A stretch of 64,000 nucleotides of DNA, from contig JAFUFJ010000021.1 in assembly GCA_017469955.1 (NCBI GenBank), positions 1 to 64,000 of the forward strand. Reading direction: 5' to 3'. This DNA comes from Prevotella sp. GTDB lineage: Bacteria > Bacteroidota > Bacteroidia > Bacteroidales > Bacteroidaceae. How positions within the stretch are numbered: position 1 is the first letter of the stretch; every line of letters begins with the position of its first letter. The notes beneath the pieces are model-generated. The model did not search any database. It was given only the letters and a program-made list of their open reading frames with translations, and was not told the DNA's origin. Below are positions 1 to 64,000 of the stretch, piece after piece. Both the position numbers and the translations under genes were made by a program.

Positions 1-49
1 ACGTGCCTGTGATGTTCAGACTGCAGTAAACACCTATTATTGTCTGGAG

Positions 50-250
50 ATGAACAAGACCCTGTCTTACGCTTTAGTAGGATTAACCCTCTCGGTCACC
101 CTTGTTTCTTCCTGCGGGAAGCCCAACAAGAGTGGCCGAACTTCTGCTTATTTGTCAGGCATGGATATTTTCAGCCCAATGGTTCTGCTGCCATACCCAA
201 TCCTTCCTCTTCCTCATAGGAGGGGTATCTTTTTATTTTTGCACTTCTAA
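50..250 (+). pseudogene. Possible truncated lipoprotein N-terminus
   Basis: The first 40 or so codons read as a lipoprotein signal: a short basic start, a hydrophobic stretch and a lipobox ending in SSC at about residue 22, followed by a polar linker (GKPNKSGRTSA). After that the frame runs into the 3' end of the opposite-strand vsr gene and loses protein-like character, stopping after 66 codons. It could be the remnant of an outer-membrane lipoprotein gene broken at this point; the linker faintly resembles GldK/PorK-type secretion lipoproteins, which is only an impression. It could also be a chance ORF. Confidence 0.35.
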
Positions 251-734
251 ATGCTTTCTTTTGCCGTGCCTCATGGTCCAGAAGGAATATCTTGTTGAGG
301 GTGTATTCCAACGACAGCAATGTTTGTTCCCTTGCTTTCGGTTTTAGTTCGCATTCCCATATGGTAATGGTATGCCATCCCATTTCGGCTAACAAGCGTT
401 GCTCCTGCCTGTCTCGTTCTTGGTTTCTTGCGATTTTCCGTACCCAGAATTCGCGATTTGTCTTGGGAATCTTGCAGCAGTCCGAACTCAAGATTTCCGA
501 CTCCGGTCCAGCAACTTGCACATGATGTCCATGCCAGAAGCAGCCATTTACAAAGATGCAAGTCCTGTATTTTCTCAATACCAGGTCAGGATGCCCGGGC
601 AAGCGTCTATGATTCAGCCGGTATCTGAACCCCCTACCCCACAACCAACGGCGTACGATCAGCTCAGGCTGCGTGTCTTTCGACCTTATCGCAGCCATGT
701 TTGCATGCCTTTTTTCTTGCGAGAGCTTATCCAT
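171..734 (-). CDS. vsr: Very short patch repair endonuclease Vsr
   Basis: Nicks DNA 5' of the T in T:G mismatches that arise when 5-methylcytosine deaminates, starting very short patch repair. Visible family features are the N-terminal RSKDTxPE segment (residues 17-24), the catalytic Asp in LPGHPD (D50), the FVNGCFWHGHH metal and active-site block (residues 61-71), and the TNREFW...ERDR helix followed by GW..IWECEL. The ATG at 734 is preferred because the longer frame (to 791) would run through the terminator of the next operon. At 187 residues it is longer than E. coli Vsr (156), with an extra charged C-terminal tail. Vsr normally accompanies a cytosine-5 methyltransferase; none is in the window. 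Confidence 0.93.
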   Translation of the reverse strand: MDKLSQEKRHANMAAIRSKDTQPELIVRRWLWGRGFRYRLNHRRLPGHPDLVLRKYRTCIFVNGCFWHGHHVQVAGPESEILSSDCCKIPKTNREFWVRKIARNQERDRQEQRLLAEMGWHTITIWECELKPKAREQTLLSLEYTLNKIFLLDHEARQKKAFRSAKIKRYPSYEEEEGLGMAAEPLG

Positions 735-767
735 GGTTCTGTTTTGCCGACAAGTTACATAAGGATT

Positions 768-826
768 CCAAAAGAAAAAAGAGCCAATCATTCCATGATA
801 CTAAACGGCATATGAAATGATTGGCT
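768..826 (-). terminator. Terminator of the 2-oxoacid oxidoreductase operon
   Basis: Inverted repeat with 11-bp perfect arms (782-792 and 816-826). On the minus strand it is followed by a T-rich run (complement of the A-rich 768-781). It lies 22 bp past the last gene of the operon, as a Rho-independent terminator would. Confidence 0.8.
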
Positions 827-847
827 ATTGGCAGGCTAAGCAAGTTT

Positions 848-1393
848 CTACCCTACTCGTTCGATGATCTTCATGCCCTCATCCACTGCTTGCATATTAA
901 GGGGAATGAGATGGTGATGACGTTCGGGCAAAGACTTGAAGAGTGCTTTCTGAAGACCGTCGGTACTGACCACCGGACAGACCTTCAAGAGCCCTCCAAG
1001 GACAATCATGTTGAAGACTTTCGAGTTTTTCATCTCAGCAGCCTTGTCCATAGCGTCGATGCGATAGACTTCGATGTCGCTGCGCTGTGGCGGATTAAGG
1101 ATGCCGAAGCCGTCGTAGATGAGAATGCCTCCGGACTTCACTTTTGGCAGGAATTTGTCGAGTGAAGGCTGATTGAGCACGATTGCGACATCATACTTGC
1201 TGAGGATTGGCGACGATACACGTTCATCACTGACAATGACGGTAACGTTGGCCGTGCCTCCTCTCTGCTCCGGACCATAGGCAGGCATCCATGTTACTTC
1301 CTTGTCCTCCATGAGACCCGAATAGGCTAATATCTTGCCCATTGACAATACGCCCTGGCCTCCGAATCCACTGATAATTATTTCTTTTGTCAT
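848..1393 (-). CDS. 2-oxoacid:ferredoxin oxidoreductase, gamma subunit
   Basis: Gamma subunit of a cytoplasmic, coenzyme A-dependent 2-oxoacid:ferredoxin oxidoreductase of the 2-oxoglutarate or branched-chain 2-oxoacid class. The 181-residue protein opens with the family signature IIISGFGGQGVLSMGKILA and carries the PAYGPEQRGGTANVTV block near residue 40, both typical of the pyruvate/ketoisovalerate gamma domain. Its ATG overlaps the stop of the beta gene by 4 bp (ATGA), so the two are translationally coupled. It is the last gene of a four-gene operon and is followed by a strong terminator. Confidence 0.92.
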   Translation of the reverse strand: MTKEIIISGFGGQGVLSMGKILAYSGLMEDKEVTWMPAYGPEQRGGTANVTVIVSDERVSSPILSKYDVAIVLNQPSLDKFLPKVKSGGILIYDGFGILNPPQRSDIEVYRIDAMDKAAEMKNSKVFNMIVLGGLLKVCPVVSTDGLQKALFKSLPERHHHLIPLNMQAVDEGMKIIERVG

Positions 1394-2151
1394 AGCGTTG
1401 TATCTTTTAGGTCACCTTTCTCGTATTTCTTGAACATATTCTCTTTCATCCATTCGTTGGCTTTCACAGGAGAGAGCTTCCAGCCGCTGTTACAGGTCGA
1501 GACAATCTCGACGAGCGACGAGCCTTTTCCTGCCATAGAGGCTTCAAAGGCCTTGCGAATGGCTTTCTTTGCCTTCATGATGGATGCCACCGATTCTACT
1601 GACTGGCGAGTGACGTAGCACGTTCCTTCGAGCCTTGCAGCCAAGTCGGTGATGTTCAGTGGATATCCATGCAGGTCGGGCTGGCGGCCATAGGGGCATG
1701 TCGACGTTTTCTGTCCAAGCAAAGTAGTGGGAGCCATCTGCCCTCCCGTCATGCCATAGATGGCATTGTTGATGAAGATCATGGCGATGTGCTCGCCGCG
1801 ATTCAGTGCATGGATGGCCTCACCCGTGCCGATGCAGGCCATGTCGCCGTCGCCTTGATAGGTGAAAACGAGCCTGTCGGGCCACAGTCTCTTGATGGCT
1901 GTTGCCACGGCTGGTGCGCGTCCATGGGCAGCTTCCTGCCAGTCGATGTCAATATACTTATAGGCGAACACGGCGCATCCTACGGGAGACACGCCTACGG
2001 TCTTCTCTTCCATGCCCATTTCTTCGATGACTTCAGCCACGAGTTTGTGCACTACACCGTGTGAACAGCCCGGACAATAGTGCATGGGCACATCGTTCAT
2101 CAGGGTTGGTTTTTTGCAAACCAGATTTTCAGGACTGATAATATTTTCCAT
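1390..2151 (-). CDS. 2-oxoacid:ferredoxin oxidoreductase, beta subunit (TPP-binding)
   Basis: Carries the thiamine diphosphate site that decarboxylates the 2-oxoacid. At 253 residues it has the family length. Visible features are HYCPGCSHG near residue 25, the GDGDMACIGTGE thiamine-diphosphate motif near residue 100 with the matching NNAIYGMTGGQ about 25 residues on, and a C-terminal segment with CNSGW. The gene sits 3 bp after the alpha gene and overlaps the gamma gene by 4 bp. Substrate (2-oxoglutarate, branched-chain 2-oxoacids or other) cannot be settled from the sequence. Confidence 0.93.
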   Translation of the reverse strand: MENIISPENLVCKKPTLMNDVPMHYCPGCSHGVVHKLVAEVIEEMGMEEKTVGVSPVGCAVFAYKYIDIDWQEAAHGRAPAVATAIKRLWPDRLVFTYQGDGDMACIGTGEAIHALNRGEHIAMIFINNAIYGMTGGQMAPTTLLGQKTSTCPYGRQPDLHGYPLNITDLAARLEGTCYVTRQSVESVASIMKAKKAIRKAFEASMAGKGSSLVEIVSTCNSGWKLSPVKANEWMKENMFKKYEKGDLKDTTL

Positions 2152-2154
2152 AAC

Positions 2155-3240
2155 TTAGAACTTCTTTTTTAGGGCTTCAACGATTTCATCGGGTTCAGGG
2201 ACAATTCCGCCCAGACGTCCGAAGTGGGCTACGGGCACCTTTCCGTCGATTGAAAGGCGTACATCCTCTACCATCTGGCCGGCATTGATCTCTACTACGA
2301 GCACGCCTTGCTTGCCTTCTGCTGCACGGGCGATTTCCTTTTCGGGGAAGGGCCACAGGGTGACGGGGCGGAACAGGCCTACCTTCAGGCCTTCTTCACG
2401 AGCCATCTCGATGGCTTTCTCGGCTATTCTGGCCGCACTGCCAAAGGCTACTATCATATAGTCGGCATCGTCGAGTCCCTGAGTCTCATATCTTACTTCG
2501 TTTTCTCTTATCTGCTGATACTTTTCCTGCAGGTGTATGTTGCGCTGTTCCATCACCTCTGAGGTCAGCTCAAGTGAGGTAATGATATTAGGTTGACGGT
2601 CTTTCGTGCGGCCAGTCGACGCCCATGGACACTCGCGAAGGATTTCCTCCTCGGTGCGACGGGGCTTGAATGGGGGCAATACTACTTTCTCCATCATCTG
2701 ACCAATCACACCATCGGAGAGTATCATGGCCGGATTTCTGTACTTGAATGCCAACTCAAAAGCCAGATCGACGAAGTCGGCCATCTCCTGAACCGAGTTC
2801 GGAGCCAGCACGATGACATAGTAGTCGCCGTTGCCACCGCCACGTGTTGCCTGGAAATAGTCGCTCTGCGACGGCTGGATAGTGCCCAGTCCCGGCCCGC
2901 CACGCTGCACATTCACGAACACACCGGGCAGTTCTGCGCCCGCCATATAGGCGATTCCTTCCTGCATCAGGGCTACTCCTGGCGACGATGACGAAGTGAG
3001 CACGCGCTTTCCGGCGCCTGCTCCGCCGTAGATCATGTTGATCGATGCCACTTCACTCTCGGCCTGCAGCACCACCATGCCCGTGGTTTCCCACGGCTTC
3101 AGCTCGGCCAATGTCTCGATAACCTCACTTTGCGGGGTGATGGGATAGCCGAAATATCCGTCAGCACCACATCGAATAGCAGCATGGGCGATAGCCTCAT
3201 TGCCCTTCATCAATACTACTTCTCTTTCTGCCATAGTCAT
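2155..3240 (-). CDS. vorB: 2-oxoacid:ferredoxin oxidoreductase, alpha subunit (VorB/KorA type)
   Basis: Alpha subunit that forms the catalytic dimer with the beta subunit. It contains the pyrimidine-binding start (LMKGNEAIAHAAIRCGADGYFGYPITPQSE), the SSSPGVALMQEGIAYMAGAELP block and a C-terminal transketolase-like domain (residues 255-361). I recall this Bacteroidales ortholog usually being annotated as 3-methyl-2-oxobutanoate dehydrogenase subunit VorB, but a 2-oxoglutarate (KorA) role is equally possible, since anaerobic Bacteroidales use reduced ferredoxin to make 2-oxoglutarate from succinyl-CoA. The ATG overlaps the upstream ferredoxin gene by 4 bp; an in-frame Met two codons on is an alternative start. 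Confidence 0.88.
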   Translation of the reverse strand: MTMAEREVVLMKGNEAIAHAAIRCGADGYFGYPITPQSEVIETLAELKPWETTGMVVLQAESEVASINMIYGGAGAGKRVLTSSSSPGVALMQEGIAYMAGAELPGVFVNVQRGGPGLGTIQPSQSDYFQATRGGGNGDYYVIVLAPNSVQEMADFVDLAFELAFKYRNPAMILSDGVIGQMMEKVVLPPFKPRRTEEEILRECPWASTGRTKDRQPNIITSLELTSEVMEQRNIHLQEKYQQIRENEVRYETQGLDDADYMIVAFGSAARIAEKAIEMAREEGLKVGLFRPVTLWPFPEKEIARAAEGKQGVLVVEINAGQMVEDVRLSIDGKVPVAHFGRLGGIVPEPDEIVEALKKKF

Positions 3241-3470
3241 TCCTCCACGCGTTTACGATAAACTGTGATACACCCGTCGGGGCAAACAATGCCGCAGGAG
3301 GCACAGCCCGTGCACTTTTCTGCCAGCACCGCTTCGACGTAGGGGTATCCATGAACATTTACTTTCTTTGGAGCCAGGGCTATCACATCCTGAGGACAGG
3401 CCACGACGCATAGCGAGCAACCCTTGCAACGTTCAGTGTTCACCACGATGGCACCTCTCATTTTTGCCAT
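3237..3470 (-). CDS. 2[4Fe-4S] ferredoxin subunit of the 2-oxoacid oxidoreductase
   Basis: A 77-residue protein with two complete [4Fe-4S] motifs, CKGCSLCVVACP (from about residue 16) and CTGCASCGIVCP (from about residue 55). It is the delta-type electron-transfer subunit that carries electrons from the alpha/beta active site to soluble ferredoxin. It is the first gene of the operon and overlaps the alpha gene by 4 bp. The two cluster motifs are separated by a longer linker than in clostridial 2[4Fe-4S] ferredoxins, as is usual for this subunit. Confidence 0.93.
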   Translation of the reverse strand: MAKMRGAIVVNTERCKGCSLCVVACPQDVIALAPKKVNVHGYPYVEAVLAEKCTGCASCGIVCPDGCITVYRKRVEE

Positions 3471-3508
3471 AATGCTTCTGTTTTGTTGATGTTTTTAATG
3501 TCTGACGG

Positions 3509-3539
3509 CGAAGTTAGCAAATTCCTTTGAAACGGCAAA
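3509..3539 (-). promoter_or_regulatory. Bacteroidetes-type promoter of the 2-oxoacid oxidoreductase operon
   Basis: On the minus strand a -7 box TAACTTCG (3509-3516, one mismatch to TAnnTTTG) is preceded after 19 bp by a -33 TTTG (3536-3539). It would give a leader of about 35 nt to the ferredoxin ATG at 3470. Confidence 0.5.
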
Positions 3540-3647
3540 ATAAAAGCGATTCTTTTTTCATCTGCCACGAAAAATGGAAAAATTTCTTCCCAAAGACAAC
3601 AGGAAAGGAAGCATCTGCCGGGGTGAAGGGTGTAAACATTTCTGCCT

Positions 3648-3862
3648 GTTTTTAACACTTCGCGACGTGAAAAGCAAGCAACATCTGGCGAAAAAACAGC
3701 TCTTCAACCCGAGATTTCTGCCCATTTGCGACAACGACGGCACCTCATCTCAGCGAGAAAACTATGCTTTCTTGCCTGCAAACACAAGGATGCTGCACTT
3801 GAAGTCTATGTGTTCACGGCGAGAACCCATAGCTTTCTGCCTGAGAAACGGCAGGTTTCTCG
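3648..3862 (+). repeat. 22-bp palindromic-unit array with leader motif (9 units)
   Basis: The motif GTTTTTAACACTTCG (3648-3662) is followed after 2 bp by nine consecutive 22-bp units starting at 3665. Units starting at 3753, 3797, 3819 and 3841 fit the consensus best (AGAA or TGAA at positions 4-7, TAT/ATAG in the middle, TTCT-like end); the others are degenerate. The length and junction are identical to the array at 32660-32874. Confidence 0.75.
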
Positions 3863-4040
3863 GAAGCAAAGCATTGGAAACAATGGCTAAAAAGCTGCGA
3901 ATATCACTTCCAACTATTATAAGTCAATGAAAAACAGAAAGTTATTACTCAACTAATCATAGGCCTCCATTTCCGCCTCCAATCAGCATTTACAGGCAGA
4001 AGGAGCAGAAGATAGAAACCCTTTGTCCGTCTTTTTCCGA

Positions 4041-4055
4041 GTTTTTAACACTTCG
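4041..4055 (+). repeat. Extra copy of the array leader motif
   Basis: An exact copy of GTTTTTAACACTTCG. The DNA after it shows no clear 22-bp units, so it may be a decayed element. Confidence 0.5.
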
Positions 4056-4125
4056 GATGCCTACGAAACCGACCTTCCGACCGCCTGCTTCCTCACACGC
4101 CAAAGGGCGATGGCGGCGCCGGTTG

Positions 4126-4165
4126 AGAAAAAACAAGGACGCCTACGGGTTGTAGGCATCCTTGT
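4126..4165 (-). terminator. Terminator of ffh-folD-TPR
   Basis: Fourteen-bp arms (4133-4146 and 4152-4165) with one G-U pair and a 5-nt loop, followed on the minus strand by six T residues. The upstream arm is formed by the last codons and stop of the TPR gene, so the coding end and the terminator overlap. Confidence 0.85.
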
Positions 4166-4322
4166 TATAGTAGTTCATAATGTCGTCTATCATCTGCTTG
4201 GCATGCACAGCCGGCGAATCAGGGTCAAGGCTGATGGCCTCAAGATAGGCATTTGCGGCGGCCTGATAGTTGCCTTGCCGGCGATAGTCGTTGCCCAACT
4301 GGTAGTATTCTTCTGCCGTCAT
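4143..4322 (-). CDS. Small single-TPR protein
   Basis: A 59-residue protein that is almost exactly one and a half tetratricopeptide repeats ([32 protein letters not shown], then a short helix and an Asn-rich end). TPRs mediate protein contacts; the partner is unknown. The ATG at 4322 is chosen because it overlaps the folD stop as ATGA, which indicates coupled translation, while upstream starts would lie inside folD. A Bacteroidales trait is such a mini-TPR directly after folD, but I cannot name its function. Confidence 0.72.
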
Positions 4323-5185
4323 CGCCTGCCTGCCTGCAAAGTGTTCAACATCAGCGAGCAGATAGTCATCGGACCTACGCCTCCTGGCACGGGAGTAATG
4401 TAAGAACACAAGGGCGCAACCTCGTCGAACTTGACGTCACCATTGAGCCGATATCCGCTCTTACGGGTAGCATCTGCGACGCGTGTTGTGCCCACATCAA
4501 TGACTACAGCACCAGGTTTCACCATGTCAGCCGTCACGAAGTCGGGCCTTCCTATGGCTGCAATAAGGATGTCAGCCTGCCGACACTCCTCTTGAAGGTT
4601 CTGGGAATGTGAGTGACAAACGGTCACGGTAGCGTCGCCATACTGCTTCTGCATCATCAGCTGGGCCATCGGCTTGCCGACGATGTTTGACCGTCCAAGC
4701 ACGACACACTTCTTGCCGGAAGTCTGAATGCCATAGTGTCTGAGCAGGGTGAGGATGCCTAATGGCGTAGCAGAGATAAAACACGGCAGCCCGATGGCCA
4801 TCCTTCCGACATTGACGGGATGGAATCCGTCGACATCTTTCTTAGGATCGATGGCCTCAGTGACCTTCTGTTCGTCGATGTGTCGGGGCAAAGGCAGCTG
4901 AACAATGAAACCGTCGACATCGGCATCGGCATTCAACTTGGCCACGCAGCCCAAGAGTTCTTCCTCGGTCACATCGTCTTCGAAGCGGATAAGAGTTGAC
5001 TTGAACCCGCACTCTTCGCAGGCCAGCACCTTGTTTCTCACGTAAGTCTCTGAACCTCCGTCATGACCTACGAGCACGGCTGCTAAGTGAGGACGCTTGC
5101 CTCCCTGAGCAACTATCTGCTGAACCTCTGCTGCTATCTGGGTCTTGATGGCCGAAGCTGTGGCCTTTCCGTCAATGAGTTGCAT
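4319..5185 (-). CDS. folD: Bifunctional methylenetetrahydrofolate dehydrogenase/cyclohydrolase
   Basis: Interconverts 5,10-methylene-, 5,10-methenyl- and 10-formyl-tetrahydrofolate using NADP(H), in the cytoplasm. At 288 residues it has the usual length. Catalytic features are visible: the YVRNK segment near residue 50 with the essential Lys, the IVQLPLPRH block with the conserved Gln, DVDGFHP with the Asp, the nucleotide site [14 protein letters not shown], and the terminal [10 protein letters not shown] signature. It lies 54 bp after ffh and is coupled to a small TPR gene, so the three probably form one transcript. Confidence 0.97.
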
Positions 5186-5239
5186 CGTATGAGATGGGTA
5201 TTTGAAGTGATATTTTTGCGAATGGCTGCTTAAAAGGGC

Positions 5240-6580
5240 TTAATGGGGCATCTTAGACATGGGGGGCATCCCCTTCATCATGCCCCGCATTCCCATGCCA
5301 GAGACCATCTTCATCATCTTGCGGGTCTGGTCGAACTGCTTCAAAAGGCGGTTAACCTCCTGAATAGAGGTGCCCGATCCCTTGGCAATGCGCAGCCTTC
5401 GGCTCTGGTTCAGGATGTCTGGATTCTGGCGTTCCTTCGGAGTCATGCTCTGGATGATGGCCTCGATGCTCTTGAAGGCATCGTCGTCGATGTCAAGATC
5501 CTTGATCTGCTTGCCCACACCTGGTATCATCGAGGCGAGTTCCTTGAGGTTTCCCATCTTTTTGATCTGCTGTATCTGGCCGAGAAAGTCGTCGAAGTCG
5601 AACTTGTTTTTGGCTATTTTCTTCTGCAAGCGGCGGGCTTCCTCTTCGTCAAACTGGGCTTGTGCGCGCTCGACAAGTGAGACAACGTCGCCCATACCAA
5701 GTATGCGATCGGCCATACGCGAGGGGTGGAACACGTCGATGGCTTCCATTTTTTCGCCCGTACCGATAAACTTGATGGGCTTTGTGACAACAGTTCTGAT
5801 CGAGAGGGCTGCACCTCCACGGGTATCACCGTCGAGCTTTGTGAGCACAACTCCGTCGAAGTCAAGGCGGTCATTGAACTCTTTGGCCGTGTTGACGGCG
5901 TCCTGTCCGGTCATCGAGTCGACCACGAACAGGGTTTCATCGGGACGTATGGCCTCCTTAAGGGTGGCTATCTCGGTCATCATCTCTTCGTCAACTGCCA
6001 GACGACCGGCGGTGTCGATGATGACGATGTTATAGTTTTCTTGCTTAGCCTTGCGGATGGCATTGGTGGCGATCTCGACCACATTCTTGTTGTCGGGCTC
6101 AGAATAGACGTCGACTCCGACCTGCTCTCCTACCACGTGAAGCTGCTGAATAGCTGCAGGACGGTAAACATCGCAGGCCACAAGCAACGGTCGTTTGTGC
6201 TGCTTTGTCTTCAGCATGTTGGCCAGTTTGCCCGAGAACGTGGTCTTACCAGAGCCTTGCAGACCCGACATAAGGATAATGGCGGGGCGGTTTTCCAGCT
6301 TCAATTCGGCAGCCGTTCCTCCCATAAGTTCGGCTAATTCGTCATGAACAAGCTTCACCATCAGCTGTCCAGGCTTGACTGCTGTGAGCACATTCATGCC
6401 CATAGCCTTCTGCTTTACGGTGTCGGTAAACGTCTTTGCAACCTTGTAATTGACGTCGGCGTCGAGCAGAGCACGGCGTACATCCTTCAAAGTCTCAGCC
6501 ACATTAATCTCGGTTATCTTCCCCTCGCCCTTCAGAATCTTGAACGAGCGTTCCAGTCTCTCACTTAGATTCTCAAACAT
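5240..6580 (-). CDS. ffh: Signal recognition particle GTPase Ffh
   Basis: SRP54 protein that binds 4.5S RNA and signal sequences of nascent chains and delivers ribosomes to FtsY at the membrane. Domains in order: four-helix N domain (1-95), GTPase G domain with GLQGSGKTTFSGKLA (P loop), DTAGRL and TKLDGDTRGG, then the methionine-rich M domain from about residue 320, ending in a run of Met/Gly/Lys. Length 446 is normal. The RNA partner is not in the window. A -7 box lies about 65 bp upstream. Confidence 0.98.
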   Translation of the reverse strand: MFENLSERLERSFKILKGEGKITEINVAETLKDVRRALLDADVNYKVAKTFTDTVKQKAMGMNVLTAVKPGQLMVKLVHDELAELMGGTAAELKLENRPAIILMSGLQGSGKTTFSGKLANMLKTKQHKRPLLVACDVYRPAAIQQLHVVGEQVGVDVYSEPDNKNVVEIATNAIRKAKQENYNIVIIDTAGRLAVDEEMMTEIATLKEAIRPDETLFVVDSMTGQDAVNTAKEFNDRLDFDGVVLTKLDGDTRGGAALSIRTVVTKPIKFIGTGEKMEAIDVFHPSRMADRILGMGDVVSLVERAQAQFDEEEARRLQKKIAKNKFDFDDFLGQIQQIKKMGNLKELASMIPGVGKQIKDLDIDDDAFKSIEAIIQSMTPKERQNPDILNQSRRLRIAKGSGTSIQEVNRLLKQFDQTRKMMKMVSGMGMRGMMKGMPPMSKMPH

Positions 6581-6644
6581 AGTCTGTTGTCTTATTTCCT
6601 TTTTGATTGTTCTCTTTACACAATGGCCTTGCCATATTAATTGG

Positions 6645-6652
6645 CAAAATTA
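6645..6652 (-). promoter_or_regulatory. Putative -7 box upstream of ffh
   Basis: Minus-strand TAATTTTG, a full match to the Bacteroidetes -7 consensus TAnnTTTG, placed 65 bp before the ffh ATG. No clear -33 TTTG at the right distance. Confidence 0.4.
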
Positions 6653-6728
6653 CACAAAAACCCAGTGACTAAGCCCCCTCGTGCAGAGTATTTATAGAAT
6701 TTTAACCATACCGCCGGCGTCATTCTCA

Positions 6729-6860
6729 TGAAGAACTCTGCCCCGGGCTGGCGAGAAAGCTTAGGTTTTAGCCCGAGAACTCATAGGATTCTCGCCCAGA
6801 ACCCTATCCTTTCTCACCCAGAAACCATAGACTTCTCGGGCTAAAACCTAAGCTTTCTCG
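6729..6860. repeat. 22-bp unit array with perfect 27-bp inverted repeat (6 units)
   Basis: Six units in register (6729, 6751, 6773, 6795, 6817, 6839), each exactly 22 bp and each with AGAA or its variant at positions 4-7 and a TTCT-like end. The outer units form perfect 27-bp arms (6753-6779 and 6833-6859) separated by 53 bp, so the whole array can fold as one long hairpin. It is the best conserved copy of the family in the window. Confidence 0.85.
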
Positions 6861-6918
6861 ACGGGAAGTCCTCCCGTTCAATGGCTGTACTGACAGCATA
6901 CTTTCGGCGAATGCAAAC

Positions 6919-6958
6919 GACAGAGGCGCGGACTCTTCGGAAAGTCCGCGCCTCTGTC
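6919..6958 (-). terminator. Strong hairpin after the Gfo/Idh operon
   Basis: Perfect 16-bp arms (6919-6934 and 6943-6958), very GC-rich, around a loop containing TTCG. It begins 17 bp past the stop of the last operon gene. The T run after it on the minus strand is short (GTTTGC), so it may end transcription weakly or protect the 3' end. Confidence 0.7.
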
Positions 6959-6975
6959 GCATGTATTTCAAATAC

Positions 6976-8295
6976 TTAAAGTTCTCTTACCTGGCCCGTC
7001 AGCCTGCTTTGTTCGGCTTCGAAACAAAGGCGATGGCTCTGAAGGGCTTCGTCGATGGACGACGACAGATGGTCAGTACGCCCGCTGACGGCCTTCAAAA
7101 AGTCGTCAAGCAGCAGGAAGTCGGCCCCTCCATGATAGGGTGCTGCCATCGACTCGGTGAAGTCAAACACTTCTTCGGTGCCTTTTCGGAAATGCTTCAC
7201 CACGACTTTTGACTCATCGCAATAGACTTCGCCTTCGGTCAGGCAGATGGTTGTCGAGCGGAAGTCGTCGCGAGTAAAGGCAGTCATGTCGATTGAAATG
7301 GTGGTCTGGTCGGCCAGTTCAATGATGCATGTCTGATGGTCGACGACGTCATTGCTGCAATGGTAGACACACCGGCCAAAGCTTCCTTCGTTCAACTCGT
7401 CCTGCAACACCTCGTCAAGGCTCTTCCCCGCAGGCACGTCGAAGTTGCTAATCCACTCGCGACGGCGCCAATAGAGGTCGACAGCCGAATAGGGACACGT
7501 CGGCTCTACTTTGCAGTCTACACAACGACGGGCAGACCCTTCGGGGGCATTCTCGGCCCGGAACCACTTGAGCGAGCCGAAAGAACTGACACGACGGGCA
7601 GGCGACTGGACCACCCACAGCAGGAAATCGATGTCGTGGCAGCACTTTGAAAGGAACATTGGGTTGGCCTTCCGGCTGTCACTGAACACCCCTCTCACGT
7701 AGCTATGTGCCTGACGGTCGATGCCTACACGCTCGGTATGGCGGACAGAGACCACCTTTCCCAGCTTTCCGGAGGCCACAACTTCCCTTACTTTGCGAAA
7801 ACACGGCATGTAACGAAGCACATGGCAAACGCCGATATAGACACCATGCTCACGGGCTTCACTGGCTAATTGCTCACACTCCTCATAGCGTTGAGCAACA
7901 GGTTTCTCCAACAACACATGCATACCACGCCGGATAGCCATGAGCGTAGGCTGGAAATGATGGTCTTCGGGAGTGGCAATAATGGCAACAGAAGCCCTCA
8001 GCGCGTCGTTCAACGGAAAGACGCCAGCGACTCCTTCGGCTGCTTTCCCCTGCACTGAGGAAAGGTTGTCCACAGCCTTAAAGTATTCTTCATAGTCAGA
8101 AAAACGGGCTTCGGCTGGCAGACCAAACTGATCGGCCATGTCGTTACGCCTCACTTCATCAGGTTCAATGACGGCAACAAGCCGCGCTTCATTCGAGTGC
8201 TCACGCACGTATTTCATATATGTACGCATGCGATTGCCGGCTCCGATGGCAACCATCCGAACCGGCAAACACGCTACATTGTTATTCAAATCCAT
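6976..8295 (-). CDS. Gfo/Idh/MocA-family oxidoreductase (cytoplasmic)
   Basis: A 439-residue NAD(P)-dependent dehydrogenase of the glucose-fructose oxidoreductase class. It shows a Rossmann start (VRMVAIGAGNRMRTYM), the EKP motif in LLEKPVAQRYEEC (about residue 135), and the conserved HD in CCHDIDFLLW at about residue 220. A Cys-rich insert (CVDCKVEPTCPY) follows, possibly a metal site. It lacks a signal peptide, unlike the first gene of the operon, and follows the HEAT/DUF1080 gene by 9 bp. From work on Bacteroidetes 3-keto-glycoside pathways I infer that it oxidises or reduces a sugar C3 position. Confidence 0.88.
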   Translation of the reverse strand: MDLNNNVACLPVRMVAIGAGNRMRTYMKYVREHSNEARLVAVIEPDEVRRNDMADQFGLPAEARFSDYEEYFKAVDNLSSVQGKAAEGVAGVFPLNDALRASVAIIATPEDHHFQPTLMAIRRGMHVLLEKPVAQRYEECEQLASEAREHGVYIGVCHVLRYMPCFRKVREVVASGKLGKVVSVRHTERVGIDRQAHSYVRGVFSDSRKANPMFLSKCCHDIDFLLWVVQSPARRVSSFGSLKWFRAENAPEGSARRCVDCKVEPTCPYSAVDLYWRRREWISNFDVPAGKSLDEVLQDELNEGSFGRCVYHCSNDVVDHQTCIIELADQTTISIDMTAFTRDDFRSTTICLTEGEVYCDESKVVVKHFRKGTEEVFDFTESMAAPYHGGADFLLLDDFLKAVSGRTDHLSSSIDEALQSHRLCFEAEQSRLTGQVREL

Positions 8296-8304
8296 TGAAT
8301 TGGC

Positions 8305-11163
8305 TTACTTCTTCGACTTCTTTGCTGCCTTCTTTGCGACAGGTTTCTGCTTACTCAGGTCAAGAATGCGGATGTTACGGAAGCGTACACCTTCGCCATG
8401 ACCGCAGAAACTGATGTAACCGTCCTTGTTGAAGAGACCCGGATGGCTCTGGTGGTCTACGGTATATGGGTTTTCCTTGGCACCCTCGGGAGCCATGTTG
8501 TGCCCCTGACAAGCCTCACGAATGTTACCGTCAAGAATCACTTCTCCATTCACCGTCACGGTGATATGGTCGCCTTCAGCACGGATTTCCTCTGTATTCC
8601 ATGTGCCTAAAGGCGGGAATACGACACGCTTCGACGGAATAATACCATATACAGATCCATGCTGTTGATACTCTCTAAGCCATCCTGCATAGATAGAAGC
8701 GTCATGATCCAGCACCTGAATTTCCATGCCATCATAGGCAGCATCCACACCATCCTTCGTACGAATGCCTATGCCGTTGTTGACGCCGGGCTCCAAAAAT
8801 GCAAATTCAAAACGATAGACAAAGTCGCTATATTTCTTGTTTGTATAGAGGTTTCCATTGTCACCATAGCCTGCACTGACGTAGATCGTACCGTTGTCGG
8901 ACACGTAGTTGGTCTTGTTGCCATGCCATTTGTCAAGAGTCTTGCCGTCAAACAGGAGTTCAAAGCCTTGGTCTTTCTCCTCTTTTGACAACTCTACATT
9001 CATGGCTTTGTTGCTTTCCTGCACCTTAGCCAGCAGACCTGCGATCTCGTCTATTGCATATCCTGCATCAGCATCGCCCTTAGCCTTCTCGGAACGGAAG
9101 ATGTCTTGAGCCTTGAGAAGCATCTCTTTAGTGTCTTCACCGAACTGCAATGGCTTGTTTTTGGCCACAAGTGTCTTCACGGTTTTGGCAGCTTCAACGG
9201 CTGTTTCCTTGTTGCCAAGATACTGAGATGCCAACTGCAACGACGGAACAGTGCCCACTGACGAGAGGGCATTGATAAAGTTATTGGTGAGTTCTGTCGA
9301 TGGATGAAGGTCAAGAGCCTGACTGATCAGCCTGTATTCGCGGGCATTTCCATAGTTGTAGTCATCGACCAGCTGATAATAACGGCCAAGAATCTGGTTC
9401 TTTTGAGCCGGTCGCTGTTTGGCAATTTCATAAAGGTTGTCGATGACAGAGGAGTTCTGGACGGTCAGCAACGATGCCAATGCTGCATCAGAAGTGGCAG
9501 GCTTTGCATACTCTTCCATAAGCGTGCTGATGGCCTCTTTTGTGCCAACTTGGGCAATGAGCGGATAATAAAGAGCCTTATTCTTTGTCTCTTTCAGCCT
9601 TGGAGTAACGAGTGCCAGTTGTTCTTCGGCCGTTTTCCCTTGGATGGCAGCAAGAGTTGCAGCCTGTACTTTTGCGACTTCGTTGCCAGAAGCCTTCTCC
9701 AACAAGTCGCAAAGCTGACCGAAATTCTCGGCACGGGCTACCCCTGCCAAGGCATTATAAGCAGCCTTCTTCACGTCAGCATTCGGACTTTTCAGCAAAG
9801 AAACTACCTGAGGATAGGCTGCAGCGACATGGCGATCGGCAACAAGACCGAGGGCTTGGGCCTGGATTGTTGGATTTTCAGCGGCTAAAGTAGCGACTAA
9901 ACCGCTGCCAATCTCACCATTATAGGTCAACAATGCTGCCGAAGCTGCCTCTGCTTTGTCGGTTCCAAGTAGTGACAATAATGAGCTAAGAGCCTTTTCT
10001 CCGCCAATTTTCGAAGTGGCAACGATCGATGATTCTGCGAGGGTTTTGTCTGCGGAATTGATCTGACTGATGACGTTTCCGACCTGAGAAGCTACGTGAT
10101 TATTGCCTAACCAGCGTGCTACGTCTACCTTTGCAGCAGGAGAAAGTTTCGAGAGTTGGTTGCCAACTGTGTCAAAAATGCCATTTCCGGCAACCTCTTC
10201 AGCAAGCAGCAAGGCTGTGTTTCGATATTCGATATCATTGTCTTTCAATGCATTCTGCACCAGTTTCCCGGCCTTTCCTCCTGCAGTTTGCAAGGCAAGT
10301 TTCAAACCTGCACAACGAATTGCGCTCTTATTGTCCTTCATTAACTCTTTGGCTGCTTTCTGAACAGCTTTTGAATCGGTTGCTGAAAGGCGGTTGAGCA
10401 GCTGCAGATAGCTGTCGGTAGCTCCCGTTGCATCATCATTATATGCAGCAGCCTTGGCTGCAGTTGCCAGCACTGACAACGACTTTGACGAGCCAACAGC
10501 CGACAAAGCGTTGAACACCTCGGCCTTGGTCTTTGCATCTGCGCCATTGATCCAGCCCGTCAATGCATCTTCCACACCTGCCAGTTTTTTCTGATAGGCC
10601 AGGTATGCGAGGTCGGCTTTTGAGCCTTTTCCTTCATTGATCAGCTGACGAATGACGTCTTCCGAACCGTTCATCGATGCCAATGCTGTGCGTGCAAAGC
10701 CACTTTGATAAGGATCGTTGAGGTATTTTGCAAACATCTGTGCATCAGATTTCTGTGCAATTTTCGGCAGAATGCTCAGCAAGAAAGCCTTGTTCACTTT
10801 GTCTTGCTGTGATTCTATGCCACGAAGCAATGCCTTGCGCACGGGTTCTCTCAGCGACTTGTTTGCCTCTTGCGACACATAGTTCACAACACCGTTGATG
10901 GCATATTCATAGGTTGCGTTCTTTCCTTCGGCCGAAGGTCCCAGTTTTGAGATGAGCATGTCCATGCCTTTCTCGCCGGTATTGGCCAGCTCGCCCATCA
11001 CTTCTTCATATTGAGCCGTTGTCTTTGCCGGCAGTTGAGCCAGTCCGTCGGCTACGATTGTTTCCAGTACACGGCCACGGGCATCGCGCTGCTGGGCAAA
11101 TGTAGTGGTGCTGATGCATGTCATTGCAGCCACTAACACGACATTATATATCAATTTTCTCAT
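8305..11163 (-). CDS. Secreted HEAT-repeat protein with C-terminal DUF1080 (3-keto-glycoside cleaving) domain
   Basis: A 952-residue protein with a signal peptide (cleavage after TTFAQ, about residue 24). Residues 30-720 are a long run of alpha-helical HEAT-like repeats rich in Ala, Leu and Lys. Residues 735-935 are a DUF1080 / 3-keto-disaccharide hydrolase-type jelly roll (FELLFDGKTLDKWHG, DGMEIQVLDHD, QHGSVYGIIP), with a Lys-rich tail. DUF1080 proteins in gut Bacteroidetes act as lyases or hydrolases on 3-keto-glycosides made by partner Gfo/Idh enzymes, which are encoded on either side here. The HEAT part may be a scaffold. Exact substrate unknown. Confidence 0.85.
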   Translation of the reverse strand: MRKLIYNVVLVAAMTCISTTTFAQQRDARGRVLETIVADGLAQLPAKTTAQYEEVMGELANTGEKGMDMLISKLGPSAEGKNATYEYAINGVVNYVSQEANKSLREPVRKALLRGIESQQDKVNKAFLLSILPKIAQKSDAQMFAKYLNDPYQSGFARTALASMNGSEDVIRQLINEGKGSKADLAYLAYQKKLAGVEDALTGWINGADAKTKAEVFNALSAVGSSKSLSVLATAAKAAAYNDDATGATDSYLQLLNRLSATDSKAVQKAAKELMKDNKSAIRCAGLKLALQTAGGKAGKLVQNALKDNDIEYRNTALLLAEEVAGNGIFDTVGNQLSKLSPAAKVDVARWLGNNHVASQVGNVISQINSADKTLAESSIVATSKIGGEKALSSLLSLLGTDKAEAASAALLTYNGEIGSGLVATLAAENPTIQAQALGLVADRHVAAAYPQVVSLLKSPNADVKKAAYNALAGVARAENFGQLCDLLEKASGNEVAKVQAATLAAIQGKTAEEQLALVTPRLKETKNKALYYPLIAQVGTKEAISTLMEEYAKPATSDAALASLLTVQNSSVIDNLYEIAKQRPAQKNQILGRYYQLVDDYNYGNAREYRLISQALDLHPSTELTNNFINALSSVGTVPSLQLASQYLGNKETAVEAAKTVKTLVAKNKPLQFGEDTKEMLLKAQDIFRSEKAKGDADAGYAIDEIAGLLAKVQESNKAMNVELSKEEKDQGFELLFDGKTLDKWHGNKTNYVSDNGTIYVSAGYGDNGNLYTNKKYSDFVYRFEFAFLEPGVNNGIGIRTKDGVDAAYDGMEIQVLDHDASIYAGWLREYQQHGSVYGIIPSKRVVFPPLGTWNTEEIRAEGDHITVTVNGEVILDGNIREACQGHNMAPEGAKENPYTVDHQSHPGLFNKDGYISFCGHGEGVRFRNIRILDLSKQKPVAKKAAKKSKK

Positions 11164-11204
11164 TGCGAATGTTTTTTAGTCCTTGATTTTCTGATTACCT
11201 TTTC

Positions 11205-12491
11205 CTATATTTTCCATTCACCTCTCATCGGCTGGTCTACCAATGCATTGGCAGCATCGTCGCCAATGAAGAGTTGATTCTTCGGATCAAAATGGAGAAC
11301 ACTGCGTCCAAGACGGAGTCCGACGGCACCCATATTGACCAGCGTGCAGCTGTGATGTCCGTTTACTTCGTTAAGAGCGAACTTCTGACGTGTCTTGATA
11401 CAGTCGAGGAAGTCTGTGCGTTGTGGTTCAGGATCGGGCAGCTCGTTGAGCTTGTTCATCACGTCGGGAATGGTACATTCGAATCCGCGATAGACCTTTC
11501 CCTTCGGACCTTCGATGTAGGCTGTCTTGCCTTCACTTTCATAGCCTTCGCCTTCGAGCACGATTTGGCAGCCGTCGGCGTAGGTGTAGGTTATCTTATG
11601 CCAGATGCCTACGGCATCGGGATGCTGCTGAGGAGCGTCGATTTCCACCTTAACAGGCAGTTCTCCATCCTTGCCAAGCAGGTATTGAACGGGGTCAAGG
11701 TAGTGCTGTCCCATGTCGGTAAGTCCTCCTCCATCATAATCCCAATAGCCACGGAAGGTCTGATGGGTGCGGTGGACGTTGTAGGGTTTATAGGGAGCTG
11801 GGCCGAGCCACATGTCATAGTCCAGATGAGCCGGCACGGGTTCGGACTTCAAGTTGTCTTTTCCTACCCAATAGAACTTCCAGGCAAAGCCCGTAGTGCC
11901 GCTGACTGTGACCTTCAAAGGCCAGCCGAGCATGCCAGAGTCGATAAGTTTCTTCAGGGGTTTCACCGTGGTTCCCAGTCCATAGAAGGTATCGGCAAAG
12001 CGGAACCATGTGTTCAAACGGAAGATGCGGTTGTAGCGTTTCACGGCTTCTACCACTCGCTTTCCTTCGCCAATGGTACGGGTCATGGGCTTCTCACACC
12101 AGATATCCTTGCCTGCTTTCGCGGCCTCTACGGCCATCAGGGCATGCCAATGAGGCGGTGTTGCGATGTGGACGACGTCGACATTCTCGTCGTGAACGAG
12201 GTCGCGCCAGTCGGCATATGGCTTTACATCCTCGCCGAAGTTCTTCTTAGCTGCCTCTACGGCACTCTTCAAGTGGTTGGCATCAACGTCGCACACCGAA
12301 ACCAAGCGGCACTTATCATCGCTTGTGAAGTGTGAGGTAGAGCGGCCAATACCGCCTACACCGATGATACCCTTCGTCAGTTGGTCACTGGGAGCCACGT
12401 ATCCTGTACCGCCAAGTACGCGACGTGGCACAATTGTAAAGACACCAGCTGCGCCAAGTGTCTTCAAGAACGTACGTCTGTCTGTCTTCAT
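11205..12491 (-). CDS. Tat-exported Gfo/Idh/MocA-family oxidoreductase
   Basis: A 428-residue dehydrogenase with a twin-arginine signal (DRRTFLKTLGAAGVF), so it should reach the periplasm folded with its nicotinamide cofactor. The Rossmann motif is GIIGVGGIGRST, and CEKPMTRTIGEGK gives the EKP motif near residue 135. The GGGLTDMGQHYLDPVQYLLG segment carries the conserved His. It is first in an operon with the DUF1080 protein (41-bp gap) and the cytoplasmic Gfo/Idh. I infer a glycoside 3-dehydrogenase role; the sequence alone does not prove it. Confidence 0.87.
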   Translation of the reverse strand: MKTDRRTFLKTLGAAGVFTIVPRRVLGGTGYVAPSDQLTKGIIGVGGIGRSTSHFTSDDKCRLVSVCDVDANHLKSAVEAAKKNFGEDVKPYADWRDLVHDENVDVVHIATPPHWHALMAVEAAKAGKDIWCEKPMTRTIGEGKRVVEAVKRYNRIFRLNTWFRFADTFYGLGTTVKPLKKLIDSGMLGWPLKVTVSGTTGFAWKFYWVGKDNLKSEPVPAHLDYDMWLGPAPYKPYNVHRTHQTFRGYWDYDGGGLTDMGQHYLDPVQYLLGKDGELPVKVEIDAPQQHPDAVGIWHKITYTYADGCQIVLEGEGYESEGKTAYIEGPKGKVYRGFECTIPDVMNKLNELPDPEPQRTDFLDCIKTRQKFALNEVNGHHSCTLVNMGAVGLRLGRSVLHFDPKNQLFIGDDAANALVDQPMRGEWKI

Positions 12492-12569
12492 GATACTCTC
12501 GTATTGTATTTAAGTTGTTTTGATTCAGGCCTTGAAGTGTAAACCGAAAGGAAACACAACATCTGGCTA

Positions 12570-12577
12570 CAAAGTTA
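12570..12577 (-). promoter_or_regulatory. Putative -7 box of the Gfo/DUF1080 operon
   Basis: Minus-strand TAACTTTG, a perfect TAnnTTTG match, about 79 bp before the ATG at 12491. Confidence 0.5.
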
Positions 12578-12881
12578 CTGTTTTTTTCTTAAACAGCGAC
12601 TATTCTTTGTCTTTTTTTTGCTTTTTCTTCGGAAACAGCACATCTTCCTGCAGTAAAGACCGACGACAGACGTGCAAATTTCAGATAAAACAAGCACAAC
12701 CGGACGGAAAATGAATACTTCATCGACATGAAGAGCAGGCATTCTCATCCCTTTCCCGACGGGACATGGCAAGACGAAAACGGAGGTAAGCGGAGCTGGA
12801 ATGTAAAAGTTTTATGCCTAAAAAACATGCATGATTTTTAAGTGTTCCAGTGAAAGAAAACGGCAAGGAAGAGACTTTACA

Positions 12882-13035
12882 GCAAGAATCCTGAGGAAGC
12901 AAAATGAGAATGAGCAGGGTTCTCGACAAGAAAGGGCAGCATTCCCACCAAGAAGTCTATCCGTTATGGAGAAGAACTGACAGCTAACTACATGACAACT
13001 ATAAGGAAAATGAACGAGAAAGGACAGCTTTCTCC
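12882..13035 (+). repeat. 22-bp unit array, degenerate (7 units)
   Basis: Seven consecutive 22-bp frames from 12882. Units starting at 12882, 12904, 12926, 12948 and 13014 keep AGAA at positions 4-7 and a pyrimidine-rich end; the two between (12970, 12992) are decayed but the last unit returns in exact register. Confidence 0.7.
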
Positions 13036-13114
13036 AGTACTGTCGAAGTGACTTTTGGCGTGTTCTACAGCTTATGAAGGGCTAAGCTGCTGACACTGAG
13101 AGACATCAAGCAAA

Positions 13115-13179
13115 CTGCTCATAACTTGAAAATTCACGGCCGAAAATATTTTTCTTGAAAATTTTCAAGCTACGAGCAG
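13115..13179 (-). terminator. Long imperfect hairpin downstream of the SIMPL gene
   Basis: Twenty-bp arms (13115-13134 and 13160-13179) with two mismatches, 25-nt loop, starting 20 bp past the stop of the SIMPL gene. It contains a nested perfect palindrome (13154-13169). The T run is weak (TTTGC), so it may be a terminator or an mRNA 3' stabiliser. Confidence 0.5.
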
Positions 13180-13198
13180 CCTCTTGTCAACTTTTTTC

Positions 13199-13906
13199 CT
13201 AATTCTTCAGTGAGTAGGTGATGGTGGTTACGACGCGCAGTTTCTTGATGTACGGCGTGTTCTCGTCGCGATTGTCGATGGAAAACTGGCCCTGGTCGGC
13301 CGATACAATTTTGTTCAGCTTGCTGCTACTGTTCTTGGCAAACTGCTCAGCCGTCTTCTGTGCGTTGGCAATAGCCTGCTCCATCATCTCGGGTTTCATG
13401 TCCTGAAACGACACGTATTCATACTTGATTGGGTTTTCATAGCCACCGTCGACGATGGCAATGCCCTGCTTCAAGAGTTCTCCTTGTCGTGCAATAAGAC
13501 TGCGAATGAGCTTGACGTCGCGCGAAGTGACGGTCATCACTGACGTGATGTTGTATCGATAGGGATTCTGATTGCTGCCCCATCTCTCGGCGTTCAGGTC
13601 GATCACTACCGGAGCATTCACATTGATCTCGTCGTTCTTCACTCCGTTTTGGGTCAGAAACTGCTTGATGGCAGCCTCGGTCTTCCCTATTTTCTCATAG
13701 AGCTCGGGCAGGCTGTTGCCAATCTCCTTGGTGGAAATAGGCCATGTCACCTTGTCGGCCTCCACCTCTTTCTCGGCCAGTCCCTTGACGGTCACTTTGC
13801 GGTCTTTGTTGGCAAAGTCGTCGATGCCCCACTTGATGCTCAGTCCCATGAGCACGAGGCCGCAGGCTATCAGCGCAGCCTCGATAATGCGATTTGTCTG
13901 TTTCAT
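13199..13906 (-). CDS. SIMPL-domain (DUF541) protein
   Basis: A 235-residue protein with one N-terminal membrane anchor (residues 9-25) and a periplasmic SIMPL/DUF541 domain. Supporting segments are [19 protein letters not shown], the predicted beta-alpha pattern, and [38 protein letters not shown]. Relatives such as E. coli YggE are linked to oxidative-stress protection, but no reaction is known. The gene lies 16 bp after the S9 peptidase and probably shares its transcript. Confidence 0.85.
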
Positions 13907-13922
13907 GATTGTTTATTTTGAG

Positions 13923-16409
13923 TTAAAGGTTCTTTTCGGGGTACATGGCATTCCACCATGCCGGATCATCCTTCAGATAGCGGGCGAACCAGGCAAAGAT
14001 GGTGTTCTGCCACTTGATGCGTTTCTGGTAGTCCATCACCCAATGATTCTCGCCCTCGACAACGACAAAGGCCGTCGGACGTCCGAGCAGTCGCAGAGCA
14101 TTGTACATCTGAATGCTCTCTCCGACGGGCACATTCGTGTCGGATGAGCCGTGAAGAAAGAGCAGTGGCGTATGAATCCTGTCGGCATTGAAGAGCGGAC
14201 TGCGGTCGACATACAAGTCTTTACGCGTCCAAGGGTAGCTTTCGGCCATCGAAACCTCGCTGTAGCTATAGCCCCAATAGCCCTCTCCCCAATAGCTTGT
14301 ATGGTCGCTGATGCCTGCATGCGACACGGCTGCGGCAAAGATGTCGGTCTTGGTCTGCAGATATTGGGTCATGAACCCGCCGTAAGAAGCTCCGATGCAG
14401 CCTATCTTGCCTGCGTCTACGTAGGGATGTTCCTCGCAGAACCGCTTCACGCCCTCAATGATGTCGTCGGCCACTCCTTCCCCTGCTGTGTTGACATGAC
14501 GAGAGGAAAACTCCTGACCGAAGCCTGCTGCACCGCTTGGATTGACCACATAGACCACATAACCCTGCGCAGCATAGGCATGTTGTGGATAGCGGCTCTC
14601 AAAGTTACGGCTCGTGGGCGAGCAGCCTCCATAATAGTTGACGATCATCGGATAGCGCTTCGTGGCATCGAAATGGGGCGGAAGATAGTAGCGTCCGTAG
14701 ATGGTGTCGCCTCGTGAACTGACGAAATTCCACACCTTGCATTCCCCAAGCTCCACATCTTTCAGCAGTTCGTCGTTGGTATCTTCAAGCAGTGCGGTCT
14801 TCAGGGTTTTCGTATTCATGGCATAAAGGCGGTCGCTGCTCGACACACTCTCGCCATAGAATGCCAGCCATGGAGCCCCGTCTGCCATGGAAACACTGTT
14901 CACCAAGTCTTCAGGAACATCGATTTTGGTGATTTTCCCGTCTTTGGGGTTGCAGCGGAAGAGGCTTACGAAGTCGAGATCGTTGGCCGTAAAGTAGATG
15001 AGTCCGTCGTTTCCATTCCACCATACACGGCTCACACTGGGATTGAAGTCACGGGTAAGCACCCTTGTTTCGCGAGCGTTCCTGCCCTCGTTGAGTGTCC
15101 CCCTGCCGGTTTTCTCTACGTCACTCACCAGATAAAGCTGATAGTCGTACATACTGGGGATGCGCCCTTCGGGTAGGTTTTTCCCTATTCCTCCAAGACT
15201 TTCGGGAGAACCCACGACCACAACCTGCCGATGGTCGGGCGAGAACTGAGCCGAAGAAATGAAGCCATCGTCCCTGATCAAGGTGTCAGCCTGCATGGTT
15301 TGCAAGTCAAGACGCAAGAGACTACTGAGTGTTGTGGGGCGCTGGGTGAGACGACTGCGCGAGGTCATCAGCAACAAGTAGCGACCGTCTTGAGAGATAT
15401 CCTGCAGGGAAACGGAATGGTAGCCATAGGTAAGCGGCTGCAACAGGCCAGTCTTCAGGTCGTATTTTGCCAGCCTGCTCCGGTTGCGCCACCCTGGTTG
15501 ACGGTCGTCAGGCTCAACAATCTCATACACCTGGGCATCGCGTTTAGGCCCTTCATTTTGCAGAACATAGAGCAGATAGTCGCCCTTTGGCGAGACGTAG
15601 AAATAGCCTTCTGGCAAGCCTTGGGCCGCAATCTCCTGCTCACCCGTGCGCACATCGGTCGTCACTAGCATCCTGCCTCCCTCTCCTTGACGAGTGATAT
15701 AATAGCGAGAGGTTTGCCCGAACCACTGTATGTTCTCTGTTGTCTCCAGCAATTGCCTGTTGGTCTTCACCTCCTTGAGCTGATATAAGGTCTGGGTTCG
15801 GCCTCCGGGAAAGGTTGTTGTGTGGGCAGTGATGAGGTATTGCCCGTCAGAAGAAAGCCTGATGCCCGTCAGTCGCCGGCCGTCAGTGACGTCGCTCAAG
15901 GTGTATAAATGCCTGCTTTCCGTGCCGGATGCCAGTGCGCCGGCACGATCGGTCGTGACCTTTATCAACAAGGAGTCGTGGGCCGATGGAGCCGAAAGGT
16001 ATTTTACTACGACCTGATGGCTGCGGGGTTCGAGCGTCAAGTCGGCCCCGCTCTTCTGTCCATCGACAAAAATCTGGTAGTGCTTGAGGTTTTTCACCTC
16101 AAGCTTGGCTTTCATGTATGCCCGAGCCGTAAGGTTGAACGCCAGCAGATGAAGGCCGTCAGTTGAAGAACTGGGATAGAGATCTCCTTCGTACAGGGCA
16201 CCTTCACTGGCCTGTTTCATGTTGATTGGCGTTTCCAATAATGACGCAAGATCAAAAGACTTCCCTTCAAAATCTACGGTATCGACCATCATAGGCCGTT
16301 GCAAGGCAATGGGTCCGACATGACGAAACTGCCTGACACATAGCGTGTCATCGGCCTTTGCACACGAAAAGACCACCACGCCTATGAACCATAAAAAATA
16401 CTTCTTCAT
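13923..16409 (-). CDS. S9 prolyl-oligopeptidase family peptidase
   Basis: An 828-residue exported serine peptidase. The N-terminus (hydrophobic core ending in VFSCAKADD) could be cut by signal peptidase I or act as a lipoprotein signal at Cys16. Residues 130-570 form a beta-propeller-like region. The C-terminal alpha/beta hydrolase domain has the nucleophile in GASYGG (S675), the acid in HGSSDTNVP and the His in GENHW. This is the dipeptidyl-peptidase/acylaminoacyl-peptidase type used by oral and gut Bacteroidales to process peptides in the periplasm. Exact specificity cannot be read from sequence. Confidence 0.93.
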   Translation of the reverse strand: MKKYFLWFIGVVVFSCAKADDTLCVRQFRHVGPIALQRPMMVDTVDFEGKSFDLASLLETPINMKQASEGALYEGDLYPSSSTDGLHLLAFNLTARAYMKAKLEVKNLKHYQIFVDGQKSGADLTLEPRSHQVVVKYLSAPSAHDSLLIKVTTDRAGALASGTESRHLYTLSDVTDGRRLTGIRLSSDGQYLITAHTTTFPGGRTQTLYQLKEVKTNRQLLETTENIQWFGQTSRYYITRQGEGGRMLVTTDVRTGEQEIAAQGLPEGYFYVSPKGDYLLYVLQNEGPKRDAQVYEIVEPDDRQPGWRNRSRLAKYDLKTGLLQPLTYGYHSVSLQDISQDGRYLLLMTSRSRLTQRPTTLSSLLRLDLQTMQADTLIRDDGFISSAQFSPDHRQVVVVGSPESLGGIGKNLPEGRIPSMYDYQLYLVSDVEKTGRGTLNEGRNARETRVLTRDFNPSVSRVWWNGNDGLIYFTANDLDFVSLFRCNPKDGKITKIDVPEDLVNSVSMADGAPWLAFYGESVSSSDRLYAMNTKTLKTALLEDTNDELLKDVELGECKVWNFVSSRGDTIYGRYYLPPHFDATKRYPMIVNYYGGCSPTSRNFESRYPQHAYAAQGYVVYVVNPSGAAGFGQEFSSRHVNTAGEGVADDIIEGVKRFCEEHPYVDAGKIGCIGASYGGFMTQYLQTKTDIFAAAVSHAGISDHTSYWGEGYWGYSYSEVSMAESYPWTRKDLYVDRSPLFNADRIHTPLLFLHGSSDTNVPVGESIQMYNALRLLGRPTAFVVVEGENHWVMDYQKRIKWQNTIFAWFARYLKDDPAWWNAMYPEKNL

Positions 16410-16475
16410 TCTTTTTCAGCCTCCTCTTTTTCTATTCCATTCTGTTTTAACCCAGCTCTTCTGCCTCTTCCTACT

Positions 16476-17246
16476 CTATTCAGCCGTCTCTGCCTCCCTG
16501 ACAATCGTGCTTCCATTGGCTTGATGGGTAGCCAGGACAAGCACCTCGGCTATCTGTACGTGTGAAGGAGATGAGGCTGCATAGTAGCAGACATCGGCAA
16601 TATCGGCGCCAGTCAGTGGCTTAATGCCCTTGTAAACGCTGTCGGCACGCTCTTGATCGCCATGGAAACGGGTCTTGCTGAAATTGGTTTCTACCAATCC
16701 TGGCTTGACATTCGTCACACGAATGGGTGTGTCGGCGAGGTCGATTCGCAAGCCGTCTGAGAGAGCTTTCACAGCAGCCTTCGTTGCACAATATACATTT
16801 CCGTTGGCGTAGGCTGCGTCACCTGCCACACTACCGATATTGATCACATGGCCAATGCCACGCTTTACCATGCGCGGAACAATGAGTCGCGTCATGGTAA
16901 GCAGACCTTTTATGTTCGTATCGATCATGACATCCCAGTCATCATAATGCCCTTCATGCTCCTTTTCAAGGCCCAAGGCGAGGCCAGCATTGTTGATAAG
17001 CAGATCGATATCAGCCCACTTCCCATCGAGAGTTGCCACAGATTCCATTGCCTTTTGGCGGTCTCTGACGTCAAACACCAATGCTTTCACTTCGGCTCCC
17101 AAGGCTCTCGTTGTCTCAACTACTGGCAAAAGTCTCTCTTCACTGCGACCTGTCAGTACAAGATTCCATCCCCCAGTTGCGAACTTCTCTGCACACGCAC
17201 GGCCTATTCCACTCGTTGCGCCTGTTATCAACACTGTTTTTCTCAT
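16476..17246 (-). CDS. Short-chain dehydrogenase/reductase
   Basis: A 256-residue NAD(P)-dependent SDR with TGATSGIGRA (cofactor loop), NNAGLALG, the catalytic Ser in NIGSVAG and the YCATK catalytic Tyr/Lys pair. The ATG at 17246 overlaps the stop of the epimerase gene as ATGA; the longer frame would be within that gene. It resembles the YdfG/serine-dehydrogenase-like branch that acts on hydroxy acids, but I cannot assign a substrate. Translational coupling to the epimerase-like gene suggests a shared expression program rather than necessarily a shared pathway. Confidence 0.92.
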   Translation of the reverse strand: MRKTVLITGATSGIGRACAEKFATGGWNLVLTGRSEERLLPVVETTRALGAEVKALVFDVRDRQKAMESVATLDGKWADIDLLINNAGLALGLEKEHEGHYDDWDVMIDTNIKGLLTMTRLIVPRMVKRGIGHVINIGSVAGDAAYANGNVYCATKAAVKALSDGLRIDLADTPIRVTNVKPGLVETNFSKTRFHGDQERADSVYKGIKPLTGADIADVCYYAASSPSHVQIAEVLVLATHQANGSTIVREAETAE

Positions 17247-18337
17247 CGTCTTTCCAATAAAATCTGCACTATTCTTTCTGCTGAACGACCGTCCCAACGG
17301 TCAGGGATTGCACTCGACTTCCAATAGCCTTCTGCCATGCTTTCCACATAATGGCCCAACGCGTCTGCATCCTCCCCCACCAAGACATTTGTACCCACCT
17401 TGACGGTTTCGATATGCTCTGTGTAGCTGTTTAACGTGATACATGGCACGCTATTGAATGTAGCCTCCTCGGCAACGTTGCCCGAATCGGTAACGATGCC
17501 TTTGGCATGAGCCGTCAACCAGCCAAACTCAAGATAGCTCAATGGCTCGACCATTACAATAGACGACACGTCTTTACCTTCTGCTTCCATAGAAGAAAGC
17601 AGCCGAGAGACAACATCTTTTGCCTTTCCACGCAAAGGAGCATAGACGGTCATACCATGAGCATGGCTCACAATGGCCTCCAACATGCGGCTGAGATTTT
17701 CCTCATCTGCCAATAAAGCCTTTCGGTTAAGCGTAAAAACAAGATAGTCTTCACCCGTAATAAAGCCTGGAGCTTTGAGACGTGCATGGTTATAGCGCAG
17801 CGTATCCATAAGGATATTGCCCACCATATATACCTTATCCTGGCCTCCTCCCTCACGTGTTGCGGTGCTTTGGCTGCCTATCCCCGCCGTAAAAAGCAAA
17901 TCGGAAAGACCATCTATGACGAGCCTGTTGATTTCTTTTGGCATCGATATGTCAAAGGAACGTGTACCAGCTACCAGATGAGCCAGTGTGATGCCCTGCT
18001 TTTTGGTCACGATAGCCGTCGCCATTGTCGAAGCTAAATCATCGACAACAATGACAACATCGGTCGGGTTTTCTTGCAGATAACGCTCAAAAGCCGACAT
18101 TACCTGCCCCGTAAGTTCATTGAGATTCTCACATTCCACTCCCAGAAAAGCATCAGGACGGTCTATTTCCAAGTCGTCGAACAACGACTTTTCGAGCGTT
18201 GAATCATCGGAACGACCGGCATATACCAACCGGAAATCAATATTTCTTCCCTGACTTCTTGCCCTGACGATGGCCCGAACGATCGGTGCAACCTTCATAA
18301 AATTAGGACGTGCACCTGCAACTATACATATGTTCAT
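17243..18337 (-). CDS. Divergent UDP-N-acetylglucosamine 2-epimerase-like protein
   Basis: A 364-residue protein of the WecB fold (start ICIVAGARPNFMKVAPI, EINR at 135-138, TDSGNVAEEA at 283-292). WecB makes UDP-ManNAc from UDP-GlcNAc. Several residues used by E. coli WecB differ: the GD pair is DD (99-100), the Glu of HVEAG is Val122, and the catalytic His in GHRRE is Asn204; the TTERPE loop is also changed. The motif region is two residues shorter. It may have a different nucleotide-sugar activity or none as an epimerase. Co-transcribed with the SDR gene. Confidence 0.8.
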   Translation of the reverse strand: MNICIVAGARPNFMKVAPIVRAIVRARSQGRNIDFRLVYAGRSDDSTLEKSLFDDLEIDRPDAFLGVECENLNELTGQVMSAFERYLQENPTDVVIVVDDLASTMATAIVTKKQGITLAHLVAGTRSFDISMPKEINRLVIDGLSDLLFTAGIGSQSTATREGGGQDKVYMVGNILMDTLRYNHARLKAPGFITGEDYLVFTLNRKALLADEENLSRMLEAIVSHAHGMTVYAPLRGKAKDVVSRLLSSMEAEGKDVSSIVMVEPLSYLEFGWLTAHAKGIVTDSGNVAEEATFNSVPCITLNSYTEHIETVKVGTNVLVGEDADALGHYVESMAEGYWKSSAIPDRWDGRSAERIVQILLERR

Positions 18338-18395
18338 TTCTACATTATTAGCTCCTCTCTGCCCCTATACAAAGATTTCGAGAGGAAAAACATCG

Positions 18396-18403
18396 CAAAT
18401 ATA
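18396..18403 (-). promoter_or_regulatory. Putative -7 box of the epimerase-SDR operon
   Basis: Minus-strand TATATTTG, a full TAnnTTTG match, 59 bp before the ATG at 18337. Confidence 0.45.
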
Positions 18404-18458
18404 TACGTTTTTTCTGAATTACGAAAAACTTATATCGAGATTTTGTGTTTTATTAAAC

Positions 18459-18490
18459 AAAAAGACCCCACTGTCAAACAGACGTGAGGT
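18459..18490 (-). terminator. Terminator of the Crp/Fnr regulator gene
   Basis: Hairpin with CCTCAC/GTGGGG and CTGT/ACAG stems (18466-18489) followed on the minus strand by TCTTTTTG. It lies 28 bp past the stop of the regulator gene. Confidence 0.7.
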
Positions 18491-18516
18491 ACAAGACTTG
18501 CCAAGCATGTTCGAAA

Positions 18517-19179
18517 TTACAATTCGGCATATTTCAGAATTTCTATCTGCTTGCCGTCAACCTTTATGATGCCCTGATGCTGCATTTCCGACAAGCAACG
18601 CTGCAAAGAATACTTCTGAATGCCAAAACTGTCAGTCAACAACTGACGCGACATGGCAATATGAACACGAGTAGTCTGTTGACGAGCCATTTCTTCTTTC
18701 AGGAAGAAGGCTATCTTTTCTCGCACATTCATTGACAATATTTTCACTCGCTGAGTAAGGAAAACCACATTGTTTGAGAGCATTGATATAAGGTTTCGGG
18801 CCACTTGCTCCTCAGCAGTAATCAGCCGTTCAATGTCTGAACGTAAGAGTCGTAGCACACGAGCCTCAGTCTTTGCCTCTATCGTCACGGGATAAGTGTT
18901 GTCGTTGGCAAAGAGAAATGCCGGAGCAAGCATATTTCCAGAATGGTGAAGACTCATGTTGATCGCCCTTCCTGATGGAGCAATCAGCCCGGCAGACATC
19001 TCGCCACTGACAACGATATGGGCATACCGACAGACAGAACCGGCCACTACCAGATGCTCACCTTTCGAAAAAGTCAACACTCTGTATCGAACCATATGCA
19101 TCAGACGAATGACTGATTCTTCGTCCATTCCTTTGAAAAGAGCACAACGTCTCAAACCTTCCAATGTATCTACATCCAT
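18517..19179 (-). CDS. Crp/Fnr-family transcriptional regulator
   Basis: A 220-residue regulator with an N-terminal cyclic-nucleotide-binding-type beta barrel (residues 8-120), a long dimer helix and a C-terminal winged helix (AMSRQLLTDSFGIQKYSLQRCLSEMQHQGII). It has no Cys cluster for an Fnr iron-sulfur centre. It is divergent from nrfHA; in related Bacteroidales, HcpR-type Crp/Fnr proteins respond to nitrosative stress and control nrf and hcp genes, so an HcpR role is likely but inferred. The ATG at 19179 is preferred over a TTG at 19197 that overlaps the -7 box. Confidence 0.85.
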   Translation of the reverse strand: MDVDTLEGLRRCALFKGMDEESVIRLMHMVRYRVLTFSKGEHLVVAGSVCRYAHIVVSGEMSAGLIAPSGRAINMSLHHSGNMLAPAFLFANDNTYPVTIEAKTEARVLRLLRSDIERLITAEEQVARNLISMLSNNVVFLTQRVKILSMNVREKIAFFLKEEMARQQTTRVHIAMSRQLLTDSFGIQKYSLQRCLSEMQHQGIIKVDGKQIEILKYAEL

Positions 19180-19194
19180 ATTTGAAGTTTTTCG

Positions 19195-19202
19195 CAAAGA
19201 TA
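19195..19202 (-). promoter_or_regulatory. Putative -7 box of the Crp/Fnr gene
   Basis: Minus-strand TATCTTTG, a full consensus match, giving a very short leader of about 10 nt to the ATG at 19179. Confidence 0.5.
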
Positions 19203-19207
19203 ATTAT

Positions 19208-19296
19208 TATGTGTGAACAATTCTAAAATTAACTATTTTTACACATATGCGGACACAAATGTTACCAACAGAAATACACATTTGTAAGTATTTTTG
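19208..19296 (+). promoter_or_regulatory. nrf promoter region with two inverted repeats
   Basis: A -7 box TATTTTTG (19289-19296) lies 24 bp before the nrfH ATG. Upstream are two inverted repeats: TATGTGT/ACACATA (19208-19214 and 19241-19247) and ACAAATGT/ACATTTGT (19255-19262 and 19278-19285). They sit between the divergent regulator and nrfH and are candidate operators for that regulator. Confidence 0.45.
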
Positions 19297-19320
19297 CAGT
19301 CAAACTTAATAAAAATCTGC

Positions 19321-19911
19321 ATGAAGATACTGGAGAGAATCAAAAATTTATTCTCTTACAAACAAAAAATAGGACTACTCATTATCACAGGAGTTGTTTG
19401 TGGACTGGGAGGATTGTTTGCCTATTTGCTGAGAGCCCATACCTATCTGGCTGACGACCCTGCGGCTTGCGTCAATTGCCACATCATGACGCCCTATTAT
19501 GCCACGTGGAGTCACTCCTCACATTGACGTGATGCTACGTGTAATGACTGCCATGTGCCTCACGAGAACATCATGAAGAAATACGCTTTCAAGGGTATGG
19601 ACGGCATGAAACACGTAGCCTACTTCGTCACTCATAGCGAGCGGCAGGCCATCATGGCTGAGGATGCTTCTGCTGAAGTCATAATGAACAACTGCATCCG
19701 GTGTCATACTCAACTTAATCAAGAGTTTGTCAATACCGGCCGTATCGACTATATGCTGGCAAAAACCGGCGAGGGAAAGGCCTGCTGGGATTGCCATCGC
19801 AACGTTCCTCACGGAGGAATGAACTCACTAATGGCCACACCTGCTGCAGAAAGTCAGGTACCGCTTCCGCCATCTCCTGTGCCCGAATGGCTGCAGAAAA
19901 TGATCAAATAG
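19321..19911 (+). pseudogene. nrfH: Cytochrome c nitrite reductase small subunit NrfH, interrupted by in-frame TGA
   Basis: NrfH is the membrane quinol oxidase that passes electrons to NrfA. The frame starts with a membrane anchor (about residues 17-40) and contains four CxxCH haem sites: CVNCH, CNDCH, CIRCH and CWDCH. Codon 69 (19525-19527) is TGA, directly after WSHSSH and before RDATCNDCH; the alignment with NrfH continues without a shift on both sides. The ORF is otherwise 196 residues, a normal length. TGA differs by one base from CGA (Arg). If real, the product would end after the first haem site. A sequencing error, strain-specific nonsense mutation or recoding are all possible. Confidence 0.85.
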
Positions 19912-19970
19912 ACACACCTTATTTATAATAATAGGACAAGAAATTAAGGAAACAGAATAACAAAAACAAT

Positions 19971-21458
19971 ATGGAAAAGAAATTAAAGAAATGGCAAGGG
20001 TGGACACTCTTCTTAGGTGCAATGGTGATTGTTTTCCTATTAGGCCTGTTAGTGTCGTCACTCATGGAACGACGAGCCGAGGTCGTCAGTGTCTTCAACA
20101 ACAAGCGAACAGAGTTTACCGACTCAATTATTGCGCAAAACGAACATTTCAAGCAAGACTATCCTCGTGAATACGAGACATGGAGCATGACAGAAGACAC
20201 GTCTTTTGTGTCGATGTATAATTCTTCCCAAGAGGTTGACGTGCTTGAACAGCGTCCTGAAATGGTCATATTGTGGGCCGGATATGCCTTTTCGCGCAAC
20301 TATAATACCCCGAGAGGACACAAACATGCACTTGAAGACATGCGCAAGATCCTGAGAACCGGCAATCCCGGTATTGACGGCGACGGCGATATGCAACCTG
20401 CAACCTGCTGGACCTGCAAGGGACCGGACGTTCCTCGTATGATGAGAGAATTGGGTGTTGGAGAATTTTACCATAAACGCTGGAGCGAACTTGGCGGTGA
20501 AATCATGAATACTATTGGCTGTTCTGACTGTCATGACGCGACAAACAAGGACCTCCGTCCTGCCCGTCCTGCCCTTTACGAAGCATGGAAGCGAGCCGGA
20601 AAGGACGTCAAGAAAGCTACACATCAAGAGATGCGTTCGTTGGTTTGTGCCCGATGCCACACGGAATATTATTTCGACAAGGAGACCGACTACCTTAACT
20701 TTCCCCAAAACTACGGCCTGACTTGCGAAGACGCCGAGAAATATTACGACGAGATTGGATTCTATGACTATATTCATCCATTGTCAAAGACTCCGATTCT
20801 GAAAGCCCAGCACCCCGGCTATGAGATTGCTCTTCAGGGCATTCACGGTCAAAGAGGCGTCTCATGTGCCGACTGTCACATGCCCTACAAGCAAGAAGGC
20901 GGCGTTAAATACACTGACCACCACATCATGTCGCCACTGGCTCACATCGACCGTACTTGCCAAACCTGCCATCGCCAGGATGCAGAGGTGCTCCGACAGA
21001 ATGTCTATGAGCGTCAGGCTAAGTGCAATGAAGTGCGTGACCGGGCTGAGAAGGAACTGGCTACTGCCCACATTGAGGCCAAGTATGCTATTGAACACGG
21101 TGCAACAGACGCAGAAATGAAGCCTATTCAAGACCTTCTTCGCAAGAGCCAATGGCGTTGGGACTATGCCATTGCTTCCCATGGCACCACATTCCACGCA
21201 CCTCAAGAGGTCACCCGCCTGCTCTCTCATAGCGTAGACTATGCCCAACAAGCACGTCTTGCCACCTCTAAGGTATTGGCCAGACATGGCTTCATTGGCG
21301 ATGTCCCTATGCCCGACATCTCTACAAAGGCCAAAGCACAGGCCTATATCGGACTTGACATGCCTGCACTGAAGGCGAAAAAAGACAAACTCCTTGACCA
21401 AATCGTTCCGAAATGGATTGACGATGCCAAGAAAAACGGCAAGCTCGTCGAGATTTAG
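19971..21458 (+). CDS. nrfA: Ammonia-forming cytochrome c nitrite reductase
   Basis: Periplasmic pentahaem enzyme that reduces nitrite to ammonium with six electrons. The 495-residue protein has an N-terminal membrane-spanning signal (residues 10-31), the diagnostic CWTCK active-site haem motif (146-150) and four CxxCH motifs (CSDCH, CARCH, CADCH, CQTCH), giving exactly five haems. It is 59 bp after nrfH and likely co-transcribed. The gene is fully open, so the lesion in nrfH leaves an intact catalytic subunit without its usual electron donor. Confidence 0.97.
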   Translation: MEKKLKKWQGWTLFLGAMVIVFLLGLLVSSLMERRAEVVSVFNNKRTEFTDSIIAQNEHFKQDYPREYETWSMTEDTSFVSMYNSSQEVDVLEQRPEMVILWAGYAFSRNYNTPRGHKHALEDMRKILRTGNPGIDGDGDMQPATCWTCKGPDVPRMMRELGVGEFYHKRWSELGGEIMNTIGCSDCHDATNKDLRPARPALYEAWKRAGKDVKKATHQEMRSLVCARCHTEYYFDKETDYLNFPQNYGLTCEDAEKYYDEIGFYDYIHPLSKTPILKAQHPGYEIALQGIHGQRGVSCADCHMPYKQEGGVKYTDHHIMSPLAHIDRTCQTCHRQDAEVLRQNVYERQAKCNEVRDRAEKELATAHIEAKYAIEHGATDAEMKPIQDLLRKSQWRWDYAIASHGTTFHAPQEVTRLLSHSVDYAQQARLATSKVLARHGFIGDVPMPDISTKAKAQAYIGLDMPALKAKKDKLLDQIVPKWIDDAKKNGKLVEI

Positions 21459-21601
21459 TCTTCACTAGTATATGGAGCAAGGAGAGCAACTTCGCTCAAT
21501 AGCACATGGCCTTCCCGGGGAGCATTCCCTCTGAAGAAGCACAGGCAGCAAGTTCTCTCCTTTCTCTTTTCTTACATTTCTCTCATTCTCCCTATACCTA
21601 C

Positions 21602-22519
21602 ATGTGGAAAAAACCTTGGACATCTGCTGAAGGATTCTTTATCGGAGGCGGATTAATCGTCACCGGACTGTTGCTCGAACTGGCTGTCGGTGGCATTGAC
21701 TGGAGCGCATTCGCATGGTCTGTCAATATCATTGTACTGGCATTGTTCATTGCTTCTGTAGCGGTCATGCATCTGTTCAGGAAACGAGCCTACGTCTTTC
21801 AGTTCATCGGCACGCCCCAAGCTGCCGTACCAGCCTTAGCCTACGCCGTCATACTGACCACCGTCATGGGTCTGACCCGGCAGACTGTCAATGGTAACTG
21901 GATCAACAACATGCTGACCTTCTGGCCCTTTGTGCTTATCTATGCCTATCTTTCTGTCATCCTTGGAACCGTCATTCTGAAGCGGATCACCCACCCAAGC
22001 CATTGGCTTCGCGACTTGTCGTTCCTGCTCAACCACATGGGTCTCTTCATCGTTCTTGTCACTGCAACCCTTGGCAGTGCAGACATGCAGCGACTGAAGA
22101 TGATCTGTGCGACCGGCAATCCTGAATGGAGAGCCGTCGACCAGCAAGACAACATCGTAGAACTGCCATTGGCCATTGAGCTCAAGCGGTTCGTTATGGA
22201 GGAATATGACGACGGGTCGCCGAAACGTTTTGCCAGCGACATCCAGATACTCACCAAGACAGGCAAGAATCTTTTGGCTACTGTCGACGTGAACAAGCCC
22301 GTCCAAGTCGAGGGATGGGACATCTATCAATATGGCTATGATACGCAGATGGGAGCCATGAGCAGCACGAGCATCCTTGAGCTTGTGCGCGATCCTTGGC
22401 TTCCTGCCGTATATACAGGCATCTGTATGATGCTTGCCGGAGCCCTCTTCACATTTGCCCATGGACAAAGAAGAGCCGGACGGACGGCAAGAAGAAACAC
22501 ACATAAAGAAGAGGAGTGA
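21602..22519 (+). CDS. Cytochrome c biogenesis protein, ResB/Ccs1 type
   Basis: A 305-residue membrane protein with four predicted helices (three near the N-terminus, one near the C-terminus) and a periplasmic domain between them (SADMQRLKMICATGNPEW...WDIYQYGYDTQMG). This is the compact Bacteroidetes form of the ResB/Ccs1 half of the system II haem-ligation complex. The ATG at 21602 (MWKKPWTSAEGFF) is chosen over an upstream alternative start because the added 32 residues look non-coding. It is followed after 6 bp by ccsA and serves maturation of NrfA and NrfH haems. Confidence 0.85.
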   Translation: MWKKPWTSAEGFFIGGGLIVTGLLLELAVGGIDWSAFAWSVNIIVLALFIASVAVMHLFRKRAYVFQFIGTPQAAVPALAYAVILTTVMGLTRQTVNGNWINNMLTFWPFVLIYAYLSVILGTVILKRITHPSHWLRDLSFLLNHMGLFIVLVTATLGSADMQRLKMICATGNPEWRAVDQQDNIVELPLAIELKRFVMEEYDDGSPKRFASDIQILTKTGKNLLATVDVNKPVQVEGWDIYQYGYDTQMGAMSSTSILELVRDPWLPAVYTGICMMLAGALFTFAHGQRRAGRTARRNTHKEEE

Positions 22520-22525
22520 GCAGAT

Positions 22526-23491
22526 ATGAGTTGGGAACAGTTTGTCTATTTTGCCGTGTCGGCTCTTGTCCTGTGGGCCATCGGTGCCTTTTCAGCATGG
22601 AAAGGCAAGGCCATGACGGCCTATTTTTCAACCTTTGCAGGCCTCGTTGTCTTCCTTTGCTTCATCGTTTCCATGTGGATCTCATTAGAACGGCCTCCCC
22701 TTCGCACAATGGGCGAGACCCGATTGTGGTATGCCTTCTTCCTGCCTTTGGCCGGACTGATGGTCTATAGCCGGTGGAAATACTGCTGGATCCTTGCCTT
22801 CTCCACCATCCTTGCGACCGTATTTGTCGGCATCAACCTGCTGAAACCCGAAATCCACTCGAAGACTCTCATGCCCGCTCTTCAGAGCCCATGGTTCGCT
22901 CCTCACGTCATTGTCTACATGTTTGCCTACGCTTTACTGGGCGCAGCCTTCCTGATGAGCATCTATCTGCTGTTTACTACATCACCCTGGCTGGGAAGAA
23001 TATCCGAAGGGAAGACCGCAAGAAGGCAGGGAAAGGCAGCAGAGGCGGCATTAGCAGAGAGCGGAAAACAGCCGTCCGTTTCCGAGACCTCAATGAGCCA
23101 TGTCGACAATCTGGTCTATGTCGGCCTCGCATTCATGACCGTAGGCATGCTGTTCGGCGCCCTTTGGGCCAAAGAAGCATGGGGACACTACTGGTCATGG
23201 GATCCCAAAGAGACCTGGGCAGCCGTCACTTGGCTGGCATATCTCACCTATATCCACTACCGTCTTCAGCCCCGTCATCGGCAGCAGACAGCCCTGTGGC
23301 TGCTCGTCATCGCCTTCGTTCTGCTGCAGATGTGCTGGTGGGGCATCAACTATCTGCCGTCTGCACAGGGTTCAAGCATACACACTTACGGAGGCGGATG
23401 CCCCCCCTTTCCTTCATCTGACTTGCAAAAACTATCGGCGTCTGTGCCCTTTCGTCTTCACAACGGGCACAGACGCCGAACCAATAGTTGA
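22526..23491 (+). CDS. ccsA: Cytochrome c biogenesis protein CcsA (C-terminus probably misread)
   Basis: Haem-handling partner of Ccs1: multi-helix membrane protein with the tryptophan-rich haem-binding loop WGHYWSWDPKETWAAVTW and conserved His residues. The protein matches the family up to GINYLPSAQGSSIHTY (about residue 288), where relatives end within a few residues. The frame instead continues for 34 residues through a run of seven C (23401-23407) and then through a strong hairpin (23436-23478). With one more C the frame would stop at 23418-23421, just before the hairpin. I therefore suspect a homopolymer length error or mutation; the functional part is intact. Confidence 0.85.
   Translation: MSWEQFVYFAVSALVLWAIGAFSAWKGKAMTAYFSTFAGLVVFLCFIVSMWISLERPPLRTMGETRLWYAFFLPLAGLMVYSRWKYCWILAFSTILATVFVGINLLKPEIHSKTLMPALQSPWFAPHVIVYMFAYALLGAAFLMSIYLLFTTSPWLGRISEGKTARRQGKAAEAALAESGKQPSVSETSMSHVDNLVYVGLAFMTVGMLFGALWAKEAWGHYWSWDPKETWAAVTWLAYLTYIHYRLQPRHRQQTALWLLVIAFVLLQMCWWGINYLPSAQGSSIHTYGGGCPPFPSSDLQKLSASVPFRLHNGHRRRTNS
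23431..23488. terminator. Strong hairpin after ccsA
   Basis: Perfect 14-bp GC-rich arms (23436-23449 and 23465-23478), 15-nt loop, with further pairing of ACTAT and ATAGT outside. It lies inside the apparent ccsA reading frame, which argues that the true ccsA stop is upstream. Confidence 0.7.
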
Positions 23492-23508
23492 TGTTTTGGC
23501 GGGCAAAA

Positions 23509-23537
23509 GATGATGTTTTGCGTCGCAAAACATCATC
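23509..23537. terminator. Second hairpin between ccsA and the SPFH operon
   Basis: Perfect 12-bp arms (23509-23520 and 23526-23537) with a 5-nt loop, followed by TTT on the plus strand and, on the minus strand, by TTTTGCCC. It can serve as terminator for the convergent operons on both sides. Confidence 0.65.
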
Positions 23538-23577
23538 TTTCACTCCGTGATTACCTTTCTTTCATCCCGTAAAGAGC

Positions 23578-24531
23578 CTATTCTCCCTTGAACAACTCTT
23601 TGATTCCTGCTATTGAACCCATCACGTTCGTGGCCTCGAAAGGCAGGTATACGGTCTTCGTCTGGTTGTTATGAGCCAGTTCTTCCATCATCGTGATGTA
23701 CTTCTGGGCCAAAAGATAGTTGGCAGGATTGGTTGTCTTGCCGACAGCTTCGGTGACGAGTTCGATGGCCTTTGCTTCGGCTTCAGCCTTGCGAATGCGT
23801 GCCTGGGCCTCGCCTTCTGCATGCAGTATCTCCTGCTGTTTGGCTGCTTCAGCGCGGTTGATGGTAGCGGCCTTCTCACCTTCCGACTGCAGAATCTGCG
23901 ACTGTTTGTTGCCTTCCGAGGTCAAGATGGCAGCACGCTTGTTGCGTTCGGCCTGCATCTGCTTCTCCATTGCATTCAACACACTGGCAGGAGGAATGAT
24001 GTCCTGCAGCTCAACGCGATTGACTTTGACGCCCCATTTGTCGGTAGCATCGTCAAGAACGGCACGCAACTTGGTGTTGATGGTGTCGCGCGAGGTCAAA
24101 GTCTGGTCGAGTTCAAGTTCGCCAATGATGTTACGCAGGGTGGTCTGCGTCAGTTTTTCAATGGCATTTGGCAGGTTGGATATCTCATAAACTGCCTTGA
24201 ACGGATCGACGATCTGGAAGTAAAGCAGGGCATTGATCTCCATTTGGATGTTGTCTTTCGTGATCACATTCTGGCGGTCGAAGTCGTAAACTTGCTCACG
24301 CAGGTCGATGGTGTCAGAGTAGACATAGCGTCCACGTGAGAGATTAATGATCGACTTCGCGCGGTCGATGAAGGGGATGATGATGTTGATGCCTGGGTTC
24401 AGCGTGGCATGATAGCGTCCCAGACGCTCGATAATCTTTGTCTCGCTCTGCGGAATGATGACCAAAGCCATCTTGGCAAAGATAATAACCAGCAATACGA
24501 TTGCAATCAAAATAATAAGTCCTGTGTCCAT
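23578..24531 (-). CDS. SPFH/stomatin-family membrane protein (QmcA-like)
   Basis: A 317-residue protein with one N-terminal membrane helix (residues 4-24), an SPFH/band 7 domain (about 25-190, with VIIPQSETKIIERLGRYHATLNPGINIIIPFID) and an Ala/Glu/Lys-rich coiled coil (190-270). Such proteins form large ring- or cage-like assemblies on the membrane and associate with proteases. It lies 35 bp after the NfeD gene, the typical partner of SPFH proteins, and ends a three-gene operon. Confidence 0.93.
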   Translation of the reverse strand: MDTGLIILIAIVLLVIIFAKMALVIIPQSETKIIERLGRYHATLNPGINIIIPFIDRAKSIINLSRGRYVYSDTIDLREQVYDFDRQNVITKDNIQMEINALLYFQIVDPFKAVYEISNLPNAIEKLTQTTLRNIIGELELDQTLTSRDTINTKLRAVLDDATDKWGVKVNRVELQDIIPPASVLNAMEKQMQAERNKRAAILTSEGNKQSQILQSEGEKAATINRAEAAKQQEILHAEGEAQARIRKAEAEAKAIELVTEAVGKTTNPANYLLAQKYITMMEELAHNNQTKTVYLPFEATNVMGSIAGIKELFKGE

Positions 24532-24566
24532 AATAACTTGTTTTTAATTATTTAGTTCGTGAAATT

Positions 24567-25016
24567 CTATGCCAACTCTACAGTAATGATGATGCTCTCG
24601 CGCGACACCACCCTGACGTATGTGCCCACGGGCACTGCCGTCTGTCCTGCATACATGGCCTTCCAGACGTCGCCGTCGATCGCTACATATCCGAAGCCTT
24701 CGGCCTCTATCTCCTCGACAACGCGCCCACGTCTCCCGATCAAGGCATCGGCATTGCTCACCCGATGGTCGTCGTTCTTGTGCAGATAGCGCAGTGCAAA
24801 CGGGCGGACGAGGAACAAGCTCAGGGTGGTGAACAAGGCAAATACGGCTAACTGCCAGTAAAAGCCGAGTCCAAATACGGCTCCTACGGCTGCGAAGACT
24901 GCCCCTATTGAGAAGCAGATGATGAAGAAATCGCCTGCCGTGAGCTCCAGAATAAGGCAGACAACGGCTATTACTGCCCACATCTGCCACAGGTGTTGTG
25001 ATAAAAAGTCCATCAT
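24567..25016 (-). CDS. NfeD-like membrane protein
   Basis: A 149-residue NfeD-family protein with two or three hydrophobic helices (residues 10-75) followed by a C-terminal OB-fold (DALIGRRGRVVEEIEAEGFGYVAIDGDVWKA...VGTYVRVVSRESIIITVE). NfeD OB domains bind partner SPFH proteins, and the SPFH gene is directly downstream. It is the short form without a ClpP-like protease domain. A second Met follows the first, so the exact start could be one codon later. Confidence 0.9.
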   Translation of the reverse strand: MMDFLSQHLWQMWAVIAVVCLILELTAGDFFIICFSIGAVFAAVGAVFGLGFYWQLAVFALFTTLSLFLVRPFALRYLHKNDDHRVSNADALIGRRGRVVEEIEAEGFGYVAIDGDVWKAMYAGQTAVPVGTYVRVVSRESIIITVELA

Positions 25017-25049
25017 ATCGATTCTTGTTTTTTAGTTTCTTTTTCCTTT

Positions 25050-25730
25050 TTACAGGGAGAGGATGAAGTCGTCCCAGTCTTTCGACGAGCCTTTCCGGCC
25101 GAATACTTTCTGATAGAGCCTGCTGCGCGTCGAGGCGATGCTTTCCTTTGAGTGGACGGTCAGTGTGGCAATATCCTTGGGCTGCAGCCTTACCTTGATG
25201 AGAAGGCTCACGTGATAGTCCTGCTCTGTCATCTTATACAGGCTGAAAAGGTGCTCTGTGAAGCTGGCATATACCGAGTTGACTACTTGTTCAAGCTGCT
25301 GCCAGTCGGAATCATTCATCGGTCGTCCTTGGGCAAGAAGCTCCCTCATGCGCAGATAGATGGTACTTCCGAAGATGACCGTCTCTGCCTGTTCACGCTT
25401 TTCTTTGTCGATGATTGCCATTGTGTTGGCATAGTCAAGCCGTGCTTTTTTCTCTTCCAACTCGAGCTTCAATACCGAGTTTTCATCGCCCAGACGCTGT
25501 ATGATGTGCTCCAGTTCGGCTATTTTTTCGCGGTTCAAGGCAATGCTTTGCTCGCTTTTTGCCTGCTGCTGCTCCTGCATCGCGCGTACCTTGTTCAGTC
25601 TTTCCTGCATGAGAAGCAGTTTTCTACGGCTGTTCTGAATGGTCAGAATGAAGAGCGTCACATAGGTCACACTGCCCAAAACAAGGATAAACCACTCGCG
25701 GTCTGTCAGTATGGTCAACGTCGTAATCAT
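25050..25730 (-). CDS. Membrane-anchored coiled-coil protein with LuxR-like C-terminal helix-turn-helix
   Basis: A 226-residue protein: one membrane helix (residues 13-32), a coiled coil (35-115) and a C-terminal domain whose end (LQPKDIATLTVHSKESIASTRSRLYQKVFG) resembles the LuxR-like DNA-binding end found in Bacteroidetes TPR regulators. It may be a shortened relative of those sensors that lacks the TPR part. It starts the operon with NfeD and the SPFH protein. A perfect -7 box ends 5 bp before the ATG, so the mRNA may be leaderless. Function unknown. Confidence 0.75.
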   Translation of the reverse strand: MITTLTILTDREWFILVLGSVTYVTLFILTIQNSRRKLLLMQERLNKVRAMQEQQQAKSEQSIALNREKIAELEHIIQRLGDENSVLKLELEEKKARLDYANTMAIIDKEKREQAETVIFGSTIYLRMRELLAQGRPMNDSDWQQLEQVVNSVYASFTEHLFSLYKMTEQDYHVSLLIKVRLQPKDIATLTVHSKESIASTRSRLYQKVFGRKGSSKDWDDFILSL

Positions 25731-25734
25731 GATG

Positions 25735-25742
25735 CAAAGTTA
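25735..25742 (-). promoter_or_regulatory. -7 box directly upstream of the coiled-coil regulator gene
   Basis: Minus-strand TAACTTTG ends 5 bp before the ATG at 25730. The transcription start would fall at or next to the start codon. Confidence 0.5.
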
Positions 25743-25745
25743 AAC

Positions 25746-25779
25746 GAAAAAAGCGAACCGTCCAAGAAAAACGGTTCGC
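25746..25779 (-). terminator. Terminator of the M48 peptidase gene
   Basis: Perfect 9-bp arms (25753-25761 and 25771-25779), 9-nt loop, followed on the minus strand by six or more T (complement of 25747-25752). It lies about 95 bp past the stop and abuts the next promoter. Confidence 0.85.
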
Positions 25780-25871
25780 AATAGTTTGCATTTATGCCGG
25801 CAGTTTGCAAAAGTTTGCGCAGCAAGCCTGCCGATTGCCTTTCTCTTCTGTCACAGACCTACTCGAAAGCC

Positions 25872-26753
25872 TTATTTCTTCAGGCTCTTGAGGCTGACCG
25901 TACCTGCCGACTTCACTGTCGATGCCGGTGCAGATGCGGCTGTTCCGTTGTAGTATTTCAGGGCCTCGGGCAGGAATTTCTTTTGTATGTTTGCGATGCG
26001 AGTGGCATCAGAGGGGTGGTCGCTGAGGAACTCTGCGGTCTGCGACGACGAGCTTGCTGCCATGCGTTGCCAGAAAGTGACGGCCACGTTGGGGTCGTAT
26101 CCGGCCATTGCTGCAAAGACAAGTCCCATACGATCGGCCTCAGTCTCGTGGTCTCGGGAGTACTTTAAGTTGCGGAACTGCAGGCCATACTGCGCCACAG
26201 CCGAGGCCAAAGAGGTGGTACTTTCTCCCACTCCAAGTGCACCGGCGATGGCCGATCCGATGTTCAGTCCATACTGTTGCTTGATTTGTTTCGACATTTG
26301 CTCGGCCGAATGCTTAGCCACTGCGTGGGCAATCTCATGCCCGAGCACGATGGCCAGCGATGCTTCGTCCTGCGTGACGGGCAGCAGTCCCTCGTAGACT
26401 ACTATCTTTCCTCCCGGCATACAGAAGGCATTCACGCTCTGATCCTGCACGAGATTGAACTCCCATGCATACTGGCTCAGCTCGTCGCTCATGCCGTTTT
26501 CCTTCAGGAAGGACTCCACTGCCGAGGCAAGTTTCTGCCCTACGCGCTGCACAAGTGCCGTGTTTGTGGCATTAGACGACTTCTTTGCGGTCGACATATA
26601 GTTGGTATACTCCTGCGTGCTGAGGCTCAATACCTCGGCATCACTCACCATAAGACTCTGCTTCCGGCCCGTGATAGGCACGGTGCGGGTGGTGCCGCAT
26701 GCTGCTAAAAGCGACGTGACGAACACCATCAGTAAAAGTTTTGCTTTGTTCAT
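25872..26753 (-). CDS. M48-family metallopeptidase lipoprotein
   Basis: A 293-residue zinc peptidase anchored as a lipoprotein (lipobox LLAAC, Cys19). The zinc motif HEIAH is in VLGHEIAHAVAKHSAEQ (about residue 145) and the third ligand Glu is in ETEADRMG. It belongs with BepA/LoiP-like periplasmic quality-control proteases that act on outer membrane proteins. The ATG at 26753 is chosen because it begins the lipoprotein signal; an upstream Met adds 11 unrelated residues. Monocistronic, with its own promoter and terminator. Confidence 0.94.
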   Translation of the reverse strand: MNKAKLLLMVFVTSLLAACGTTRTVPITGRKQSLMVSDAEVLSLSTQEYTNYMSTAKKSSNATNTALVQRVGQKLASAVESFLKENGMSDELSQYAWEFNLVQDQSVNAFCMPGGKIVVYEGLLPVTQDEASLAIVLGHEIAHAVAKHSAEQMSKQIKQQYGLNIGSAIAGALGVGESTTSLASAVAQYGLQFRNLKYSRDHETEADRMGLVFAAMAGYDPNVAVTFWQRMAASSSSQTAEFLSDHPSDATRIANIQKKFLPEALKYYNGTAASAPASTVKSAGTVSLKSLKK

Positions 26754-26783
26754 ATCTTGTCGGTTAAGTTGATTTCGCGAATG

Positions 26784-26791
26784 CAAATGTA
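26784..26791 (-). promoter_or_regulatory. Putative -7 box of the M48 peptidase gene
   Basis: Minus-strand TACATTTG, a full consensus match, 31 bp before the ATG at 26753. Confidence 0.45.
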
Positions 26792-26888
26792 AGGATAAAA
26801 CGGCAAATCGCCAAATGATTGGGAAGGAATTTCACTCGAAGGGGCGACGATTTCCGTAGAAAGAATTTCCGATTCCGAACAATACATG

Positions 26889-26976
26889 TGAGATGTATGG
26901 TTCATACACATGAGATGTACGAAGCATACATGTGCCTGGTATGGAGCATACCAACGGCATGTACGGGCCGGTATGG
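26889..26976. repeat. 22-bp unit array, second family (4 units)
   Basis: Four exact 22-bp units from 26889, 26911, 26933 and 26955. Each carries a small palindrome of the form GTATGnnnCATAC (for example GGTATGGAGCATACC in the third unit). The sequence differs from the AGAA family but the period is the same. A related array lies at 42074-42161. Confidence 0.75.
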
Positions 26977-27052
26977 CGCCTCTTCGGCCCGGCAGTGCAC
27001 AGGAATGGCGGGCGCAATGGTATGCGTCCTTGACGGAAAATTACCGGGAAAA

Positions 27053-27086
27053 GGGCAAAACAAAGGGTTGGCTTCACAGCCAACCC
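27053..27086 (-). terminator. Terminator between the S8 and M48 genes
   Basis: Perfect 8-bp arms (27065-27072 and 27079-27086) with a 6-nt loop, followed on the minus strand by TTTGTTTTG. It lies 144 bp past the S8 stop and may end either the S8 transcript or the short transcript proposed upstream. Confidence 0.6.
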
Positions 27087-27152
27087 AAAGCCTATTATAC
27101 AAAAACATTATGAAATTCAACTGTGAGCAATCAGAGTTCTCGACTGAACTCT
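27060..27152 (-). ncRNA. Candidate small RNA between S8 and M48 genes
   Basis: A minus-strand -7 box TACCTTTG (27157-27164) is followed about 90 nt later by the terminator hairpin at 27065-27086. The predicted transcript begins with a 7-bp hairpin (CAGAGTT/AACTCTG, 27133-27154 region) and has no ORF. No known RNA family recognised. Confidence 0.3.
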
Positions 27153-27229
27153 GCTGCAAAGGTAGGATGTTTTCTCCGGCTGTGCAATACCTAAAAATGA
27201 TGTTTCTCAGCTGACACCCTCCCCTTCTG

Positions 27230-29458
27230 CTACAGACGCACGAGCGTTGACCCGCTGATCGACGGCTCCTGAGCGTCGACCTGCACTGCATAGACGCCCG
27301 CAGGCAGCAGGGAGAAGTCGAGCGTATAGGCCGTGGCTCCGCGAGAGAGCGTGCGCTTGTCGGCAAGACGGCCCGACAAGTCGTAGAGCGATACCGAGAA
27401 ATCATGAGCCGAAGGCTGCTGCAGCTGCAGCAGAATCTTGCGTCCTGCCTGCGGAACAACTGTCAGCTGACGGGGTTGACGGGTCGAGATGGCGCCAACA
27501 GAGCTCAGTCCCAAGACCTTCAACAGGCCGCTGTAGACGTCTATCTGGCCATGTCCATACCAGTTGTTGGGATAGGAAAGCGAGGGGTCTGGGTGCGTAG
27601 CTGTCTCGGCAATCACCTCCATCACGTCGTCACGGGTGAGCCTTGGATTGGCCTCCAGCCACAAAGCAATGGCACCTCCCACAACAGGCGAGGCCATCGA
27701 CGTGCCCGAGAAGGAGCACCAGCCGTAGGTTCGCCCTCCGAAGGGCTGCTCCTCCACGAGATATTCCATGTCGGACCCCTCGGGCTGGGCTTCCATATAA
27801 TAGCTGCTCATCGACGAGACTACGTTCACGCCGGGCGCCATTACGTCGGGCTTCATGCGCCCGTCATAGGCAGGACCCACCGACGAATACTCGCCCCGCA
27901 GGCCCTTTTCGCCCCACGACGACGTGACCGTATCGCCGCGAACGTTGACAAAGCAGTCGACATAGCTCGTTCCGCCCACGCAGATGACAGCCCCGGCACT
28001 GGCAGGAGAGTTGACGCTGTGGGTGTGTTCGCCGGCATGCAACGACGGCGCAAGGTCGTTTCCTACCATGTCGCCCACCCCATGATAGAACTCAACGTCG
28101 GCCTCCGTGCCCGCCACCTCTATCGAAAACGGCACGTAATAGCCAAACCAGTCGACCCCTTCGACATACACTTCGTAGACCATCTCGCGCTCGTCATAGC
28201 ATGAAGGATAGCCGGCTATCTCGACCTTGAAGTCGATTCTGCCCAACCGGAACGTCTCTGTATACATTGAATCCAGAGGCGACACCACCGAAGGAAGGGC
28301 GATCGTGGCCGAGTCGACTGCCTCACGATAGGCTTTCAGGCGCAGTTCAAAGGCGTCGGCGCTCTTCAAAGTGAAGTAGACATACCGACGGTTCGACCTC
28401 AGAAAGGTTCCGTCTGAGGCCTTGCCCCGGGGCTTTCTGAAGTAAGTATTGTAATGTCCGTTGTTGCCAGCCGATGCAACTATGATGCGTCCAGGACCCG
28501 TCAATGAGTCGAGAACGGCATGATAGAGCAGGTCGTCACCAATGAAATCCTGCGACGACCCTTCGCTGAACGAAATGACACAAGGCTGGTTGTGGGCTTC
28601 AGCATAGTCGAAAATGTATTTGAAGCCTAAGGCATCAGTGGCATAGGTGTATTTATAGAGGTCGAGAGAGTCGATGAACTCGAGGTCGTCAGTCACCGCA
28701 TTACTGACCAGACAGATGTCACTCTCGGGAGCAATGCCCCGGTAAGGCGTGCCCGATCCGCTGCCTGCTGCCGTGCCAAGGGTATGAGTGCCGTGGGTAA
28801 GCTTAAGCCCGTCGCGCGAGTGAGCATAGCCAAGCAGGGCTGCTTCGCCCTCATAGTCGGCTCCTACAAACAGCGAAGAGCCGAGCGTGTCTGCCGAAAG
28901 CTGGTCCCATAAGGCACGGATGCGATAGTCAGGCCCCGTGATGTCGAAGAAGTTGGGATGGGTAAGGTCGAACCCTACATCCATGATGCCCATCACAACG
29001 CCACGACCCGTGTAGGCCTTCGGCAGCCCTTCTCCAGCATATACAGGACGGGCGTTCACCTGATCGGTCACCCTGTCCATCAACGTGTGCATGCTTTGAT
29101 TGGCTTCTATGCGGCCAACCTCGCGCGCCAGCGAAAGACTTCCCAGCCTGTTCAGGGGAATCTCTGCAATATGTATATTGCCAAACCGGGCCAGACTCCT
29201 GCAGCCGTTGGCCGAAAAAAGACTGTCTGCCCGGCAAGAAACCTCGACAAAGGCACACACCGTGGCCTGCCTTCCTGCCGACTTGGGCATCTTGTGACGA
29301 ACAGAAGCCGACGGATTGACGGTCTGATGATGCAGATGCCTGACCAATGGAGACATCTTCCGGTAGTCTGCACGCTGAGCCATCGCCGGCAAAACAACCA
29401 GCATGCATATATATAATAAGGTGTAAAATCTGAAACGCTTCATAGGCTTCTTCTTCAT
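27230..29458 (-). CDS. Secreted subtilisin-like (S8) serine protease with T9SS-type C-terminal domain
   Basis: A 742-residue protein with a signal peptide (ending LVVLPAMAQ, about residue 28) and an S8 domain. The triad is visible: Asp in GIMDVGFDLTHPNF, His in THGTHTLGTAAGSG and Ser in FSGTSMASPVVGG, plus the oxyanion Asn in ASAGNNGHYN. The last 85 residues (VSLYDLSGRLADKRTL...LPAGVYAVQVDA...STLVRL) look like a type A sorting domain of the type IX secretion system, so the protease should be exported to the cell surface. A Met five codons downstream is an alternative start. Confidence 0.93.
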   Translation of the reverse strand: MKKKPMKRFRFYTLLYICMLVVLPAMAQRADYRKMSPLVRHLHHQTVNPSASVRHKMPKSAGRQATVCAFVEVSCRADSLFSANGCRSLARFGNIHIAEIPLNRLGSLSLAREVGRIEANQSMHTLMDRVTDQVNARPVYAGEGLPKAYTGRGVVMGIMDVGFDLTHPNFFDITGPDYRIRALWDQLSADTLGSSLFVGADYEGEAALLGYAHSRDGLKLTHGTHTLGTAAGSGSGTPYRGIAPESDICLVSNAVTDDLEFIDSLDLYKYTYATDALGFKYIFDYAEAHNQPCVISFSEGSSQDFIGDDLLYHAVLDSLTGPGRIIVASAGNNGHYNTYFRKPRGKASDGTFLRSNRRYVYFTLKSADAFELRLKAYREAVDSATIALPSVVSPLDSMYTETFRLGRIDFKVEIAGYPSCYDEREMVYEVYVEGVDWFGYYVPFSIEVAGTEADVEFYHGVGDMVGNDLAPSLHAGEHTHSVNSPASAGAVICVGGTSYVDCFVNVRGDTVTSSWGEKGLRGEYSSVGPAYDGRMKPDVMAPGVNVVSSMSSYYMEAQPEGSDMEYLVEEQPFGGRTYGWCSFSGTSMASPVVGGAIALWLEANPRLTRDDVMEVIAETATHPDPSLSYPNNWYGHGQIDVYSGLLKVLGLSSVGAISTRQPRQLTVVPQAGRKILLQLQQPSAHDFSVSLYDLSGRLADKRTLSRGATAYTLDFSLLPAGVYAVQVDAQEPSISGSTLVRL

Positions 29459-29520
29459 AAAAGTCCCGTCGCAGCCCCGCCGTCGGCAGCTATCTGTCTG
29501 GCATACAGGCCCGTTGCCGG

Positions 29521-29528
29521 CAAAGTTA
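29521..29528 (-). promoter_or_regulatory. Putative -7 box of the S8 protease gene
   Basis: Minus-strand TAACTTTG, a full consensus match, 63 bp before the ATG. The opposite strand has a near match (GAACTTTG, 29594-29601) for the divergent prsW gene. Confidence 0.45.
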
Positions 29529-29663
29529 GTAAGTATTTTCCATAATCAGACATTTTAAACTCACCAAAATTTGCATATCTCGAAAAAAAAGAAGAACTTT
29601 GCGCTGGAATAGCATCCAAAGGACTGTCGCCGACAAGCGATAGCACTTGCAAACAGAACCCCT

Positions 29664-30461
29664 ATGGTCAACGAACTGATTATTCTGGCTTGCGCCCTGC
29701 TTCCGGCATTGGCGCTGATGATTTTCATCTACAACAAAGACAAGAACCCTGAGCCTCCGCGCGTGGTAGCCAAAGGATTCCTGCTGGGCATGGCACTTGC
29801 CCTGCCCGTCTCTATTGCCGAATATTTCATTAGCGGACTGCTTTCGCCGTTCATTGCCATTCCCCTTCTCGGAGCCGTTGTGCAGGCTTTTGCCGTAGCT
29901 GCCTTACCTGAAGAGACGGGAAAGCTGCTCATGCTGAAGTGGCTTGTCAGGCAATATCCCGAAGAAATGGATGAACGTATAGACGGAATCGTCTATGCCG
30001 TGAGCATCGGACTTGGCTTTGCTGCAATAGAAAACGTTGTATACCTCTTCAGTAATGCCGACGCTTGGGTCATGGTAGGTATCAGTCGTGCCCTGCTTGC
30101 AGTACCTGGGCACTACGCTTTCGGCATCTTAATGGGGTATTATTTCTCACTATACTACTTCGGAGAGAAGACAGAACACAACCGCATCAGCATCCTTTTA
30201 GTACCAGTTATGGCACATGGCATCTACGACACGCTTTGCTTTGCGTCGGAGATTGTTCCCGCTTTAGGGGGATTCATCACGATCATTCTGGTCTATTTCT
30301 GTTACCGAATGCATGTATATGCCTTGACAAAAGTGCACGAGCATGCTGGCTGGGATGAGGCAGCACAACGGCTGAAGCAGACCAGAACGACCGAGGGTGA
30401 TGAGTGGGAAAGGGCAGCCGAGGCGCTGAGAAAGACCATCGAGAACCATCGGAAGGCATAG
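29664..30461 (+). CDS. PrsW-family intramembrane metalloprotease
   Basis: A 265-residue polytopic membrane protein with about seven or eight helices. The PrsW signature is present: EE in ALPEETGKLLMLKWL (near residue 87), an in-membrane Glu in GLGFAAIENVVYLF and His in VPVMAHGIYDTLCF. PrsW cleaves anti-sigma factors in Bacillus; the substrate here is unknown. The gene is divergent from the S8 protease. Its stop codon (TAG) is part of a 22-bp unit of the dispersed array family that begins within its last codons. Confidence 0.88.
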   Translation: MVNELIILACALLPALALMIFIYNKDKNPEPPRVVAKGFLLGMALALPVSIAEYFISGLLSPFIAIPLLGAVVQAFAVAALPEETGKLLMLKWLVRQYPEEMDERIDGIVYAVSIGLGFAAIENVVYLFSNADAWVMVGISRALLAVPGHYAFGILMGYYFSLYYFGEKTEHNRISILLVPVMAHGIYDTLCFASEIVPALGGFITIILVYFCYRMHVYALTKVHEHAGWDEAAQRLKQTRTTEGDEWERAAEALRKTIENHRKA

Positions 30462-30535
30462 CTTTCCCGGCGAGAATGGCGGTGACACAACCGGCGAAGG
30501 GCTATAATACCACTCATTAAGGGCTATGATACAGC
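30448..30535 (+). repeat. 22-bp unit array overlapping the prsW stop (4 units)
   Basis: Four in-register 22-bp frames from 30448, 30470, 30492 and 30514. The first (core GGCATAGCTTTCCCG) covers the last codons and TAG stop of prsW. The last two share a different core, AAGGGCTATnATAC, which repeats exactly 22 bp apart (30497-30518 and 30519-30540, 19 of 22 identical). Confidence 0.6.
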
Positions 30536-30619
30536 TCATTTAAAACGGCAGGACGACCCGTAAGATGCGGCGAAGCTGGCAACGAAAACATTGAAATCCT
30601 TCAAATAGACATCAAGAAA

Positions 30620-31201
30620 ATGGAAAAGAACACGCACAAGTACATCACACTGGCATACAAACTGTATACCATAGAGGACGGCAAAAAAGGACTCGTCGAG
30701 CAGACTTCTGCCGACCGTCCCTTTGAGTTCATCACGGGATTCGGCATCACCATCGACGACTTTGAGCAGCAAGTTGCCGGTCTTCAGCCGGGAGAAGCCT
30801 TCGACTTTACGCTCCCTGTTGAGAAAGCATACGGCCCATACATCGAGGAAAAGGTGCTGCATCTCGACCGCGACATCTTCACTATCAACGGACATTTCGA
30901 CCATGAGAACATCTTCAAGGGCGCAGCTGTGCCCCTGCAGAATGAGGAAGGCGACCGATTTATGGGACAAGTGCTGGACATAACCGACGACAAGGTTGTC
31001 ATGGATCTCAATCATCCGCTGGCCGGAAAGGACCTCAATTTCGTGGGCAACATCATTGATACTCGCGAAGCTACCGATGAGGAGATTGTTGCAATGATCA
31101 ACAGAGGCGACTGCGGATGTGGCTGTGATGACTGTGAAGACGGCTGCGGCGACCACGAAGGTCATGACCATCACGGATGCGGTTGCGGTCATTGCCACTA
31201 A
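30620..31201 (+). CDS. slyD: FKBP-type peptidyl-prolyl isomerase, SlyD type
   Basis: A 193-residue SlyD-like chaperone/isomerase: split FKBP domain (residues 1-70 and 130-155) with the inserted flap domain between, and a metal-binding tail. The tail (from about residue 163) is very rich in Cys, His, Gly and Asp (GDCGCGCDDCEDGCGDHEGHDHH) and should bind nickel or zinc, as in E. coli SlyD, where it helps hydrogenase nickel insertion. It lies 50 bp before aroC and is probably co-transcribed with it. Confidence 0.93.
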   Translation: MEKNTHKYITLAYKLYTIEDGKKGLVEQTSADRPFEFITGFGITIDDFEQQVAGLQPGEAFDFTLPVEKAYGPYIEEKVLHLDRDIFTINGHFDHENIFKGAAVPLQNEEGDRFMGQVLDITDDKVVMDLNHPLAGKDLNFVGNIIDTREATDEEIVAMINRGDCGCGCDDCEDGCGDHEGHDHHGCGCGHCH

Positions 31202-31251
31202 GGACCGGCTGCCTTTGCCGGCAAACGAGAAACCCTTGACACCAAGAAATC

Positions 31252-32355
31252 ATGAGCAACACTTTCGGAAGACTCTTCACGCTTACTACCTTTGGCGAGA
31301 GCCATGGCCCTGCCATCGGAGGCATCGTCGACGGAATGCCGGCAGGCATTGACGTCGACATGGACTTTATCCAGCACGAACTCGACCGGAGACGCCCCGG
31401 ACAAAGCCATCTTACGACGAGCCGCAACGAGGCTGACCGGGTAGAAATCTTAAGCGGCGTCTTCGAAGGGAAGACCACTGGCGCGCCGATTGGTTTCCTT
31501 GTAAGGAATGAAGACCACCGTTCGTCGGACTATAATGCCATGAAAGACCTCTACAGACCTTCACATGCCGACTTCACTTACGAGTGCAAATACGGCATCA
31601 GAGACCACAGAGGCGGGGGACGTTCGTCGGCACGTGTGACCATAAGTCGTGTGGTAGGCGGGGCTTTTGCCAAGCTTGTTCTCAGGAGAATGGGCATCAC
31701 TGTCGAGGGCTATACGTCGCAAGTAGGCCCTGTAGCATTGGCTCATGACTATTGGAAGTATGACCTCTCGCTGGCAGAATCGAATGCCGTGAGGTGTCCC
31801 GACGAGGCCAAAGCCGTCGAGATGGAGCAGCTTATTGAACAAGTAAAGGCAGCCGGCGACACCATCGGGGGCACGGTTTCCTGCGTGGTTAAGGGATGTC
31901 CCACGGGCTTGGGCGAGCCCGAATTCGGCAAGTTGCAGGCCCAACTTGCCAGTGCGATGATGGGCATCAACGCTGCAAAGGGCTTTGAATACGGCGACGG
32001 ATTTGCCGAACTCGACAAGCGGGGCAGCCAGCTCAACGACGCTTTCCTGCCTGCCGACGACCAGAAGGGCCGTAAAGTGTCGCTGGCATCCAACCACTCT
32101 GGCGGCATCCAAGGGGGCATCAGCAACGGCGAAGACATTTATTTCCGTGTGGCATTCAAGCCTGTTGCCACCCTGCTGAAGGCCCAACAAACGGTCGATT
32201 CGGAAGGAAAAACGGCCACCCTGACGGCCAAAGGACGCCACGACCCGTGCGTATTGCCCCGAGCCGTACCCATTGTCGAAGCGATGGCAGCCATGGTTGT
32301 TTTAGACTGCTTGAGGCAAAATGGAACAGTCAAATCAGTTTTTTTTCATAAATGA
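31252..32355 (+). CDS. aroC: Chorismate synthase
   Basis: Last enzyme of the shikimate pathway, making chorismate from 5-enolpyruvylshikimate-3-phosphate with reduced FMN as cofactor. The 367-residue protein shows all family landmarks: [20 protein letters not shown] at the N-terminus, HRSSDY near residue 85, [18 protein letters not shown] near 125, [17 protein letters not shown] near 285 and [17 protein letters not shown] near the end. Family length is normal. A run of T follows the last codons. Confidence 0.98.
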
Positions 32356-32413
32356 GCAAAAAAAGTAGAAAAAAAGTATACACATTACAAAAAATATATG
32401 TAACTTTGCAAAC

Positions 32414-32511
32414 GACAATGCGGGGATTGTGAAATTCCCAAATTTGTTTAGTTAAGTCTAGTTTAGTTTTTGTGTTGGTTGAGGGCTGCTGTTTGGCAGC
32501 CCTCAGATTTT
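32414..32511 (+). ncRNA. Candidate small RNA downstream of aroC
   Basis: A perfect -7 box TAACTTTG (32401-32408) is followed about 70 nt later by a Rho-independent terminator (9-bp arms at 32481-32489 and 32496-32504, then ATTTTA). The roughly 100-nt product has no ORF. It might be a regulatory RNA; alternatively the hairpin is only the aroC terminator. Confidence 0.35.
32481..32511 (+). terminator. Rho-independent terminator downstream of aroC
   Basis: Perfect 9-bp GC-rich arms (32481-32489 and 32496-32504) with a 6-nt loop, followed by AGATTTTAT. It is 125 bp past the aroC stop. Confidence 0.8.
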
Positions 32512-32659
32512 ATGCCAACTCGCCGGCAAACGGCTGCAGAGCCGCTCTCAATCAGGCACCTTGCCACTCGCGGAAGGTTGTCTTTTCCTGTGGAACAAAC
32601 GCCCATCTTGACCGATTCTCCATCCTTTTTCCTGAAAACGACTGTCAACTTTTCTGCTC

Positions 32660-32874
32660 GTTTTTAACACTTCGCAAGCAGAAAAAGAAGAGAAATACGG
32701 CAGGGAAATGCCCCTTTTGCGGGTGAAACGCAGGCTTTCCCGGCGCCGATGCTCCCCTCTCCTGCCGAGAAAGCATAGCTTTCTTGAGCACAATCCTGCA
32801 ACTTCACTTGCAGAACGCATTGACTTCACAATGAAAATCCTTAGCTTTCTGGCTGAGAAAGGTGACACTTCTCG
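32660..32874 (+). repeat. 22-bp palindromic-unit array with leader motif (9 units)
   Basis: GTTTTTAACACTTCG (32660-32674) is followed after 2 bp by nine 22-bp units from 32677 to 32874. Units starting at 32765, 32809, 32831 and 32853 are closest to consensus. Unit order resembles the array at 3648-3862: in both, unit five is (g/c)cGAGAAA..TTTCTTG and unit nine starts CTGAGAAA and ends TTCTCG. Confidence 0.75.
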
Positions 32875-33052
32875 GAGAGAAGAGGCCGACGGCTATGACA
32901 TAAAGAGGGGAGCTTTCGATAAAGATTCTCATAATCTCCTGACATACTGCACGTTGCGGTTTTAGAAGAATCTGACGCCTGTTTTTAGGAAACTGAGACC
33001 TTCTCGCAGGCTTTTCCGCCTGTTCAGCAAAAGTTTGTCAATGTTTTTCTGA

Positions 33053-33067
33053 ATTTTTAACATTTCA
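33053..33067 (+). repeat. Degenerate copy of the array leader motif
   Basis: ATTTTTAACATTTCA, followed by ATGAAAAGCAGG. The DNA after the leader at 3648 reads GTGAAAAGCAAGC, so the similarity extends past the motif. No clear array follows before the SGNH promoter. Confidence 0.45.
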
Positions 33068-33126
33068 TCCGCACATGAAAAGCAGGAAAAAAGGCTCCGA
33101 GGCTTTGCTGTTCTGCCGAAATGTTC

Positions 33127-33134
33127 TATCTTTG
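33127..33134 (+). promoter_or_regulatory. -7 box of the SGNH-GH43 operon
   Basis: TATCTTTG, a full consensus match, followed by GCATC; 25 bp before the GTG start at 33160. Confidence 0.55.
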
Positions 33135-33159
33135 CATCAAATAACAACAAAGCAACAAC

Positions 33160-34029
33160 GTGAAAAAACACATCCTAACCATCGCATTGACCGTCTGTAG
33201 CACACTGGCCATGCAGGCACAACAGCCTCTGGCATGTTGCGGAAATGCTCAGGAAAAAGTCCCTCTGGCACAGCCGGGAGACGGCCTTTTCGCACATCCC
33301 TGGCAGGGACGACGCGTAGCTTACCTCGGCGACTCGATTACAGACCCCGACGTCAAGGCCGGGAAAGAGAAGTGGTGGACCTTTCTTGAGCAATGGCTCC
33401 AGCTGACATCGCTTGTCTATGGCGTCAACGGACAGCAGTGGTGTCACATACCCGAACAGGCAAATCGACTCTACAACGACCACGGACAAGACCTTGATGC
33501 CATCCTGATTTTCATGGGAACCAACGACTTCAACGACGGTATTCCCCTCGGAAGATGGTTTGACGAGCAAGAGGAACGGGTGTTTGCTGCCACTGGAAAG
33601 CCGCAGAAAGAGGTGGAACGCAAGCGACGCATGCCCAACAAAAACCCCGGAACACTCTGCGGACGCATCAACATCGCCATGGAACAGCTGAAGAAATGCT
33701 ACCCCGAGAAGCAGATCGTGCTGCTCACTCCCATCCATCGAGGCTATGCCTTCTTCGGCAATAACAACGTGCAACCGCCGGAGAACTACCAGAACAGCTG
33801 CGGGCTTTACTTCGACAGCTACGTGAAAGCCATCCGCGAAGCCGGAGAGATATGGGCCGTTCCCGTCATCGACCTGGCACAGCTCTCAGGCCTTCTCCCT
33901 ACCCTCACGGAGCATCATCAGTATTTTGCCAACCCTGATACCGACCAACTGCACCCCAACGACAAGGGCTATCAAAGGCTGGCAAGGACGCTCTACTACC
34001 AGCTTCTCACACTACCCACCCAATTCTAA
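33160..34029 (+). CDS. Secreted SGNH/GDSL-family hydrolase
   Basis: A 289-residue exported esterase-like protein with signal peptide (KKHILTIALTVCSTLAMQAQ). SGNH blocks are visible: block I YLGDSITD with nucleophile Ser, block III GTNDFND with Asn, and block V DTDQLHPNDKGY with the Asp/His pair. Such enzymes often remove acetyl groups from plant polysaccharides, which would fit the GH43 gene 5 bp downstream. The start is GTG, since no ATG lies between the promoter and the signal peptide. Substrate not determinable. Confidence 0.9.
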   Translation: MKKHILTIALTVCSTLAMQAQQPLACCGNAQEKVPLAQPGDGLFAHPWQGRRVAYLGDSITDPDVKAGKEKWWTFLEQWLQLTSLVYGVNGQQWCHIPEQANRLYNDHGQDLDAILIFMGTNDFNDGIPLGRWFDEQEERVFAATGKPQKEVERKRRMPNKNPGTLCGRINIAMEQLKKCYPEKQIVLLTPIHRGYAFFGNNNVQPPENYQNSCGLYFDSYVKAIREAGEIWAVPVIDLAQLSGLLPTLTEHHQYFANPDTDQLHPNDKGYQRLARTLYYQLLTLPTQF

Positions 34030-34034
34030 CCCAC

Positions 34035-35018
34035 ATGAGACACCTTCTGACCATTGCACTATGGGCCACGACACTCGGTCTGCCTGCCCAACAAAACACA
34101 CTCAACATCAAGGACATCCACATCCGCGACCCGTTCGTCTATGCCGATGCCAAGACCAAGACCTACTATCTCTACAGCTCGATGGACACCATTGTCAACG
34201 GGAAACGTCACGGAGGCGTGGTTGTATACAGCAGTAAAGACCTCACGACATGGAGCCTTCCGAAGCGCGTCTATACCGCATCGGCCGAAAACTGGTCGGC
34301 AGGAAGGGTATGGGCGCCCGAACTTCACCGGTACAAGGGCCGCTACTATCTGTTTCTTACACTCAACAGCGACATCACATGGAAGGCACAACAGCCCAAC
34401 TGGCCTGCCTACACCATGCGTTGTGTGCAAGTGATGAAGGGCGACAAACCTGACGGAACATTCCGCGAGATGAGCCACATGCCGACCACGCCGACCGACG
34501 AAATGGCCCTCGACGGTACGCTCTACGTAGAAAACAAGCAGCCCTACATGGTGTATTGCAACGAGTGGGTACAGCGTGTTGACGGAACGATGAGAATCGC
34601 ACCCCTTTCGAAAGACCTCTCACACTTTACCAAAAGTCCCGTCGATCTCTTCTCGGCATCGGCCGCACCATGGAGCATTGGCGACAAGCCAGAAGACGGA
34701 ACACCGCAAAGTTACGTAACCGACGGCCCATTCATATGGAAGACATCCGGGGGTGACTTGCTCATGATATGGTCGAGCTTCATGTACGGCAACTATGCAC
34801 TTGGTGTGGCTCGTTCGGTTACAGGCAGCATACTTGGCCCCTGGAAGCAGCAAGAAGAACCGCTGTTCAAGGAAGATGGCGGACACGGAATGATCTTCAA
34901 GACGTTCGACAACAGGCTGTTGCTCGTACTGCACAGCCCCAATACGTCGGGACTCGAGCGGGCAACCTTCCACGAACTCATTGACGACGGCCACATGCTT
35001 CGCATCAAAAACCGATGA
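34035..35018 (+). CDS. Secreted GH43-family glycosidase
   Basis: A 327-residue five-bladed beta-propeller glycosidase with a signal peptide (ending LGLPAQQ). GH43 features are the base Asp in DIHIRDPFVY (about residue 37), WAPELH, a later Asp in ALDGTLYVENKQPYMVY and the HGMIF segment. The usual acid-Glu position (EGP/EAP) reads TDGPFIW here, with Asp; some Bacteroidetes GH43 proteins share this. Activity is probably beta-xylosidase or alpha-L-arabinofuranosidase type on plant glycans. Co-transcribed with the SGNH hydrolase. Confidence 0.88.
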   Translation: MRHLLTIALWATTLGLPAQQNTLNIKDIHIRDPFVYADAKTKTYYLYSSMDTIVNGKRHGGVVVYSSKDLTTWSLPKRVYTASAENWSAGRVWAPELHRYKGRYYLFLTLNSDITWKAQQPNWPAYTMRCVQVMKGDKPDGTFREMSHMPTTPTDEMALDGTLYVENKQPYMVYCNEWVQRVDGTMRIAPLSKDLSHFTKSPVDLFSASAAPWSIGDKPEDGTPQSYVTDGPFIWKTSGGDLLMIWSSFMYGNYALGVARSVTGSILGPWKQQEEPLFKEDGGHGMIFKTFDNRLLLVLHSPNTSGLERATFHELIDDGHMLRIKNR

Positions 35019-35021
35019 GAA

Positions 35022-35070
35022 CAACAAGCAATCCCACCCTCCCGGCAAACGGAAGAGTGGGATTGTCGTT
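35022..35070. terminator. Hairpin between convergent GH43 and ABC permease genes
   Basis: Perfect 9-bp arms (35029-35037 and 35057-35065) extended by weaker pairing. It lies between two convergent operons and can serve both; flanking T runs are weak. Confidence 0.6.
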
Positions 35071-35095
35071 TATCTACCGGCCTGACATTGGCACG

Positions 35096-36166
35096 TCAGC
35101 TGTTCTTCTTATAGCTGAAAACGGCCCATACCGCAAAGAAAACTGCAAATGCTCCCAGAGCCATCACCTGATGAGCAATGCTCTGGAACGTGCCTCCACG
35201 TACGAAAACTGTGCGCATGGCATCAATATAATAGTGCATGGGGTTGACATATGTGGTCAGGTAGGCCCACGACGGCATCGAACGGACAGGAGTGAACAGA
35301 CCGCTAAGCAGCATCAGACAGACCACGAAGAACCACATGACAAGCATGGCTTGCTGCATGGTCTCGCTGTAATTGGAGACTATCAAGCCAAGGGAAGAGA
35401 AGAACAATGCCATCAAAACCGACACCAGATAGACCAGCAGGAGCGGCCCTTGGCAGGTGATGCCATAGACAGCCCAGGAAAGAACGAAGCATACCGTCAG
35501 CACAACCAGGGCTATCAACCAGTAGGGAATAAGCTTGGCAAGGATGAAAGTCCACTTCGAGACGGGCGTAACATTGATCTGTTCGATGGTGCCAGCTTCC
35601 TTTTCTCCCACAATATTCAGCGCAGGCAGGAAGCCACAGAGCATCATCAACAAGATGCCCATTAAGGCAGGTATCATAAACACCTTATAGTTCTGGTGAG
35701 GATTGTACAGGAAAAACGGCTTCACCATGGCTTCTCCAAGACCGAGATCAGCAACAAGGCTGCTCATGTAGGCAGCCCCCATACTCCCCTTTGTGCCGTT
35801 GACAGCATTGGCTGCAATAAGTATCTGTGGCTGTTGTCCCGCCTCTCTCTGCCTTCCATAGTACTTAGGTATCTCAACTATCACGTCGGCACGGCTCTTG
35901 ACGATATCGTCCATCGACTCAGAATAGGAGCCTTTCTGGCCGTTAAAGACAAAATAGCGGTTGGCTTCGATGCGATGTACCAGCTGCTGAGACAACGAAG
36001 AACGGTCGTTGTCAACAACATCTACGACAATATTCTTGACCTCCATATTCATCACCCACGGCATAACACACATTATCATGATGGGAAACACGAAGATGAT
36101 CTTCGGCATGAATGAGTTTCTACGCATCTGAAGAAACTCCTTTTGGATGAGATATTTCAGTGTCAT
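35096..36166 (-). CDS. ABC-2 type transporter permease (YbhR/YhhJ-like)
   Basis: A 356-residue permease: one N-terminal membrane helix (about 25-45), a large extracytoplasmic domain (50-170), then five or six C-terminal helices with the ABC-2 signature (NIVGEKEAGTIEQINVTPVSKWTFILAKLIPYWLIAL). It is last in a five-gene efflux operon, and its ATG overlaps the stop of the preceding permease by 4 bp. With the second permease it should form the membrane channel of a drug or lipid exporter. Confidence 0.93.
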   Translation of the reverse strand: MTLKYLIQKEFLQMRRNSFMPKIIFVFPIMIMCVMPWVMNMEVKNIVVDVVDNDRSSLSQQLVHRIEANRYFVFNGQKGSYSESMDDIVKSRADVIVEIPKYYGRQREAGQQPQILIAANAVNGTKGSMGAAYMSSLVADLGLGEAMVKPFFLYNPHQNYKVFMIPALMGILLMMLCGFLPALNIVGEKEAGTIEQINVTPVSKWTFILAKLIPYWLIALVVLTVCFVLSWAVYGITCQGPLLLVYLVSVLMALFFSSLGLIVSNYSETMQQAMLVMWFFVVCLMLLSGLFTPVRSMPSWAYLTTYVNPMHYYIDAMRTVFVRGGTFQSIAHQVMALGAFAVFFAVWAVFSYKKNS

Positions 36167-37221
36167 ATCGAAAGGCGGTTGTTGAATTTCTTGAGAGCTA
36201 TGGCAAGCAAGACAATGGTCATCAGCGAAAGAATGCCCACTTCCTTGAGCACATCAGTGATGCCTACACCCATGATCATCAGTTTGCGCATGGCAGATAT
36301 ATAGTATCGGGGAGGCACAATGGACGATATCCACTGCAAAATCTGTGGCATACTTTCCACAGGAAACAGCATTCCTGAGAGCATTACCGTGGGCAACAAC
36401 AGCACCATTGCAGAGACTAACAGGGCTACAAACTGTGTCTTGGCAATGTTGGAGATCAGCAATCCAAGCGACAAAGCCAAAAGGATATAGATGAGAGAGA
36501 CGACCAATATCCATATCAAGGAACCGGCTATAGGCACTTGAAGCACAGTGAACGACACCAGCAGGATGACCATCAATATCAGCAAGGCCTGCAGAAAATA
36601 GGGTACAGCCTTTGCCACGATGATCATAAGGGGCTGCACTGGCGACACCAATAGCACCTCCATCGTTCCTTTTTCCTTCTCCCTGACAATGGAAACCGAA
36701 GTCATCATGGCACAGATAAGCAGCAAAAGCATGCCCATAATAGCAGGAACAAAGTTGTAAGCCGACTTCAACTGCGGGTTGTACAACATCTTTATATTGG
36801 CAGAAGACGGCAGGTTCGCCATCGTCTGAGTGGCGTAATTCATCCATTGTTGTGCCATATTCGGATCTGAACCGTCAACAATAAACTGCACTCCACTGCG
36901 CTTCGAAGCAAAATTTGGGGCATAGACAACGGCCATATCTGCCTTCTGGCTGCGGATAATCTGTTCGGCTTCAGCAGGAGAAGGGACCGTCCTCGTGACC
37001 ACAAAGTATTCAGAAGCTGCCAACCTGTCTACTGCCTGACGGGTTAAATGGTCCTGCTGGGAAGTGACAATGACCGTCCTTACGTTGCGGACATCATTGG
37101 TAATAGCAAAGCCAAAGAGCAACATCAGCACCACCGGCATGCCGAAAAGTATGAGCATCGTACGCGGATCACGCAGTATATGCTTTGTTTCCTTGAATAC
37201 AAATGATATGAACTGTCTCAT
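36163..37221 (-). CDS. ABC-2 type transporter permease (YbhS-like)
   Basis: A 352-residue paralogue of the neighbouring permease: N-terminal helix (FGMPVVLMLLFGFAIT), periplasmic domain, then multiple helices with VSIVREKEKGTMEVLLVSPVQPLMIIVAKAVPYF. The ATG at 37221 (MRQFISFVFKETKHI) follows the ATPase stop by 4 bp; the upstream Met would overlap the ATPase gene. The pair resembles YbhS/YbhR of the enterobacterial YbhGFSR exporter. Confidence 0.93.
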   Translation of the reverse strand: MRQFISFVFKETKHILRDPRTMLILFGMPVVLMLLFGFAITNDVRNVRTVIVTSQQDHLTRQAVDRLAASEYFVVTRTVPSPAEAEQIIRSQKADMAVVYAPNFASKRSGVQFIVDGSDPNMAQQWMNYATQTMANLPSSANIKMLYNPQLKSAYNFVPAIMGMLLLLICAMMTSVSIVREKEKGTMEVLLVSPVQPLMIIVAKAVPYFLQALLILMVILLVSFTVLQVPIAGSLIWILVVSLIYILLALSLGLLISNIAKTQFVALLVSAMVLLLPTVMLSGMLFPVESMPQILQWISSIVPPRYYISAMRKLMIMGVGITDVLKEVGILSLMTIVLLAIALKKFNNRLSI

Positions 37222-37225
37222 AATG

Positions 37226-38803
37226 TCAATCGCTGCTTCTGGTTGCCTGACGGGCAAGATAAGTAAAAACGTGGTCCATGTCCGGCTGTTTGAATTCCTC
37301 TTTCAGGCTCTCCGGCGTGCCAATAGCCCTTATTTTGCCATCAACCATGATGCTAATCCTGTCACAATACTCGGCCTCATCCATGTAATGTGTGGTAACA
37401 AAGACTGTAATGCCCTGATCTGCGGCACCATAAATCAGCTCCCAGAACTGCCTTCTTGTAGCAGGATCGACACCTCCCGTGGGCTCATCAAGGAACACTA
37501 CGGCCGGCTCATGGAAGATACTAACTGAAAAAGCCAGCTTCTGCTTCCAGCCAAGTGGCAGCGAAGACACGATGGTATTGCGGTGTTCTTCGAAATTCAA
37601 CTTCCTCAACAGGTCGTCAGTCTTCTGCCTGATTGCCGATTCTTCCATGCCATATATCCCTGCAAAGAGGCGGATGTTCTCGCTAACGGTAAGGTCTTCG
37701 TAGAGCGAAAAGCGCTGACTCATGTAACCAATGTGCCGCTTTATCTGTTCATACTCGGTCCTGATGTCGTAGCCGGCTACGGTTCCTGTGCCGCTTGTCG
37801 GCTGATTCAGTCCCGTCAGCATGTGCATAGCCGTGGTCTTTCCTGCCCCATTAGCTCCTAAGAATCCGAATATCTCACCGCGCTTCACATCGAAACTGAT
37901 GTCGTCGACGGCCCTGAATGAACCGAAAGCCTTTACCAAGTGGGAGACAGAAATGGCATTTTCCGACGAAAGAGGTTCGGATGATGAAACTTCCGGCACT
38001 GACTTCACTGCGTCTTCCGTATGGCTTCCACCCGTTTCTTTTCGCTCTTCGAACCGTAATATGGGTGCCGGACAGAACACTTCGGCAAACCTTTCAAGGA
38101 TAATCTCGGGGGTATCAATGCCACGGACATGCCCTCGGTCGAGGAAAGCGACACGCTCGCATTGACGCACTTCATCCAGATATGGCGTAGAAGCAATAAT
38201 GGTGATGTCGCGTTCGCGAAGGGTTCCGAGCATCTCCCACAGCTCTTTGCGGCTTACAGGGTCAACTCCCGTAGTGGGTTCGTCAAGGAAAAGTATGCTT
38301 GGAGAATGCACTAATGCACATGAAAGAGCCAGTTTCTGCTTCATTCCTCCCGACAAAGCACCTGCCTTTCGGTTGCGGAAACGCTCTATTTGGGAATAGA
38401 TGGCCTTGATACTGTCATAGCCTTCTTCGACAGTTGTGCCGAAAAGTGTGGCAAAGAAGTTAAGATTCTCCTCCACAGTCAGGTCCTGATAAAGAGAGAA
38501 ACGTCCTGGCATATAGCCTATTCGGCTGCGAATCTTCCTCATCTGGCTTACCACATCATAGCCGTCAACCATAGCTGTTCCGCTGTCAGGCAGCAGCAAA
38601 GTGCAGAGGATCCGGAACATTGATGTCTTTCCTGCACCATCAGGACCGATCAGACCGAACATCTCTCCCTTGGAAACCGAGAAGGAAACATCGTCGAGAG
38701 CCTTCACCTTTCCGTAGGCTTTCGATATGCCTTTTACCTCGACTGCTGCCGCTTGTGCACCAGAAGGCTTTCCCTGCCACCCTGCTTTCAATGTTCTTTC
38801 CAT
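37226..38803 (-). CDS. Tandem ABC transporter ATPase (YbhF-like)
   Basis: A 525-residue protein with two complete ABC domains. The first (residues 20-240) has GPDGAGKTS and a signature ALSGGMKQKLAL followed by FLDEPTTGVDP. The second (about 280-510) has GANGAGKTT and FLDEPTGGVDP, while its signature position reads SSLPLGWKQKLAF, a variant form. Note the first Walker A has Asp in place of the usual Asn. It powers the two permeases. The start overlaps the stop of the adaptor gene by 1 bp (TGATG). Confidence 0.95.
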   Translation of the reverse strand: MERTLKAGWQGKPSGAQAAAVEVKGISKAYGKVKALDDVSFSVSKGEMFGLIGPDGAGKTSMFRILCTLLLPDSGTAMVDGYDVVSQMRKIRSRIGYMPGRFSLYQDLTVEENLNFFATLFGTTVEEGYDSIKAIYSQIERFRNRKAGALSGGMKQKLALSCALVHSPSILFLDEPTTGVDPVSRKELWEMLGTLRERDITIIASTPYLDEVRQCERVAFLDRGHVRGIDTPEIILERFAEVFCPAPILRFEERKETGGSHTEDAVKSVPEVSSSEPLSSENAISVSHLVKAFGSFRAVDDISFDVKRGEIFGFLGANGAGKTTAMHMLTGLNQPTSGTGTVAGYDIRTEYEQIKRHIGYMSQRFSLYEDLTVSENIRLFAGIYGMEESAIRQKTDDLLRKLNFEEHRNTIVSSLPLGWKQKLAFSVSIFHEPAVVFLDEPTGGVDPATRRQFWELIYGAADQGITVFVTTHYMDEAEYCDRISIMVDGKIRAIGTPESLKEEFKQPDMDHVFTYLARQATRSSD

Positions 38804-39693
38804 CAGAAACGCACCTCGCCGTACATACCTATTTTTATATATCCGTCGCTTTTCACTGCCACTTTCACGGCATAGACCAGATCGGCGCGCTCATGATCTG
38901 TCAGTATACTCTTGGGAGTAAACTCCGAACGACTGCTAATCCAGGCGACAACTCCGTCGTATTGTTGTTTCTTTCCATCACCATAGTCGGCATAGACCAC
39001 GGCCTTATTGCCCAGTTTTATCTGCTGCAACTGTGCCGAAGTGACATAGGCACGGATAAACATGTTCTCGGTGTCGGCCAGTTTCATCAAGGGCTTTCCT
39101 GTGGTTACAAACTCACCTCGCTCAACATATTTCTCAAGAACCGCTCCGCTGACGGGAGCGACGACATGGCATTTTGCGAGTTGATCGCGCAACTGGTTCA
39201 TCTGAGCGCTGGTGGCTTCCATCTGCTTGTCAAGCGAACGCGTGTTGGTTGAGAGCGAAGACAGCTGGGCATCCAGCTGCCTTTGCAGCACCTTTACCTG
39301 CGAATCAGCATCGTCAAGCATCTTACTTGGCGCCGCTCCGTCGGCCACTAACTCACGGTATCGCTGCTGTTCCTGCCGAGCCTTGGCCAACTGCTGCCTC
39401 GTGACCGACAGTTGTTTCTCCACGTCAGGTTTCTGTGAACCGACAGCTTCCTTGGCAGCCTGCAGCTGAAGCAGCTGCAACCAGACCTGCGTCGTGTCGA
39501 CAAGTCCCACTTCAGTGCCTTCTTCCACGGCGTCACCCTCATTCACTTCAAACTTCACCAGCACTCCATTCTGCTCTGCACAGACCGTGGTCTCGGTGGC
39601 TTCGAAGGTGCCTGTGGCGTCATATTCGTTCTCTTTCTTTCCGCAAGCTGCCAGCATCAAGGCTGCAACAGCCAGTATTGTCATCTGTTTCAT
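38803..39693 (-). CDS. HlyD-family periplasmic adaptor (YbhG-like) lipoprotein
   Basis: A 296-residue membrane-fusion protein with a lipoprotein signal (LMLAACGKKEN, Cys17). It contains the split biotinyl-lipoyl domain (GTFEATETTVCAEQNGVLVKFEVNEGDAVEEG and ...KCHVVAPVSGAVLEKYVERGEFV) around a long coiled-coil hairpin (about 80-180), then a beta-barrel part. It links the ABC transporter in the inner membrane to the TolC-like protein encoded 11 bp upstream. Confidence 0.94.
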   Translation of the reverse strand: MKQMTILAVAALMLAACGKKENEYDATGTFEATETTVCAEQNGVLVKFEVNEGDAVEEGTEVGLVDTTQVWLQLLQLQAAKEAVGSQKPDVEKQLSVTRQQLAKARQEQQRYRELVADGAAPSKMLDDADSQVKVLQRQLDAQLSSLSTNTRSLDKQMEATSAQMNQLRDQLAKCHVVAPVSGAVLEKYVERGEFVTTGKPLMKLADTENMFIRAYVTSAQLQQIKLGNKAVVYADYGDGKKQQYDGVVAWISSRSEFTPKSILTDHERADLVYAVKVAVKSDGYIKIGMYGEVRF

Positions 39694-39704
39694 ATCCGGT
39701 AGTT

Positions 39705-40973
39705 TTATTGATTCGTTGTGTATTTGAAGTCATACAGCTGCTTAAGCATTTCTATTTCGTGCACCGACTGCTGCACGCGGGCCGTATTCTCGCTGTTGAT
39801 TTCCTTGACAAGGTCGTTGGCATCGATAATTCCGTGGGCCAGTTTCGACTCTGCAGCCTTGCGCACTTTTGTGCGAAGTGCGATGATTTCCTCGTCGCTC
39901 GCCATCATTTCCCTATAGCATCGCGCGTTTTCCTGTTGCTGTTGCTGCTGCAGGTTGTTGTTAAAGAGGAACACGTCGCGCTCCACTTCGTAGGAGTCGC
40001 GCTGCAGTTGCAGCCTTGAACGGTCGTTCTTGCGCGTGTAAAGTGCCCCGATATTCCACGATATCCGTGCCCCAACCATGCCGTTGAGCGACCAGTTTCG
40101 GTGCATCATGTCTTCAAAGAGATTGTAGCCGGGATAGCCGTAGTAGCCTTGAGCAAACAGGCTCAAGCGTGGCTTCAGGGCCGAGTCGAGGGCTTTTTCC
40201 TGCGCATCGACCAACAAAATCTTGGCCTCGATGGCCTGCAACTCGGGCCGTTGAGAATCAGAAGCAATAGCTTCGACGAGCGGAGGCTTCGACACTTCTG
40301 ACACTTCGATGCCGCAGAAGAGGCTGAGCAGGCGGGCCAACGTGGCACGCTGAGAGGCCAGACTCGCGGCTTTTTGGTCAGCTAAGAGCCTCTCTGCCCT
40401 TACCACTGCATAGTCGCTTTCGGCAGCTGTTCCGCGCTGATACATCGACGAAAGCCTGCGCTCGTTGGCCGAAAGCAGCTCGAGAAGGCTGTTGTTCTGT
40501 TCGATTTGTGCATCGAGGAGCAGCAGTCCGAAATACATCTCATTGACTCTTTGGCGCACGGCATAGAGTGTAACCGAGGTCTGAGCCTCCTGCAATTCGC
40601 CTTGCCGGCGGGCTATTTCCTGCTGGCTTTTGATGGCCCCGCCGTCGTAAACGGTCTGGTTGACGTCGATTCCCACCCGATACTGGTCCTTTTTCAGTCC
40701 TTCCATGTTGATGCCCATCTGCCGGTAGACGGCCTGAATCTGGTCGGGAAAGGCAGTGACGTCGCTCTGCAACGTGGCCTGAGCCGAGGCCGACAGTTGC
40801 GGAAGCCACCCTTTACGGATGTTGCTCACGGTCAGGTCGGTAGTCTTTCCGACGAGGTCATACTGCTGGATAAGGGGATAATTGCGCTCAGCAGCCCGCT
40901 GACATTCGTCAAGTGTCTGCGCCCATAGTGCCGCTTGTGGAAACAAGAGCAGGGCCAATAATAGTCTTTTCAT
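39705..40973 (-). CDS. TolC-family outer membrane efflux protein
   Basis: A 422-residue outer membrane factor with a signal peptide (LLLALLLFPQAALWAQ) and the two internally similar helical halves typical of TolC proteins (TLDECQRAAERNYPLIQQYDL at the start; long heptad-like segments around 130-230 and 330-400). It provides the exit duct of the efflux system and is first in the operon. The ATG at 40973 is chosen because it begins the signal peptide; an upstream Met adds 24 unrelated residues. Confidence 0.93.
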   Translation of the reverse strand: MKRLLLALLLFPQAALWAQTLDECQRAAERNYPLIQQYDLVGKTTDLTVSNIRKGWLPQLSASAQATLQSDVTAFPDQIQAVYRQMGINMEGLKKDQYRVGIDVNQTVYDGGAIKSQQEIARRQGELQEAQTSVTLYAVRQRVNEMYFGLLLLDAQIEQNNSLLELLSANERRLSSMYQRGTAAESDYAVVRAERLLADQKAASLASQRATLARLLSLFCGIEVSEVSKPPLVEAIASDSQRPELQAIEAKILLVDAQEKALDSALKPRLSLFAQGYYGYPGYNLFEDMMHRNWSLNGMVGARISWNIGALYTRKNDRSRLQLQRDSYEVERDVFLFNNNLQQQQQQENARCYREMMASDEEIIALRTKVRKAAESKLAHGIIDANDLVKEINSENTARVQQSVHEIEMLKQLYDFKYTTNQ

Positions 40974-40998
40974 AAATGTTGCTTCATGTAATTGCCTG

Positions 40999-41006
40999 CA
41001 AAGGTA
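40999..41006 (-). promoter_or_regulatory. -7 box of the efflux operon
   Basis: Minus-strand TACCTTTG, a full consensus match, 26 bp before the TolC-like ATG. The divergent AraC promoter is about 100 bp away, leaving a shared regulatory region. Confidence 0.55.
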
Positions 41007-41104
41007 TGGTGTTTTCGGTGTATCATCGTTACCTAAATAAAACAAATAATGTTCTTTTTGTACTGAAAATAGATTTAAACAGGGGCAAATAGACCGAAAA
41101 TAAT

Positions 41105-41112
41105 TATCTTTG
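41105..41112 (+). promoter_or_regulatory. -7 box of the AraC-type regulator gene
   Basis: TATCTTTG followed by GCATC, 24 bp before the ATG at 41137. The same box and flank precede the SGNH gene. Confidence 0.55.
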
Positions 41113-41136
41113 CATCGGACAAAACAAATTTAATCA

Positions 41137-42027
41137 ATGAGAAAACAGCCAGAGAGATTTAACTTCTCGATGATAGAAGAGGCCATCGAACGTCTTGGGC
41201 CAAAGGAGGCGAGCACAGTGTTCAACAGCCATTTCGGCATGATCAACGGTCAAGACTCGCGCCTTTTCCAGTATATGCTGGGAAAAGGTGTGTCGCTACT
41301 GATTGACGACTACTGCATAGGGCTCGTCGTCGAGGGTGAGATTCACAGCCACATCAACCTTATCGAACGGCATGTCAAGGCAGGAGCCATCGTCTCCATC
41401 GGCCCGGGAACCATCGTCCAACCGGTTGACATCTCGCCCAACCTGTGCATAAAAGGCATCGCGCTGTTCGACGGACTGCCCTTTGCTGCCGGACGCAGGC
41501 CGGCCTTGTCAAACGGAACCGTGCGCGACTTCATACAGGAGATCGCTCCTGAACAGCAGGCACTGGTAGAGAGCATCATCGACACCCTCTGGATGGCGGC
41601 CCGCACGGAGCCTTTCTGCCGTGAAGTATTCGACATGCTCACGGCCGCACTCATTGAGCAATACAACCACATCTACAACATTCAAGCCCAGGAACAGACA
41701 CCTGCATCGCACGCAACCGAGGTGTTCAACCGCTTCATACAGCTCGTAAACGAACATGCCGGACGGCAACATCAGCTCGACTTCTATGCCGACAAGCTGT
41801 GTCTTTCGACACGCTATCTGGGCACACTCATCAGGCAAGCAAGCGGAACAACGGCCAAAGAATGGATTGACAGGGCACTCATCACCGAGGCAAAGGTGAT
41901 GTTGAAGCACACAGACAAGTCGGCTGCGCAGATTGCCTACCAGCTCTCTTTTCCCAATCCCTCGTTCTTCTCGAAATACTTCCGAAGGCTCACGGGCATG
42001 ACTCCGGCCGAATACAGGGGCAAATGA
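41137..42027 (+). CDS. AraC-family transcriptional regulator
   Basis: A 296-residue regulator with an N-terminal cupin-like sensing region (residues 30-150) and a C-terminal AraC/XylS DNA-binding domain with two helix-turn-helix units (LDFYADKLCLSTRYLGTLIRQASGTTAKEWIDR and DKSAAQIAYQLSFPNPSFFSKYFRRLTGMTPAEYR). It is divergent from the ABC efflux operon across a 163-bp region, so it very likely controls that operon in response to an exported compound. The ligand is unknown. Confidence 0.93.
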   Translation: MRKQPERFNFSMIEEAIERLGPKEASTVFNSHFGMINGQDSRLFQYMLGKGVSLLIDDYCIGLVVEGEIHSHINLIERHVKAGAIVSIGPGTIVQPVDISPNLCIKGIALFDGLPFAAGRRPALSNGTVRDFIQEIAPEQQALVESIIDTLWMAARTEPFCREVFDMLTAALIEQYNHIYNIQAQEQTPASHATEVFNRFIQLVNEHAGRQHQLDFYADKLCLSTRYLGTLIRQASGTTAKEWIDRALITEAKVMLKHTDKSAAQIAYQLSFPNPSFFSKYFRRLTGMTPAEYRGK

Positions 42028-42073
42028 GCCTGAAAGAGCAACCTGACGGCAAGCGTTCGTGGCAAAAACGGCA

Positions 42074-42161
42074 GCATGGCCAGTTCATACACCTATGATG
42101 TATGGTCGATATACGTGGCATGTATGCCTCGTACATGCCACATGTATGAACCGTACCAGGC
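42074..42161. repeat. 22-bp unit array, second family (4 units)
   Basis: Units start at 42074, 42096, 42118 and 42140. The third is a near-perfect hairpin (arms 42116-42124 and 42132-42140, TGGCATGTA/TACATGCCA), and outer arms GTTCATACA/TGTATGAAC (42083-42091 and 42143-42151) enclose it. It shares CATACAC, ATGTATGG and GCATGTA blocks and the 22-bp period with 26889-26976. Confidence 0.75.
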
Positions 42162-42216
42162 AGGAATCTCAGGCAGGACAGCAAGCGAAGGCCTCTGAAA
42201 AGGAATGCCTGCACCA

Positions 42217-42256
42217 AAAGAAAAGGCAGCCGACGGCACGAGAACCGAAGGCTGCC
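42217..42256 (-). terminator. Terminator of pyrKD
   Basis: Perfect 7-bp arms (42225-42231 and 42250-42256) with additional inner pairing, followed on the minus strand by TTTTCTTTTGG. It lies 88 bp past the pyrD stop. Confidence 0.75.
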
Positions 42257-42343
42257 AGAGCAATATCCAGAATTCAAAACAGGGGAAAAGGGACGCTTCA
42301 AGCGCTCGAAACGAAAGAGACGCCCTTCACTAAAAGGCCGGAG

Positions 42344-43255
42344 TCAGACGTTCAGACAGCCCACTATCTCCTGTACCGAGGAGCATCCATGGCGGTCGAG
42401 CCAGTCGTTCAGGCCGTCGCGCACCTTGATCGTCACCTGCGGATCAAGGAAGTTAGCCGTGCCTATCTCAATGGCCTGTGCACCAGCCATGAGGAATTCC
42501 ACGGCGTCTTCAGCCGTAGATATGCCTCCAAGACCAATAACGGGTATCTGAACAGCCTGAAAGACCTGCCATACCATGCGCAAGGCCACCGGTTTGACGG
42601 CAGGACCTGAGAGGCCTCCCGTGGCAATTGAGAGCACGGGGCGACGGCGTTCAATGTCAACAGCCATACCCATGAGGGTGTTGATGAGCGACACTGAGTC
42701 GGCACCTTCTGCTTCACAAGCACGGGCAATGTCAGCTATCGAAGTGACATTGGGCGAGAGCTTCACGATGAGTGTCTTGTGATAGCGCGCACGAACGGCA
42801 CGAACCACGCTCGCAGCTCCCTCACATGTGGTGCCGAAGGCCATGCCTCCCTGGCGCACATTCGGGCAGGAGATGTTCAGTTCGATGGCCGGAATGCGCT
42901 CCAAGGCATCGATGCGCGACGCACACTCGGCATAGTCGTCGACCGTAGAACCGCTCACATTGACTATCATACGCGTGTCAATATCCTTGATCTGAGGATA
43001 GATATACTCACAGAAATAGCCGACTCCTTTGTTTTGAAGACCAACACAATTGAGCATTCCAGAGGCAGTTTCGGCCATGCGGGGATAGTCATTTCCCTCA
43101 CGAGGATGAAGGGTCGTGCCCTTGACAATGATGCCTCCAAGCTCGTTGAGAGGCACTAAATCGGCAAACTCCAGCCCATAGCCGAACGTGCCGGAGGCTG
43201 TCATCACGGGGTTTCTCAACTGAAGAGAACCGATGGAAACACTTAAATCTGCCAT
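42344..43255 (-). CDS. pyrD: Dihydroorotate dehydrogenase, catalytic subunit (class 1B)
   Basis: FMN enzyme that oxidises dihydroorotate to orotate in pyrimidine synthesis. The 303-residue barrel shows [16 protein letters not shown] near the start, [11 protein letters not shown], the active-site Cys in [13 protein letters not shown] (about residue 130), KLSPNVTSI and the terminal [18 protein letters not shown] and [11 protein letters not shown] blocks. It overlaps the PyrK gene by 13 bp, as expected for the NAD-linked class 1B heterotetramer. Confidence 0.97.
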
Positions 43256-44121
43256 AACAATTCGTCAATATTAAATACAGGACCGTCTTTGCACACACAA
43301 CGATTGCCCGTCGTGGTCTTCTCCACACAGCAAAGGCAGGCACCTAAGCCACAAGCCATCATGTTTTCAAGCGACACTTCACAACGTAAACCGTGAGCCT
43401 TGGCATAACGGGCAACGGCCATCATCATGGGCTTAGGACCGCAAGTAGCAATACTGTCAAAAGCCGTCAAGGGCACCTTGGCCGGCTTACCCGGCAACTC
43501 TCCATCGGCTTCTGCAGACAAAGGGAGGGCATCCGACAGCGCATCACGGCCCACTTGCGGCGGATTTTCAGCCCCGGCAAGCACGGAATGGTTGGTCACA
43601 AAGCCCTGTTCGCCAAGCGAACCGTCCTCGGTTGTCACATAGACATCGCCTAACTCACGGAACTCGTCGATCAGCAACACATCGGAAGCCGTGCGCGCCC
43701 CAAGCAGAAACGAGGGACGAAAACCATGATCGCACATCGACTTGCCAAGAAAATACATCGGCGCCATGCCCACTCCTCCGCCAACAAGCAGCTTGCGCTC
43801 GCCCGCACGGGGCAGCGAAAACGAGTTGCCAAGAGGCAAAAGACAGTTCAAAGTGTCGCCGACATGCAACTGAGAGAGCCTGCGCGTGCCGCTTCCAACG
43901 GCTGCAACAAGCAGCCAAAGCTCATTGCGTGCGCGATCAATATTATTAATAGAAATGGGCCTTCGTAAGAAAGTAGAGGGAGAACCGTCGACCCGCACCT
44001 CAACGAACTGGCCGGGAAGTGCAGCAGGCAAAGGCTCAGCGTGGGTCAGCTTCAGCAAGAAATGACGGTCGGAAAGTGACTCAATACTCGTGACTATAAG
44101 GTCTAATAAAAACTTCTTCAT
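43243..44121 (-). CDS. pyrK: Dihydroorotate dehydrogenase electron transfer subunit
   Basis: FAD and [2Fe-2S] subunit that passes electrons from PyrD to NAD+. The 292-residue protein has the FAD-binding barrel ([23 protein letters not shown]), an NAD domain ([17 protein letters not shown]) and a C-terminal cluster motif with four Cys ([27 protein letters not shown]). A short insertion around residues 185-215 ([14 protein letters not shown]) makes it slightly longer than relatives. First gene of the operon, with a good promoter. Confidence 0.96.
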
Positions 44122-44157
44122 CCTATAATCGGCGCATGAAAATTAAAAATGATGATG

Positions 44158-44190
44158 CAAAATTACAAAAAAGCAACCCATACCACCAAA
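44158..44190 (-). promoter_or_regulatory. Promoter of pyrKD
   Basis: Minus-strand -7 box TAATTTTG (44158-44165) with a -33 TTTG (44187-44190) 21 bp upstream; 37 bp from the pyrK ATG. Confidence 0.6.
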
Positions 44191-44231
44191 TCTATATGAA
44201 ACTATTTTGCACTAAAATAGAAGATTAACGG

Positions 44232-44389
44232 CCACACAACACAAGAAAAACTGACACAAATCCTGTCCGAAAAGCAACCGAAATCGCACCTAAGAAACAA
44301 CAGAAAAGTCCAAAATCCACCACACAACACAAGAAAAACTGACACAAATCCTGTCCGAAAAGCAACCGAAATCGCACCTAAGAAACAAC
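44232..44389. repeat. 70-bp direct repeat, tandem with 88-bp period
   Basis: Two identical 70-bp copies (44232-44301 and 44320-44389) separated by 18 bp. A partial third copy may include the adjoining terminator and end of the XRE gene, which share CTTAGG and CAGTTTTTCT blocks. The 88-bp period is not a multiple of three, so the 80-codon minus-strand frame across it is unlikely to be a gene. Confidence 0.9.
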
Positions 44390-44390
44390 T

Positions 44391-44435
44391 AAAAAGCAAA
44401 AAAAGACCCCCGCAGCATGAGAAAAACTGCGAGGG
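44391..44435 (-). terminator. Terminator of the XRE regulator gene
   Basis: Nine-bp arms with one wobble (44407-44415 and 44427-44435), followed on the minus strand by TCTTTTTTTGCTTTTT. It starts 10 bp past the stop codon. Confidence 0.9.
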
Positions 44436-44444
44436 TTCTGACAT

Positions 44445-44933
44445 TCATTTCTTAGGTAAAAAGGTCTCCCACGTCTGATCATCGTAGAAGATTCGTATCT
44501 CTGTTATCTTACGAGGCACTTTGTCAACAATTTTCACAGTCTCATTTCCCACATTTTGAGGCACGTTTTGCCCTCGCAAACCGTAAGACTGGTCCCGGAC
44601 AACCGAAGGGGAAGAGGAGGAGCTTCGGCCGAAATCAAGAACTTGCTCCTGAGCATTCAGAGTCACAGACTGACCGGAAGCCGACGACACCTCTGGCTGA
44701 TCACCAGAAGAATGCTCGTCAAAAAACATCGGACCCTGGCCATAAAGCAACCAGTCAAGATTGATAGCCGGAAATCTTTTCTTGATAGCGTCGACATGAA
44801 ACAGGCTCGGGTTTGACTTGCTATTAAAGATATTACTAAGCGATGGAGCAGAGATGCCAAGCTCTTCAGCAAAGCTTTGTTGGTTCATCTGCTGAGAAAC
44901 CATCAGTTGACGAATACGATCTTTTATGTCCAT
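44445..44933 (-). CDS. XRE-family helix-turn-helix protein
   Basis: A 162-residue protein with an N-terminal lambda-repressor-like HTH (DIKDRIRQLMVSQQMNQQSFAEELGISAPSLSNIFNSKSNPSL, residues 2-45), followed by FPAINLDWLLYGQGPMF, a Ser-rich linker and a short conserved C-terminal end (KITEIRIFYDDQTWETFLPKK). This layout is common in Bacteroidales. The ATG at 44933 begins the HTH; an upstream Met adds nine residues. It borders the AT-rich interval, which may contain its targets. Confidence 0.88.
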   Translation of the reverse strand: MDIKDRIRQLMVSQQMNQQSFAEELGISAPSLSNIFNSKSNPSLFHVDAIKKRFPAINLDWLLYGQGPMFFDEHSSGDQPEVSSASGQSVTLNAQEQVLDFGRSSSSSPSVVRDQSYGLRGQNVPQNVGNETVKIVDKVPRKITEIRIFYDDQTWETFLPKK

Positions 44934-44960
44934 TGTAGTTACTTTTAGTGGAAAAAACAC

Positions 44961-45922
44961 CCATTATTTAAGACTTTACAAAGGTAAAACAAAAAAATGG
45001 AACTTGCAAATTTTTAATTTAGAAAATGTATTTCAATAATTAATGATTTAATTTAGTGAATAAATTCAAATTAATCATCATAAAATAAAATTTCCTTTAT
45101 AATTATAAATTCTAAAATTCACAAGAAAACGCCGACCACTTATCAATCTTTAATCAAACAAAACAACTTTTTGACTCATATTTATTTACTTTTGAAACAA
45201 ATTCATCAATAAGAGCAAATATACAGTTTTTAGCCTTCTTTTTATTCAAAAATTCCGCAAAAAGCAATCACAAATCTCACTAATTGACTGAAAATAAGTC
45301 ATATAATGATTGCGAAAATTATTGTATATTCAACTATTTATCATCTTAAATCCATTCATAAATTTACGATAATAATGTTACTTACATCTTATAATTCTAT
45401 TGATTTATGGTAAATTCAGATTTTAAAATATAAATCAATTCTAAGATATTTAATGATGTAATTTATATTGTTTACGGTTGAAAATGTAAAAATGGGTTAA
45501 ATATAAATATTGAAAGCAATTAATAGAGATATTTTCTTAAAATTTGCTTGTTTTGATATTACGGAAAGAAATCTTCTGAATTTTCGAATTATGAGACAGC
45601 AAAAATGAGCAAGAATGCCCTGTTTATCGGGGTTTTCGGTAGTTTTTTCTTGTATGATAAATTTTCATTTTTAGAACGAAAAAGAAGCATTTTTGCTTAT
45701 TTTTGGACCAAATTGGGGGATAAAGTGGCTGTTTTTTGCAGTAGAATAGGGTGATTTTTGCCTAAAAAACGGTACTTTTACTCCTATAAATCAGAAAAAC
45801 TATGGAAGAAAACACAATCTGACATGCACAAGAATGGTTAGTTTTCTAAGAACAAACCTGTTGGATTCAATCTAAGAACCCAAAGAATTTAGGAAAAAGA
45901 TCAGGAAAAGTTAGCTGAAGAA
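44961..45922. other. AT-rich gene-free interval
   Basis: About 960 bp with no credible frame and base composition far more AT-rich than the rest of the window, especially 45000-45580. It has many short A/T runs and motifs such as AATTAATGATTTAATTT, but no clear direct repeat, DnaA-box cluster or terminal inverted repeats. It separates the XRE gene from the 3' end of holA. Confidence 0.8.
44979..45010 (-). promoter_or_regulatory. Promoter of the XRE regulator gene
   Basis: Minus-strand -7 box TACCTTTG (44979-44986) and -33 TTTG (45007-45010) with 20-bp spacing, the best consensus promoter in the window; 46 bp from the ATG. Confidence 0.65.
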
Positions 45923-46951
45923 TTAATGCAAAATGAAAAATATCAGCTCCTTCATAAGGTCGCCAGATGTCGTGTTTGGGTTGTCCAACCCTTTGCCTTT
46001 AGCATCAATTTCTCTGATTTTCGAGATGATCTGCAGGGTCTTTCCTCCTGGATAATTTCTGAGTCCAGTGGCATAATCGCGAGCAGCCCACCCTCCTTTC
46101 AGTTCCAAATACTGGGCCAAACTATTCTCATTATTCCGTTGAGGAGCATAATAGGCAATCATCAAATTTTGGAAGTAATTGAACAGTAGAGGGAGTAAAG
46201 AATAAAGAGAACCAGCTTTCGGGTTTTTGTCAAAGTAATTCACAATTTGGTTTGCCTTGAAAACATCCCGATTTACGATTGCATTTCTGAGCTCGAAGGC
46301 ATTGAATTCTTTGCTCACTCCTATCTGTCTTTCCACGATATCGGGAGTGATATTCAGCTGATCTTTTGGCAAAGAGATCAGCACTTTGTCGAGTTCTGAT
46401 GTTAATCTGTTAAGATCTGCCCCTATGCTTTCTGCCACCATTGCCGCAGCTTTCCTGTCAATCGTGGCATTTTTTTGCTGCAAATAGGTTGTGACAAAGC
46501 TGGGAAGTTCGTAATCTCTCATCTTTTTGCTTTCAAAAACCACCCCAGCAGCCTCGGCTTTTGCGATGATTTTTTTCCTGCGATCGATTGTTCCATTCTT
46601 ATGACAGAGCACGAGGATGGTGCTTGCTACCGGGTGTTCACAGTATTTTTCGATCGGTTCAAGCCCGCGAAGAGCCTGTGCTTCCTTGACGATGACTACC
46701 CGATATTGGGCCATCATGGGATATCCCTTGGCCATATCGACTATCTGCGACGGCGTCACATCTGCCCCAAACAGGACAGTCTGGTTAAAGTCGCGCTCTT
46801 CAGGCATCAGGACATTGTCTGCGATATAGTCGGATATCCGGTCTATATAGTACGACTCCTCCCCCATTAAGATATAAATGGGAGCGTATTGTCGTTGTTT
46901 CAGAGCCTTCATAACAGACTCGTATGTCGCTGACATTTTTTTTTCTGCCAT
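45923..46951 (-). CDS. holA: DNA polymerase III delta subunit
   Basis: Clamp-loader subunit that opens the beta clamp. The 342-residue protein has the family N-terminal ATPase-like domain without a Walker A motif (APIYILMGEESYYIDRISDYI, residues 23-43; VVIVKEAQALRG near 85-95), the ESIGADLNRLTSELDKVLI segment and the C-terminal collar domain (NAFELRNAIVNRDVFKANQIVNYF...LLPLLFNYFQNLMIAYY). Divergent from the HsdR_N-like gene with overlapping promoters. Confidence 0.95.
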   Translation of the reverse strand: MAEKKMSATYESVMKALKQRQYAPIYILMGEESYYIDRISDYIADNVLMPEERDFNQTVLFGADVTPSQIVDMAKGYPMMAQYRVVIVKEAQALRGLEPIEKYCEHPVASTILVLCHKNGTIDRRKKIIAKAEAAGVVFESKKMRDYELPSFVTTYLQQKNATIDRKAAAMVAESIGADLNRLTSELDKVLISLPKDQLNITPDIVERQIGVSKEFNAFELRNAIVNRDVFKANQIVNYFDKNPKAGSLYSLLPLLFNYFQNLMIAYYAPQRNNENSLAQYLELKGGWAARDYATGLRNYPGGKTLQIISKIREIDAKGKGLDNPNTTSGDLMKELIFFILH

Positions 46952-46981
46952 CAGATTTTTTGCGTTTATGGAATTAATTCG

Positions 46982-46989
46982 TATCTTTG
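46982..46989 (+). promoter_or_regulatory. -7 box of the HsdR_N-like/phosphatase pair
   Basis: TATCTTTG followed by GCAGA, 75 bp before the ATG at 47065. The holA promoter on the opposite strand is within the resulting leader, so the two transcripts overlap at their 5' ends. Confidence 0.55.
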
Positions 46990-47051
46990 CAGAGACTAAT
47001 GTTGACGCCTTTATCAGCCTTTCCGGGGCTGTTGTCAGTGCATATGATGTG

Positions 47052-47059
47052 CAAAGTTA
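47052..47059 (-). promoter_or_regulatory. -7 box of holA
   Basis: Minus-strand TAACTTTG, a full consensus match, about 100 bp before the holA ATG and 5 bp before the start of the opposite-strand gene. Confidence 0.5.
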
Positions 47060-47064
47060 CGAAA

Positions 47065-47517
47065 ATGATTCGATTAAACCTACCATCTTTTGAAATAAAA
47101 TTGTCGGGTACTCGCGAACATCCCGTGATTTTTGACGTGCTTCGCCGGCGATATGTGTCCCTGACTCCCGAGGAATGGGTGCGTCAACACTTCATTCACT
47201 ACCTGATAGACCACAAAGGATACCCAGCTTCCTTGCTTGCAAACGAGGTTGCTCTGACGGTTGGAGACAAGCAACTCAGGGCCGACAGCGTGCTTTACGA
47301 CACCCATCTTTGTCCCCGAATGATCATTGAATACAAAGCTCCGAGCGTCGCCATCACCCCGAAAGTGTTCGACCAGGCTATGGCTTACAACACACTTCTG
47401 CATGTAGACTACGTCATTGTCAGCAATGGTCTTGAGCACTATTGCTGCCATATTGACTACGAAACCCGTCAATATGCCTTTGTCAAAGGCATTCCCGACT
47501 ATCAAGACATCACATGA
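47065..47517 (+). CDS. HsdR_N-like PD-(D/E)XK domain protein
   Basis: A 150-residue stand-alone protein resembling the N-terminal nuclease domain of type I restriction HsdR subunits. The nuclease core is visible as D in LRADSVLYD (about residue 75) and EYK in MIIEYKAPS, in the order D-x(n)-ExK. No methylase or specificity subunit is nearby, so it is not part of a restriction system here. It is coupled to the phosphatase gene by a 4-bp overlap and divergent from holA, an arrangement I recall from other Bacteroidales. Function unknown. Confidence 0.82.
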   Translation: MIRLNLPSFEIKLSGTREHPVIFDVLRRRYVSLTPEEWVRQHFIHYLIDHKGYPASLLANEVALTVGDKQLRADSVLYDTHLCPRMIIEYKAPSVAITPKVFDQAMAYNTLLHVDYVIVSNGLEHYCCHIDYETRQYAFVKGIPDYQDIT

Positions 47518-47978
47518 AACAGCATCGCATACTATTCGTCTGCCACGGTAATATCTGCCGTAGCCCGATGGCAGAGTTCGTCATGAAAGACCTTGTAGCT
47601 AAGGCAGGTCGCGGGGAAGCGTTCCATATCGAGTCGGCAGCCACATCAACTGAGGAGATTGGCAATGAGGTTTATCCCCCGGCTCGGCGCAAACTTGCCG
47701 AGCATGGCATTGGTTGCAAGGGCAAGACGGCCCGCCAGATGACCCGCGACGACTACCGTCGTTTCGACCTTCTCATAGGGATGGACTCGTGGAACCTGCG
47801 CAACATGACGCGCATCTGTGGCGGAGATCCCGACGACAAGATACACCTGCTGCTCGACTTCACGCCACGTCCCGGCGACGTGGCCGACCCTTGGTATACA
47901 GGAGACTTTGAGTCGACCTGGCGAGACGTTGCCCTTGGCTGCCGGCGTCTGCTCGAAAGACTCTCTGAAAACGACTGA
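47514..47978 (+). CDS. Low-molecular-weight protein tyrosine phosphatase
   Basis: A 154-residue cytoplasmic phosphatase with the LMW-PTP signature FVCHGNICRSPMAE (Cys10 and Arg16 of the CX5R loop) and the general acid Asp in DPWYTGDFESTW. It could dephosphorylate tyrosine-phosphorylated proteins such as capsule-synthesis kinases, though none is in the window. The ATG overlaps the preceding stop (ATGA), and a strong terminator begins at the stop codon. Confidence 0.95.
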   Translation: MKQHRILFVCHGNICRSPMAEFVMKDLVAKAGRGEAFHIESAATSTEEIGNEVYPPARRKLAEHGIGCKGKTARQMTRDDYRRFDLLIGMDSWNLRNMTRICGGDPDDKIHLLLDFTPRPGDVADPWYTGDFESTWRDVALGCRRLLERLSEND

Positions 47979-48026
47979 TTCGCCCCTTTACCTCTTTCGG
48001 TAAAGCAGGCGAATCGGCCTTTTTTA
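47977..48026 (+). terminator. Terminator after the LMW phosphatase
   Basis: Two stacked stems, GATTCGCC/GGCGAATC (47977-47984, 48008-48015) and CTTTACC/GGTAAAG (47986-47992, 47999-48005), followed by GGCCTTTTTT. Confidence 0.92.
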
Positions 48027-48068
48027 TGCCTTGGCGGGCGTCTTTCTGCCCGTCAAATGCCCTTGTTC

Positions 48069-48665
48069 CTACAGATCTTCCCCGTGGGCGCGGTTGTATT
48101 CGTTGTCGTAGAACATTGCAATGTAATACTTCCCATATAATTCACCAATCGTAAACCAAACCGACTTGTTAACAAAACAGTCAAGTTCCTTCTCCTTATA
48201 TTCATCTGAATCCTCATCCAAACCTTCTGCTTCCGGCTTCTGAAAGTACATTGCTTGATACTGTTTGTTGTGCACAGTGATCTCATAGGAGATGTCTTCA
48301 TCATCGGAAATCATATGGTCTCCGAACGGAGTTTTTCCATATTTCTTGTTTCTCTCAAACTGACGGCACAAATTGTTGAAGCGGATTTTTATGTCGCCTT
48401 CGTCTACAGTGCTCTTATCTGCCACCATAATTCGACAAACCTTGTTGTTGTTTGTCACTATAAAGACATTTACCTGACTCCCATTGAACTCACCTTCCAG
48501 ATAGTCTCCAGTCGCGTTATAGGTGAATCCTTTGACTTTCAGTTTCTGAATCATGGCCGACTTGGTGCCGTCTACGGGGATTCCGAGAAACTTTGTTACT
48601 TCTTTTTGCGCATAGATGGCCATCGACATGGCCAGCAGCATGACAATCGATAAAACTCTTTTCAT
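48069..48665 (-). CDS. Secreted protein of unknown function
   Basis: A 198-residue protein with a clear signal peptide (KRVLSIVMLLAMSMAIYAQ). The mature part starts KEVTKFLGIPVDGTKSAMIQKLKVKGFTYN and is rich in Asp, Glu, Lys and Tyr with an alternating pattern suggesting a compact alpha/beta fold. I recognise no family. It is preceded by a 200-bp region with a long conserved-looking hairpin and a -7 box, so it may have a structured leader. Confidence 0.8.
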   Translation of the reverse strand: MKRVLSIVMLLAMSMAIYAQKEVTKFLGIPVDGTKSAMIQKLKVKGFTYNATGDYLEGEFNGSQVNVFIVTNNNKVCRIMVADKSTVDEGDIKIRFNNLCRQFERNKKYGKTPFGDHMISDDEDISYEITVHNKQYQAMYFQKPEAEGLDEDSDEYKEKELDCFVNKSVWFTIGELYGKYYIAMFYDNEYNRAHGEDL

Positions 48666-49113
48666 ATCATTCAGTTTTTAGTTAATAATAAACAAAAGGA
48701 GCGCAGACTTTCGCCATACGCCTCTCGGTTCACCACAAACCACACACGTATATGGGAGAAATCTGCGCCCTTCAGGTGCAGCTCCTGTAACGTGTGTTGC
48801 TCTTTTGCGCGTGGTGGTGATTGAGAGGCTTCAGAGCAAATATGTCTTGGCTGAGAACTTTCGGTTCAAAACCAACTGCAAATATACGAAAAATCACTGA
48901 AACCTGCCGGTGATTTCAGAAAAATAGCGCCTGAAGGCCGATTTTTTGTGTTATTGTTTGTGAAAAGACGCCGTGAATACAAATCATTTGCTACCTTCGC
49001 ATCCGATAGCGACGACGGTGACGAAGCGTGCCATGAAAAAAGCGAGGACTCCCCTTTCACGGCCTGAACGGCCACCGTACGCCACAGGAAACAACCGTTT
49101 AACCCGCAAGACG
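48666..49113. other. Intergenic region with a long hairpin
   Basis: The first 170 bp hold a long bulged hairpin described separately. The remaining part has no feature I can support; an upstream extension of the DUF4250 frame through it looks non-coding. Confidence 0.5.
48700..48872 (-). ncRNA. Candidate structured RNA (6S-like hairpin or mRNA leader)
   Basis: Nested stems define an elongated hairpin: 48720-48726 with 48823-48829, 48731-48736 with 48811-48816, 48742-48749 with 48790-48797, and 48755-48766 with 48778-48785 (one bulge). A minus-strand -7 box TATATTTG (48879-48886) would start a transcript near 48872. The bulged rod shape recalls 6S RNA, of which a Bacteroidetes form is described; it could equally be the leader of the secreted protein gene. 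Confidence 0.35.
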
Positions 49114-49326
49114 ATGGACCATCTTCCCAAAGACCCTGCCATACTCGTGTCGAGCATCAACATGCTACTGCGCGACGAAGAGTTCGACTCCCTAGAGCAA
49201 CTGTGCTTCAGCTTCGGCCGCGACGTCAGCGAACTGAAGCAGTATCTCCGCCTGCACGGCTATGTATACAGCGAGACGCAGCGGCAGATGCGCCCCATCG
49301 GCTACGACCAGCCTGCAACATCATGA
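49114..49326 (+). CDS. DUF4250 domain protein
   Basis: A 70-residue protein matching the small DUF4250 family along its length (LPKDPAILVSSINMLLRDEEFDSLEQLCFSFGRDVSELKQYLRLHGYVYS). Function unknown; the family is widespread in Firmicutes and Bacteroidetes. The ATG at 49114 starts the domain, whereas the upstream extension is basic and non-conserved looking. The stop overlaps the next ATG (ATGA). Confidence 0.88.
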   Translation: MDHLPKDPAILVSSINMLLRDEEFDSLEQLCFSFGRDVSELKQYLRLHGYVYSETQRQMRPIGYDQPATS

Positions 49327-49568
49327 CGACCCGCGACAGCATCGAGACCGCCTACAGCTTCTTTCATCAGAAGCTGCGCATATACATCCACTCCACACTC
49401 GACTGGCAACGCGACGACATCGAGCAGGCCATCGCGTCGTACACCGACGGCATGAGCCCCGAACTCTATGCCCGTCTGGCCCACGGCCGTCAGGATTTCC
49501 TGCGCGACCACAGCCGTTTCGCCGACGATTTGTCGCTGGCCGTCAGCGAGTTGGAGTCGCTCTTATAG
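49323..49568 (+). CDS. Small conserved-looking protein of unknown function
   Basis: An 81-residue acidic, mostly helical protein (TTRDSIETAYSFFHQKLRIYIHSTLDWQRDDIEQAIASYTDGMSPELYARLAHGR...). No family recognised. The ATG overlaps the DUF4250 stop by 4 bp, indicating coupled translation, so the two probably act together or are at least co-expressed. An array of 22-bp units begins 43 bp after its stop. Confidence 0.75.
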   Translation: MTTRDSIETAYSFFHQKLRIYIHSTLDWQRDDIEQAIASYTDGMSPELYARLAHGRQDFLRDHSRFADDLSLAVSELESLL

Positions 49569-49611
49569 CAAGAACGTCCACCTTTCACGCCCGCCTTTCC
49601 AAGACTTGCCG

Positions 49612-49721
49612 GCGAGAAAGCTAAGGGTTTAGCCCGAGAAACCTTAGCTTTCATGCCAATAACCCATAGCTTTCTGGCCCAGAACCCATAGACTTCTCAC
49701 CCTAAAAGCTAAGCTTTCTCG
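49612..49721 (+). repeat. 22-bp palindromic-unit array (5 units)
   Basis: Five exact 22-bp units from 49612. First and last units form an imperfect inverted repeat, matching the layout at 6751-6860: outer units carry TTTAG/CTAAA cores, inner ones ACCCATAG cores. It lies between convergent genes (the small-protein pair and the integrase). Confidence 0.85.
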
Positions 49722-49768
49722 GGCACCTCCGGATCCGTCGTCCCCGGCAATGCTTCCAGATGCCGGCC

Positions 49769-50710
49769 TCATTGCTCGTATCTTACGCTCTCGATGATGC
49801 CCCTGTTGGCCTTTTCCAGCTTGCAGTCATTGATGCCTCGGATATAGATGAGGGTCGTTTCGGGATTGTTATGCCCCATGCCCCGTGAGATAACAGAGAG
49901 CTCAACGTTCTTGTTATAGGCCATGCTTGCCCACGTATGACGGGCAACATACGAAGTGATTGGGGTCGAAAGCCTGGCCAAAGCCGACAATCTTGACAGA
50001 CGATAGTTGTAGAGACGAAGCTGCGAAGTATAGCTTGAATTGTGCAGAATGGGGAAGAGAAAGTCGGACTTTCTCTGCCTGTATTTTCGCATAATCACCT
50101 GCATACAAGGCTCGATTTTCACCCTGACCAGCAGCCCTGTCTTATGACGTCTGTACTCAATGTGGCCGGCGACGACATTCTCTTTCTTCAGGTTGACCAC
50201 GTCGATAAAGGCAATACCCATTGCATAGAAGCTGAAAAGGAAGATGTCGCGTGCCAGCGCCAGGTGGGGTTCATCCCCGAGTTCGAGCTCCATCAGGCGC
50301 CGGAGGTCGGTCTTTTTGATCGATCTTTTCCGGGTCTTCTGCACCGTAGTGGTGACCCTTCTGAACGGCTCGGCCACTCTTTCCAGCCCATACTCCTCAA
50401 TGGCCCGCCGGTAGATGGTGCGGAGCGAGCGCATGTAGCACGAGGAAGTGTTTCGCGAAAGGCCCTGATCGAGGAGCCATCTCTGGAACCCATACACCTG
50501 CGATGCATCCATGTCTTCCACACGAATGTCGTCGTTCTTCATGTATTCCTCAAACTTCCTCACGGCCGTCTGATAGTTTTTTGCCGTGTTTTCGACCGCC
50601 AGCCCGATTTCTTTCCTTGCAAATGCCGAGAACGAGTGCATCCCTTCTGCACCAGACTGGTCCTTAACGTGCTTGCCAAGCAAGCTTCTGATTTTTCTGA
50701 TTTCACGCAT
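49769..50710 (-). CDS. Tyrosine recombinase (phage-type integrase), solitary
   Basis: A 313-residue integrase: SAM-like core-binding N-terminal domain (about 25-105) and catalytic domain. Visible catalytic positions are Lys190 in RRHKTG, Arg257 in VARHTWAS, His280 in GMGHNNPET and the Tyr289 nucleophile in TLIYI. The first catalytic Arg position reads FYAMGIAF with Met164, as in some Bacteroidales integrase groups. No other mobile-element genes are near. A 10-bp inverted repeat lies 11 bp upstream of the start codon and could be its binding site. Confidence 0.9.
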   Translation of the reverse strand: MREIRKIRSLLGKHVKDQSGAEGMHSFSAFARKEIGLAVENTAKNYQTAVRKFEEYMKNDDIRVEDMDASQVYGFQRWLLDQGLSRNTSSCYMRSLRTIYRRAIEEYGLERVAEPFRRVTTTVQKTRKRSIKKTDLRRLMELELGDEPHLALARDIFLFSFYAMGIAFIDVVNLKKENVVAGHIEYRRHKTGLLVRVKIEPCMQVIMRKYRQRKSDFLFPILHNSSYTSQLRLYNYRLSRLSALARLSTPITSYVARHTWASMAYNKNVELSVISRGMGHNNPETTLIYIRGINDCKLEKANRGIIESVRYEQ

Positions 50711-50720
50711 TGATTGATTC

Positions 50721-50758
50721 CTTTCTTTAAATTAACAATTTGTATAACTTAAAGAAAG
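50721..50758. repeat. 10-bp inverted repeat upstream of the integrase gene
   Basis: Perfect arms CTTTCTTTAA (50721-50730) and TTAAAGAAAG (50749-50758) with an 18-bp AT-rich spacer, 11 bp upstream of the integrase ATG. Possible recombinase core site or operator. Confidence 0.7.
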
Positions 50759-50871
50759 TCATCTATATTGCCGTTCCCAAAGGCCGTAAGCCTCCACGGG
50801 AACATCCTGAAAACCACACAAAGAGCCCCTGTCGTGCAAGGGTTCAGGTCCGCCTCCCGACCGTTTCAACC

Positions 50872-50903
50872 AAAAAGTGCCTGCCTTGATCCGTGGCAGA
50901 CAC
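50872..50903 (-). terminator. Terminator of surE-lpxB
   Basis: Nine-bp arms with one mismatch (50877-50885 and 50895-50903) followed on the minus strand by TTTTTGG. A second small hairpin (50901-50922) lies between it and lpxB. Confidence 0.75.
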
Positions 50904-50961
50904 CTGTATATATAATAAGGTGTAGGACGACTGACGGGCTGCCGGCCATCCATTCTCGCGC

Positions 50962-52152
50962 TCAACGCCCGGCAAGCAGGCCTGTCATGATGCGTGCTGC
51001 ATTGTCGGGAGCTGACTCTTCTCCCAGACGACGCTTCACTTCCTCGTAGCCTTCAAGCATGACCTTGCGCGACGAACCTCCGAGAACAGCCTCCAGTTCA
51101 TGCCTGATGTTGTCGACAGTGAACGTGTCGGCCACCAGCTCTCTTACCACTTCACGGTCAGCAATCAGGTTGACAAGCGAGATATACTTCACTTTCAGCA
51201 CCATCTTTCGCAGCTTTCCGATCAGGAAAGGCAAGGGTGTTTCGTAGCAAACCACCTGAGGCACGCCGAAAAGGGCCGTCTCCAAGGTGGCCGTTCCACT
51301 CGTTACAAGGGCAGCATGGGCATGCGAGAGCAGTTCATAGGTCTGGTTTCTCACCAGCTTGACGGGCTGTCCTGCCACGAAAGGCTCATAATAGCCGTCG
51401 TCAATCGACGGTGCTCCTGCCAACACCAGTTGGTATTCTCCTGCAAAATGCTTGGCAGCTTCGACCATTGCCGGCAAGTTGTCTTTGATTTCCTGACGCC
51501 TGCTTCCGGCAAGAAGGGCAATGATCGGGCGGGTGTTTTCCAAGCCATTACGCTCGCAAAAAGCTTCAAACGTCTCGTCATGGGTGCGCTGGAAGTGGCT
51601 AACCTCTTCGGCTGTAGGGTTGCCTACGTAGTGAATGGGATAGTGATGGCACTCCTCAAAGAAAGGCACTTCAAAGGGAAGTATGGAGAAGAGCTCGTCA
51701 ACGTCGCGCTTGATGTTCTTGATTCTGTATTCCTTCCATGCCCATATCTTGGGAGAGATGTAGTAGTAGACGGCCGGACTGTCGGCCGTTCTCTCCCCTT
51801 CCGACGCCGCTTCACGGCGACGACGCTGCTTCCGGCGCGAGATGTCGCTGGCGATAGAGAGGTTGAAACCTGGGTAATCGACCAGTATAACGGCATCGGG
51901 CTGCCAGTCGCGGATATCTTTTTTGCACAACTTCATGTTGCGGAAGATGGTGGGAAGATGGAGCAACACGGGCACGAATCCCATGTAGGCAAGGTCTTTA
52001 TAGTGGCGTACGCGGGTGCCTCCGACGGCCGTCATGAGGTCGCCTCCAAAGAATCTAAACTCTGCTTCGGGGTCTTCATGCTGCAGAGCATGCATGAGTC
52101 GTGAGGCATGAAGGTCGCCTGAAGCCTCGCCAACAATCAGATAGTACTTCAC
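50962..52152 (-). CDS. lpxB: Lipid-A-disaccharide synthase
   Basis: Glycosyltransferase that joins UDP-2,3-diacylglucosamine and lipid X to the lipid A disaccharide at the inner membrane. The protein has the start KYYLIVGEASGDLHASRLM, GGDLM, YYISPKIWAWKEYRIKNIKRDVD, ALLAGSRRQEIKDNLP and the terminal VTSGTATLETALFGVPQVVCYET. I take the GTG at 52152 as start (396 residues), since it places the family motif at the N-terminus. An ATG at 52212, 4 bp after surE, would add 20 unrelated residues but cannot be excluded. Confidence 0.95.
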   Translation of the reverse strand: MKYYLIVGEASGDLHASRLMHALQHEDPEAEFRFFGGDLMTAVGGTRVRHYKDLAYMGFVPVLLHLPTIFRNMKLCKKDIRDWQPDAVILVDYPGFNLSIASDISRRKQRRRREAASEGERTADSPAVYYYISPKIWAWKEYRIKNIKRDVDELFSILPFEVPFFEECHHYPIHYVGNPTAEEVSHFQRTHDETFEAFCERNGLENTRPIIALLAGSRRQEIKDNLPAMVEAAKHFAGEYQLVLAGAPSIDDGYYEPFVAGQPVKLVRNQTYELLSHAHAALVTSGTATLETALFGVPQVVCYETPLPFLIGKLRKMVLKVKYISLVNLIADREVVRELVADTFTVDNIRHELEAVLGGSSRKVMLEGYEEVKRRLGEESAPDNAARIMTGLLAGR

Positions 52153-52215
52153 AAGGAATGGGTATGAGGGATGAATGATGAAGTGTAAAGAATTGCAATT
52201 GGGCGCGCCCATGCC

Positions 52216-52989
52216 CTAAAGGCCGAGCGAAGCGCGCAGCGCAGGCATGTAGTCGTAGGCAGTGACGTCAAGACGGATGGGCGTGAGGGCTACATATCCG
52301 TGGTTGATGGCCCACTGGTCAGAGTCTTCTGCCTCAGGCTCGTCGTTGCGATAGTGGCCCACCATCCAGTGGACATTATAGCCTCGCGGATGGCATTGGG
52401 TAACAACCTCATTGATCCACTGGCCCATTGTCATGCGTGTTACTCGAAGACCCTTGAACTCGTTCAGGGCGGGAAAGTTCACGTTCCAGCACACTCCTCG
52501 GGGCATTCCCTCGTCTAAGGCCTTCTGAACAAGCTGCCTTACGAGGGGCTTCAGTGGAGAAAAGTCGGCGTCAGGGCTATAGTTACACGACGAGAAGGCT
52601 ATCGAAGGCAGGTATTTCATGCAGCCTTCAAGGGCCACGCCCACTGTGCCTGAATAGTGAGCATTGACTGTACTGTTGTCGCCATGGTTGATGCCTCCGA
52701 GCACAAGATCGGGCTTTCTATCCCGGCAGAACTGGTCGTAGGCCAGCTTGACGCAGTCGACTGGCGTGCCCGAACACGACCAAACTTTGACGCCTTCGCC
52801 CATATTGTCGCGACGAGTGAGCGTCAACGGCGGAACGGCAGAGAAGGCACATGCATAGCCTGAACGTGCAGAGTCGGGCGCACAGACAAGGATGTCGGCC
52901 ATGTCGCGCAGCATGTCAACGAGCGAACGGATGCCCTTGGCCTCGTAACCGTCGTCGTTTGAAATCAATATGAGTGGTTTTTGTTGCAT
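52216..52989 (-). CDS. surE: 5'/3'-nucleotidase SurE
   Basis: Metal-dependent nucleotidase linked to stationary-phase survival. The 257-residue protein has ILISNDDGYEAKGIRSL at the start (Asp pair binding the metal), APDSARSGYACAFS, SGTPVDCVKLA and the GINHGDNSTVNAHYSGTVGVALEG block. The ATG at 52989 begins the family sequence; the longer frame adds 19 residues overlapping the promoter. Followed closely by lpxB, a pairing I recall from other Bacteroidales. Confidence 0.96.
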   Translation of the reverse strand: MQQKPLILISNDDGYEAKGIRSLVDMLRDMADILVCAPDSARSGYACAFSAVPPLTLTRRDNMGEGVKVWSCSGTPVDCVKLAYDQFCRDRKPDLVLGGINHGDNSTVNAHYSGTVGVALEGCMKYLPSIAFSSCNYSPDADFSPLKPLVRQLVQKALDEGMPRGVCWNVNFPALNEFKGLRVTRMTMGQWINEVVTQCHPRGYNVHWMVGHYRNDEPEAEDSDQWAINHGYVALTPIRLDVTAYDYMPALRASLGL

Positions 52990-53012
52990 ATATTCACCTT
53001 TCTGTGAGTGTG

Positions 53013-53020
53013 CAAATTTA
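53013..53020 (-). promoter_or_regulatory. -7 box of surE
   Basis: Minus-strand TAAATTTG, a full consensus match, 24 bp before the ATG at 52989. Confidence 0.5.
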
Positions 53021-53294
53021 CAAAAAAGGACTGAGAAAACCGCCACTTCCCCAAAAAATCGTTATCGGAAAAGGCCCGCAACAACGACTGTCGGCAAGCT
53101 GACGGAGAAGAAAAACGGACGTCAGAAGTTATGAATTATATTTACAAGATTCGAGCAAGAAACTCGCAAAAACAAGCCAACCACGGCAAGAGACCGATTT
53201 TTGTCAAAAAATTCAAGAAAAGATGCCGAGCACACAAACAACTGATTATCAGACGAGAAGAAAAAGAAAGCGAGAAAAGTCCTTCCGAAGGCAG

Positions 53295-53426
53295 TGCAGA
53301 AAGGACATGTTTATGATCGAGAAAACTATTGTTTATTAGCAAGAAATGGCAATTTTTACACCCAGAAGTCTTTGTTCTGTGAGCGAGAAAGCTATCCTTT
53401 CTCGCCGAGAAGACGGCGGGAAGCCG
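53295..53426 (+). repeat. 22-bp palindromic-unit array (6 or more units)
   Basis: Six in-register units start at 53295, 53317, 53339, 53361, 53383 and 53405; the unit at 53383 is closest to consensus (GAGAAAGCTATCCTTTCTCG). Two more frames (to 53470) keep weaker matches. Unlike the other copies it sits between divergent promoters. Confidence 0.7.
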
Positions 53427-53603
53427 GCAAAAAGTCATAGAGAAGCCGAAAAGAAGCCTGTGTTTTCTCCTTCGCAACCCTTCCCTTTTCCTTCAAAGAA
53501 GCTTTTATCTACTACTAATTATTTTTACAAACCGTTTCAAAAATGAATATCTTTGAAGAAACGCTCAAATCGAAATTAATCTCAATAAATTGCGGGTTTT
53601 TGT

Positions 53604-53653
53604 TAATTTTGCAAGGCGTTTTGCGGTAGTCTCATGGAAAATCACTAACTTTG
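53604..53653 (+). promoter_or_regulatory. Tandem promoters of the parA operon
   Basis: Two full -7 boxes, TAATTTTG (53604-53611) and TAACTTTG (53646-53653), both followed by GCAA. Leaders to the parA ATG would be about 140 and 97 nt. Confidence 0.55.
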
Positions 53654-53756
53654 CAAAGCAAAAAGCGCGGAAGAAAGACGACTGCTGACCTCGTCAGACC
53701 TCATCAGAAAACCGCAAAACAGAAAAAAGTGGAACTCTTGAAACAAGATAAGCATC

Positions 53757-54521
53757 ATGGCAAAAATCATCGCTTTAGCAAATCAAAAAGGCGGAGTAGG
53801 CAAAACAACCACAACCATCAACCTCGCTGCATCGCTTGCCACACTGGAGAAATCAGTGCTTGTCGTCGATGCTGACTCACAGGCCAACGCTTCAAGCGGA
53901 CTGGGAGTCAACCTCGGAGAAATCGACTGCTCGCTATATGAGTGCATCATCGACAACGCCGACGTACACGACGCCATCTACACTACCGACATCGAAGGCC
54001 TTGACATCATACCCAGCCACATCAATCTCGCAGGCGCCGAAATCGAACTGCTTAACGTAGAACACCGTGAACGCGTGATGAGAAAGCTGCTGGAACCCAT
54101 CCTTGCCGACTACGACTATATCCTTATCGACTGTGCTCCGTCGCTCGGGCTCATCACAGTCAACTCGCTTACGGCAGCCAACTCGGTGATCATTCCCGTG
54201 CAATGCGAATACTTCGCCCTCGAAGGCATCACTAAACTGCTCAGCACCATCAAGATTATCAAGAGCCGACTCAACCCGAAACTCGAGATCGAAGGCTTCC
54301 TGCTCACCATGTATGACTCACGACTCAAACTGGCAAACCAGATATACGACGAGGTGAAACGCCACTTCCAAGAGCTGGTTTTCACGACAGTCATACAGCG
54401 CAACGTGAAGCTTTCTGAAGCACCAAGCCACGGACTGCCGGCCATTTTATACGACGCTGACTGCACCGGAGCTAAGAACCACATGAAACTGGCCGAAGAG
54501 ATCATCAGCAAAAACAGCTAA
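53757..54521 (+). CDS. parA: Chromosome-partitioning ATPase ParA/Soj
   Basis: A 254-residue Walker-type ATPase for chromosome segregation. The deviant Walker A box is in NQKGGVGKTTTTINLAASLA (residues 7-26), Walker A' in VVDADSQANASSG and Walker B in YILIDCAPSLGLIT. It lacks an N-terminal HTH, as in chromosomal Soj proteins, and is followed after 25 bp by parB, its DNA-binding partner. It starts a long co-directional gene block. Confidence 0.97.
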   Translation: MAKIIALANQKGGVGKTTTTINLAASLATLEKSVLVVDADSQANASSGLGVNLGEIDCSLYECIIDNADVHDAIYTTDIEGLDIIPSHINLAGAEIELLNVEHRERVMRKLLEPILADYDYILIDCAPSLGLITVNSLTAANSVIIPVQCEYFALEGITKLLSTIKIIKSRLNPKLEIEGFLLTMYDSRLKLANQIYDEVKRHFQELVFTTVIQRNVKLSEAPSHGLPAILYDADCTGAKNHMKLAEEIISKNS

Positions 54522-54546
54522 CACCCATCCTAAAAACCACGACAAC

Positions 54547-55452
54547 ATGCCCGTAAGAAAGAAATATGGCAACTCGGCAAAGAGCAATGTGCTCGGCAGA
54601 GGACTCGACGCACTCATCTCAAACGACAACGTAAGCACAGGTGGATCGTCGACCATCAACGAGATTCCCATCAGCCAAATAGACGCCAATCCCAATCAAC
54701 CCCGGCGTGACTTCGACCAAGAAGCACTGCAAGAACTGGCCAACAGCATCCGGCAAATAGGCATCATTCAGCCCATAACCCTGCGCGAAACCGGCAACAA
54801 CCGATACCAGATCGTGGCAGGAGAACGCCGTTGGCGCGCCTCACAGCTGGCCGGGCTCACCGCCATACCAGCCTATATCCGTACGATAGACGACGAGAAC
54901 GTCATGGAAATGGCACTCGTCGAGAACATACAGCGCGAAGACCTCAACCCGATAGAAATAGCACTCGCCTACCAACACCTGCTGGAAACAAGCGGAATGA
55001 CGCAGGAGAAAGTAGCCGAACGGGTAGGAAAAAGCCGCGCAGCCGTGGCCAACTTCCTCAGGTTGCTGAAACTTCCGGCACAAGTTCAGATGGCCTTGCA
55101 GAAGAAAGAGATCGACCAAGGACACGCACGTGCCTTGCTTTCCATCGACAGTCCGTCGCAGCAAATCAAGCTGTTCCGCGACATACAAAAGAACGGATAC
55201 TCGGTCAGGAAAGTCGAAGACATCGTCAAACAGATAAAAAGCGGACAAGACATCCAAGCCGTAAAGAAGATGATTGCAGCCAAGACAAAAGTGCCTGAAG
55301 AGTATGCTTCGTTCAAAAAGAAACTGGCAAGACTCTTCAATGCCAACGTACAGCTCAGCATCTCACCGAAAGGAAAAGGGAAAATCAGCATTCCATTTGC
55401 CGACACCGACGAGCTGGAACGCATCACGAAACTGCTCGATCAACTCAAGTAA
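54547..55452 (+). CDS. parB: Chromosome-partitioning protein ParB/Spo0J
   Basis: A 301-residue CTP-dependent DNA clamp that loads at parS. Domains: ParA-interacting start (RGLDALISND), N-terminal CTP-binding domain with PNQPRRDFDQEALQELA and GERRWRA (about residues 95-101), HTH (MTQEKVAERVGKSRAAVANFLRLLKL) and a C-terminal dimerisation part (YASFKKKLARLFNANVQLS). Partner of the adjacent parA. Confidence 0.97.
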   Translation: MPVRKKYGNSAKSNVLGRGLDALISNDNVSTGGSSTINEIPISQIDANPNQPRRDFDQEALQELANSIRQIGIIQPITLRETGNNRYQIVAGERRWRASQLAGLTAIPAYIRTIDDENVMEMALVENIQREDLNPIEIALAYQHLLETSGMTQEKVAERVGKSRAAVANFLRLLKLPAQVQMALQKKEIDQGHARALLSIDSPSQQIKLFRDIQKNGYSVRKVEDIVKQIKSGQDIQAVKKMIAAKTKVPEEYASFKKKLARLFNANVQLSISPKGKGKISIPFADTDELERITKLLDQLK

Positions 55453-55470
55453 AACAACCCTTCCGAGGCT

Positions 55471-56247
55471 TTGGAAACAGTCTGTCAGCACATATCACGC
55501 ACGCTTTTGACGGCAGCCATGCTCGTTGTCGGTTCGCTTTATGCCCTTGCACAGGAACCAGACAGCACGCAAACGGCAACCCTTCTCGACAGCCATGACG
55601 CCATCTTACAGGCTGTCGGCACTGACAATAATGCCATTTTCAGCACCGATACCTCCGACATAGGCAACCTGCTAAGCAAGAAACAGCAGCGGAAACTGGC
55701 CAGAATGGAACAGAAAGGCCGGCAGCAACGCGACTGGAGCACATGGCATCCCGACCCCAAAAGAGCCATGTGGCTGGCACTCGTAATACCTGGAGCAGGG
55801 CAAATATACAACCATAAATACTGGAAACTGCCCATCGTCTATGGCGGATTTGTAGGGTGTGCCTATGCCATGCGCTGGAACAACATGATGTATCGTGACT
55901 ATTCACAGGCCTATATGGACCTTATGGACAATGATCCAGAGACCAGATCCTACGACCAGTTCATGCATCTTGGCGCACAAATCAACAGCACAAACCAGTC
56001 GCGTTACGAGAAGCTTTTCAAGAGTCGCAAGGATCGTTTCCGCCGATGGCGCGACATGAGCTTCTTCGTACTCGTGGGCGTCTATGCCATCAGTGTCGTC
56101 GATGCCTACGTAGACGCATCGCTTTCAGAATTCGATATCAGCGACGACCTGAGCCTGAGAGTAGAACCTATACTGCTCAACAACCCCGTAGAACGCGACC
56201 CAATAAAGTCAAATGCATTAGGACTGCAATGCAGTTTTACATTCTAA
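55471..56247 (+). CDS. DUF5683 domain protein
   Basis: A 258-residue envelope protein with an N-terminal signal segment and the DUF5683 core (PDPKRAMWLALVIPGAGQIYNHKYWKLPIVYGGFVGCAYAMRWN, about residues 90-130), which contains two hydrophobic segments. It is regularly found after parB in Bacteroidetes; function unknown. The only start giving a full signal peptide is TTG at 55471 (residues HISRTLLTAAMLVVGSLYALAQ); an ATG at 55519 would leave a very short signal. Confidence 0.85.
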   Translation: METVCQHISRTLLTAAMLVVGSLYALAQEPDSTQTATLLDSHDAILQAVGTDNNAIFSTDTSDIGNLLSKKQQRKLARMEQKGRQQRDWSTWHPDPKRAMWLALVIPGAGQIYNHKYWKLPIVYGGFVGCAYAMRWNNMMYRDYSQAYMDLMDNDPETRSYDQFMHLGAQINSTNQSRYEKLFKSRKDRFRRWRDMSFFVLVGVYAISVVDAYVDASLSEFDISDDLSLRVEPILLNNPVERDPIKSNALGLQCSFTF

Positions 56248-56258
56248 AACAAGATAAA

Positions 56259-57551
56259 ATGAAAAAACTACAGACATTAGCAGCCACAATGATTCTTGTA
56301 TTCTCTACCCCGGCATGGGCACAATACGAAAATACAGAAATCACTGTGACCGACGAACAAGGCAAACAAGAAATCATCGACCTGCCAGAAGGCATGACAC
56401 AAGACGTGGACAGTCTGCTGTCCTTATTCCACACTCAAGCATACTTGCAACCCGACGAAGGCTGCAATCTGCCCGACGTCAATCCCGTATACGACAAAGA
56501 CACCTATGTACAGCGCCTCGGAAGCCTGCCGACCGTAATGGAGATGGCCTACAACAATGCCGTAATGGCCTGCATCGACCGCTACACAAACAGGCTCAGA
56601 CGCTCGGTAAGCATCATGCTCGGTGCAGCAAACTTCTACATGCCCATATTCGAACAGGCATTGGAATCCTACGGCATCCCGCTCGAATTAAAGTATCTGC
56701 CAGTCATAGAGTCGGCATTAAACCCCAATGCCGTGTCGCGTGTCGGGGCTACAGGTCTGTGGCAATTCATGCTGGCAACAGGCAAACAATATGGACTTGA
56801 GGTCAATTCCCTCTACGATGAACGCCGCGATCCCGTAAAATCCTCCTATGCCGCGGCACACTATCTAAGCGACCTCTATAAGATATTCGGCGATTGGAAC
56901 CTCGTAATCGCAGCCTATAACTGCGGACCTGAGAACGTAAGCAAGGCCATGCACCGGGCAGGAGGCAGCAAAGACTACTGGCAGATATACCCCTATCTCC
57001 CACGGGAAACAAGAGGATACGTCCCAGCTTTCATTGCAGCCAACTATGTGATGAACTACTATTGCGAACACAACATCTGCCCAATGATAACTACACTTCC
57101 TACGAAAACCGACACGGTGATGGTGAATCGTGATGTACACTTCGAACAGATAGCACAGGTTTTGGGCGTAGACATCAACCAGATAAAGGAACTCAATCCA
57201 CAATATCGGCGCAACATCATCAACGGAAGTACTCGCCCGATGGACCTGAGATTGCCCGCAAACATCATCAATAACTTTATCGATCAAGAAGAAGCCATTT
57301 ACGCATATAATGCAGAAGAACTGCTCACCAAGCGCACAGAAGTAGACGTAAATGAAGCACAAATGGCAGCTCTGAAACGACCATCAAAGTCAAGTCGTTC
57401 TGCGAAAGGAGCCTCAAGAGTGACAGTTCGCAAAGGAGACACGCTGGGAGCCATCGCAAAACGCAACCATACCACCGTGGCAAAACTGCGCAGTCTGAAC
57501 CGAATCAAAGGCAATACCATCAAGGCAGGACAAAAGATAAGAGTCAAATAA
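56259..57551 (+). CDS. mltD: Membrane-bound lytic murein transglycosylase D-like, with LysM
   Basis: A 430-residue peptidoglycan-cleaving enzyme with signal peptide (LQTLAATMILVFSTPAWAQ). The lytic transglycosylase domain has the catalytic Glu in PVIESALNPNAVSRVGATGLWQFM (about residue 155) and AYNCGPENVSKAM. One LysM repeat closes the protein (VTVRKGDTLGAIAKRNHTTVAKLRSLNRIKGNTIKAGQKIRV); a weaker LysM-like stretch precedes it. The ATG at 56259 starts the signal; upstream residues belong to another frame of the preceding gene. Confidence 0.95.
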   Translation: MKKLQTLAATMILVFSTPAWAQYENTEITVTDEQGKQEIIDLPEGMTQDVDSLLSLFHTQAYLQPDEGCNLPDVNPVYDKDTYVQRLGSLPTVMEMAYNNAVMACIDRYTNRLRRSVSIMLGAANFYMPIFEQALESYGIPLELKYLPVIESALNPNAVSRVGATGLWQFMLATGKQYGLEVNSLYDERRDPVKSSYAAAHYLSDLYKIFGDWNLVIAAYNCGPENVSKAMHRAGGSKDYWQIYPYLPRETRGYVPAFIAANYVMNYYCEHNICPMITTLPTKTDTVMVNRDVHFEQIAQVLGVDINQIKELNPQYRRNIINGSTRPMDLRLPANIINNFIDQEEAIYAYNAEELLTKRTEVDVNEAQMAALKRPSKSSRSAKGASRVTVRKGDTLGAIAKRNHTTVAKLRSLNRIKGNTIKAGQKIRVK

Positions 57552-57603
57552 AATCGTCAACGAAACTGTCGGCAGCCAAGCATAAACCCCTAAAACCATC
57601 TCT

Positions 57604-59877
57604 ATGGACGAACCTAACATCAACGAGACTGAGCGAGAACTGGCCGAAGAACAAATGATCAATGAAGCTTTCCTAAGACTTCAGAAATCATATCTTTCTT
57701 CACCTCACCGAAAAAAAATAGACATCATCACAAAAGCCTTCAACTTTGCCAAGCAGGCTCATAAGGGTGTCAGAAGACTTTCAGGCGAACCTTACATCAT
57801 GCACCCCATTGCCGTGGCGCTCATAGCAAGCGAAGAAATGGGACTTGGATCAACGAGTATCTGCTCAGCACTGCTGCATGATGTCGTAGAGGATACTGAC
57901 TATACGGTAGAAGACATTGCAAACATCTTCGGACCTAAAATCGCTCAAATCGTAGATGGGTTGACAAAAATATCAGGAGGAATATTTGGCGACCAGGCTT
58001 CTGCACAGGCAGAAAACTTTAAAAAGTTATTGCTTACAATGAGTGATGACATCAGAGTCATCCTTATTAAGATTTGTGACAGGCTGCATAACATGCGTAC
58101 TTTAGAGTCGCAACCTGCCAATAAACAATATAAAATAGCAGGAGAGACCCTCTATATATATGCGCCTTTAGCCAATAGACTGGGGCTAAACAAGATCAAA
58201 AGTGAACTGGAGAACCTCAGTTTCAAGTTCGAACATCCGGAGGAATATCAGGCAATCACCAACAAACTTTCCTTCACCAAGGAACAGCGAGACCGTCTTT
58301 TTGAACAATTTACGGAACCAATCCACGAGGCTCTCGACAAGATGGGTATCAAATATGAAATCAAAGCAAGGGTAAAAACACCTTATTCCATCTGGACAAA
58401 GATGAGGAATAAGAATGTCACCTTCGAGGAAATATATGATATTCTTGCCGTCAGAATCATTTTTACGCCTAAGAAACGTGAGGAGGAGATCAATGAATGC
58501 TTCAACATTTACGTGGCTTTAAGCAAGATCTACACCAGCCATCCCGACCGGATGAGGGAGTGGCTTAACCATCCTAAGGCCAATGGATACCAAGCTTTGC
58601 ATGTAACTTTGATGTCAAGACAGGGTCGATGGATAGAAGTACAGATACGTTCCGACCGCATGCATGAGGTTGCAGAACAGGGGTTTGCCGCCCATTGGCA
58701 ATATAAAGACGGAGCTGAGATTGGCGAAGACGAAGGAGAACTCAACGACTGGCTGAAGACTATCAAGGAAATTCTCGATGATCCGCAGCCCGATGCGATG
58801 GACTTTCTCGATGCCATAAAGCTCAATCTTTTTGCATCTGAGATATTTGTATTCACTCCAAAGGGCGAAATCAAGACCATGCCGGCAGGCTGTACTGCGC
58901 TTGATTTTGCCTTTTCCATCCACACTTTCCTCGGTTCTCACTGCATTGGGGCCAAGGTCAATCACAAACTTGTGCCACTCAGCCACAAGTTACAGAGTGG
59001 AGATCAGGTAGAGATTCTTACTTCAAAAGCCCAGCATGTCCAGCCATCCTGGATTACATTCGTAAGCACAGCCAAGGCCAAGTCAAAGATTCAGTCTATG
59101 CTTCGGCGAGAAGACCGTGAGACACAACGCAAGGGAGAGAAGATTCTTAACGACTGGCTTCAGCAAAATGAGCTGGAACTTACGACTGGAGTTCTTGATT
59201 CTCTTTGCGAGTTTCACGACCTGCAAAAGCACGACAGCCTTTTTCTCGCATTGGGAAAAAAAGCCATTCTGCTAAGCGAAAAGGATATCGATGCCATACG
59301 AAAAAAAGGAAAGAAGAAAGGGAATTCATCTTCGACAAGCTGGAGAAAATACGTTCCTTTCCTGCATGACAAACCAAAAAGCGAGAATACCGAAGACAAG
59401 CTATACGTTGTTGACAGCGATTTCAACAAAAAGAAGCCTGTCGTCATCACCGAACAGACCATCGAATCCTACATCTTCAAGAACTGTTGTCACCCCATTC
59501 CAGGTGATGACGCCTTGGGATTCATTAACAACAAGCAGCGAATTGAGATCCATAAACGCACTTGCCCCATTGCCACTAAGCTGAAATCAAGTTTCGGAAA
59601 CCGCATTCTTGACGCCAAATGGGACATGCACAAAGAGCTTTTCTTCGACGCTACCATCCAGATTCAGGGTATTGACCGCAAGGGAATGATTCATGATGTG
59701 GCAGAAGTCATCTCTGGAGAACTTGACGTCAACATTCACCGCGTCACCATATCGAGCGATAAAGGCATCTTCGACGGCAGCATAGAGTTGCGGGTTCACG
59801 ATCGCGACGAGGTAAGAGTCGTCATGGAAAACCTGAAAAAAATTGACGGTTTGCAAGACATTCAACAAATATTATAA
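57604..59877 (+). CDS. Bifunctional (p)ppGpp synthetase/hydrolase, RelA/SpoT family
   Basis: A 757-residue stringent-response enzyme. Domains in order: HD hydrolase with HPIAVALI, ALLHDVVEDTDYT (intact HD) and CDRLHNMRTL; synthetase with KTPYSIWTKM, DILAVRIIF and HPKANGYQALHVTL; TGS (EIFVFTPKGEIKTMPAGCTALDFAFSIH); then a C-terminal region with CCHPIPGDDALGFI and an ACT domain (residues 680-757). Both catalytic halves look intact, so it should make and degrade ppGpp. Placed between mltD and the tricorn-like protease gene, which follows after 2 bp. Confidence 0.96.
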   Translation: MDEPNINETERELAEEQMINEAFLRLQKSYLSSPHRKKIDIITKAFNFAKQAHKGVRRLSGEPYIMHPIAVALIASEEMGLGSTSICSALLHDVVEDTDYTVEDIANIFGPKIAQIVDGLTKISGGIFGDQASAQAENFKKLLLTMSDDIRVILIKICDRLHNMRTLESQPANKQYKIAGETLYIYAPLANRLGLNKIKSELENLSFKFEHPEEYQAITNKLSFTKEQRDRLFEQFTEPIHEALDKMGIKYEIKARVKTPYSIWTKMRNKNVTFEEIYDILAVRIIFTPKKREEEINECFNIYVALSKIYTSHPDRMREWLNHPKANGYQALHVTLMSRQGRWIEVQIRSDRMHEVAEQGFAAHWQYKDGAEIGEDEGELNDWLKTIKEILDDPQPDAMDFLDAIKLNLFASEIFVFTPKGEIKTMPAGCTALDFAFSIHTFLGSHCIGAKVNHKLVPLSHKLQSGDQVEILTSKAQHVQPSWITFVSTAKAKSKIQSMLRREDRETQRKGEKILNDWLQQNELELTTGVLDSLCEFHDLQKHDSLFLALGKKAILLSEKDIDAIRKKGKKKGNSSSTSWRKYVPFLHDKPKSENTEDKLYVVDSDFNKKKPVVITEQTIESYIFKNCCHPIPGDDALGFINNKQRIEIHKRTCPIATKLKSSFGNRILDAKWDMHKELFFDATIQIQGIDRKGMIHDVAEVISGELDVNIHRVTISSDKGIFDGSIELRVHDRDEVRVVMENLKKIDGLQDIQQIL

Positions 59878-59879
59878 TT

Positions 59880-62800
59880 ATGTTCAGAAAGATTTTCACC
59901 TGTTTTCTCATGGCCTTTGCCATGACATCACAGGCACAAGAAGCACCATTGTGGCTTCGCCATTGCGCTATTTCGCCAGACGGAAAGACCATTGTGTTCT
60001 CCTATAAGGGTGACCTTTTCACCGTTTCTTCAATGGGAGGAGAGGCACAGCAGCTCACAACCAATGCAGCCTACGAAGCCTATCCCGTCTGGAGCCCTGA
60101 CGGATCGCAGATAGCATTCGCATCAAGTCGCGAAGGAAGTCTCGACATATATATTATTAATAAGGTGGGGGGCGAGCCAAGAAGGCTGACAACAACCAGC
60201 GGAAACGAAATTCCTCTGACGTTCAAGGACGCCCATACCGTGCTGTTTCAGACATACATCATGCCGACGGCCCAGTCGATCATCTTCCCAAGTGCACAGT
60301 TTCCTCAGGTATACGAAGTGGCAACAGAGGGAGGCAGTCCGCGCCTTTATTCGGCATTAACCATGGAAGGCTTGCAGCTGAATGCCCAAGGCGACGCCCT
60401 TTACTACGACAAGAAAGGTTATGAAGACGAGTTTCGCAAGCACCATAAGTCGCCTATTGCCCGCGACATTTGGCTCGTCAGCAATGGCAGACACACCAAG
60501 TTGACCACCTTCCCAGGTGAAGATCGCAACCCCATATGGGCTTCTGACGGGCAGTCTTTCTACTATCTCAGCGAGCAAGACGGCACCGGCAATGTCTATC
60601 ACCGCATGCTTAGCGGTGCTGAGAAACAGCTTTCAAGTCTGAAAAACCATCCCGTCCGCTATCTCTCTGCTGCCAAAAATGGCACTCTTTGCTTCAGCTA
60701 TGACGGCGAGATCTATACCCTTAGAGAGGGAGAACAGCCCAAGAAGGTCCTGATCAGCATCACGACCGACCGACAGGACAAAGACCTTATCCGCCAAGTT
60801 CGCACGTCGGGAGCCAGCGAGATTGCCATCTCTCGCGACGGCAAGGAGGTGGCCTTTGTGCTGCGTGGCGACGTATTCGTCACGTCAACCGAATACCGTA
60901 CCACCAAGCAAATCACCGATACTCCCGAACAAGAGCGTTCCATCTCGTTTGCACCCGATGGCCGTTCTATCGCCTATGCTGCCGAACGTGACGGACATTG
61001 GCAGATCTATCAGGCCAAGCTGACAAAGCCTGAAGAGAAGCGTTTCACCTATGCCACGGCCATAGAGGAGGAAAGACTGACGCAGACCGACGTCACTTCG
61101 TTCCAGCCACAATACAGTCCTGACGGCAAATTGCTGGCCTTCATCGAAGACCGCGGTGCGCTTTGTGTGATGGATCTGCAGACAAAGTCGGTGCGCCGAG
61201 TGATGGAGAAAGACTTCAACTTCTCCTATAGTGACGGAGACGAGTGGTTTGAATGGAGCCCGGACTCACGCTGGCTGCTGTCGAGTTACATCGGTCACGG
61301 GGGATGGAACAGCCAAGACGTGGCACTTGTTAATGTTGCTAACGGAGAGATTCACAACCTCACCCAGAGTGGATACAGCGAAGGCTCGGCACGATGGGCA
61401 CTTGGAGGCAAGGCGATGATTTTCGAAAGCGACCGTGCCGGCTACCGAAGCCATGGCAGCTGGGGTGCCGAAAGCGACATCTATATCATGTTCTTCGACC
61501 TTGATGCCTATGAACGCTTCCGCATGACCAAGGAAGAACGCGCCCTGATGGACGAGGCCCAAAAGGAAGCCAAGAAAGACAACACCTCGGCCGATGCTTC
61601 AAAAGACGGCGACAAGAAGCCGAAAGACAGCGACAAGAAAGGCAAGAAGAAGGGGAAAGACAGTGGAAAAGCCGACGAGAAGAAGGTTCCCGAACTGGTA
61701 TTCGACCTTGAAAACTGCCGTGACCGCGTGGCCCGTCTGACCGTCAACTCTTCTCGTTTAGGCGATGCCATACTGTCTCCGGGGGGCGATACCCTCTACT
61801 ATCAGTCGGCCTTTGAGGGCGGTCTCGACCTTTGGAAGCACGACCTCAAGGAGAACAAGACCGAGCGGGTGATGCGCGGAGTGGCCGGACGCATGGTGGC
61901 CGACAAAGACTTCAAGCAGATTTTCCTGTGCTCCGGTGGCGGCATCAAGAAGATTGACCTTGGCAAGAACGACCAGAAGAGCATCGACTTCGAAACCGTG
62001 TTCAACTATCAGCCTTACAAGGAACGTGCATATATCTTCGATCACATCTGGCAACAGGTGAAAGACAAGTTCTACGTCGAAGACCTTCATGGCACAGACT
62101 GGGACATGTACCGCGAGGCTTACCGCCGTTTTCTGCCCCATATCAGCAATGAATACGACTTCAGAGAGATGCTCAGTGAGATGCTTGGAGAGCTCAATGG
62201 CTCGCATACTGGAGCCCGATACTACCCCGGAGGTCCCACGCTTTCTTCGGCCTATCTCGGAGCCTTCTTCGACCCATCCTATGAAGGTGACGGCCTGAAG
62301 ATTGAGGAAATCATCAAGCGCGGGCCCTTTGCTGTGAAGAAGACGGGCGTAGAACGGGGCTGCATCATTGAGCAAATCGACGGCATACCCTTGCAGAAAG
62401 GCACCGACCATCAGCCCCTGCTCGACGGCAAGGCTGGCAAACCAGTCAGGCTGACGGTGCTCAACCCGCAGACCAACAAACGCTTCGACGTTGTCATCAA
62501 GGCCATTTCACTCAGTCAACAGAACGACTTGCTCTATCGCCGATGGGTCGATCGCAACCGTCAGTTGGTCGACTCGCTCTCGGGAGGCCGGCTGGCTTAC
62601 GTGCATGTGAAGGCCATGAACAGCGACAGTTACCGCACAGCCTACCGCGAACTGCTCAGCGACGAGAACCGCAACCGCGAGGCAGTCATCGTCGATGAGC
62701 GCCACAACGGCGGAGGATGGCTGCACGACGACCTCTGCACATTGCTCTCTGGTCGCGAATATCAGCGCTTTATCCCGCATGGAAAGTACGTCGGCAGCGA

Positions 62801-63131
62801 CCCTTACAACAAGTGGACCAAGCCCTCATGCGTGCTGATGTGCGAAGACGACTATAGCAATGGCCACGGTTTTCCGTGGGTCTACAAGACCTTGGGCATC
62901 GGCAAACTCATCGGAACTCCTGTGGCTGGCACGATGACAGCCGTATGGTGGGAGACCTTAATCAATGGCATGGTGTTCGGCATTCCTCAGGTTGGCTGCC
63001 AGGGAATGGACGGACGCTTCGGCGAAAACATCCAGCTCGATCCCGACATCGAGGTCTACAACACACCAGAAGACTTCCTCATCGGCCACGACACCCAGCT
63101 CGAACGTGCCGTAAAGGAAATGCTCCGATAG
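59880..63131 (+). CDS. Secreted tricorn-type S41 protease
   Basis: A 1083-residue exported protease with signal peptide (FLMAFAMTSQAQ). Residues 25-640 form beta-propeller repeats (ISPDGKTIVFSYKGDLFTV, WSPDGSQIAFASSREGSLDIYII and similar), interrupted by a highly charged Lys/Asp linker near 565-600. Then follow a helical C1-like region, a PDZ domain (about 800-880) and an S41 catalytic domain with VDERHNGGGWLHDDL and the likely nucleophile Ser993 in EDDYSNGHG. Such tricorn-like proteins degrade peptides, here in the periplasm. Last gene of the parA block. Confidence 0.94.
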   Translation: MFRKIFTCFLMAFAMTSQAQEAPLWLRHCAISPDGKTIVFSYKGDLFTVSSMGGEAQQLTTNAAYEAYPVWSPDGSQIAFASSREGSLDIYIINKVGGEPRRLTTTSGNEIPLTFKDAHTVLFQTYIMPTAQSIIFPSAQFPQVYEVATEGGSPRLYSALTMEGLQLNAQGDALYYDKKGYEDEFRKHHKSPIARDIWLVSNGRHTKLTTFPGEDRNPIWASDGQSFYYLSEQDGTGNVYHRMLSGAEKQLSSLKNHPVRYLSAAKNGTLCFSYDGEIYTLREGEQPKKVLISITTDRQDKDLIRQVRTSGASEIAISRDGKEVAFVLRGDVFVTSTEYRTTKQITDTPEQERSISFAPDGRSIAYAAERDGHWQIYQAKLTKPEEKRFTYATAIEEERLTQTDVTSFQPQYSPDGKLLAFIEDRGALCVMDLQTKSVRRVMEKDFNFSYSDGDEWFEWSPDSRWLLSSYIGHGGWNSQDVALVNVANGEIHNLTQSGYSEGSARWALGGKAMIFESDRAGYRSHGSWGAESDIYIMFFDLDAYERFRMTKEERALMDEAQKEAKKDNTSADASKDGDKKPKDSDKKGKKKGKDSGKADEKKVPELVFDLENCRDRVARLTVNSSRLGDAILSPGGDTLYYQSAFEGGLDLWKHDLKENKTERVMRGVAGRMVADKDFKQIFLCSGGGIKKIDLGKNDQKSIDFETVFNYQPYKERAYIFDHIWQQVKDKFYVEDLHGTDWDMYREAYRRFLPHISNEYDFREMLSEMLGELNGSHTGARYYPGGPTLSSAYLGAFFDPSYEGDGLKIEEIIKRGPFAVKKTGVERGCIIEQIDGIPLQKGTDHQPLLDGKAGKPVRLTVLNPQTNKRFDVVIKAISLSQQNDLLYRRWVDRNRQLVDSLSGGRLAYVHVKAMNSDSYRTAYRELLSDENRNREAVIVDERHNGGGWLHDDLCTLLSGREYQRFIPHGKYVGSDPYNKWTKPSCVLMCEDDYSNGHGFPWVYKTLGIGKLIGTPVAGTMTAVWWETLINGMVFGIPQVGCQGMDGRFGENIQLDPDIEVYNTPEDFLIGHDTQLERAVKEMLR

Positions 63132-63165
63132 CCGCTGCCCTGCCCCTTCAAAAGGGCATCCCTCT

Positions 63166-63294
63166 CGGTTGCTGCCGAGAAAGGTGCCCTTTTAGGGTCA
63201 GAAGTCATAGCTTTATTGCCGAGAAAGGATAGCTTTATCCTTAATAAACCTAAGACTTCTCAGGCTAAAACCTAAGCTTTCTTGCCAGCAACCG
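63166..63294 (+). repeat. 22-bp palindromic-unit array flanked by inverted repeats (5 units)
   Basis: Five exact 22-bp units from 63175 to 63284, flanked by inverted CGGTTGCTG (63166-63174) and CAGCAACCG (63286-63294). The last unit (GGCTAAAACCTAAGCTTTCT) is nearly identical to the last unit of the array at 6751-6860. It lies between the tricorn-type gene and the next gene on the same strand. Confidence 0.85.
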
Positions 63295-63342
63295 GAAAAC
63301 TTCCCGTTGAGAAATCCCTGAAAAGCCCCGAAAGATAACCTT

Positions 63343-64000
63343 ATGAAACTCCGTAAGCTTTTGATCTTCATATGCTTAGCCACAATCAGCCTTGTCGTCA
63401 ACGCTGGCAAGGTCGTCTCTGTTTCCGACTTCGGAACCGTGGCTAACGACACTGGAAACGACCTTGAAGCCTTGCGGAAAGCTGCAGCCTACTGCCGGAC
63501 GCACCGCGGAACCACCCTCCTCGTGCCCGCCGGAACCTACATTCTTCGCGACGAAGAGGCCGTAGACATCGAGCGAAAAGCCGTCAGCGGAGCCCTTGGA
63601 CGAGGCATTGAAGTGCAATGGAAGCTGTTCAAGCCCGACGCACCCTTTGTGAAAGGTCTCGACTTCACGGGCGCACGCGACCTGCATATCGAAGCCTCCG
63701 GTGCCACTTTCGTCGTCGAAGGCTGGATGCAAGTCTTGACGTTTACGCAGACAAAGGACGTCACACTCCGGGGCCTCTCTATCACTTCCCGGCGTCCTTC
63801 AGCCACCGAAGCCCGCGTGACCGACTGCAATAGCAGCCGGGTAAGGCTTGCCTTCGACCCCGCTCTCTTCACCCATATCGACAGCATTGCCCAAGGACGC
63901 ACCTATTTTTTCGACCCGCTTCAGCGCCATTTCTACTATGCAGGTTCCGAACAGATGCAGCTGGTCTCACCCGGAATCATCGACATGTCAATGCCGCAAG
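63343..64000 (+). CDS. Right-handed beta-helix / pectate-lyase-fold secreted protein (cut by window edge)
   Basis: An open frame from ATG 63343 to the window end (219 codons so far). A signal peptide (LRKLLIFICLATISLVVNAG) is followed by the typical start of pectate-lyase-fold proteins, VVSVSDFGTVANDTGNDLEALRKAAAYCR and TLLVPAGTYIL, then beta-helix rungs (ARDLHIEASGATFVVEGWMQVLTFTQTKDVTLRGLSI). Such proteins are often glycan lyases or glycosidases. The specific activity cannot be read from this part. Confidence 0.85.
   Translation, partial: MKLRKLLIFICLATISLVVNAGKVVSVSDFGTVANDTGNDLEALRKAAAYCRTHRGTTLLVPAGTYILRDEEAVDIERKAVSGALGRGIEVQWKLFKPDAPFVKGLDFTGARDLHIEASGATFVVEGWMQVLTFTQTKDVTLRGLSITSRRPSATEARVTDCNSSRVRLAFDPALFTHIDSIAQGRTYFFDPLQRHFYYAGSEQMQLVSPGIIDMSMPQ

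What the first reader, a model, noticed from the sequence alone, without database searches (positions are those of the whole stretch)
3648..63294. Dispersed intergenic arrays of degenerate palindromic units with an exact 22-bp period
Eight intergenic sites (3665-3862, 6729-6860, 12882-13035, 30448-30535, 32677-32874, 49612-49721, 53295-53426, 63175-63284) hold 4 to 9 consecutive units of exactly 22 bp. The consensus is AGAAnnnnATAGnnTTTCT, each unit a weak palindrome (AGAA...TTCT). Register is kept even across decayed units, for example seven frames at 12882-13035 where the last unit is again near consensus. Twenty-two bp is about two helical turns, so unit centres face the same side of DNA, as in an array of protein-binding sites; the RNA could instead form a row of small hairpins. 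All sites are between genes or at a gene end. I know of no named family that fits.
Basis: seen in the sequence. Interest (0 to 1): 0.9.

Follow-up and report, generated by a model that had tools for sequence, protein, structure and literature searches.

The report
In-phase repeat arrays on helical lattice
The dispersed 22-base-pair repeat arrays are real, and in this genome they sit in step with a weaker 11-base-pair DNA rhythm that runs for kilobases through the genes around them, so strongly that it steers which synonymous codons this Prevotella uses.

Summary
All eight arrays hold up (0-1 of 500 shuffles reach each). The canonical form is a 110-bp element of five 22-bp dyads. Its 31 near-invariant bases match 229 (+) and 215 (-) times in the 2.26-Mb genome, mostly one near-palindrome read on both strands; reversed controls 0. 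The 131 elements studied are all 110 bp, mean identity 73%.

They are nodes of something larger. AA/TT steps recur every 11.02 bp, through coding DNA too, with a phase-correlation half-life near 1.2 kb, against 109-136 bp in E. coli and two cyanobacterial plasmids. In 131 of 131 elements the coding DNA 60-760 bp away is in register. In other Prevotella, 47 of 50 arrays are in register where a lattice is visible and 18 of 30 elsewhere, P. veroralis included (2 of 5). Third-codon AT runs from 22% to 59% with helical phase; orthologous DNA of a close relative shows none of this.

No RNA covariation, no gradient around arrays, no reader protein found. Likeliest: uncoded cores of a rotational-register code for nucleoid packing. 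Main rival: phase-dependent mutation.

The parts
6751..6860 (+). Canonical 110-bp element (five 22-bp dyad units), between the start of the ffh/SRP54 gene (5240-6580, -) and the end of the 6976-8295 (-) gene
   Evidence: lag-22 0/500 shuffles, phase difference to flank lattice 0.1 bp (measured on 6729-6860); Pfam
49612..49721 (+). Canonical 110-bp element (five units), beside a tyrosine-integrase gene (49769-50710, -)
   Evidence: 0/500, phase difference -1.9 bp; Pfam
63175..63284 (+). Canonical 110-bp element (five units), downstream of a tricorn-like protease gene (59880-63131, +)
   Evidence: 0/500, phase difference -0.2 bp; Pfam
3665..3862 (+). Degenerate 22-bp array, about nine units; preceded by GTTTTTAACACTTCGC, shared with 32677-32874
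   Evidence: 0/500, phase difference 0.2 bp
12882..13035 (.). Degenerate 22-bp array, about seven units
   Evidence: 0/500, phase difference -1.0 bp
23455..23530 (.). Further degenerate 22-bp array, not in the finding, at a gene end
   Evidence: TRF 22-bp row 23482-23530; lag-22; 0/500, phase difference 0.0 bp
30448..30535 (.). Degenerate 22-bp array, four units, starting in the last codons of 29664-30461 (+)
   Evidence: 1/500, phase difference 0.8 bp
32677..32874 (+). Degenerate 22-bp array, about nine units
   Evidence: 0/500, phase difference 0.2 bp
53295..53426 (.). Degenerate 22-bp array, about six units
   Evidence: 0/500, phase difference -0.2 bp
1..64000 (.). 11.02-11.03-bp AA/TT lattice (GC steps in antiphase) through coding and non-coding DNA, with phase slips
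   Evidence: coding-only power 131 at P=11.0266; 1-kb-block coding power 9.5, falling to 1.8-2.2 when synonymous codons are shuffled; half-life 1054-1126 bp

Best explanation
Shown: in this genome the arrays are the strongest, non-coding cores of a helically phased DNA lattice (AA/TT every 11.02 bp, GC-rich steps half a turn away) that keeps its register over one to several kilobases and runs through the genes. Inferred: selection maintains this lattice because it fixes which face of the DNA bends inward in a long, regular packed state of the nucleoid, either a plectonemic superhelix or DNA bound by an abundant dimeric nucleoid protein with a two-turn (22-bp) footprint. In genes the register is written mainly in synonymous codons. 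Between genes there is no protein code to obey, so it can saturate into 22-bp dyad repeats. A 22-bp unit, and the 110-bp element as a whole, is a multiple of 11, so gaining or losing units leaves the register of the neighbours intact; this would explain why the period is exactly 22 while the wording differs from species to species. In this species one wording has become fixed at about 230 sites, which suggests sequence-specific binding on top of shape.
For: Register: 131/131 elements in phase with coding DNA 60-760 bp away, Rayleigh nR2 112.7. All 8 listed window arrays at lattice phase 6.7-9.2 of 11. Other Prevotella with a visible lattice: 32/32 arrays on the stretches I first chose, 2/5 on the three stretches of the same genomes that I had left out, 13/13 on seven named loci with power 3 or more: 47 of 50. 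Lattice: half-life 1178 bp against 109 in E. coli and 124-136 in two cyanobacterial plasmids. Codons: AT3 0.59 in phase and 0.22 out of phase, phase predicted from DNA 150-1500 bp away, n=95,297; flat in relative G159 and in E. coli. Synonymous shuffling lowers coding power from 9.5 to 1.8-2.2. Direction: at codon position 3, relative-S to own-W 0.58 in phase and 0.21 out; relative-W to own-S 0.155 in and 0.53-0.58 out (unpolarised). Period: 45 Prevotella stretches hold 43 lag-22 arrays and at most 13 at any other lag from 13 to 40; nine stretches outside the genus hold none.
Against: Lattice strength does not depend on distance to a canonical element (Spearman -0.004, n=586 blocks), so the arrays do not organise it locally. 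Where no lattice is clear, arrays are in phase in 18 of 30 cases, near chance; P. veroralis, which has a weak lattice, gives 2 of 5, and both of its arrays with strong signal in array and flank are out of phase. Several Prevotella genomes have 22-bp arrays without a visible lattice. The closest relatives found lack the lattice, so the genus does not need it. Element positions alone show no common register across whole contigs. In the polarised subset the loss of out-of-phase A/T is only weakly seen (0.03-0.05 against 0.02). Dyad symmetry is not universal: 8 of 43 arrays have z >= 2. No protein was found. Two lag-22 stretches of the window are not in phase.
Confidence: 0.52

Rival explanations
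1. Mutational imprint. A stable bound or supercoiled state presents one face of the helix to damage or repair, so mutation rates differ by helical phase and write the lattice without selection. The arrays are places where this ran furthest or where the bound state is most stable.
For: The pattern is carried by point substitutions between this genome and G159 (AA/TT only in own: n=524, mean cos +0.31; shared: n=416, +0.08) and is strongest at codon position 3. In the polarised subset (1748 sites) the gain of A/T in phase is clear (0.18 against 0.06 out of phase) while the reverse change is rare and only weakly phased. Periodic mutation in nucleosomes is reported (PMC8349767, search listing only).
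Against: Unpolarised, S-to-W in phase and W-to-S out of phase both occur, in transitions and transversions, with C-G exchanges also raised out of phase; A-to-T shows no clear phase dependence. This is more than one simple chemistry would give. A mutational cause still needs a register stable over evolutionary time. It does not explain the fixed 110-bp wording at about 230 sites.
Confidence: 0.3
2. Sequence-specific operator arrays: a dimeric regulator or nucleoid protein binds the 22-bp dyads, and the lattice in the flanks is unrelated or secondary.
For: 31 near-invariant columns, fixed 110-bp length, AGAA/TTCT half-sites 11 bp apart, about 230 sites.
Against: 131/131 phase agreement with flanking coding DNA. 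Arrays with unrelated wording in other species, and within one genome (G026), keep the 22-bp period.
Confidence: 0.1
3. A mobile or MITE/REP-like interspersed repeat.
For: High copy number, intergenic, outer arms inverted (columns 4-11 against 101-108, 95-100% complementary). In relative G388 the array lies inside a longer repeat (mostly 380-450 bp) with conserved flanks.
Against: No near-identical copies among 131 (maximum pairwise identity 0.95, mean 0.73; exact duplicates would have been merged), no length variation, no conserved flanks in this genome beyond phased A/T. Insertion at random phase would not give 131/131.
Confidence: 0.05
4. RNA element: each array forms hairpins in a transcript (terminator, stabiliser).
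For: Local dyads; weak covariation of the right arm of unit 1 with the left arm of unit 5 (cols 12-100, 15-97, 16-96, 19-93; z about 3-4, 131 elements).
Against: Whole-structure covariation does not exceed shuffles (27 elements); unit 3 is anti-palindromic (cols 54-58 z=-4.4); 28 of 126 elements lie between divergent genes; no Rfam match.
Confidence: 0.03

Closest known systems
~11-bp AT-tract periodicity, 'structural code' of bacterial and cyanobacterial genomes (PMC4132750, passages seen; it cites Tolstorukov 2005 and Cohanim 2006, not seen)
   Same: AA/TT steps at about 11 bp, mostly in coding DNA, encoded largely at codon position 3
   Different: The passages describe signals of about 100 bp and an autocorrelation read at 30-101 bp. 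Here the half-life is about 1.2 kb (124-136 bp in two cyanobacterial plasmids), AT3 swings 22-59%, and repeated 22-bp arrays lie in register; the passages seen mention no such arrays.
Chromosomes with 'persistent' periodicity (PMC3431218, PMC3940949, passages seen)
   Same: One dominant period over most of the chromosome
   Different: Persistence there means the same period recurring along the chromosome; phase coherence over kilobases is not described in the passages seen
BrickBuilt MITE of Porphyromonas gingivalis (PMC4596501, passages seen)
   Same: Intergenic arrays of a short tandem unit in a Bacteroidales genome
   Different: 23-nt direct repeats with leader, tail and terminal inverted repeats, 19 copies; here 22 bp, dyad units, five units, about 230 copies
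Plasmid iterons such as those of R6K (recalled, no call)
   Same: 22-bp spacing that puts sites on one face of DNA
   Different: Dispersed over a chromosome; dyad rather than direct wording in this species; replication genes beside them were not looked for

Membership tests
Bacterial ~11-bp AT-tract 'structural code' | AA/TT autocorrelation with a period near 11 bp | tested here: met
   P 11.006-11.034 in all 20 own stretches examined; coding 1-kb block power 10.3 at 11.02 against 1.0-1.4 at the other periods tried
Bacterial ~11-bp AT-tract 'structural code' | Carried by coding DNA, mainly codon position 3 | tested here: met
   synonymous shuffle 9.5 to 1.8-2.2
Bacterial ~11-bp AT-tract 'structural code' | Signal about 100 bp long | tested here: not met
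   half-life 1178 bp; E. coli 109-136, cyanobacterial plasmids 124-136
Bacterial ~11-bp AT-tract 'structural code' | DNA measurably curved or positioned in the nucleoid | not testable with these tools
   needs footprinting or gel mobility
MITE | Terminal inverted repeats | tested here: met
   outer 8 positions 95-100% complementary
MITE | Target-site duplications | not tested
   no empty sites available
MITE | Recent near-identical copies; insertion independent of flanking helical phase | tested here: not met
   no pair above 0.95 identity; 131/131 in phase
BrickBuilt | 23-nt direct repeat with leader and tail | tested here: not met
   22-bp lag, none at 23; no conserved flanks beyond phased A/T
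Structured RNA | Compensatory base changes | tested here: not met
   whole structure, 27 elements: 172-405 of 500 shuffles as high on the five measures; arm-level signal of unit 1 right with unit 5 left only (131 elements)
Nucleoid-protein binding-site array | An identified protein that binds the unit | not testable with these tools
   HU (PF00216) and HU-HIG (PF18291) present in 16/16 genomes, with and without lattice

The most novel reading that the evidence does not exclude
Some Prevotella chromosomes carry a rotational-positioning code like that of nucleosomal DNA, but continuous and at 11.02 bp. A regular nucleoprotein or plectonemic fibre holds DNA in one register for kilobases, dictates synonymous codon choice by helical phase, and is read out at dispersed 22-bp-unit arrays that are free to expand only in multiples of the helical repeat.
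Probability: 0.38. Interest if true: 0.96.

Novelty: new variant of a known kind. Interest (0 to 1): 0.9.

Why it matters
Whether ~11-bp AT periodicity in bacteria does anything is a long-open question, because the usual signal is weak and fades within about 100 bp. Here it keeps its phase about ten times further, third-codon AT content runs between 22% and 59% with it, it is absent from orthologous DNA of a close relative at 72-82% identity, and it comes with about 230 dispersed in-register arrays that can be deleted, shifted by half a turn or used as bait. That makes the question directly testable. It also adds helical phase to the known causes of codon bias and warns that codon-based analyses of such genomes are confounded. 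The 22-bp period of intergenic arrays across the genus was not found described in my searches.

Tried and rejected
Rfam, tRNAs, one element against plasmids and phages: no match. Whole-array hairpin: rejected on covariation. Idea that arrays vary by loop inversion through template switching: cores and linkers do occur in both orientations, but the mechanism was not tested. Chromosome-wide single register: an early reading from a 64-kb power of 184-196 and from autocorrelation at 16-32 kb was withdrawn. Block-phase randomisation on 11 of 20 own stretches shows coherence beyond 1 kb in 7 (0-8 of 400) and beyond 2 kb clearly in 3 (window 1/400, L127 1/400, L117 0/400), not in L102, L104, L105, L115; for larger blocks of the window 9/400 (4 kb), 26/400 (8 kb), 6/400 (16 kb). 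Element positions alone (56, some converted by hand) show no common register: sum of Rayleigh maxima not at 11.02; C6 alone peaks at 11.0252 (nR2 8.6, n=26), neighbour spacings give nR2 2.9 at 11.025. Arrays as organisers of the lattice: not supported. Conservation of the ffh-upstream site: of 29 other loci inspected, 3 have a lag-22 array, on the upstream side of ffh but 0.5-1.3 kb away rather than about 0.2-0.3 kb as here. HU/HU-HIG copy number as correlate: no difference. The 6976-8295 gene was a poor choice for orthologues. The pattern was mistyped and found nothing; rebuilt it. Universal dyad symmetry: 8 of 43 only. The '22bp AA-TT alternation' column had a faulty variance and is not used.

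Rows dropped before counts: 3 of 134 element hits under 90 bits, and elements identical over 110 bp would have been merged; 5 of 131 elements without a gene on both sides; 6 of 80 named loci shorter than 11 kb; 7 of 52 Prevotella stretches, those placed at ffh, from the lag tally; one own stretch (L116). One search had left out three array-bearing stretches (L172, L173, L177) without reason; one search adds them (2 of 5 in phase) and tests others. For that mend and for the polarised result I lowered the best explanation from 0.55 to 0.52 and the novel case from 0.40 to 0.38, and raised the mutational rival from 0.27 to 0.30.
Full report
OBSERVATION. Each of the eight sites has 22-bp self-similarity that 500 dinucleotide shuffles do not reach (one reaches it at 30448-30535). 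In the window lag 22 (8 stretches) and its double, 44 (7), stand out; every other lag from 10 to 43 gives 0-2. The core AGAANCNATAGNNTTCT occurs 68 times in the assembly (34 on each strand), reversed pattern 0; 12 of 59 relatives have one match each. Aligning the copies shows a fixed element: five 22-bp units, 110 bp, in the window at 6751-6860, 49612-49721 and 63175-63284. In 670 kb held from this genome I found 131 elements above 90 bits, all on one ungapped 110-column model. Mean pairwise identity is 0.73 (0.53-0.95). AA at unit positions 6-7 and TT at 17-18 carry 1.9-2.0 bits in all five units, so AA and TT alternate every 11 bp. A pattern of 31 near-invariant letters (124 of 131 elements without mismatch) matches 229 times forward and 215 in reverse in the 2.26-Mb assembly, control 0. 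The listed places mostly appear on both strands, so there are about 230 elements, one per 10 kb.

SURROUNDINGS. Of 126 elements with a gene on both sides (my own codon-model ORFs), 37 lie >E>, 25 <E<, 36 >E< (one of these inside a gene) and 28 <E>. All orientations occur, with medians of 81-106 bp from stop codons and 188-216 bp from starts. That speaks against a general terminator or promoter role. Whole-element RNA pairing shows no covariation beyond shuffles (27 sequences). In the 131-element set only the right arm of unit 1 and the left arm of unit 5 covary, and unit 3 is the opposite of palindromic.

THE LATTICE. The flanks of the elements carry A and T in the same 11-bp register, fading outwards but still visible ten units away. 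AA/TT steps are phase-locked to the elements to 1.4 kb, the farthest examined, on both sides, inside coding DNA as well, with a drift that gives a period of 11.03 bp. In the window the AA/TT power at 11.0266 bp is 184 overall, 131 with the eight arrays and 220 bp around them masked, and 131 in coding DNA alone, where random DNA gives 1; GC, CC and GG steps are half a turn away. The 20 own stretches examined give 11.006-11.034 bp. 500-bp blocks outside elements exceed power 3 in 85% of 586 cases, where chance gives about 5%. Genes on both strands behave alike.

HOW FAR IT IS COHERENT. The phase correlation falls with a half-life of 1178 bp (own, 19 of the 20 stretches), 922 (G016), 2002 (G192), 1396 (G146), 651 (G006), 373 (G026 with P. 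veroralis) and 109 in 50 kb of E. coli; stretches without lattice were left out for G016, G192 and G146. It is 136 and 124 bp in 50-kb pieces of two cyanobacterial plasmids. A null that randomises the phase of blocks, run on 11 of 20 own stretches, shows coherence beyond 1 kb in the window, L127 and L117 (0/400) and in L109, L103, L108 and L120 (2-8/400), but not clearly in L102, L104, L105 and L115 (26-82/400). Beyond 2 kb it holds for the window (1/400), L127 (1/400) and L117 (0/400), and more weakly for L109 (5/400) and L103 (8/400). Element positions alone show no common register across contigs. So this is a kilobase-scale lattice with slips, not a chromosome-long one.

ARRAYS AND LATTICE. 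For 131 of 131 elements the coding DNA 60-760 bp away is within a quarter turn of the element's register (Rayleigh nR2 112.7). All DNA on the left is in register in 128 of 129 and on the right in 127 of 128; 300-1300 bp away in 120 of 129 and 122 of 128. Left and right flanks of random points also agree (333 of 351 with power above 3 on both sides, of 400 drawn), as expected if elements ride on the lattice. Other Prevotella: on stretches I chose from six genomes with some lattice, 32 of 32 lag-22 arrays are in phase with flanks 60-700 bp away (nR2 23). Three stretches of the same genomes that I had left out give 2 of 5, the three misses all in L173 (G006), two of them with no flank signal; seven named loci with power 3 or more give 13 of 13; so 47 of 50. 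Stretches without clear lattice give 14 of 20, and no-lattice stretches of lattice genomes together with P. veroralis 4 of 10 (P. veroralis 2 of 5, with its two strongest cases out of phase). Lattice strength does not depend on distance to an element, so elements are nodes, not sources.

GENUS-WIDE. Besides this genome, 97 of 397 genomes of the genus have a match to the sequence model at E <= 0.01 (strict filters, at most 9 candidates scored in most genomes), all much weaker than here. Word-free, 45 Prevotella stretches (896 kb) placed away from the listed hits, though many of the genomes came from that hit list, hold 43 lag-22 arrays against at most 13 at any other lag from 13 to 40; nine stretches outside the genus (197 kb, eight other Bacteroidales families and E. 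coli) hold 0. In 74 named loci around ffh the tally is 51 at lag 22, then 30 at 21 and 25 at 14. Dyad symmetry is significant in only 8 of 43. A lattice with 1-kb-block power of 3 or more is seen in 7 of those 74 loci, at 10.92-10.98 bp, one of them Hoylesella enoeca. The three relatives closest by ffh in the 398 genomes searched (93-96% identical protein; G295, G270, G159) lack it in the nine stretches examined. Some lattice genomes have stretches without it (G016 1 of 4, G146 2 of 4, G192 1 of 3).

HOW IT AROSE. In orthologous DNA 72-82% identical, AA/TT modulation is 0.416 +/- 0.043 here and 0.003 +/- 0.052 in G159. AA/TT steps found only here lie in phase (n=524, mean cosine +0.31), those found only in G159 out of phase (n=249, -0.13), shared ones are nearly neutral (n=416, +0.08). 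G295 (3947 sites, part counted twice through overlapping loci) and G270 (2324) agree in direction, with smaller modulation here (0.16 and 0.28). At codon position 3 a G/C in G159 is A/T here in 58% of in-phase and 21% of out-of-phase sites; the reverse change is 15.5% and 53-58%. Most substitution types take part, transversions included; A-to-T does not. In the subset polarised by further relatives (1748 sites) the gain of A/T in phase is clear (0.18 against 0.06), the loss of A/T out of phase only weak (0.03-0.05 against 0.02). Across 95,297 third positions AT content runs from 0.59 to 0.22 with a phase read from DNA 150-1500 bp away; first positions run 0.51-0.39 and second 0.66-0.575; G016, G192 and G146 show the same at position 3 with smaller swing, G159 and E. 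coli are flat. Shuffling codons among synonyms, with protein and codon usage kept, lowers coding power from 9.53 to 1.82-2.21. The lattice therefore looks like a derived state written mainly by synonymous substitution.

MECHANISM. Shown: arrays and genes of this genome share one helical register of 11.02 bp. Inferred: the register matters for how DNA bends in the nucleoid. A period above 10.5 bp is what PMC4132750 associates with plectonemic supercoils (passage seen). The 22-bp unit suggests a two-fold symmetric reader, and expansion by 22 bp keeps the neighbours in register. A mutational imprint of a stable bound state is the main alternative and cannot be separated from selection with one genome per species. 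No candidate protein is distinguished by HU or HU-HIG content (16 of 16 genomes positive for both).

NOVELTY. Periodic AT steps at about 11 bp, mostly at third codon positions, are known. The passages I saw describe signals of about 100 bp (PMC4132750), fit half-lives of 5-60 bp while also saying that local periodic regions in E. coli extend at least a kilobase (PMC7537859), or speak of persistence of the period (PMC3431218, PMC3940949). In those papers, each seen only in passages, and in the listings, I found no report of phase coherence with a half-life of a kilobase, of phase-dependent AT3 of this size, or of in-register 22-bp arrays. The library lacks most subscription papers, so this is not proof of absence.

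Noticed in passing
L162, L164, L165, L166, L167, L168 (genome G388): The 5-unit array lies inside a longer repeat (mostly 380-450 bp, 651 in one pair) with conserved flanks, 81-94% identical between these six loci: a possibly mobile carrier of the array in that species.
   Followed up: partly
window 44232-44396: Two copies of an 88-bp tandem repeat (97% match; 88 = 8 x 11).
   Followed up: no
window 26842-26930 and 42059-42150: Two further lag-22 stretches that are not in phase with the lattice.
   Followed up: partly
window 1-2000, 20000-22000, 46000-50000, 56000-58000: Lattice is weaker here; 49769-50710 is a tyrosine integrase, so some may be recent arrivals.
   Followed up: no
L296 (G016, GC 0.37), L298 (G192, GC 0.36): Low-GC stretches of lattice-positive genomes lack the lattice, as acquired DNA would; AT3 against phase might date horizontal transfer.
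   Followed up: no
window 3648-3664 and 32660-32676; L005: Degenerate long arrays begin with a shared GTTTTTAACA[CT]TTC block that I did not see in the 110-bp elements.
   Followed up: no
   Followed up: partly
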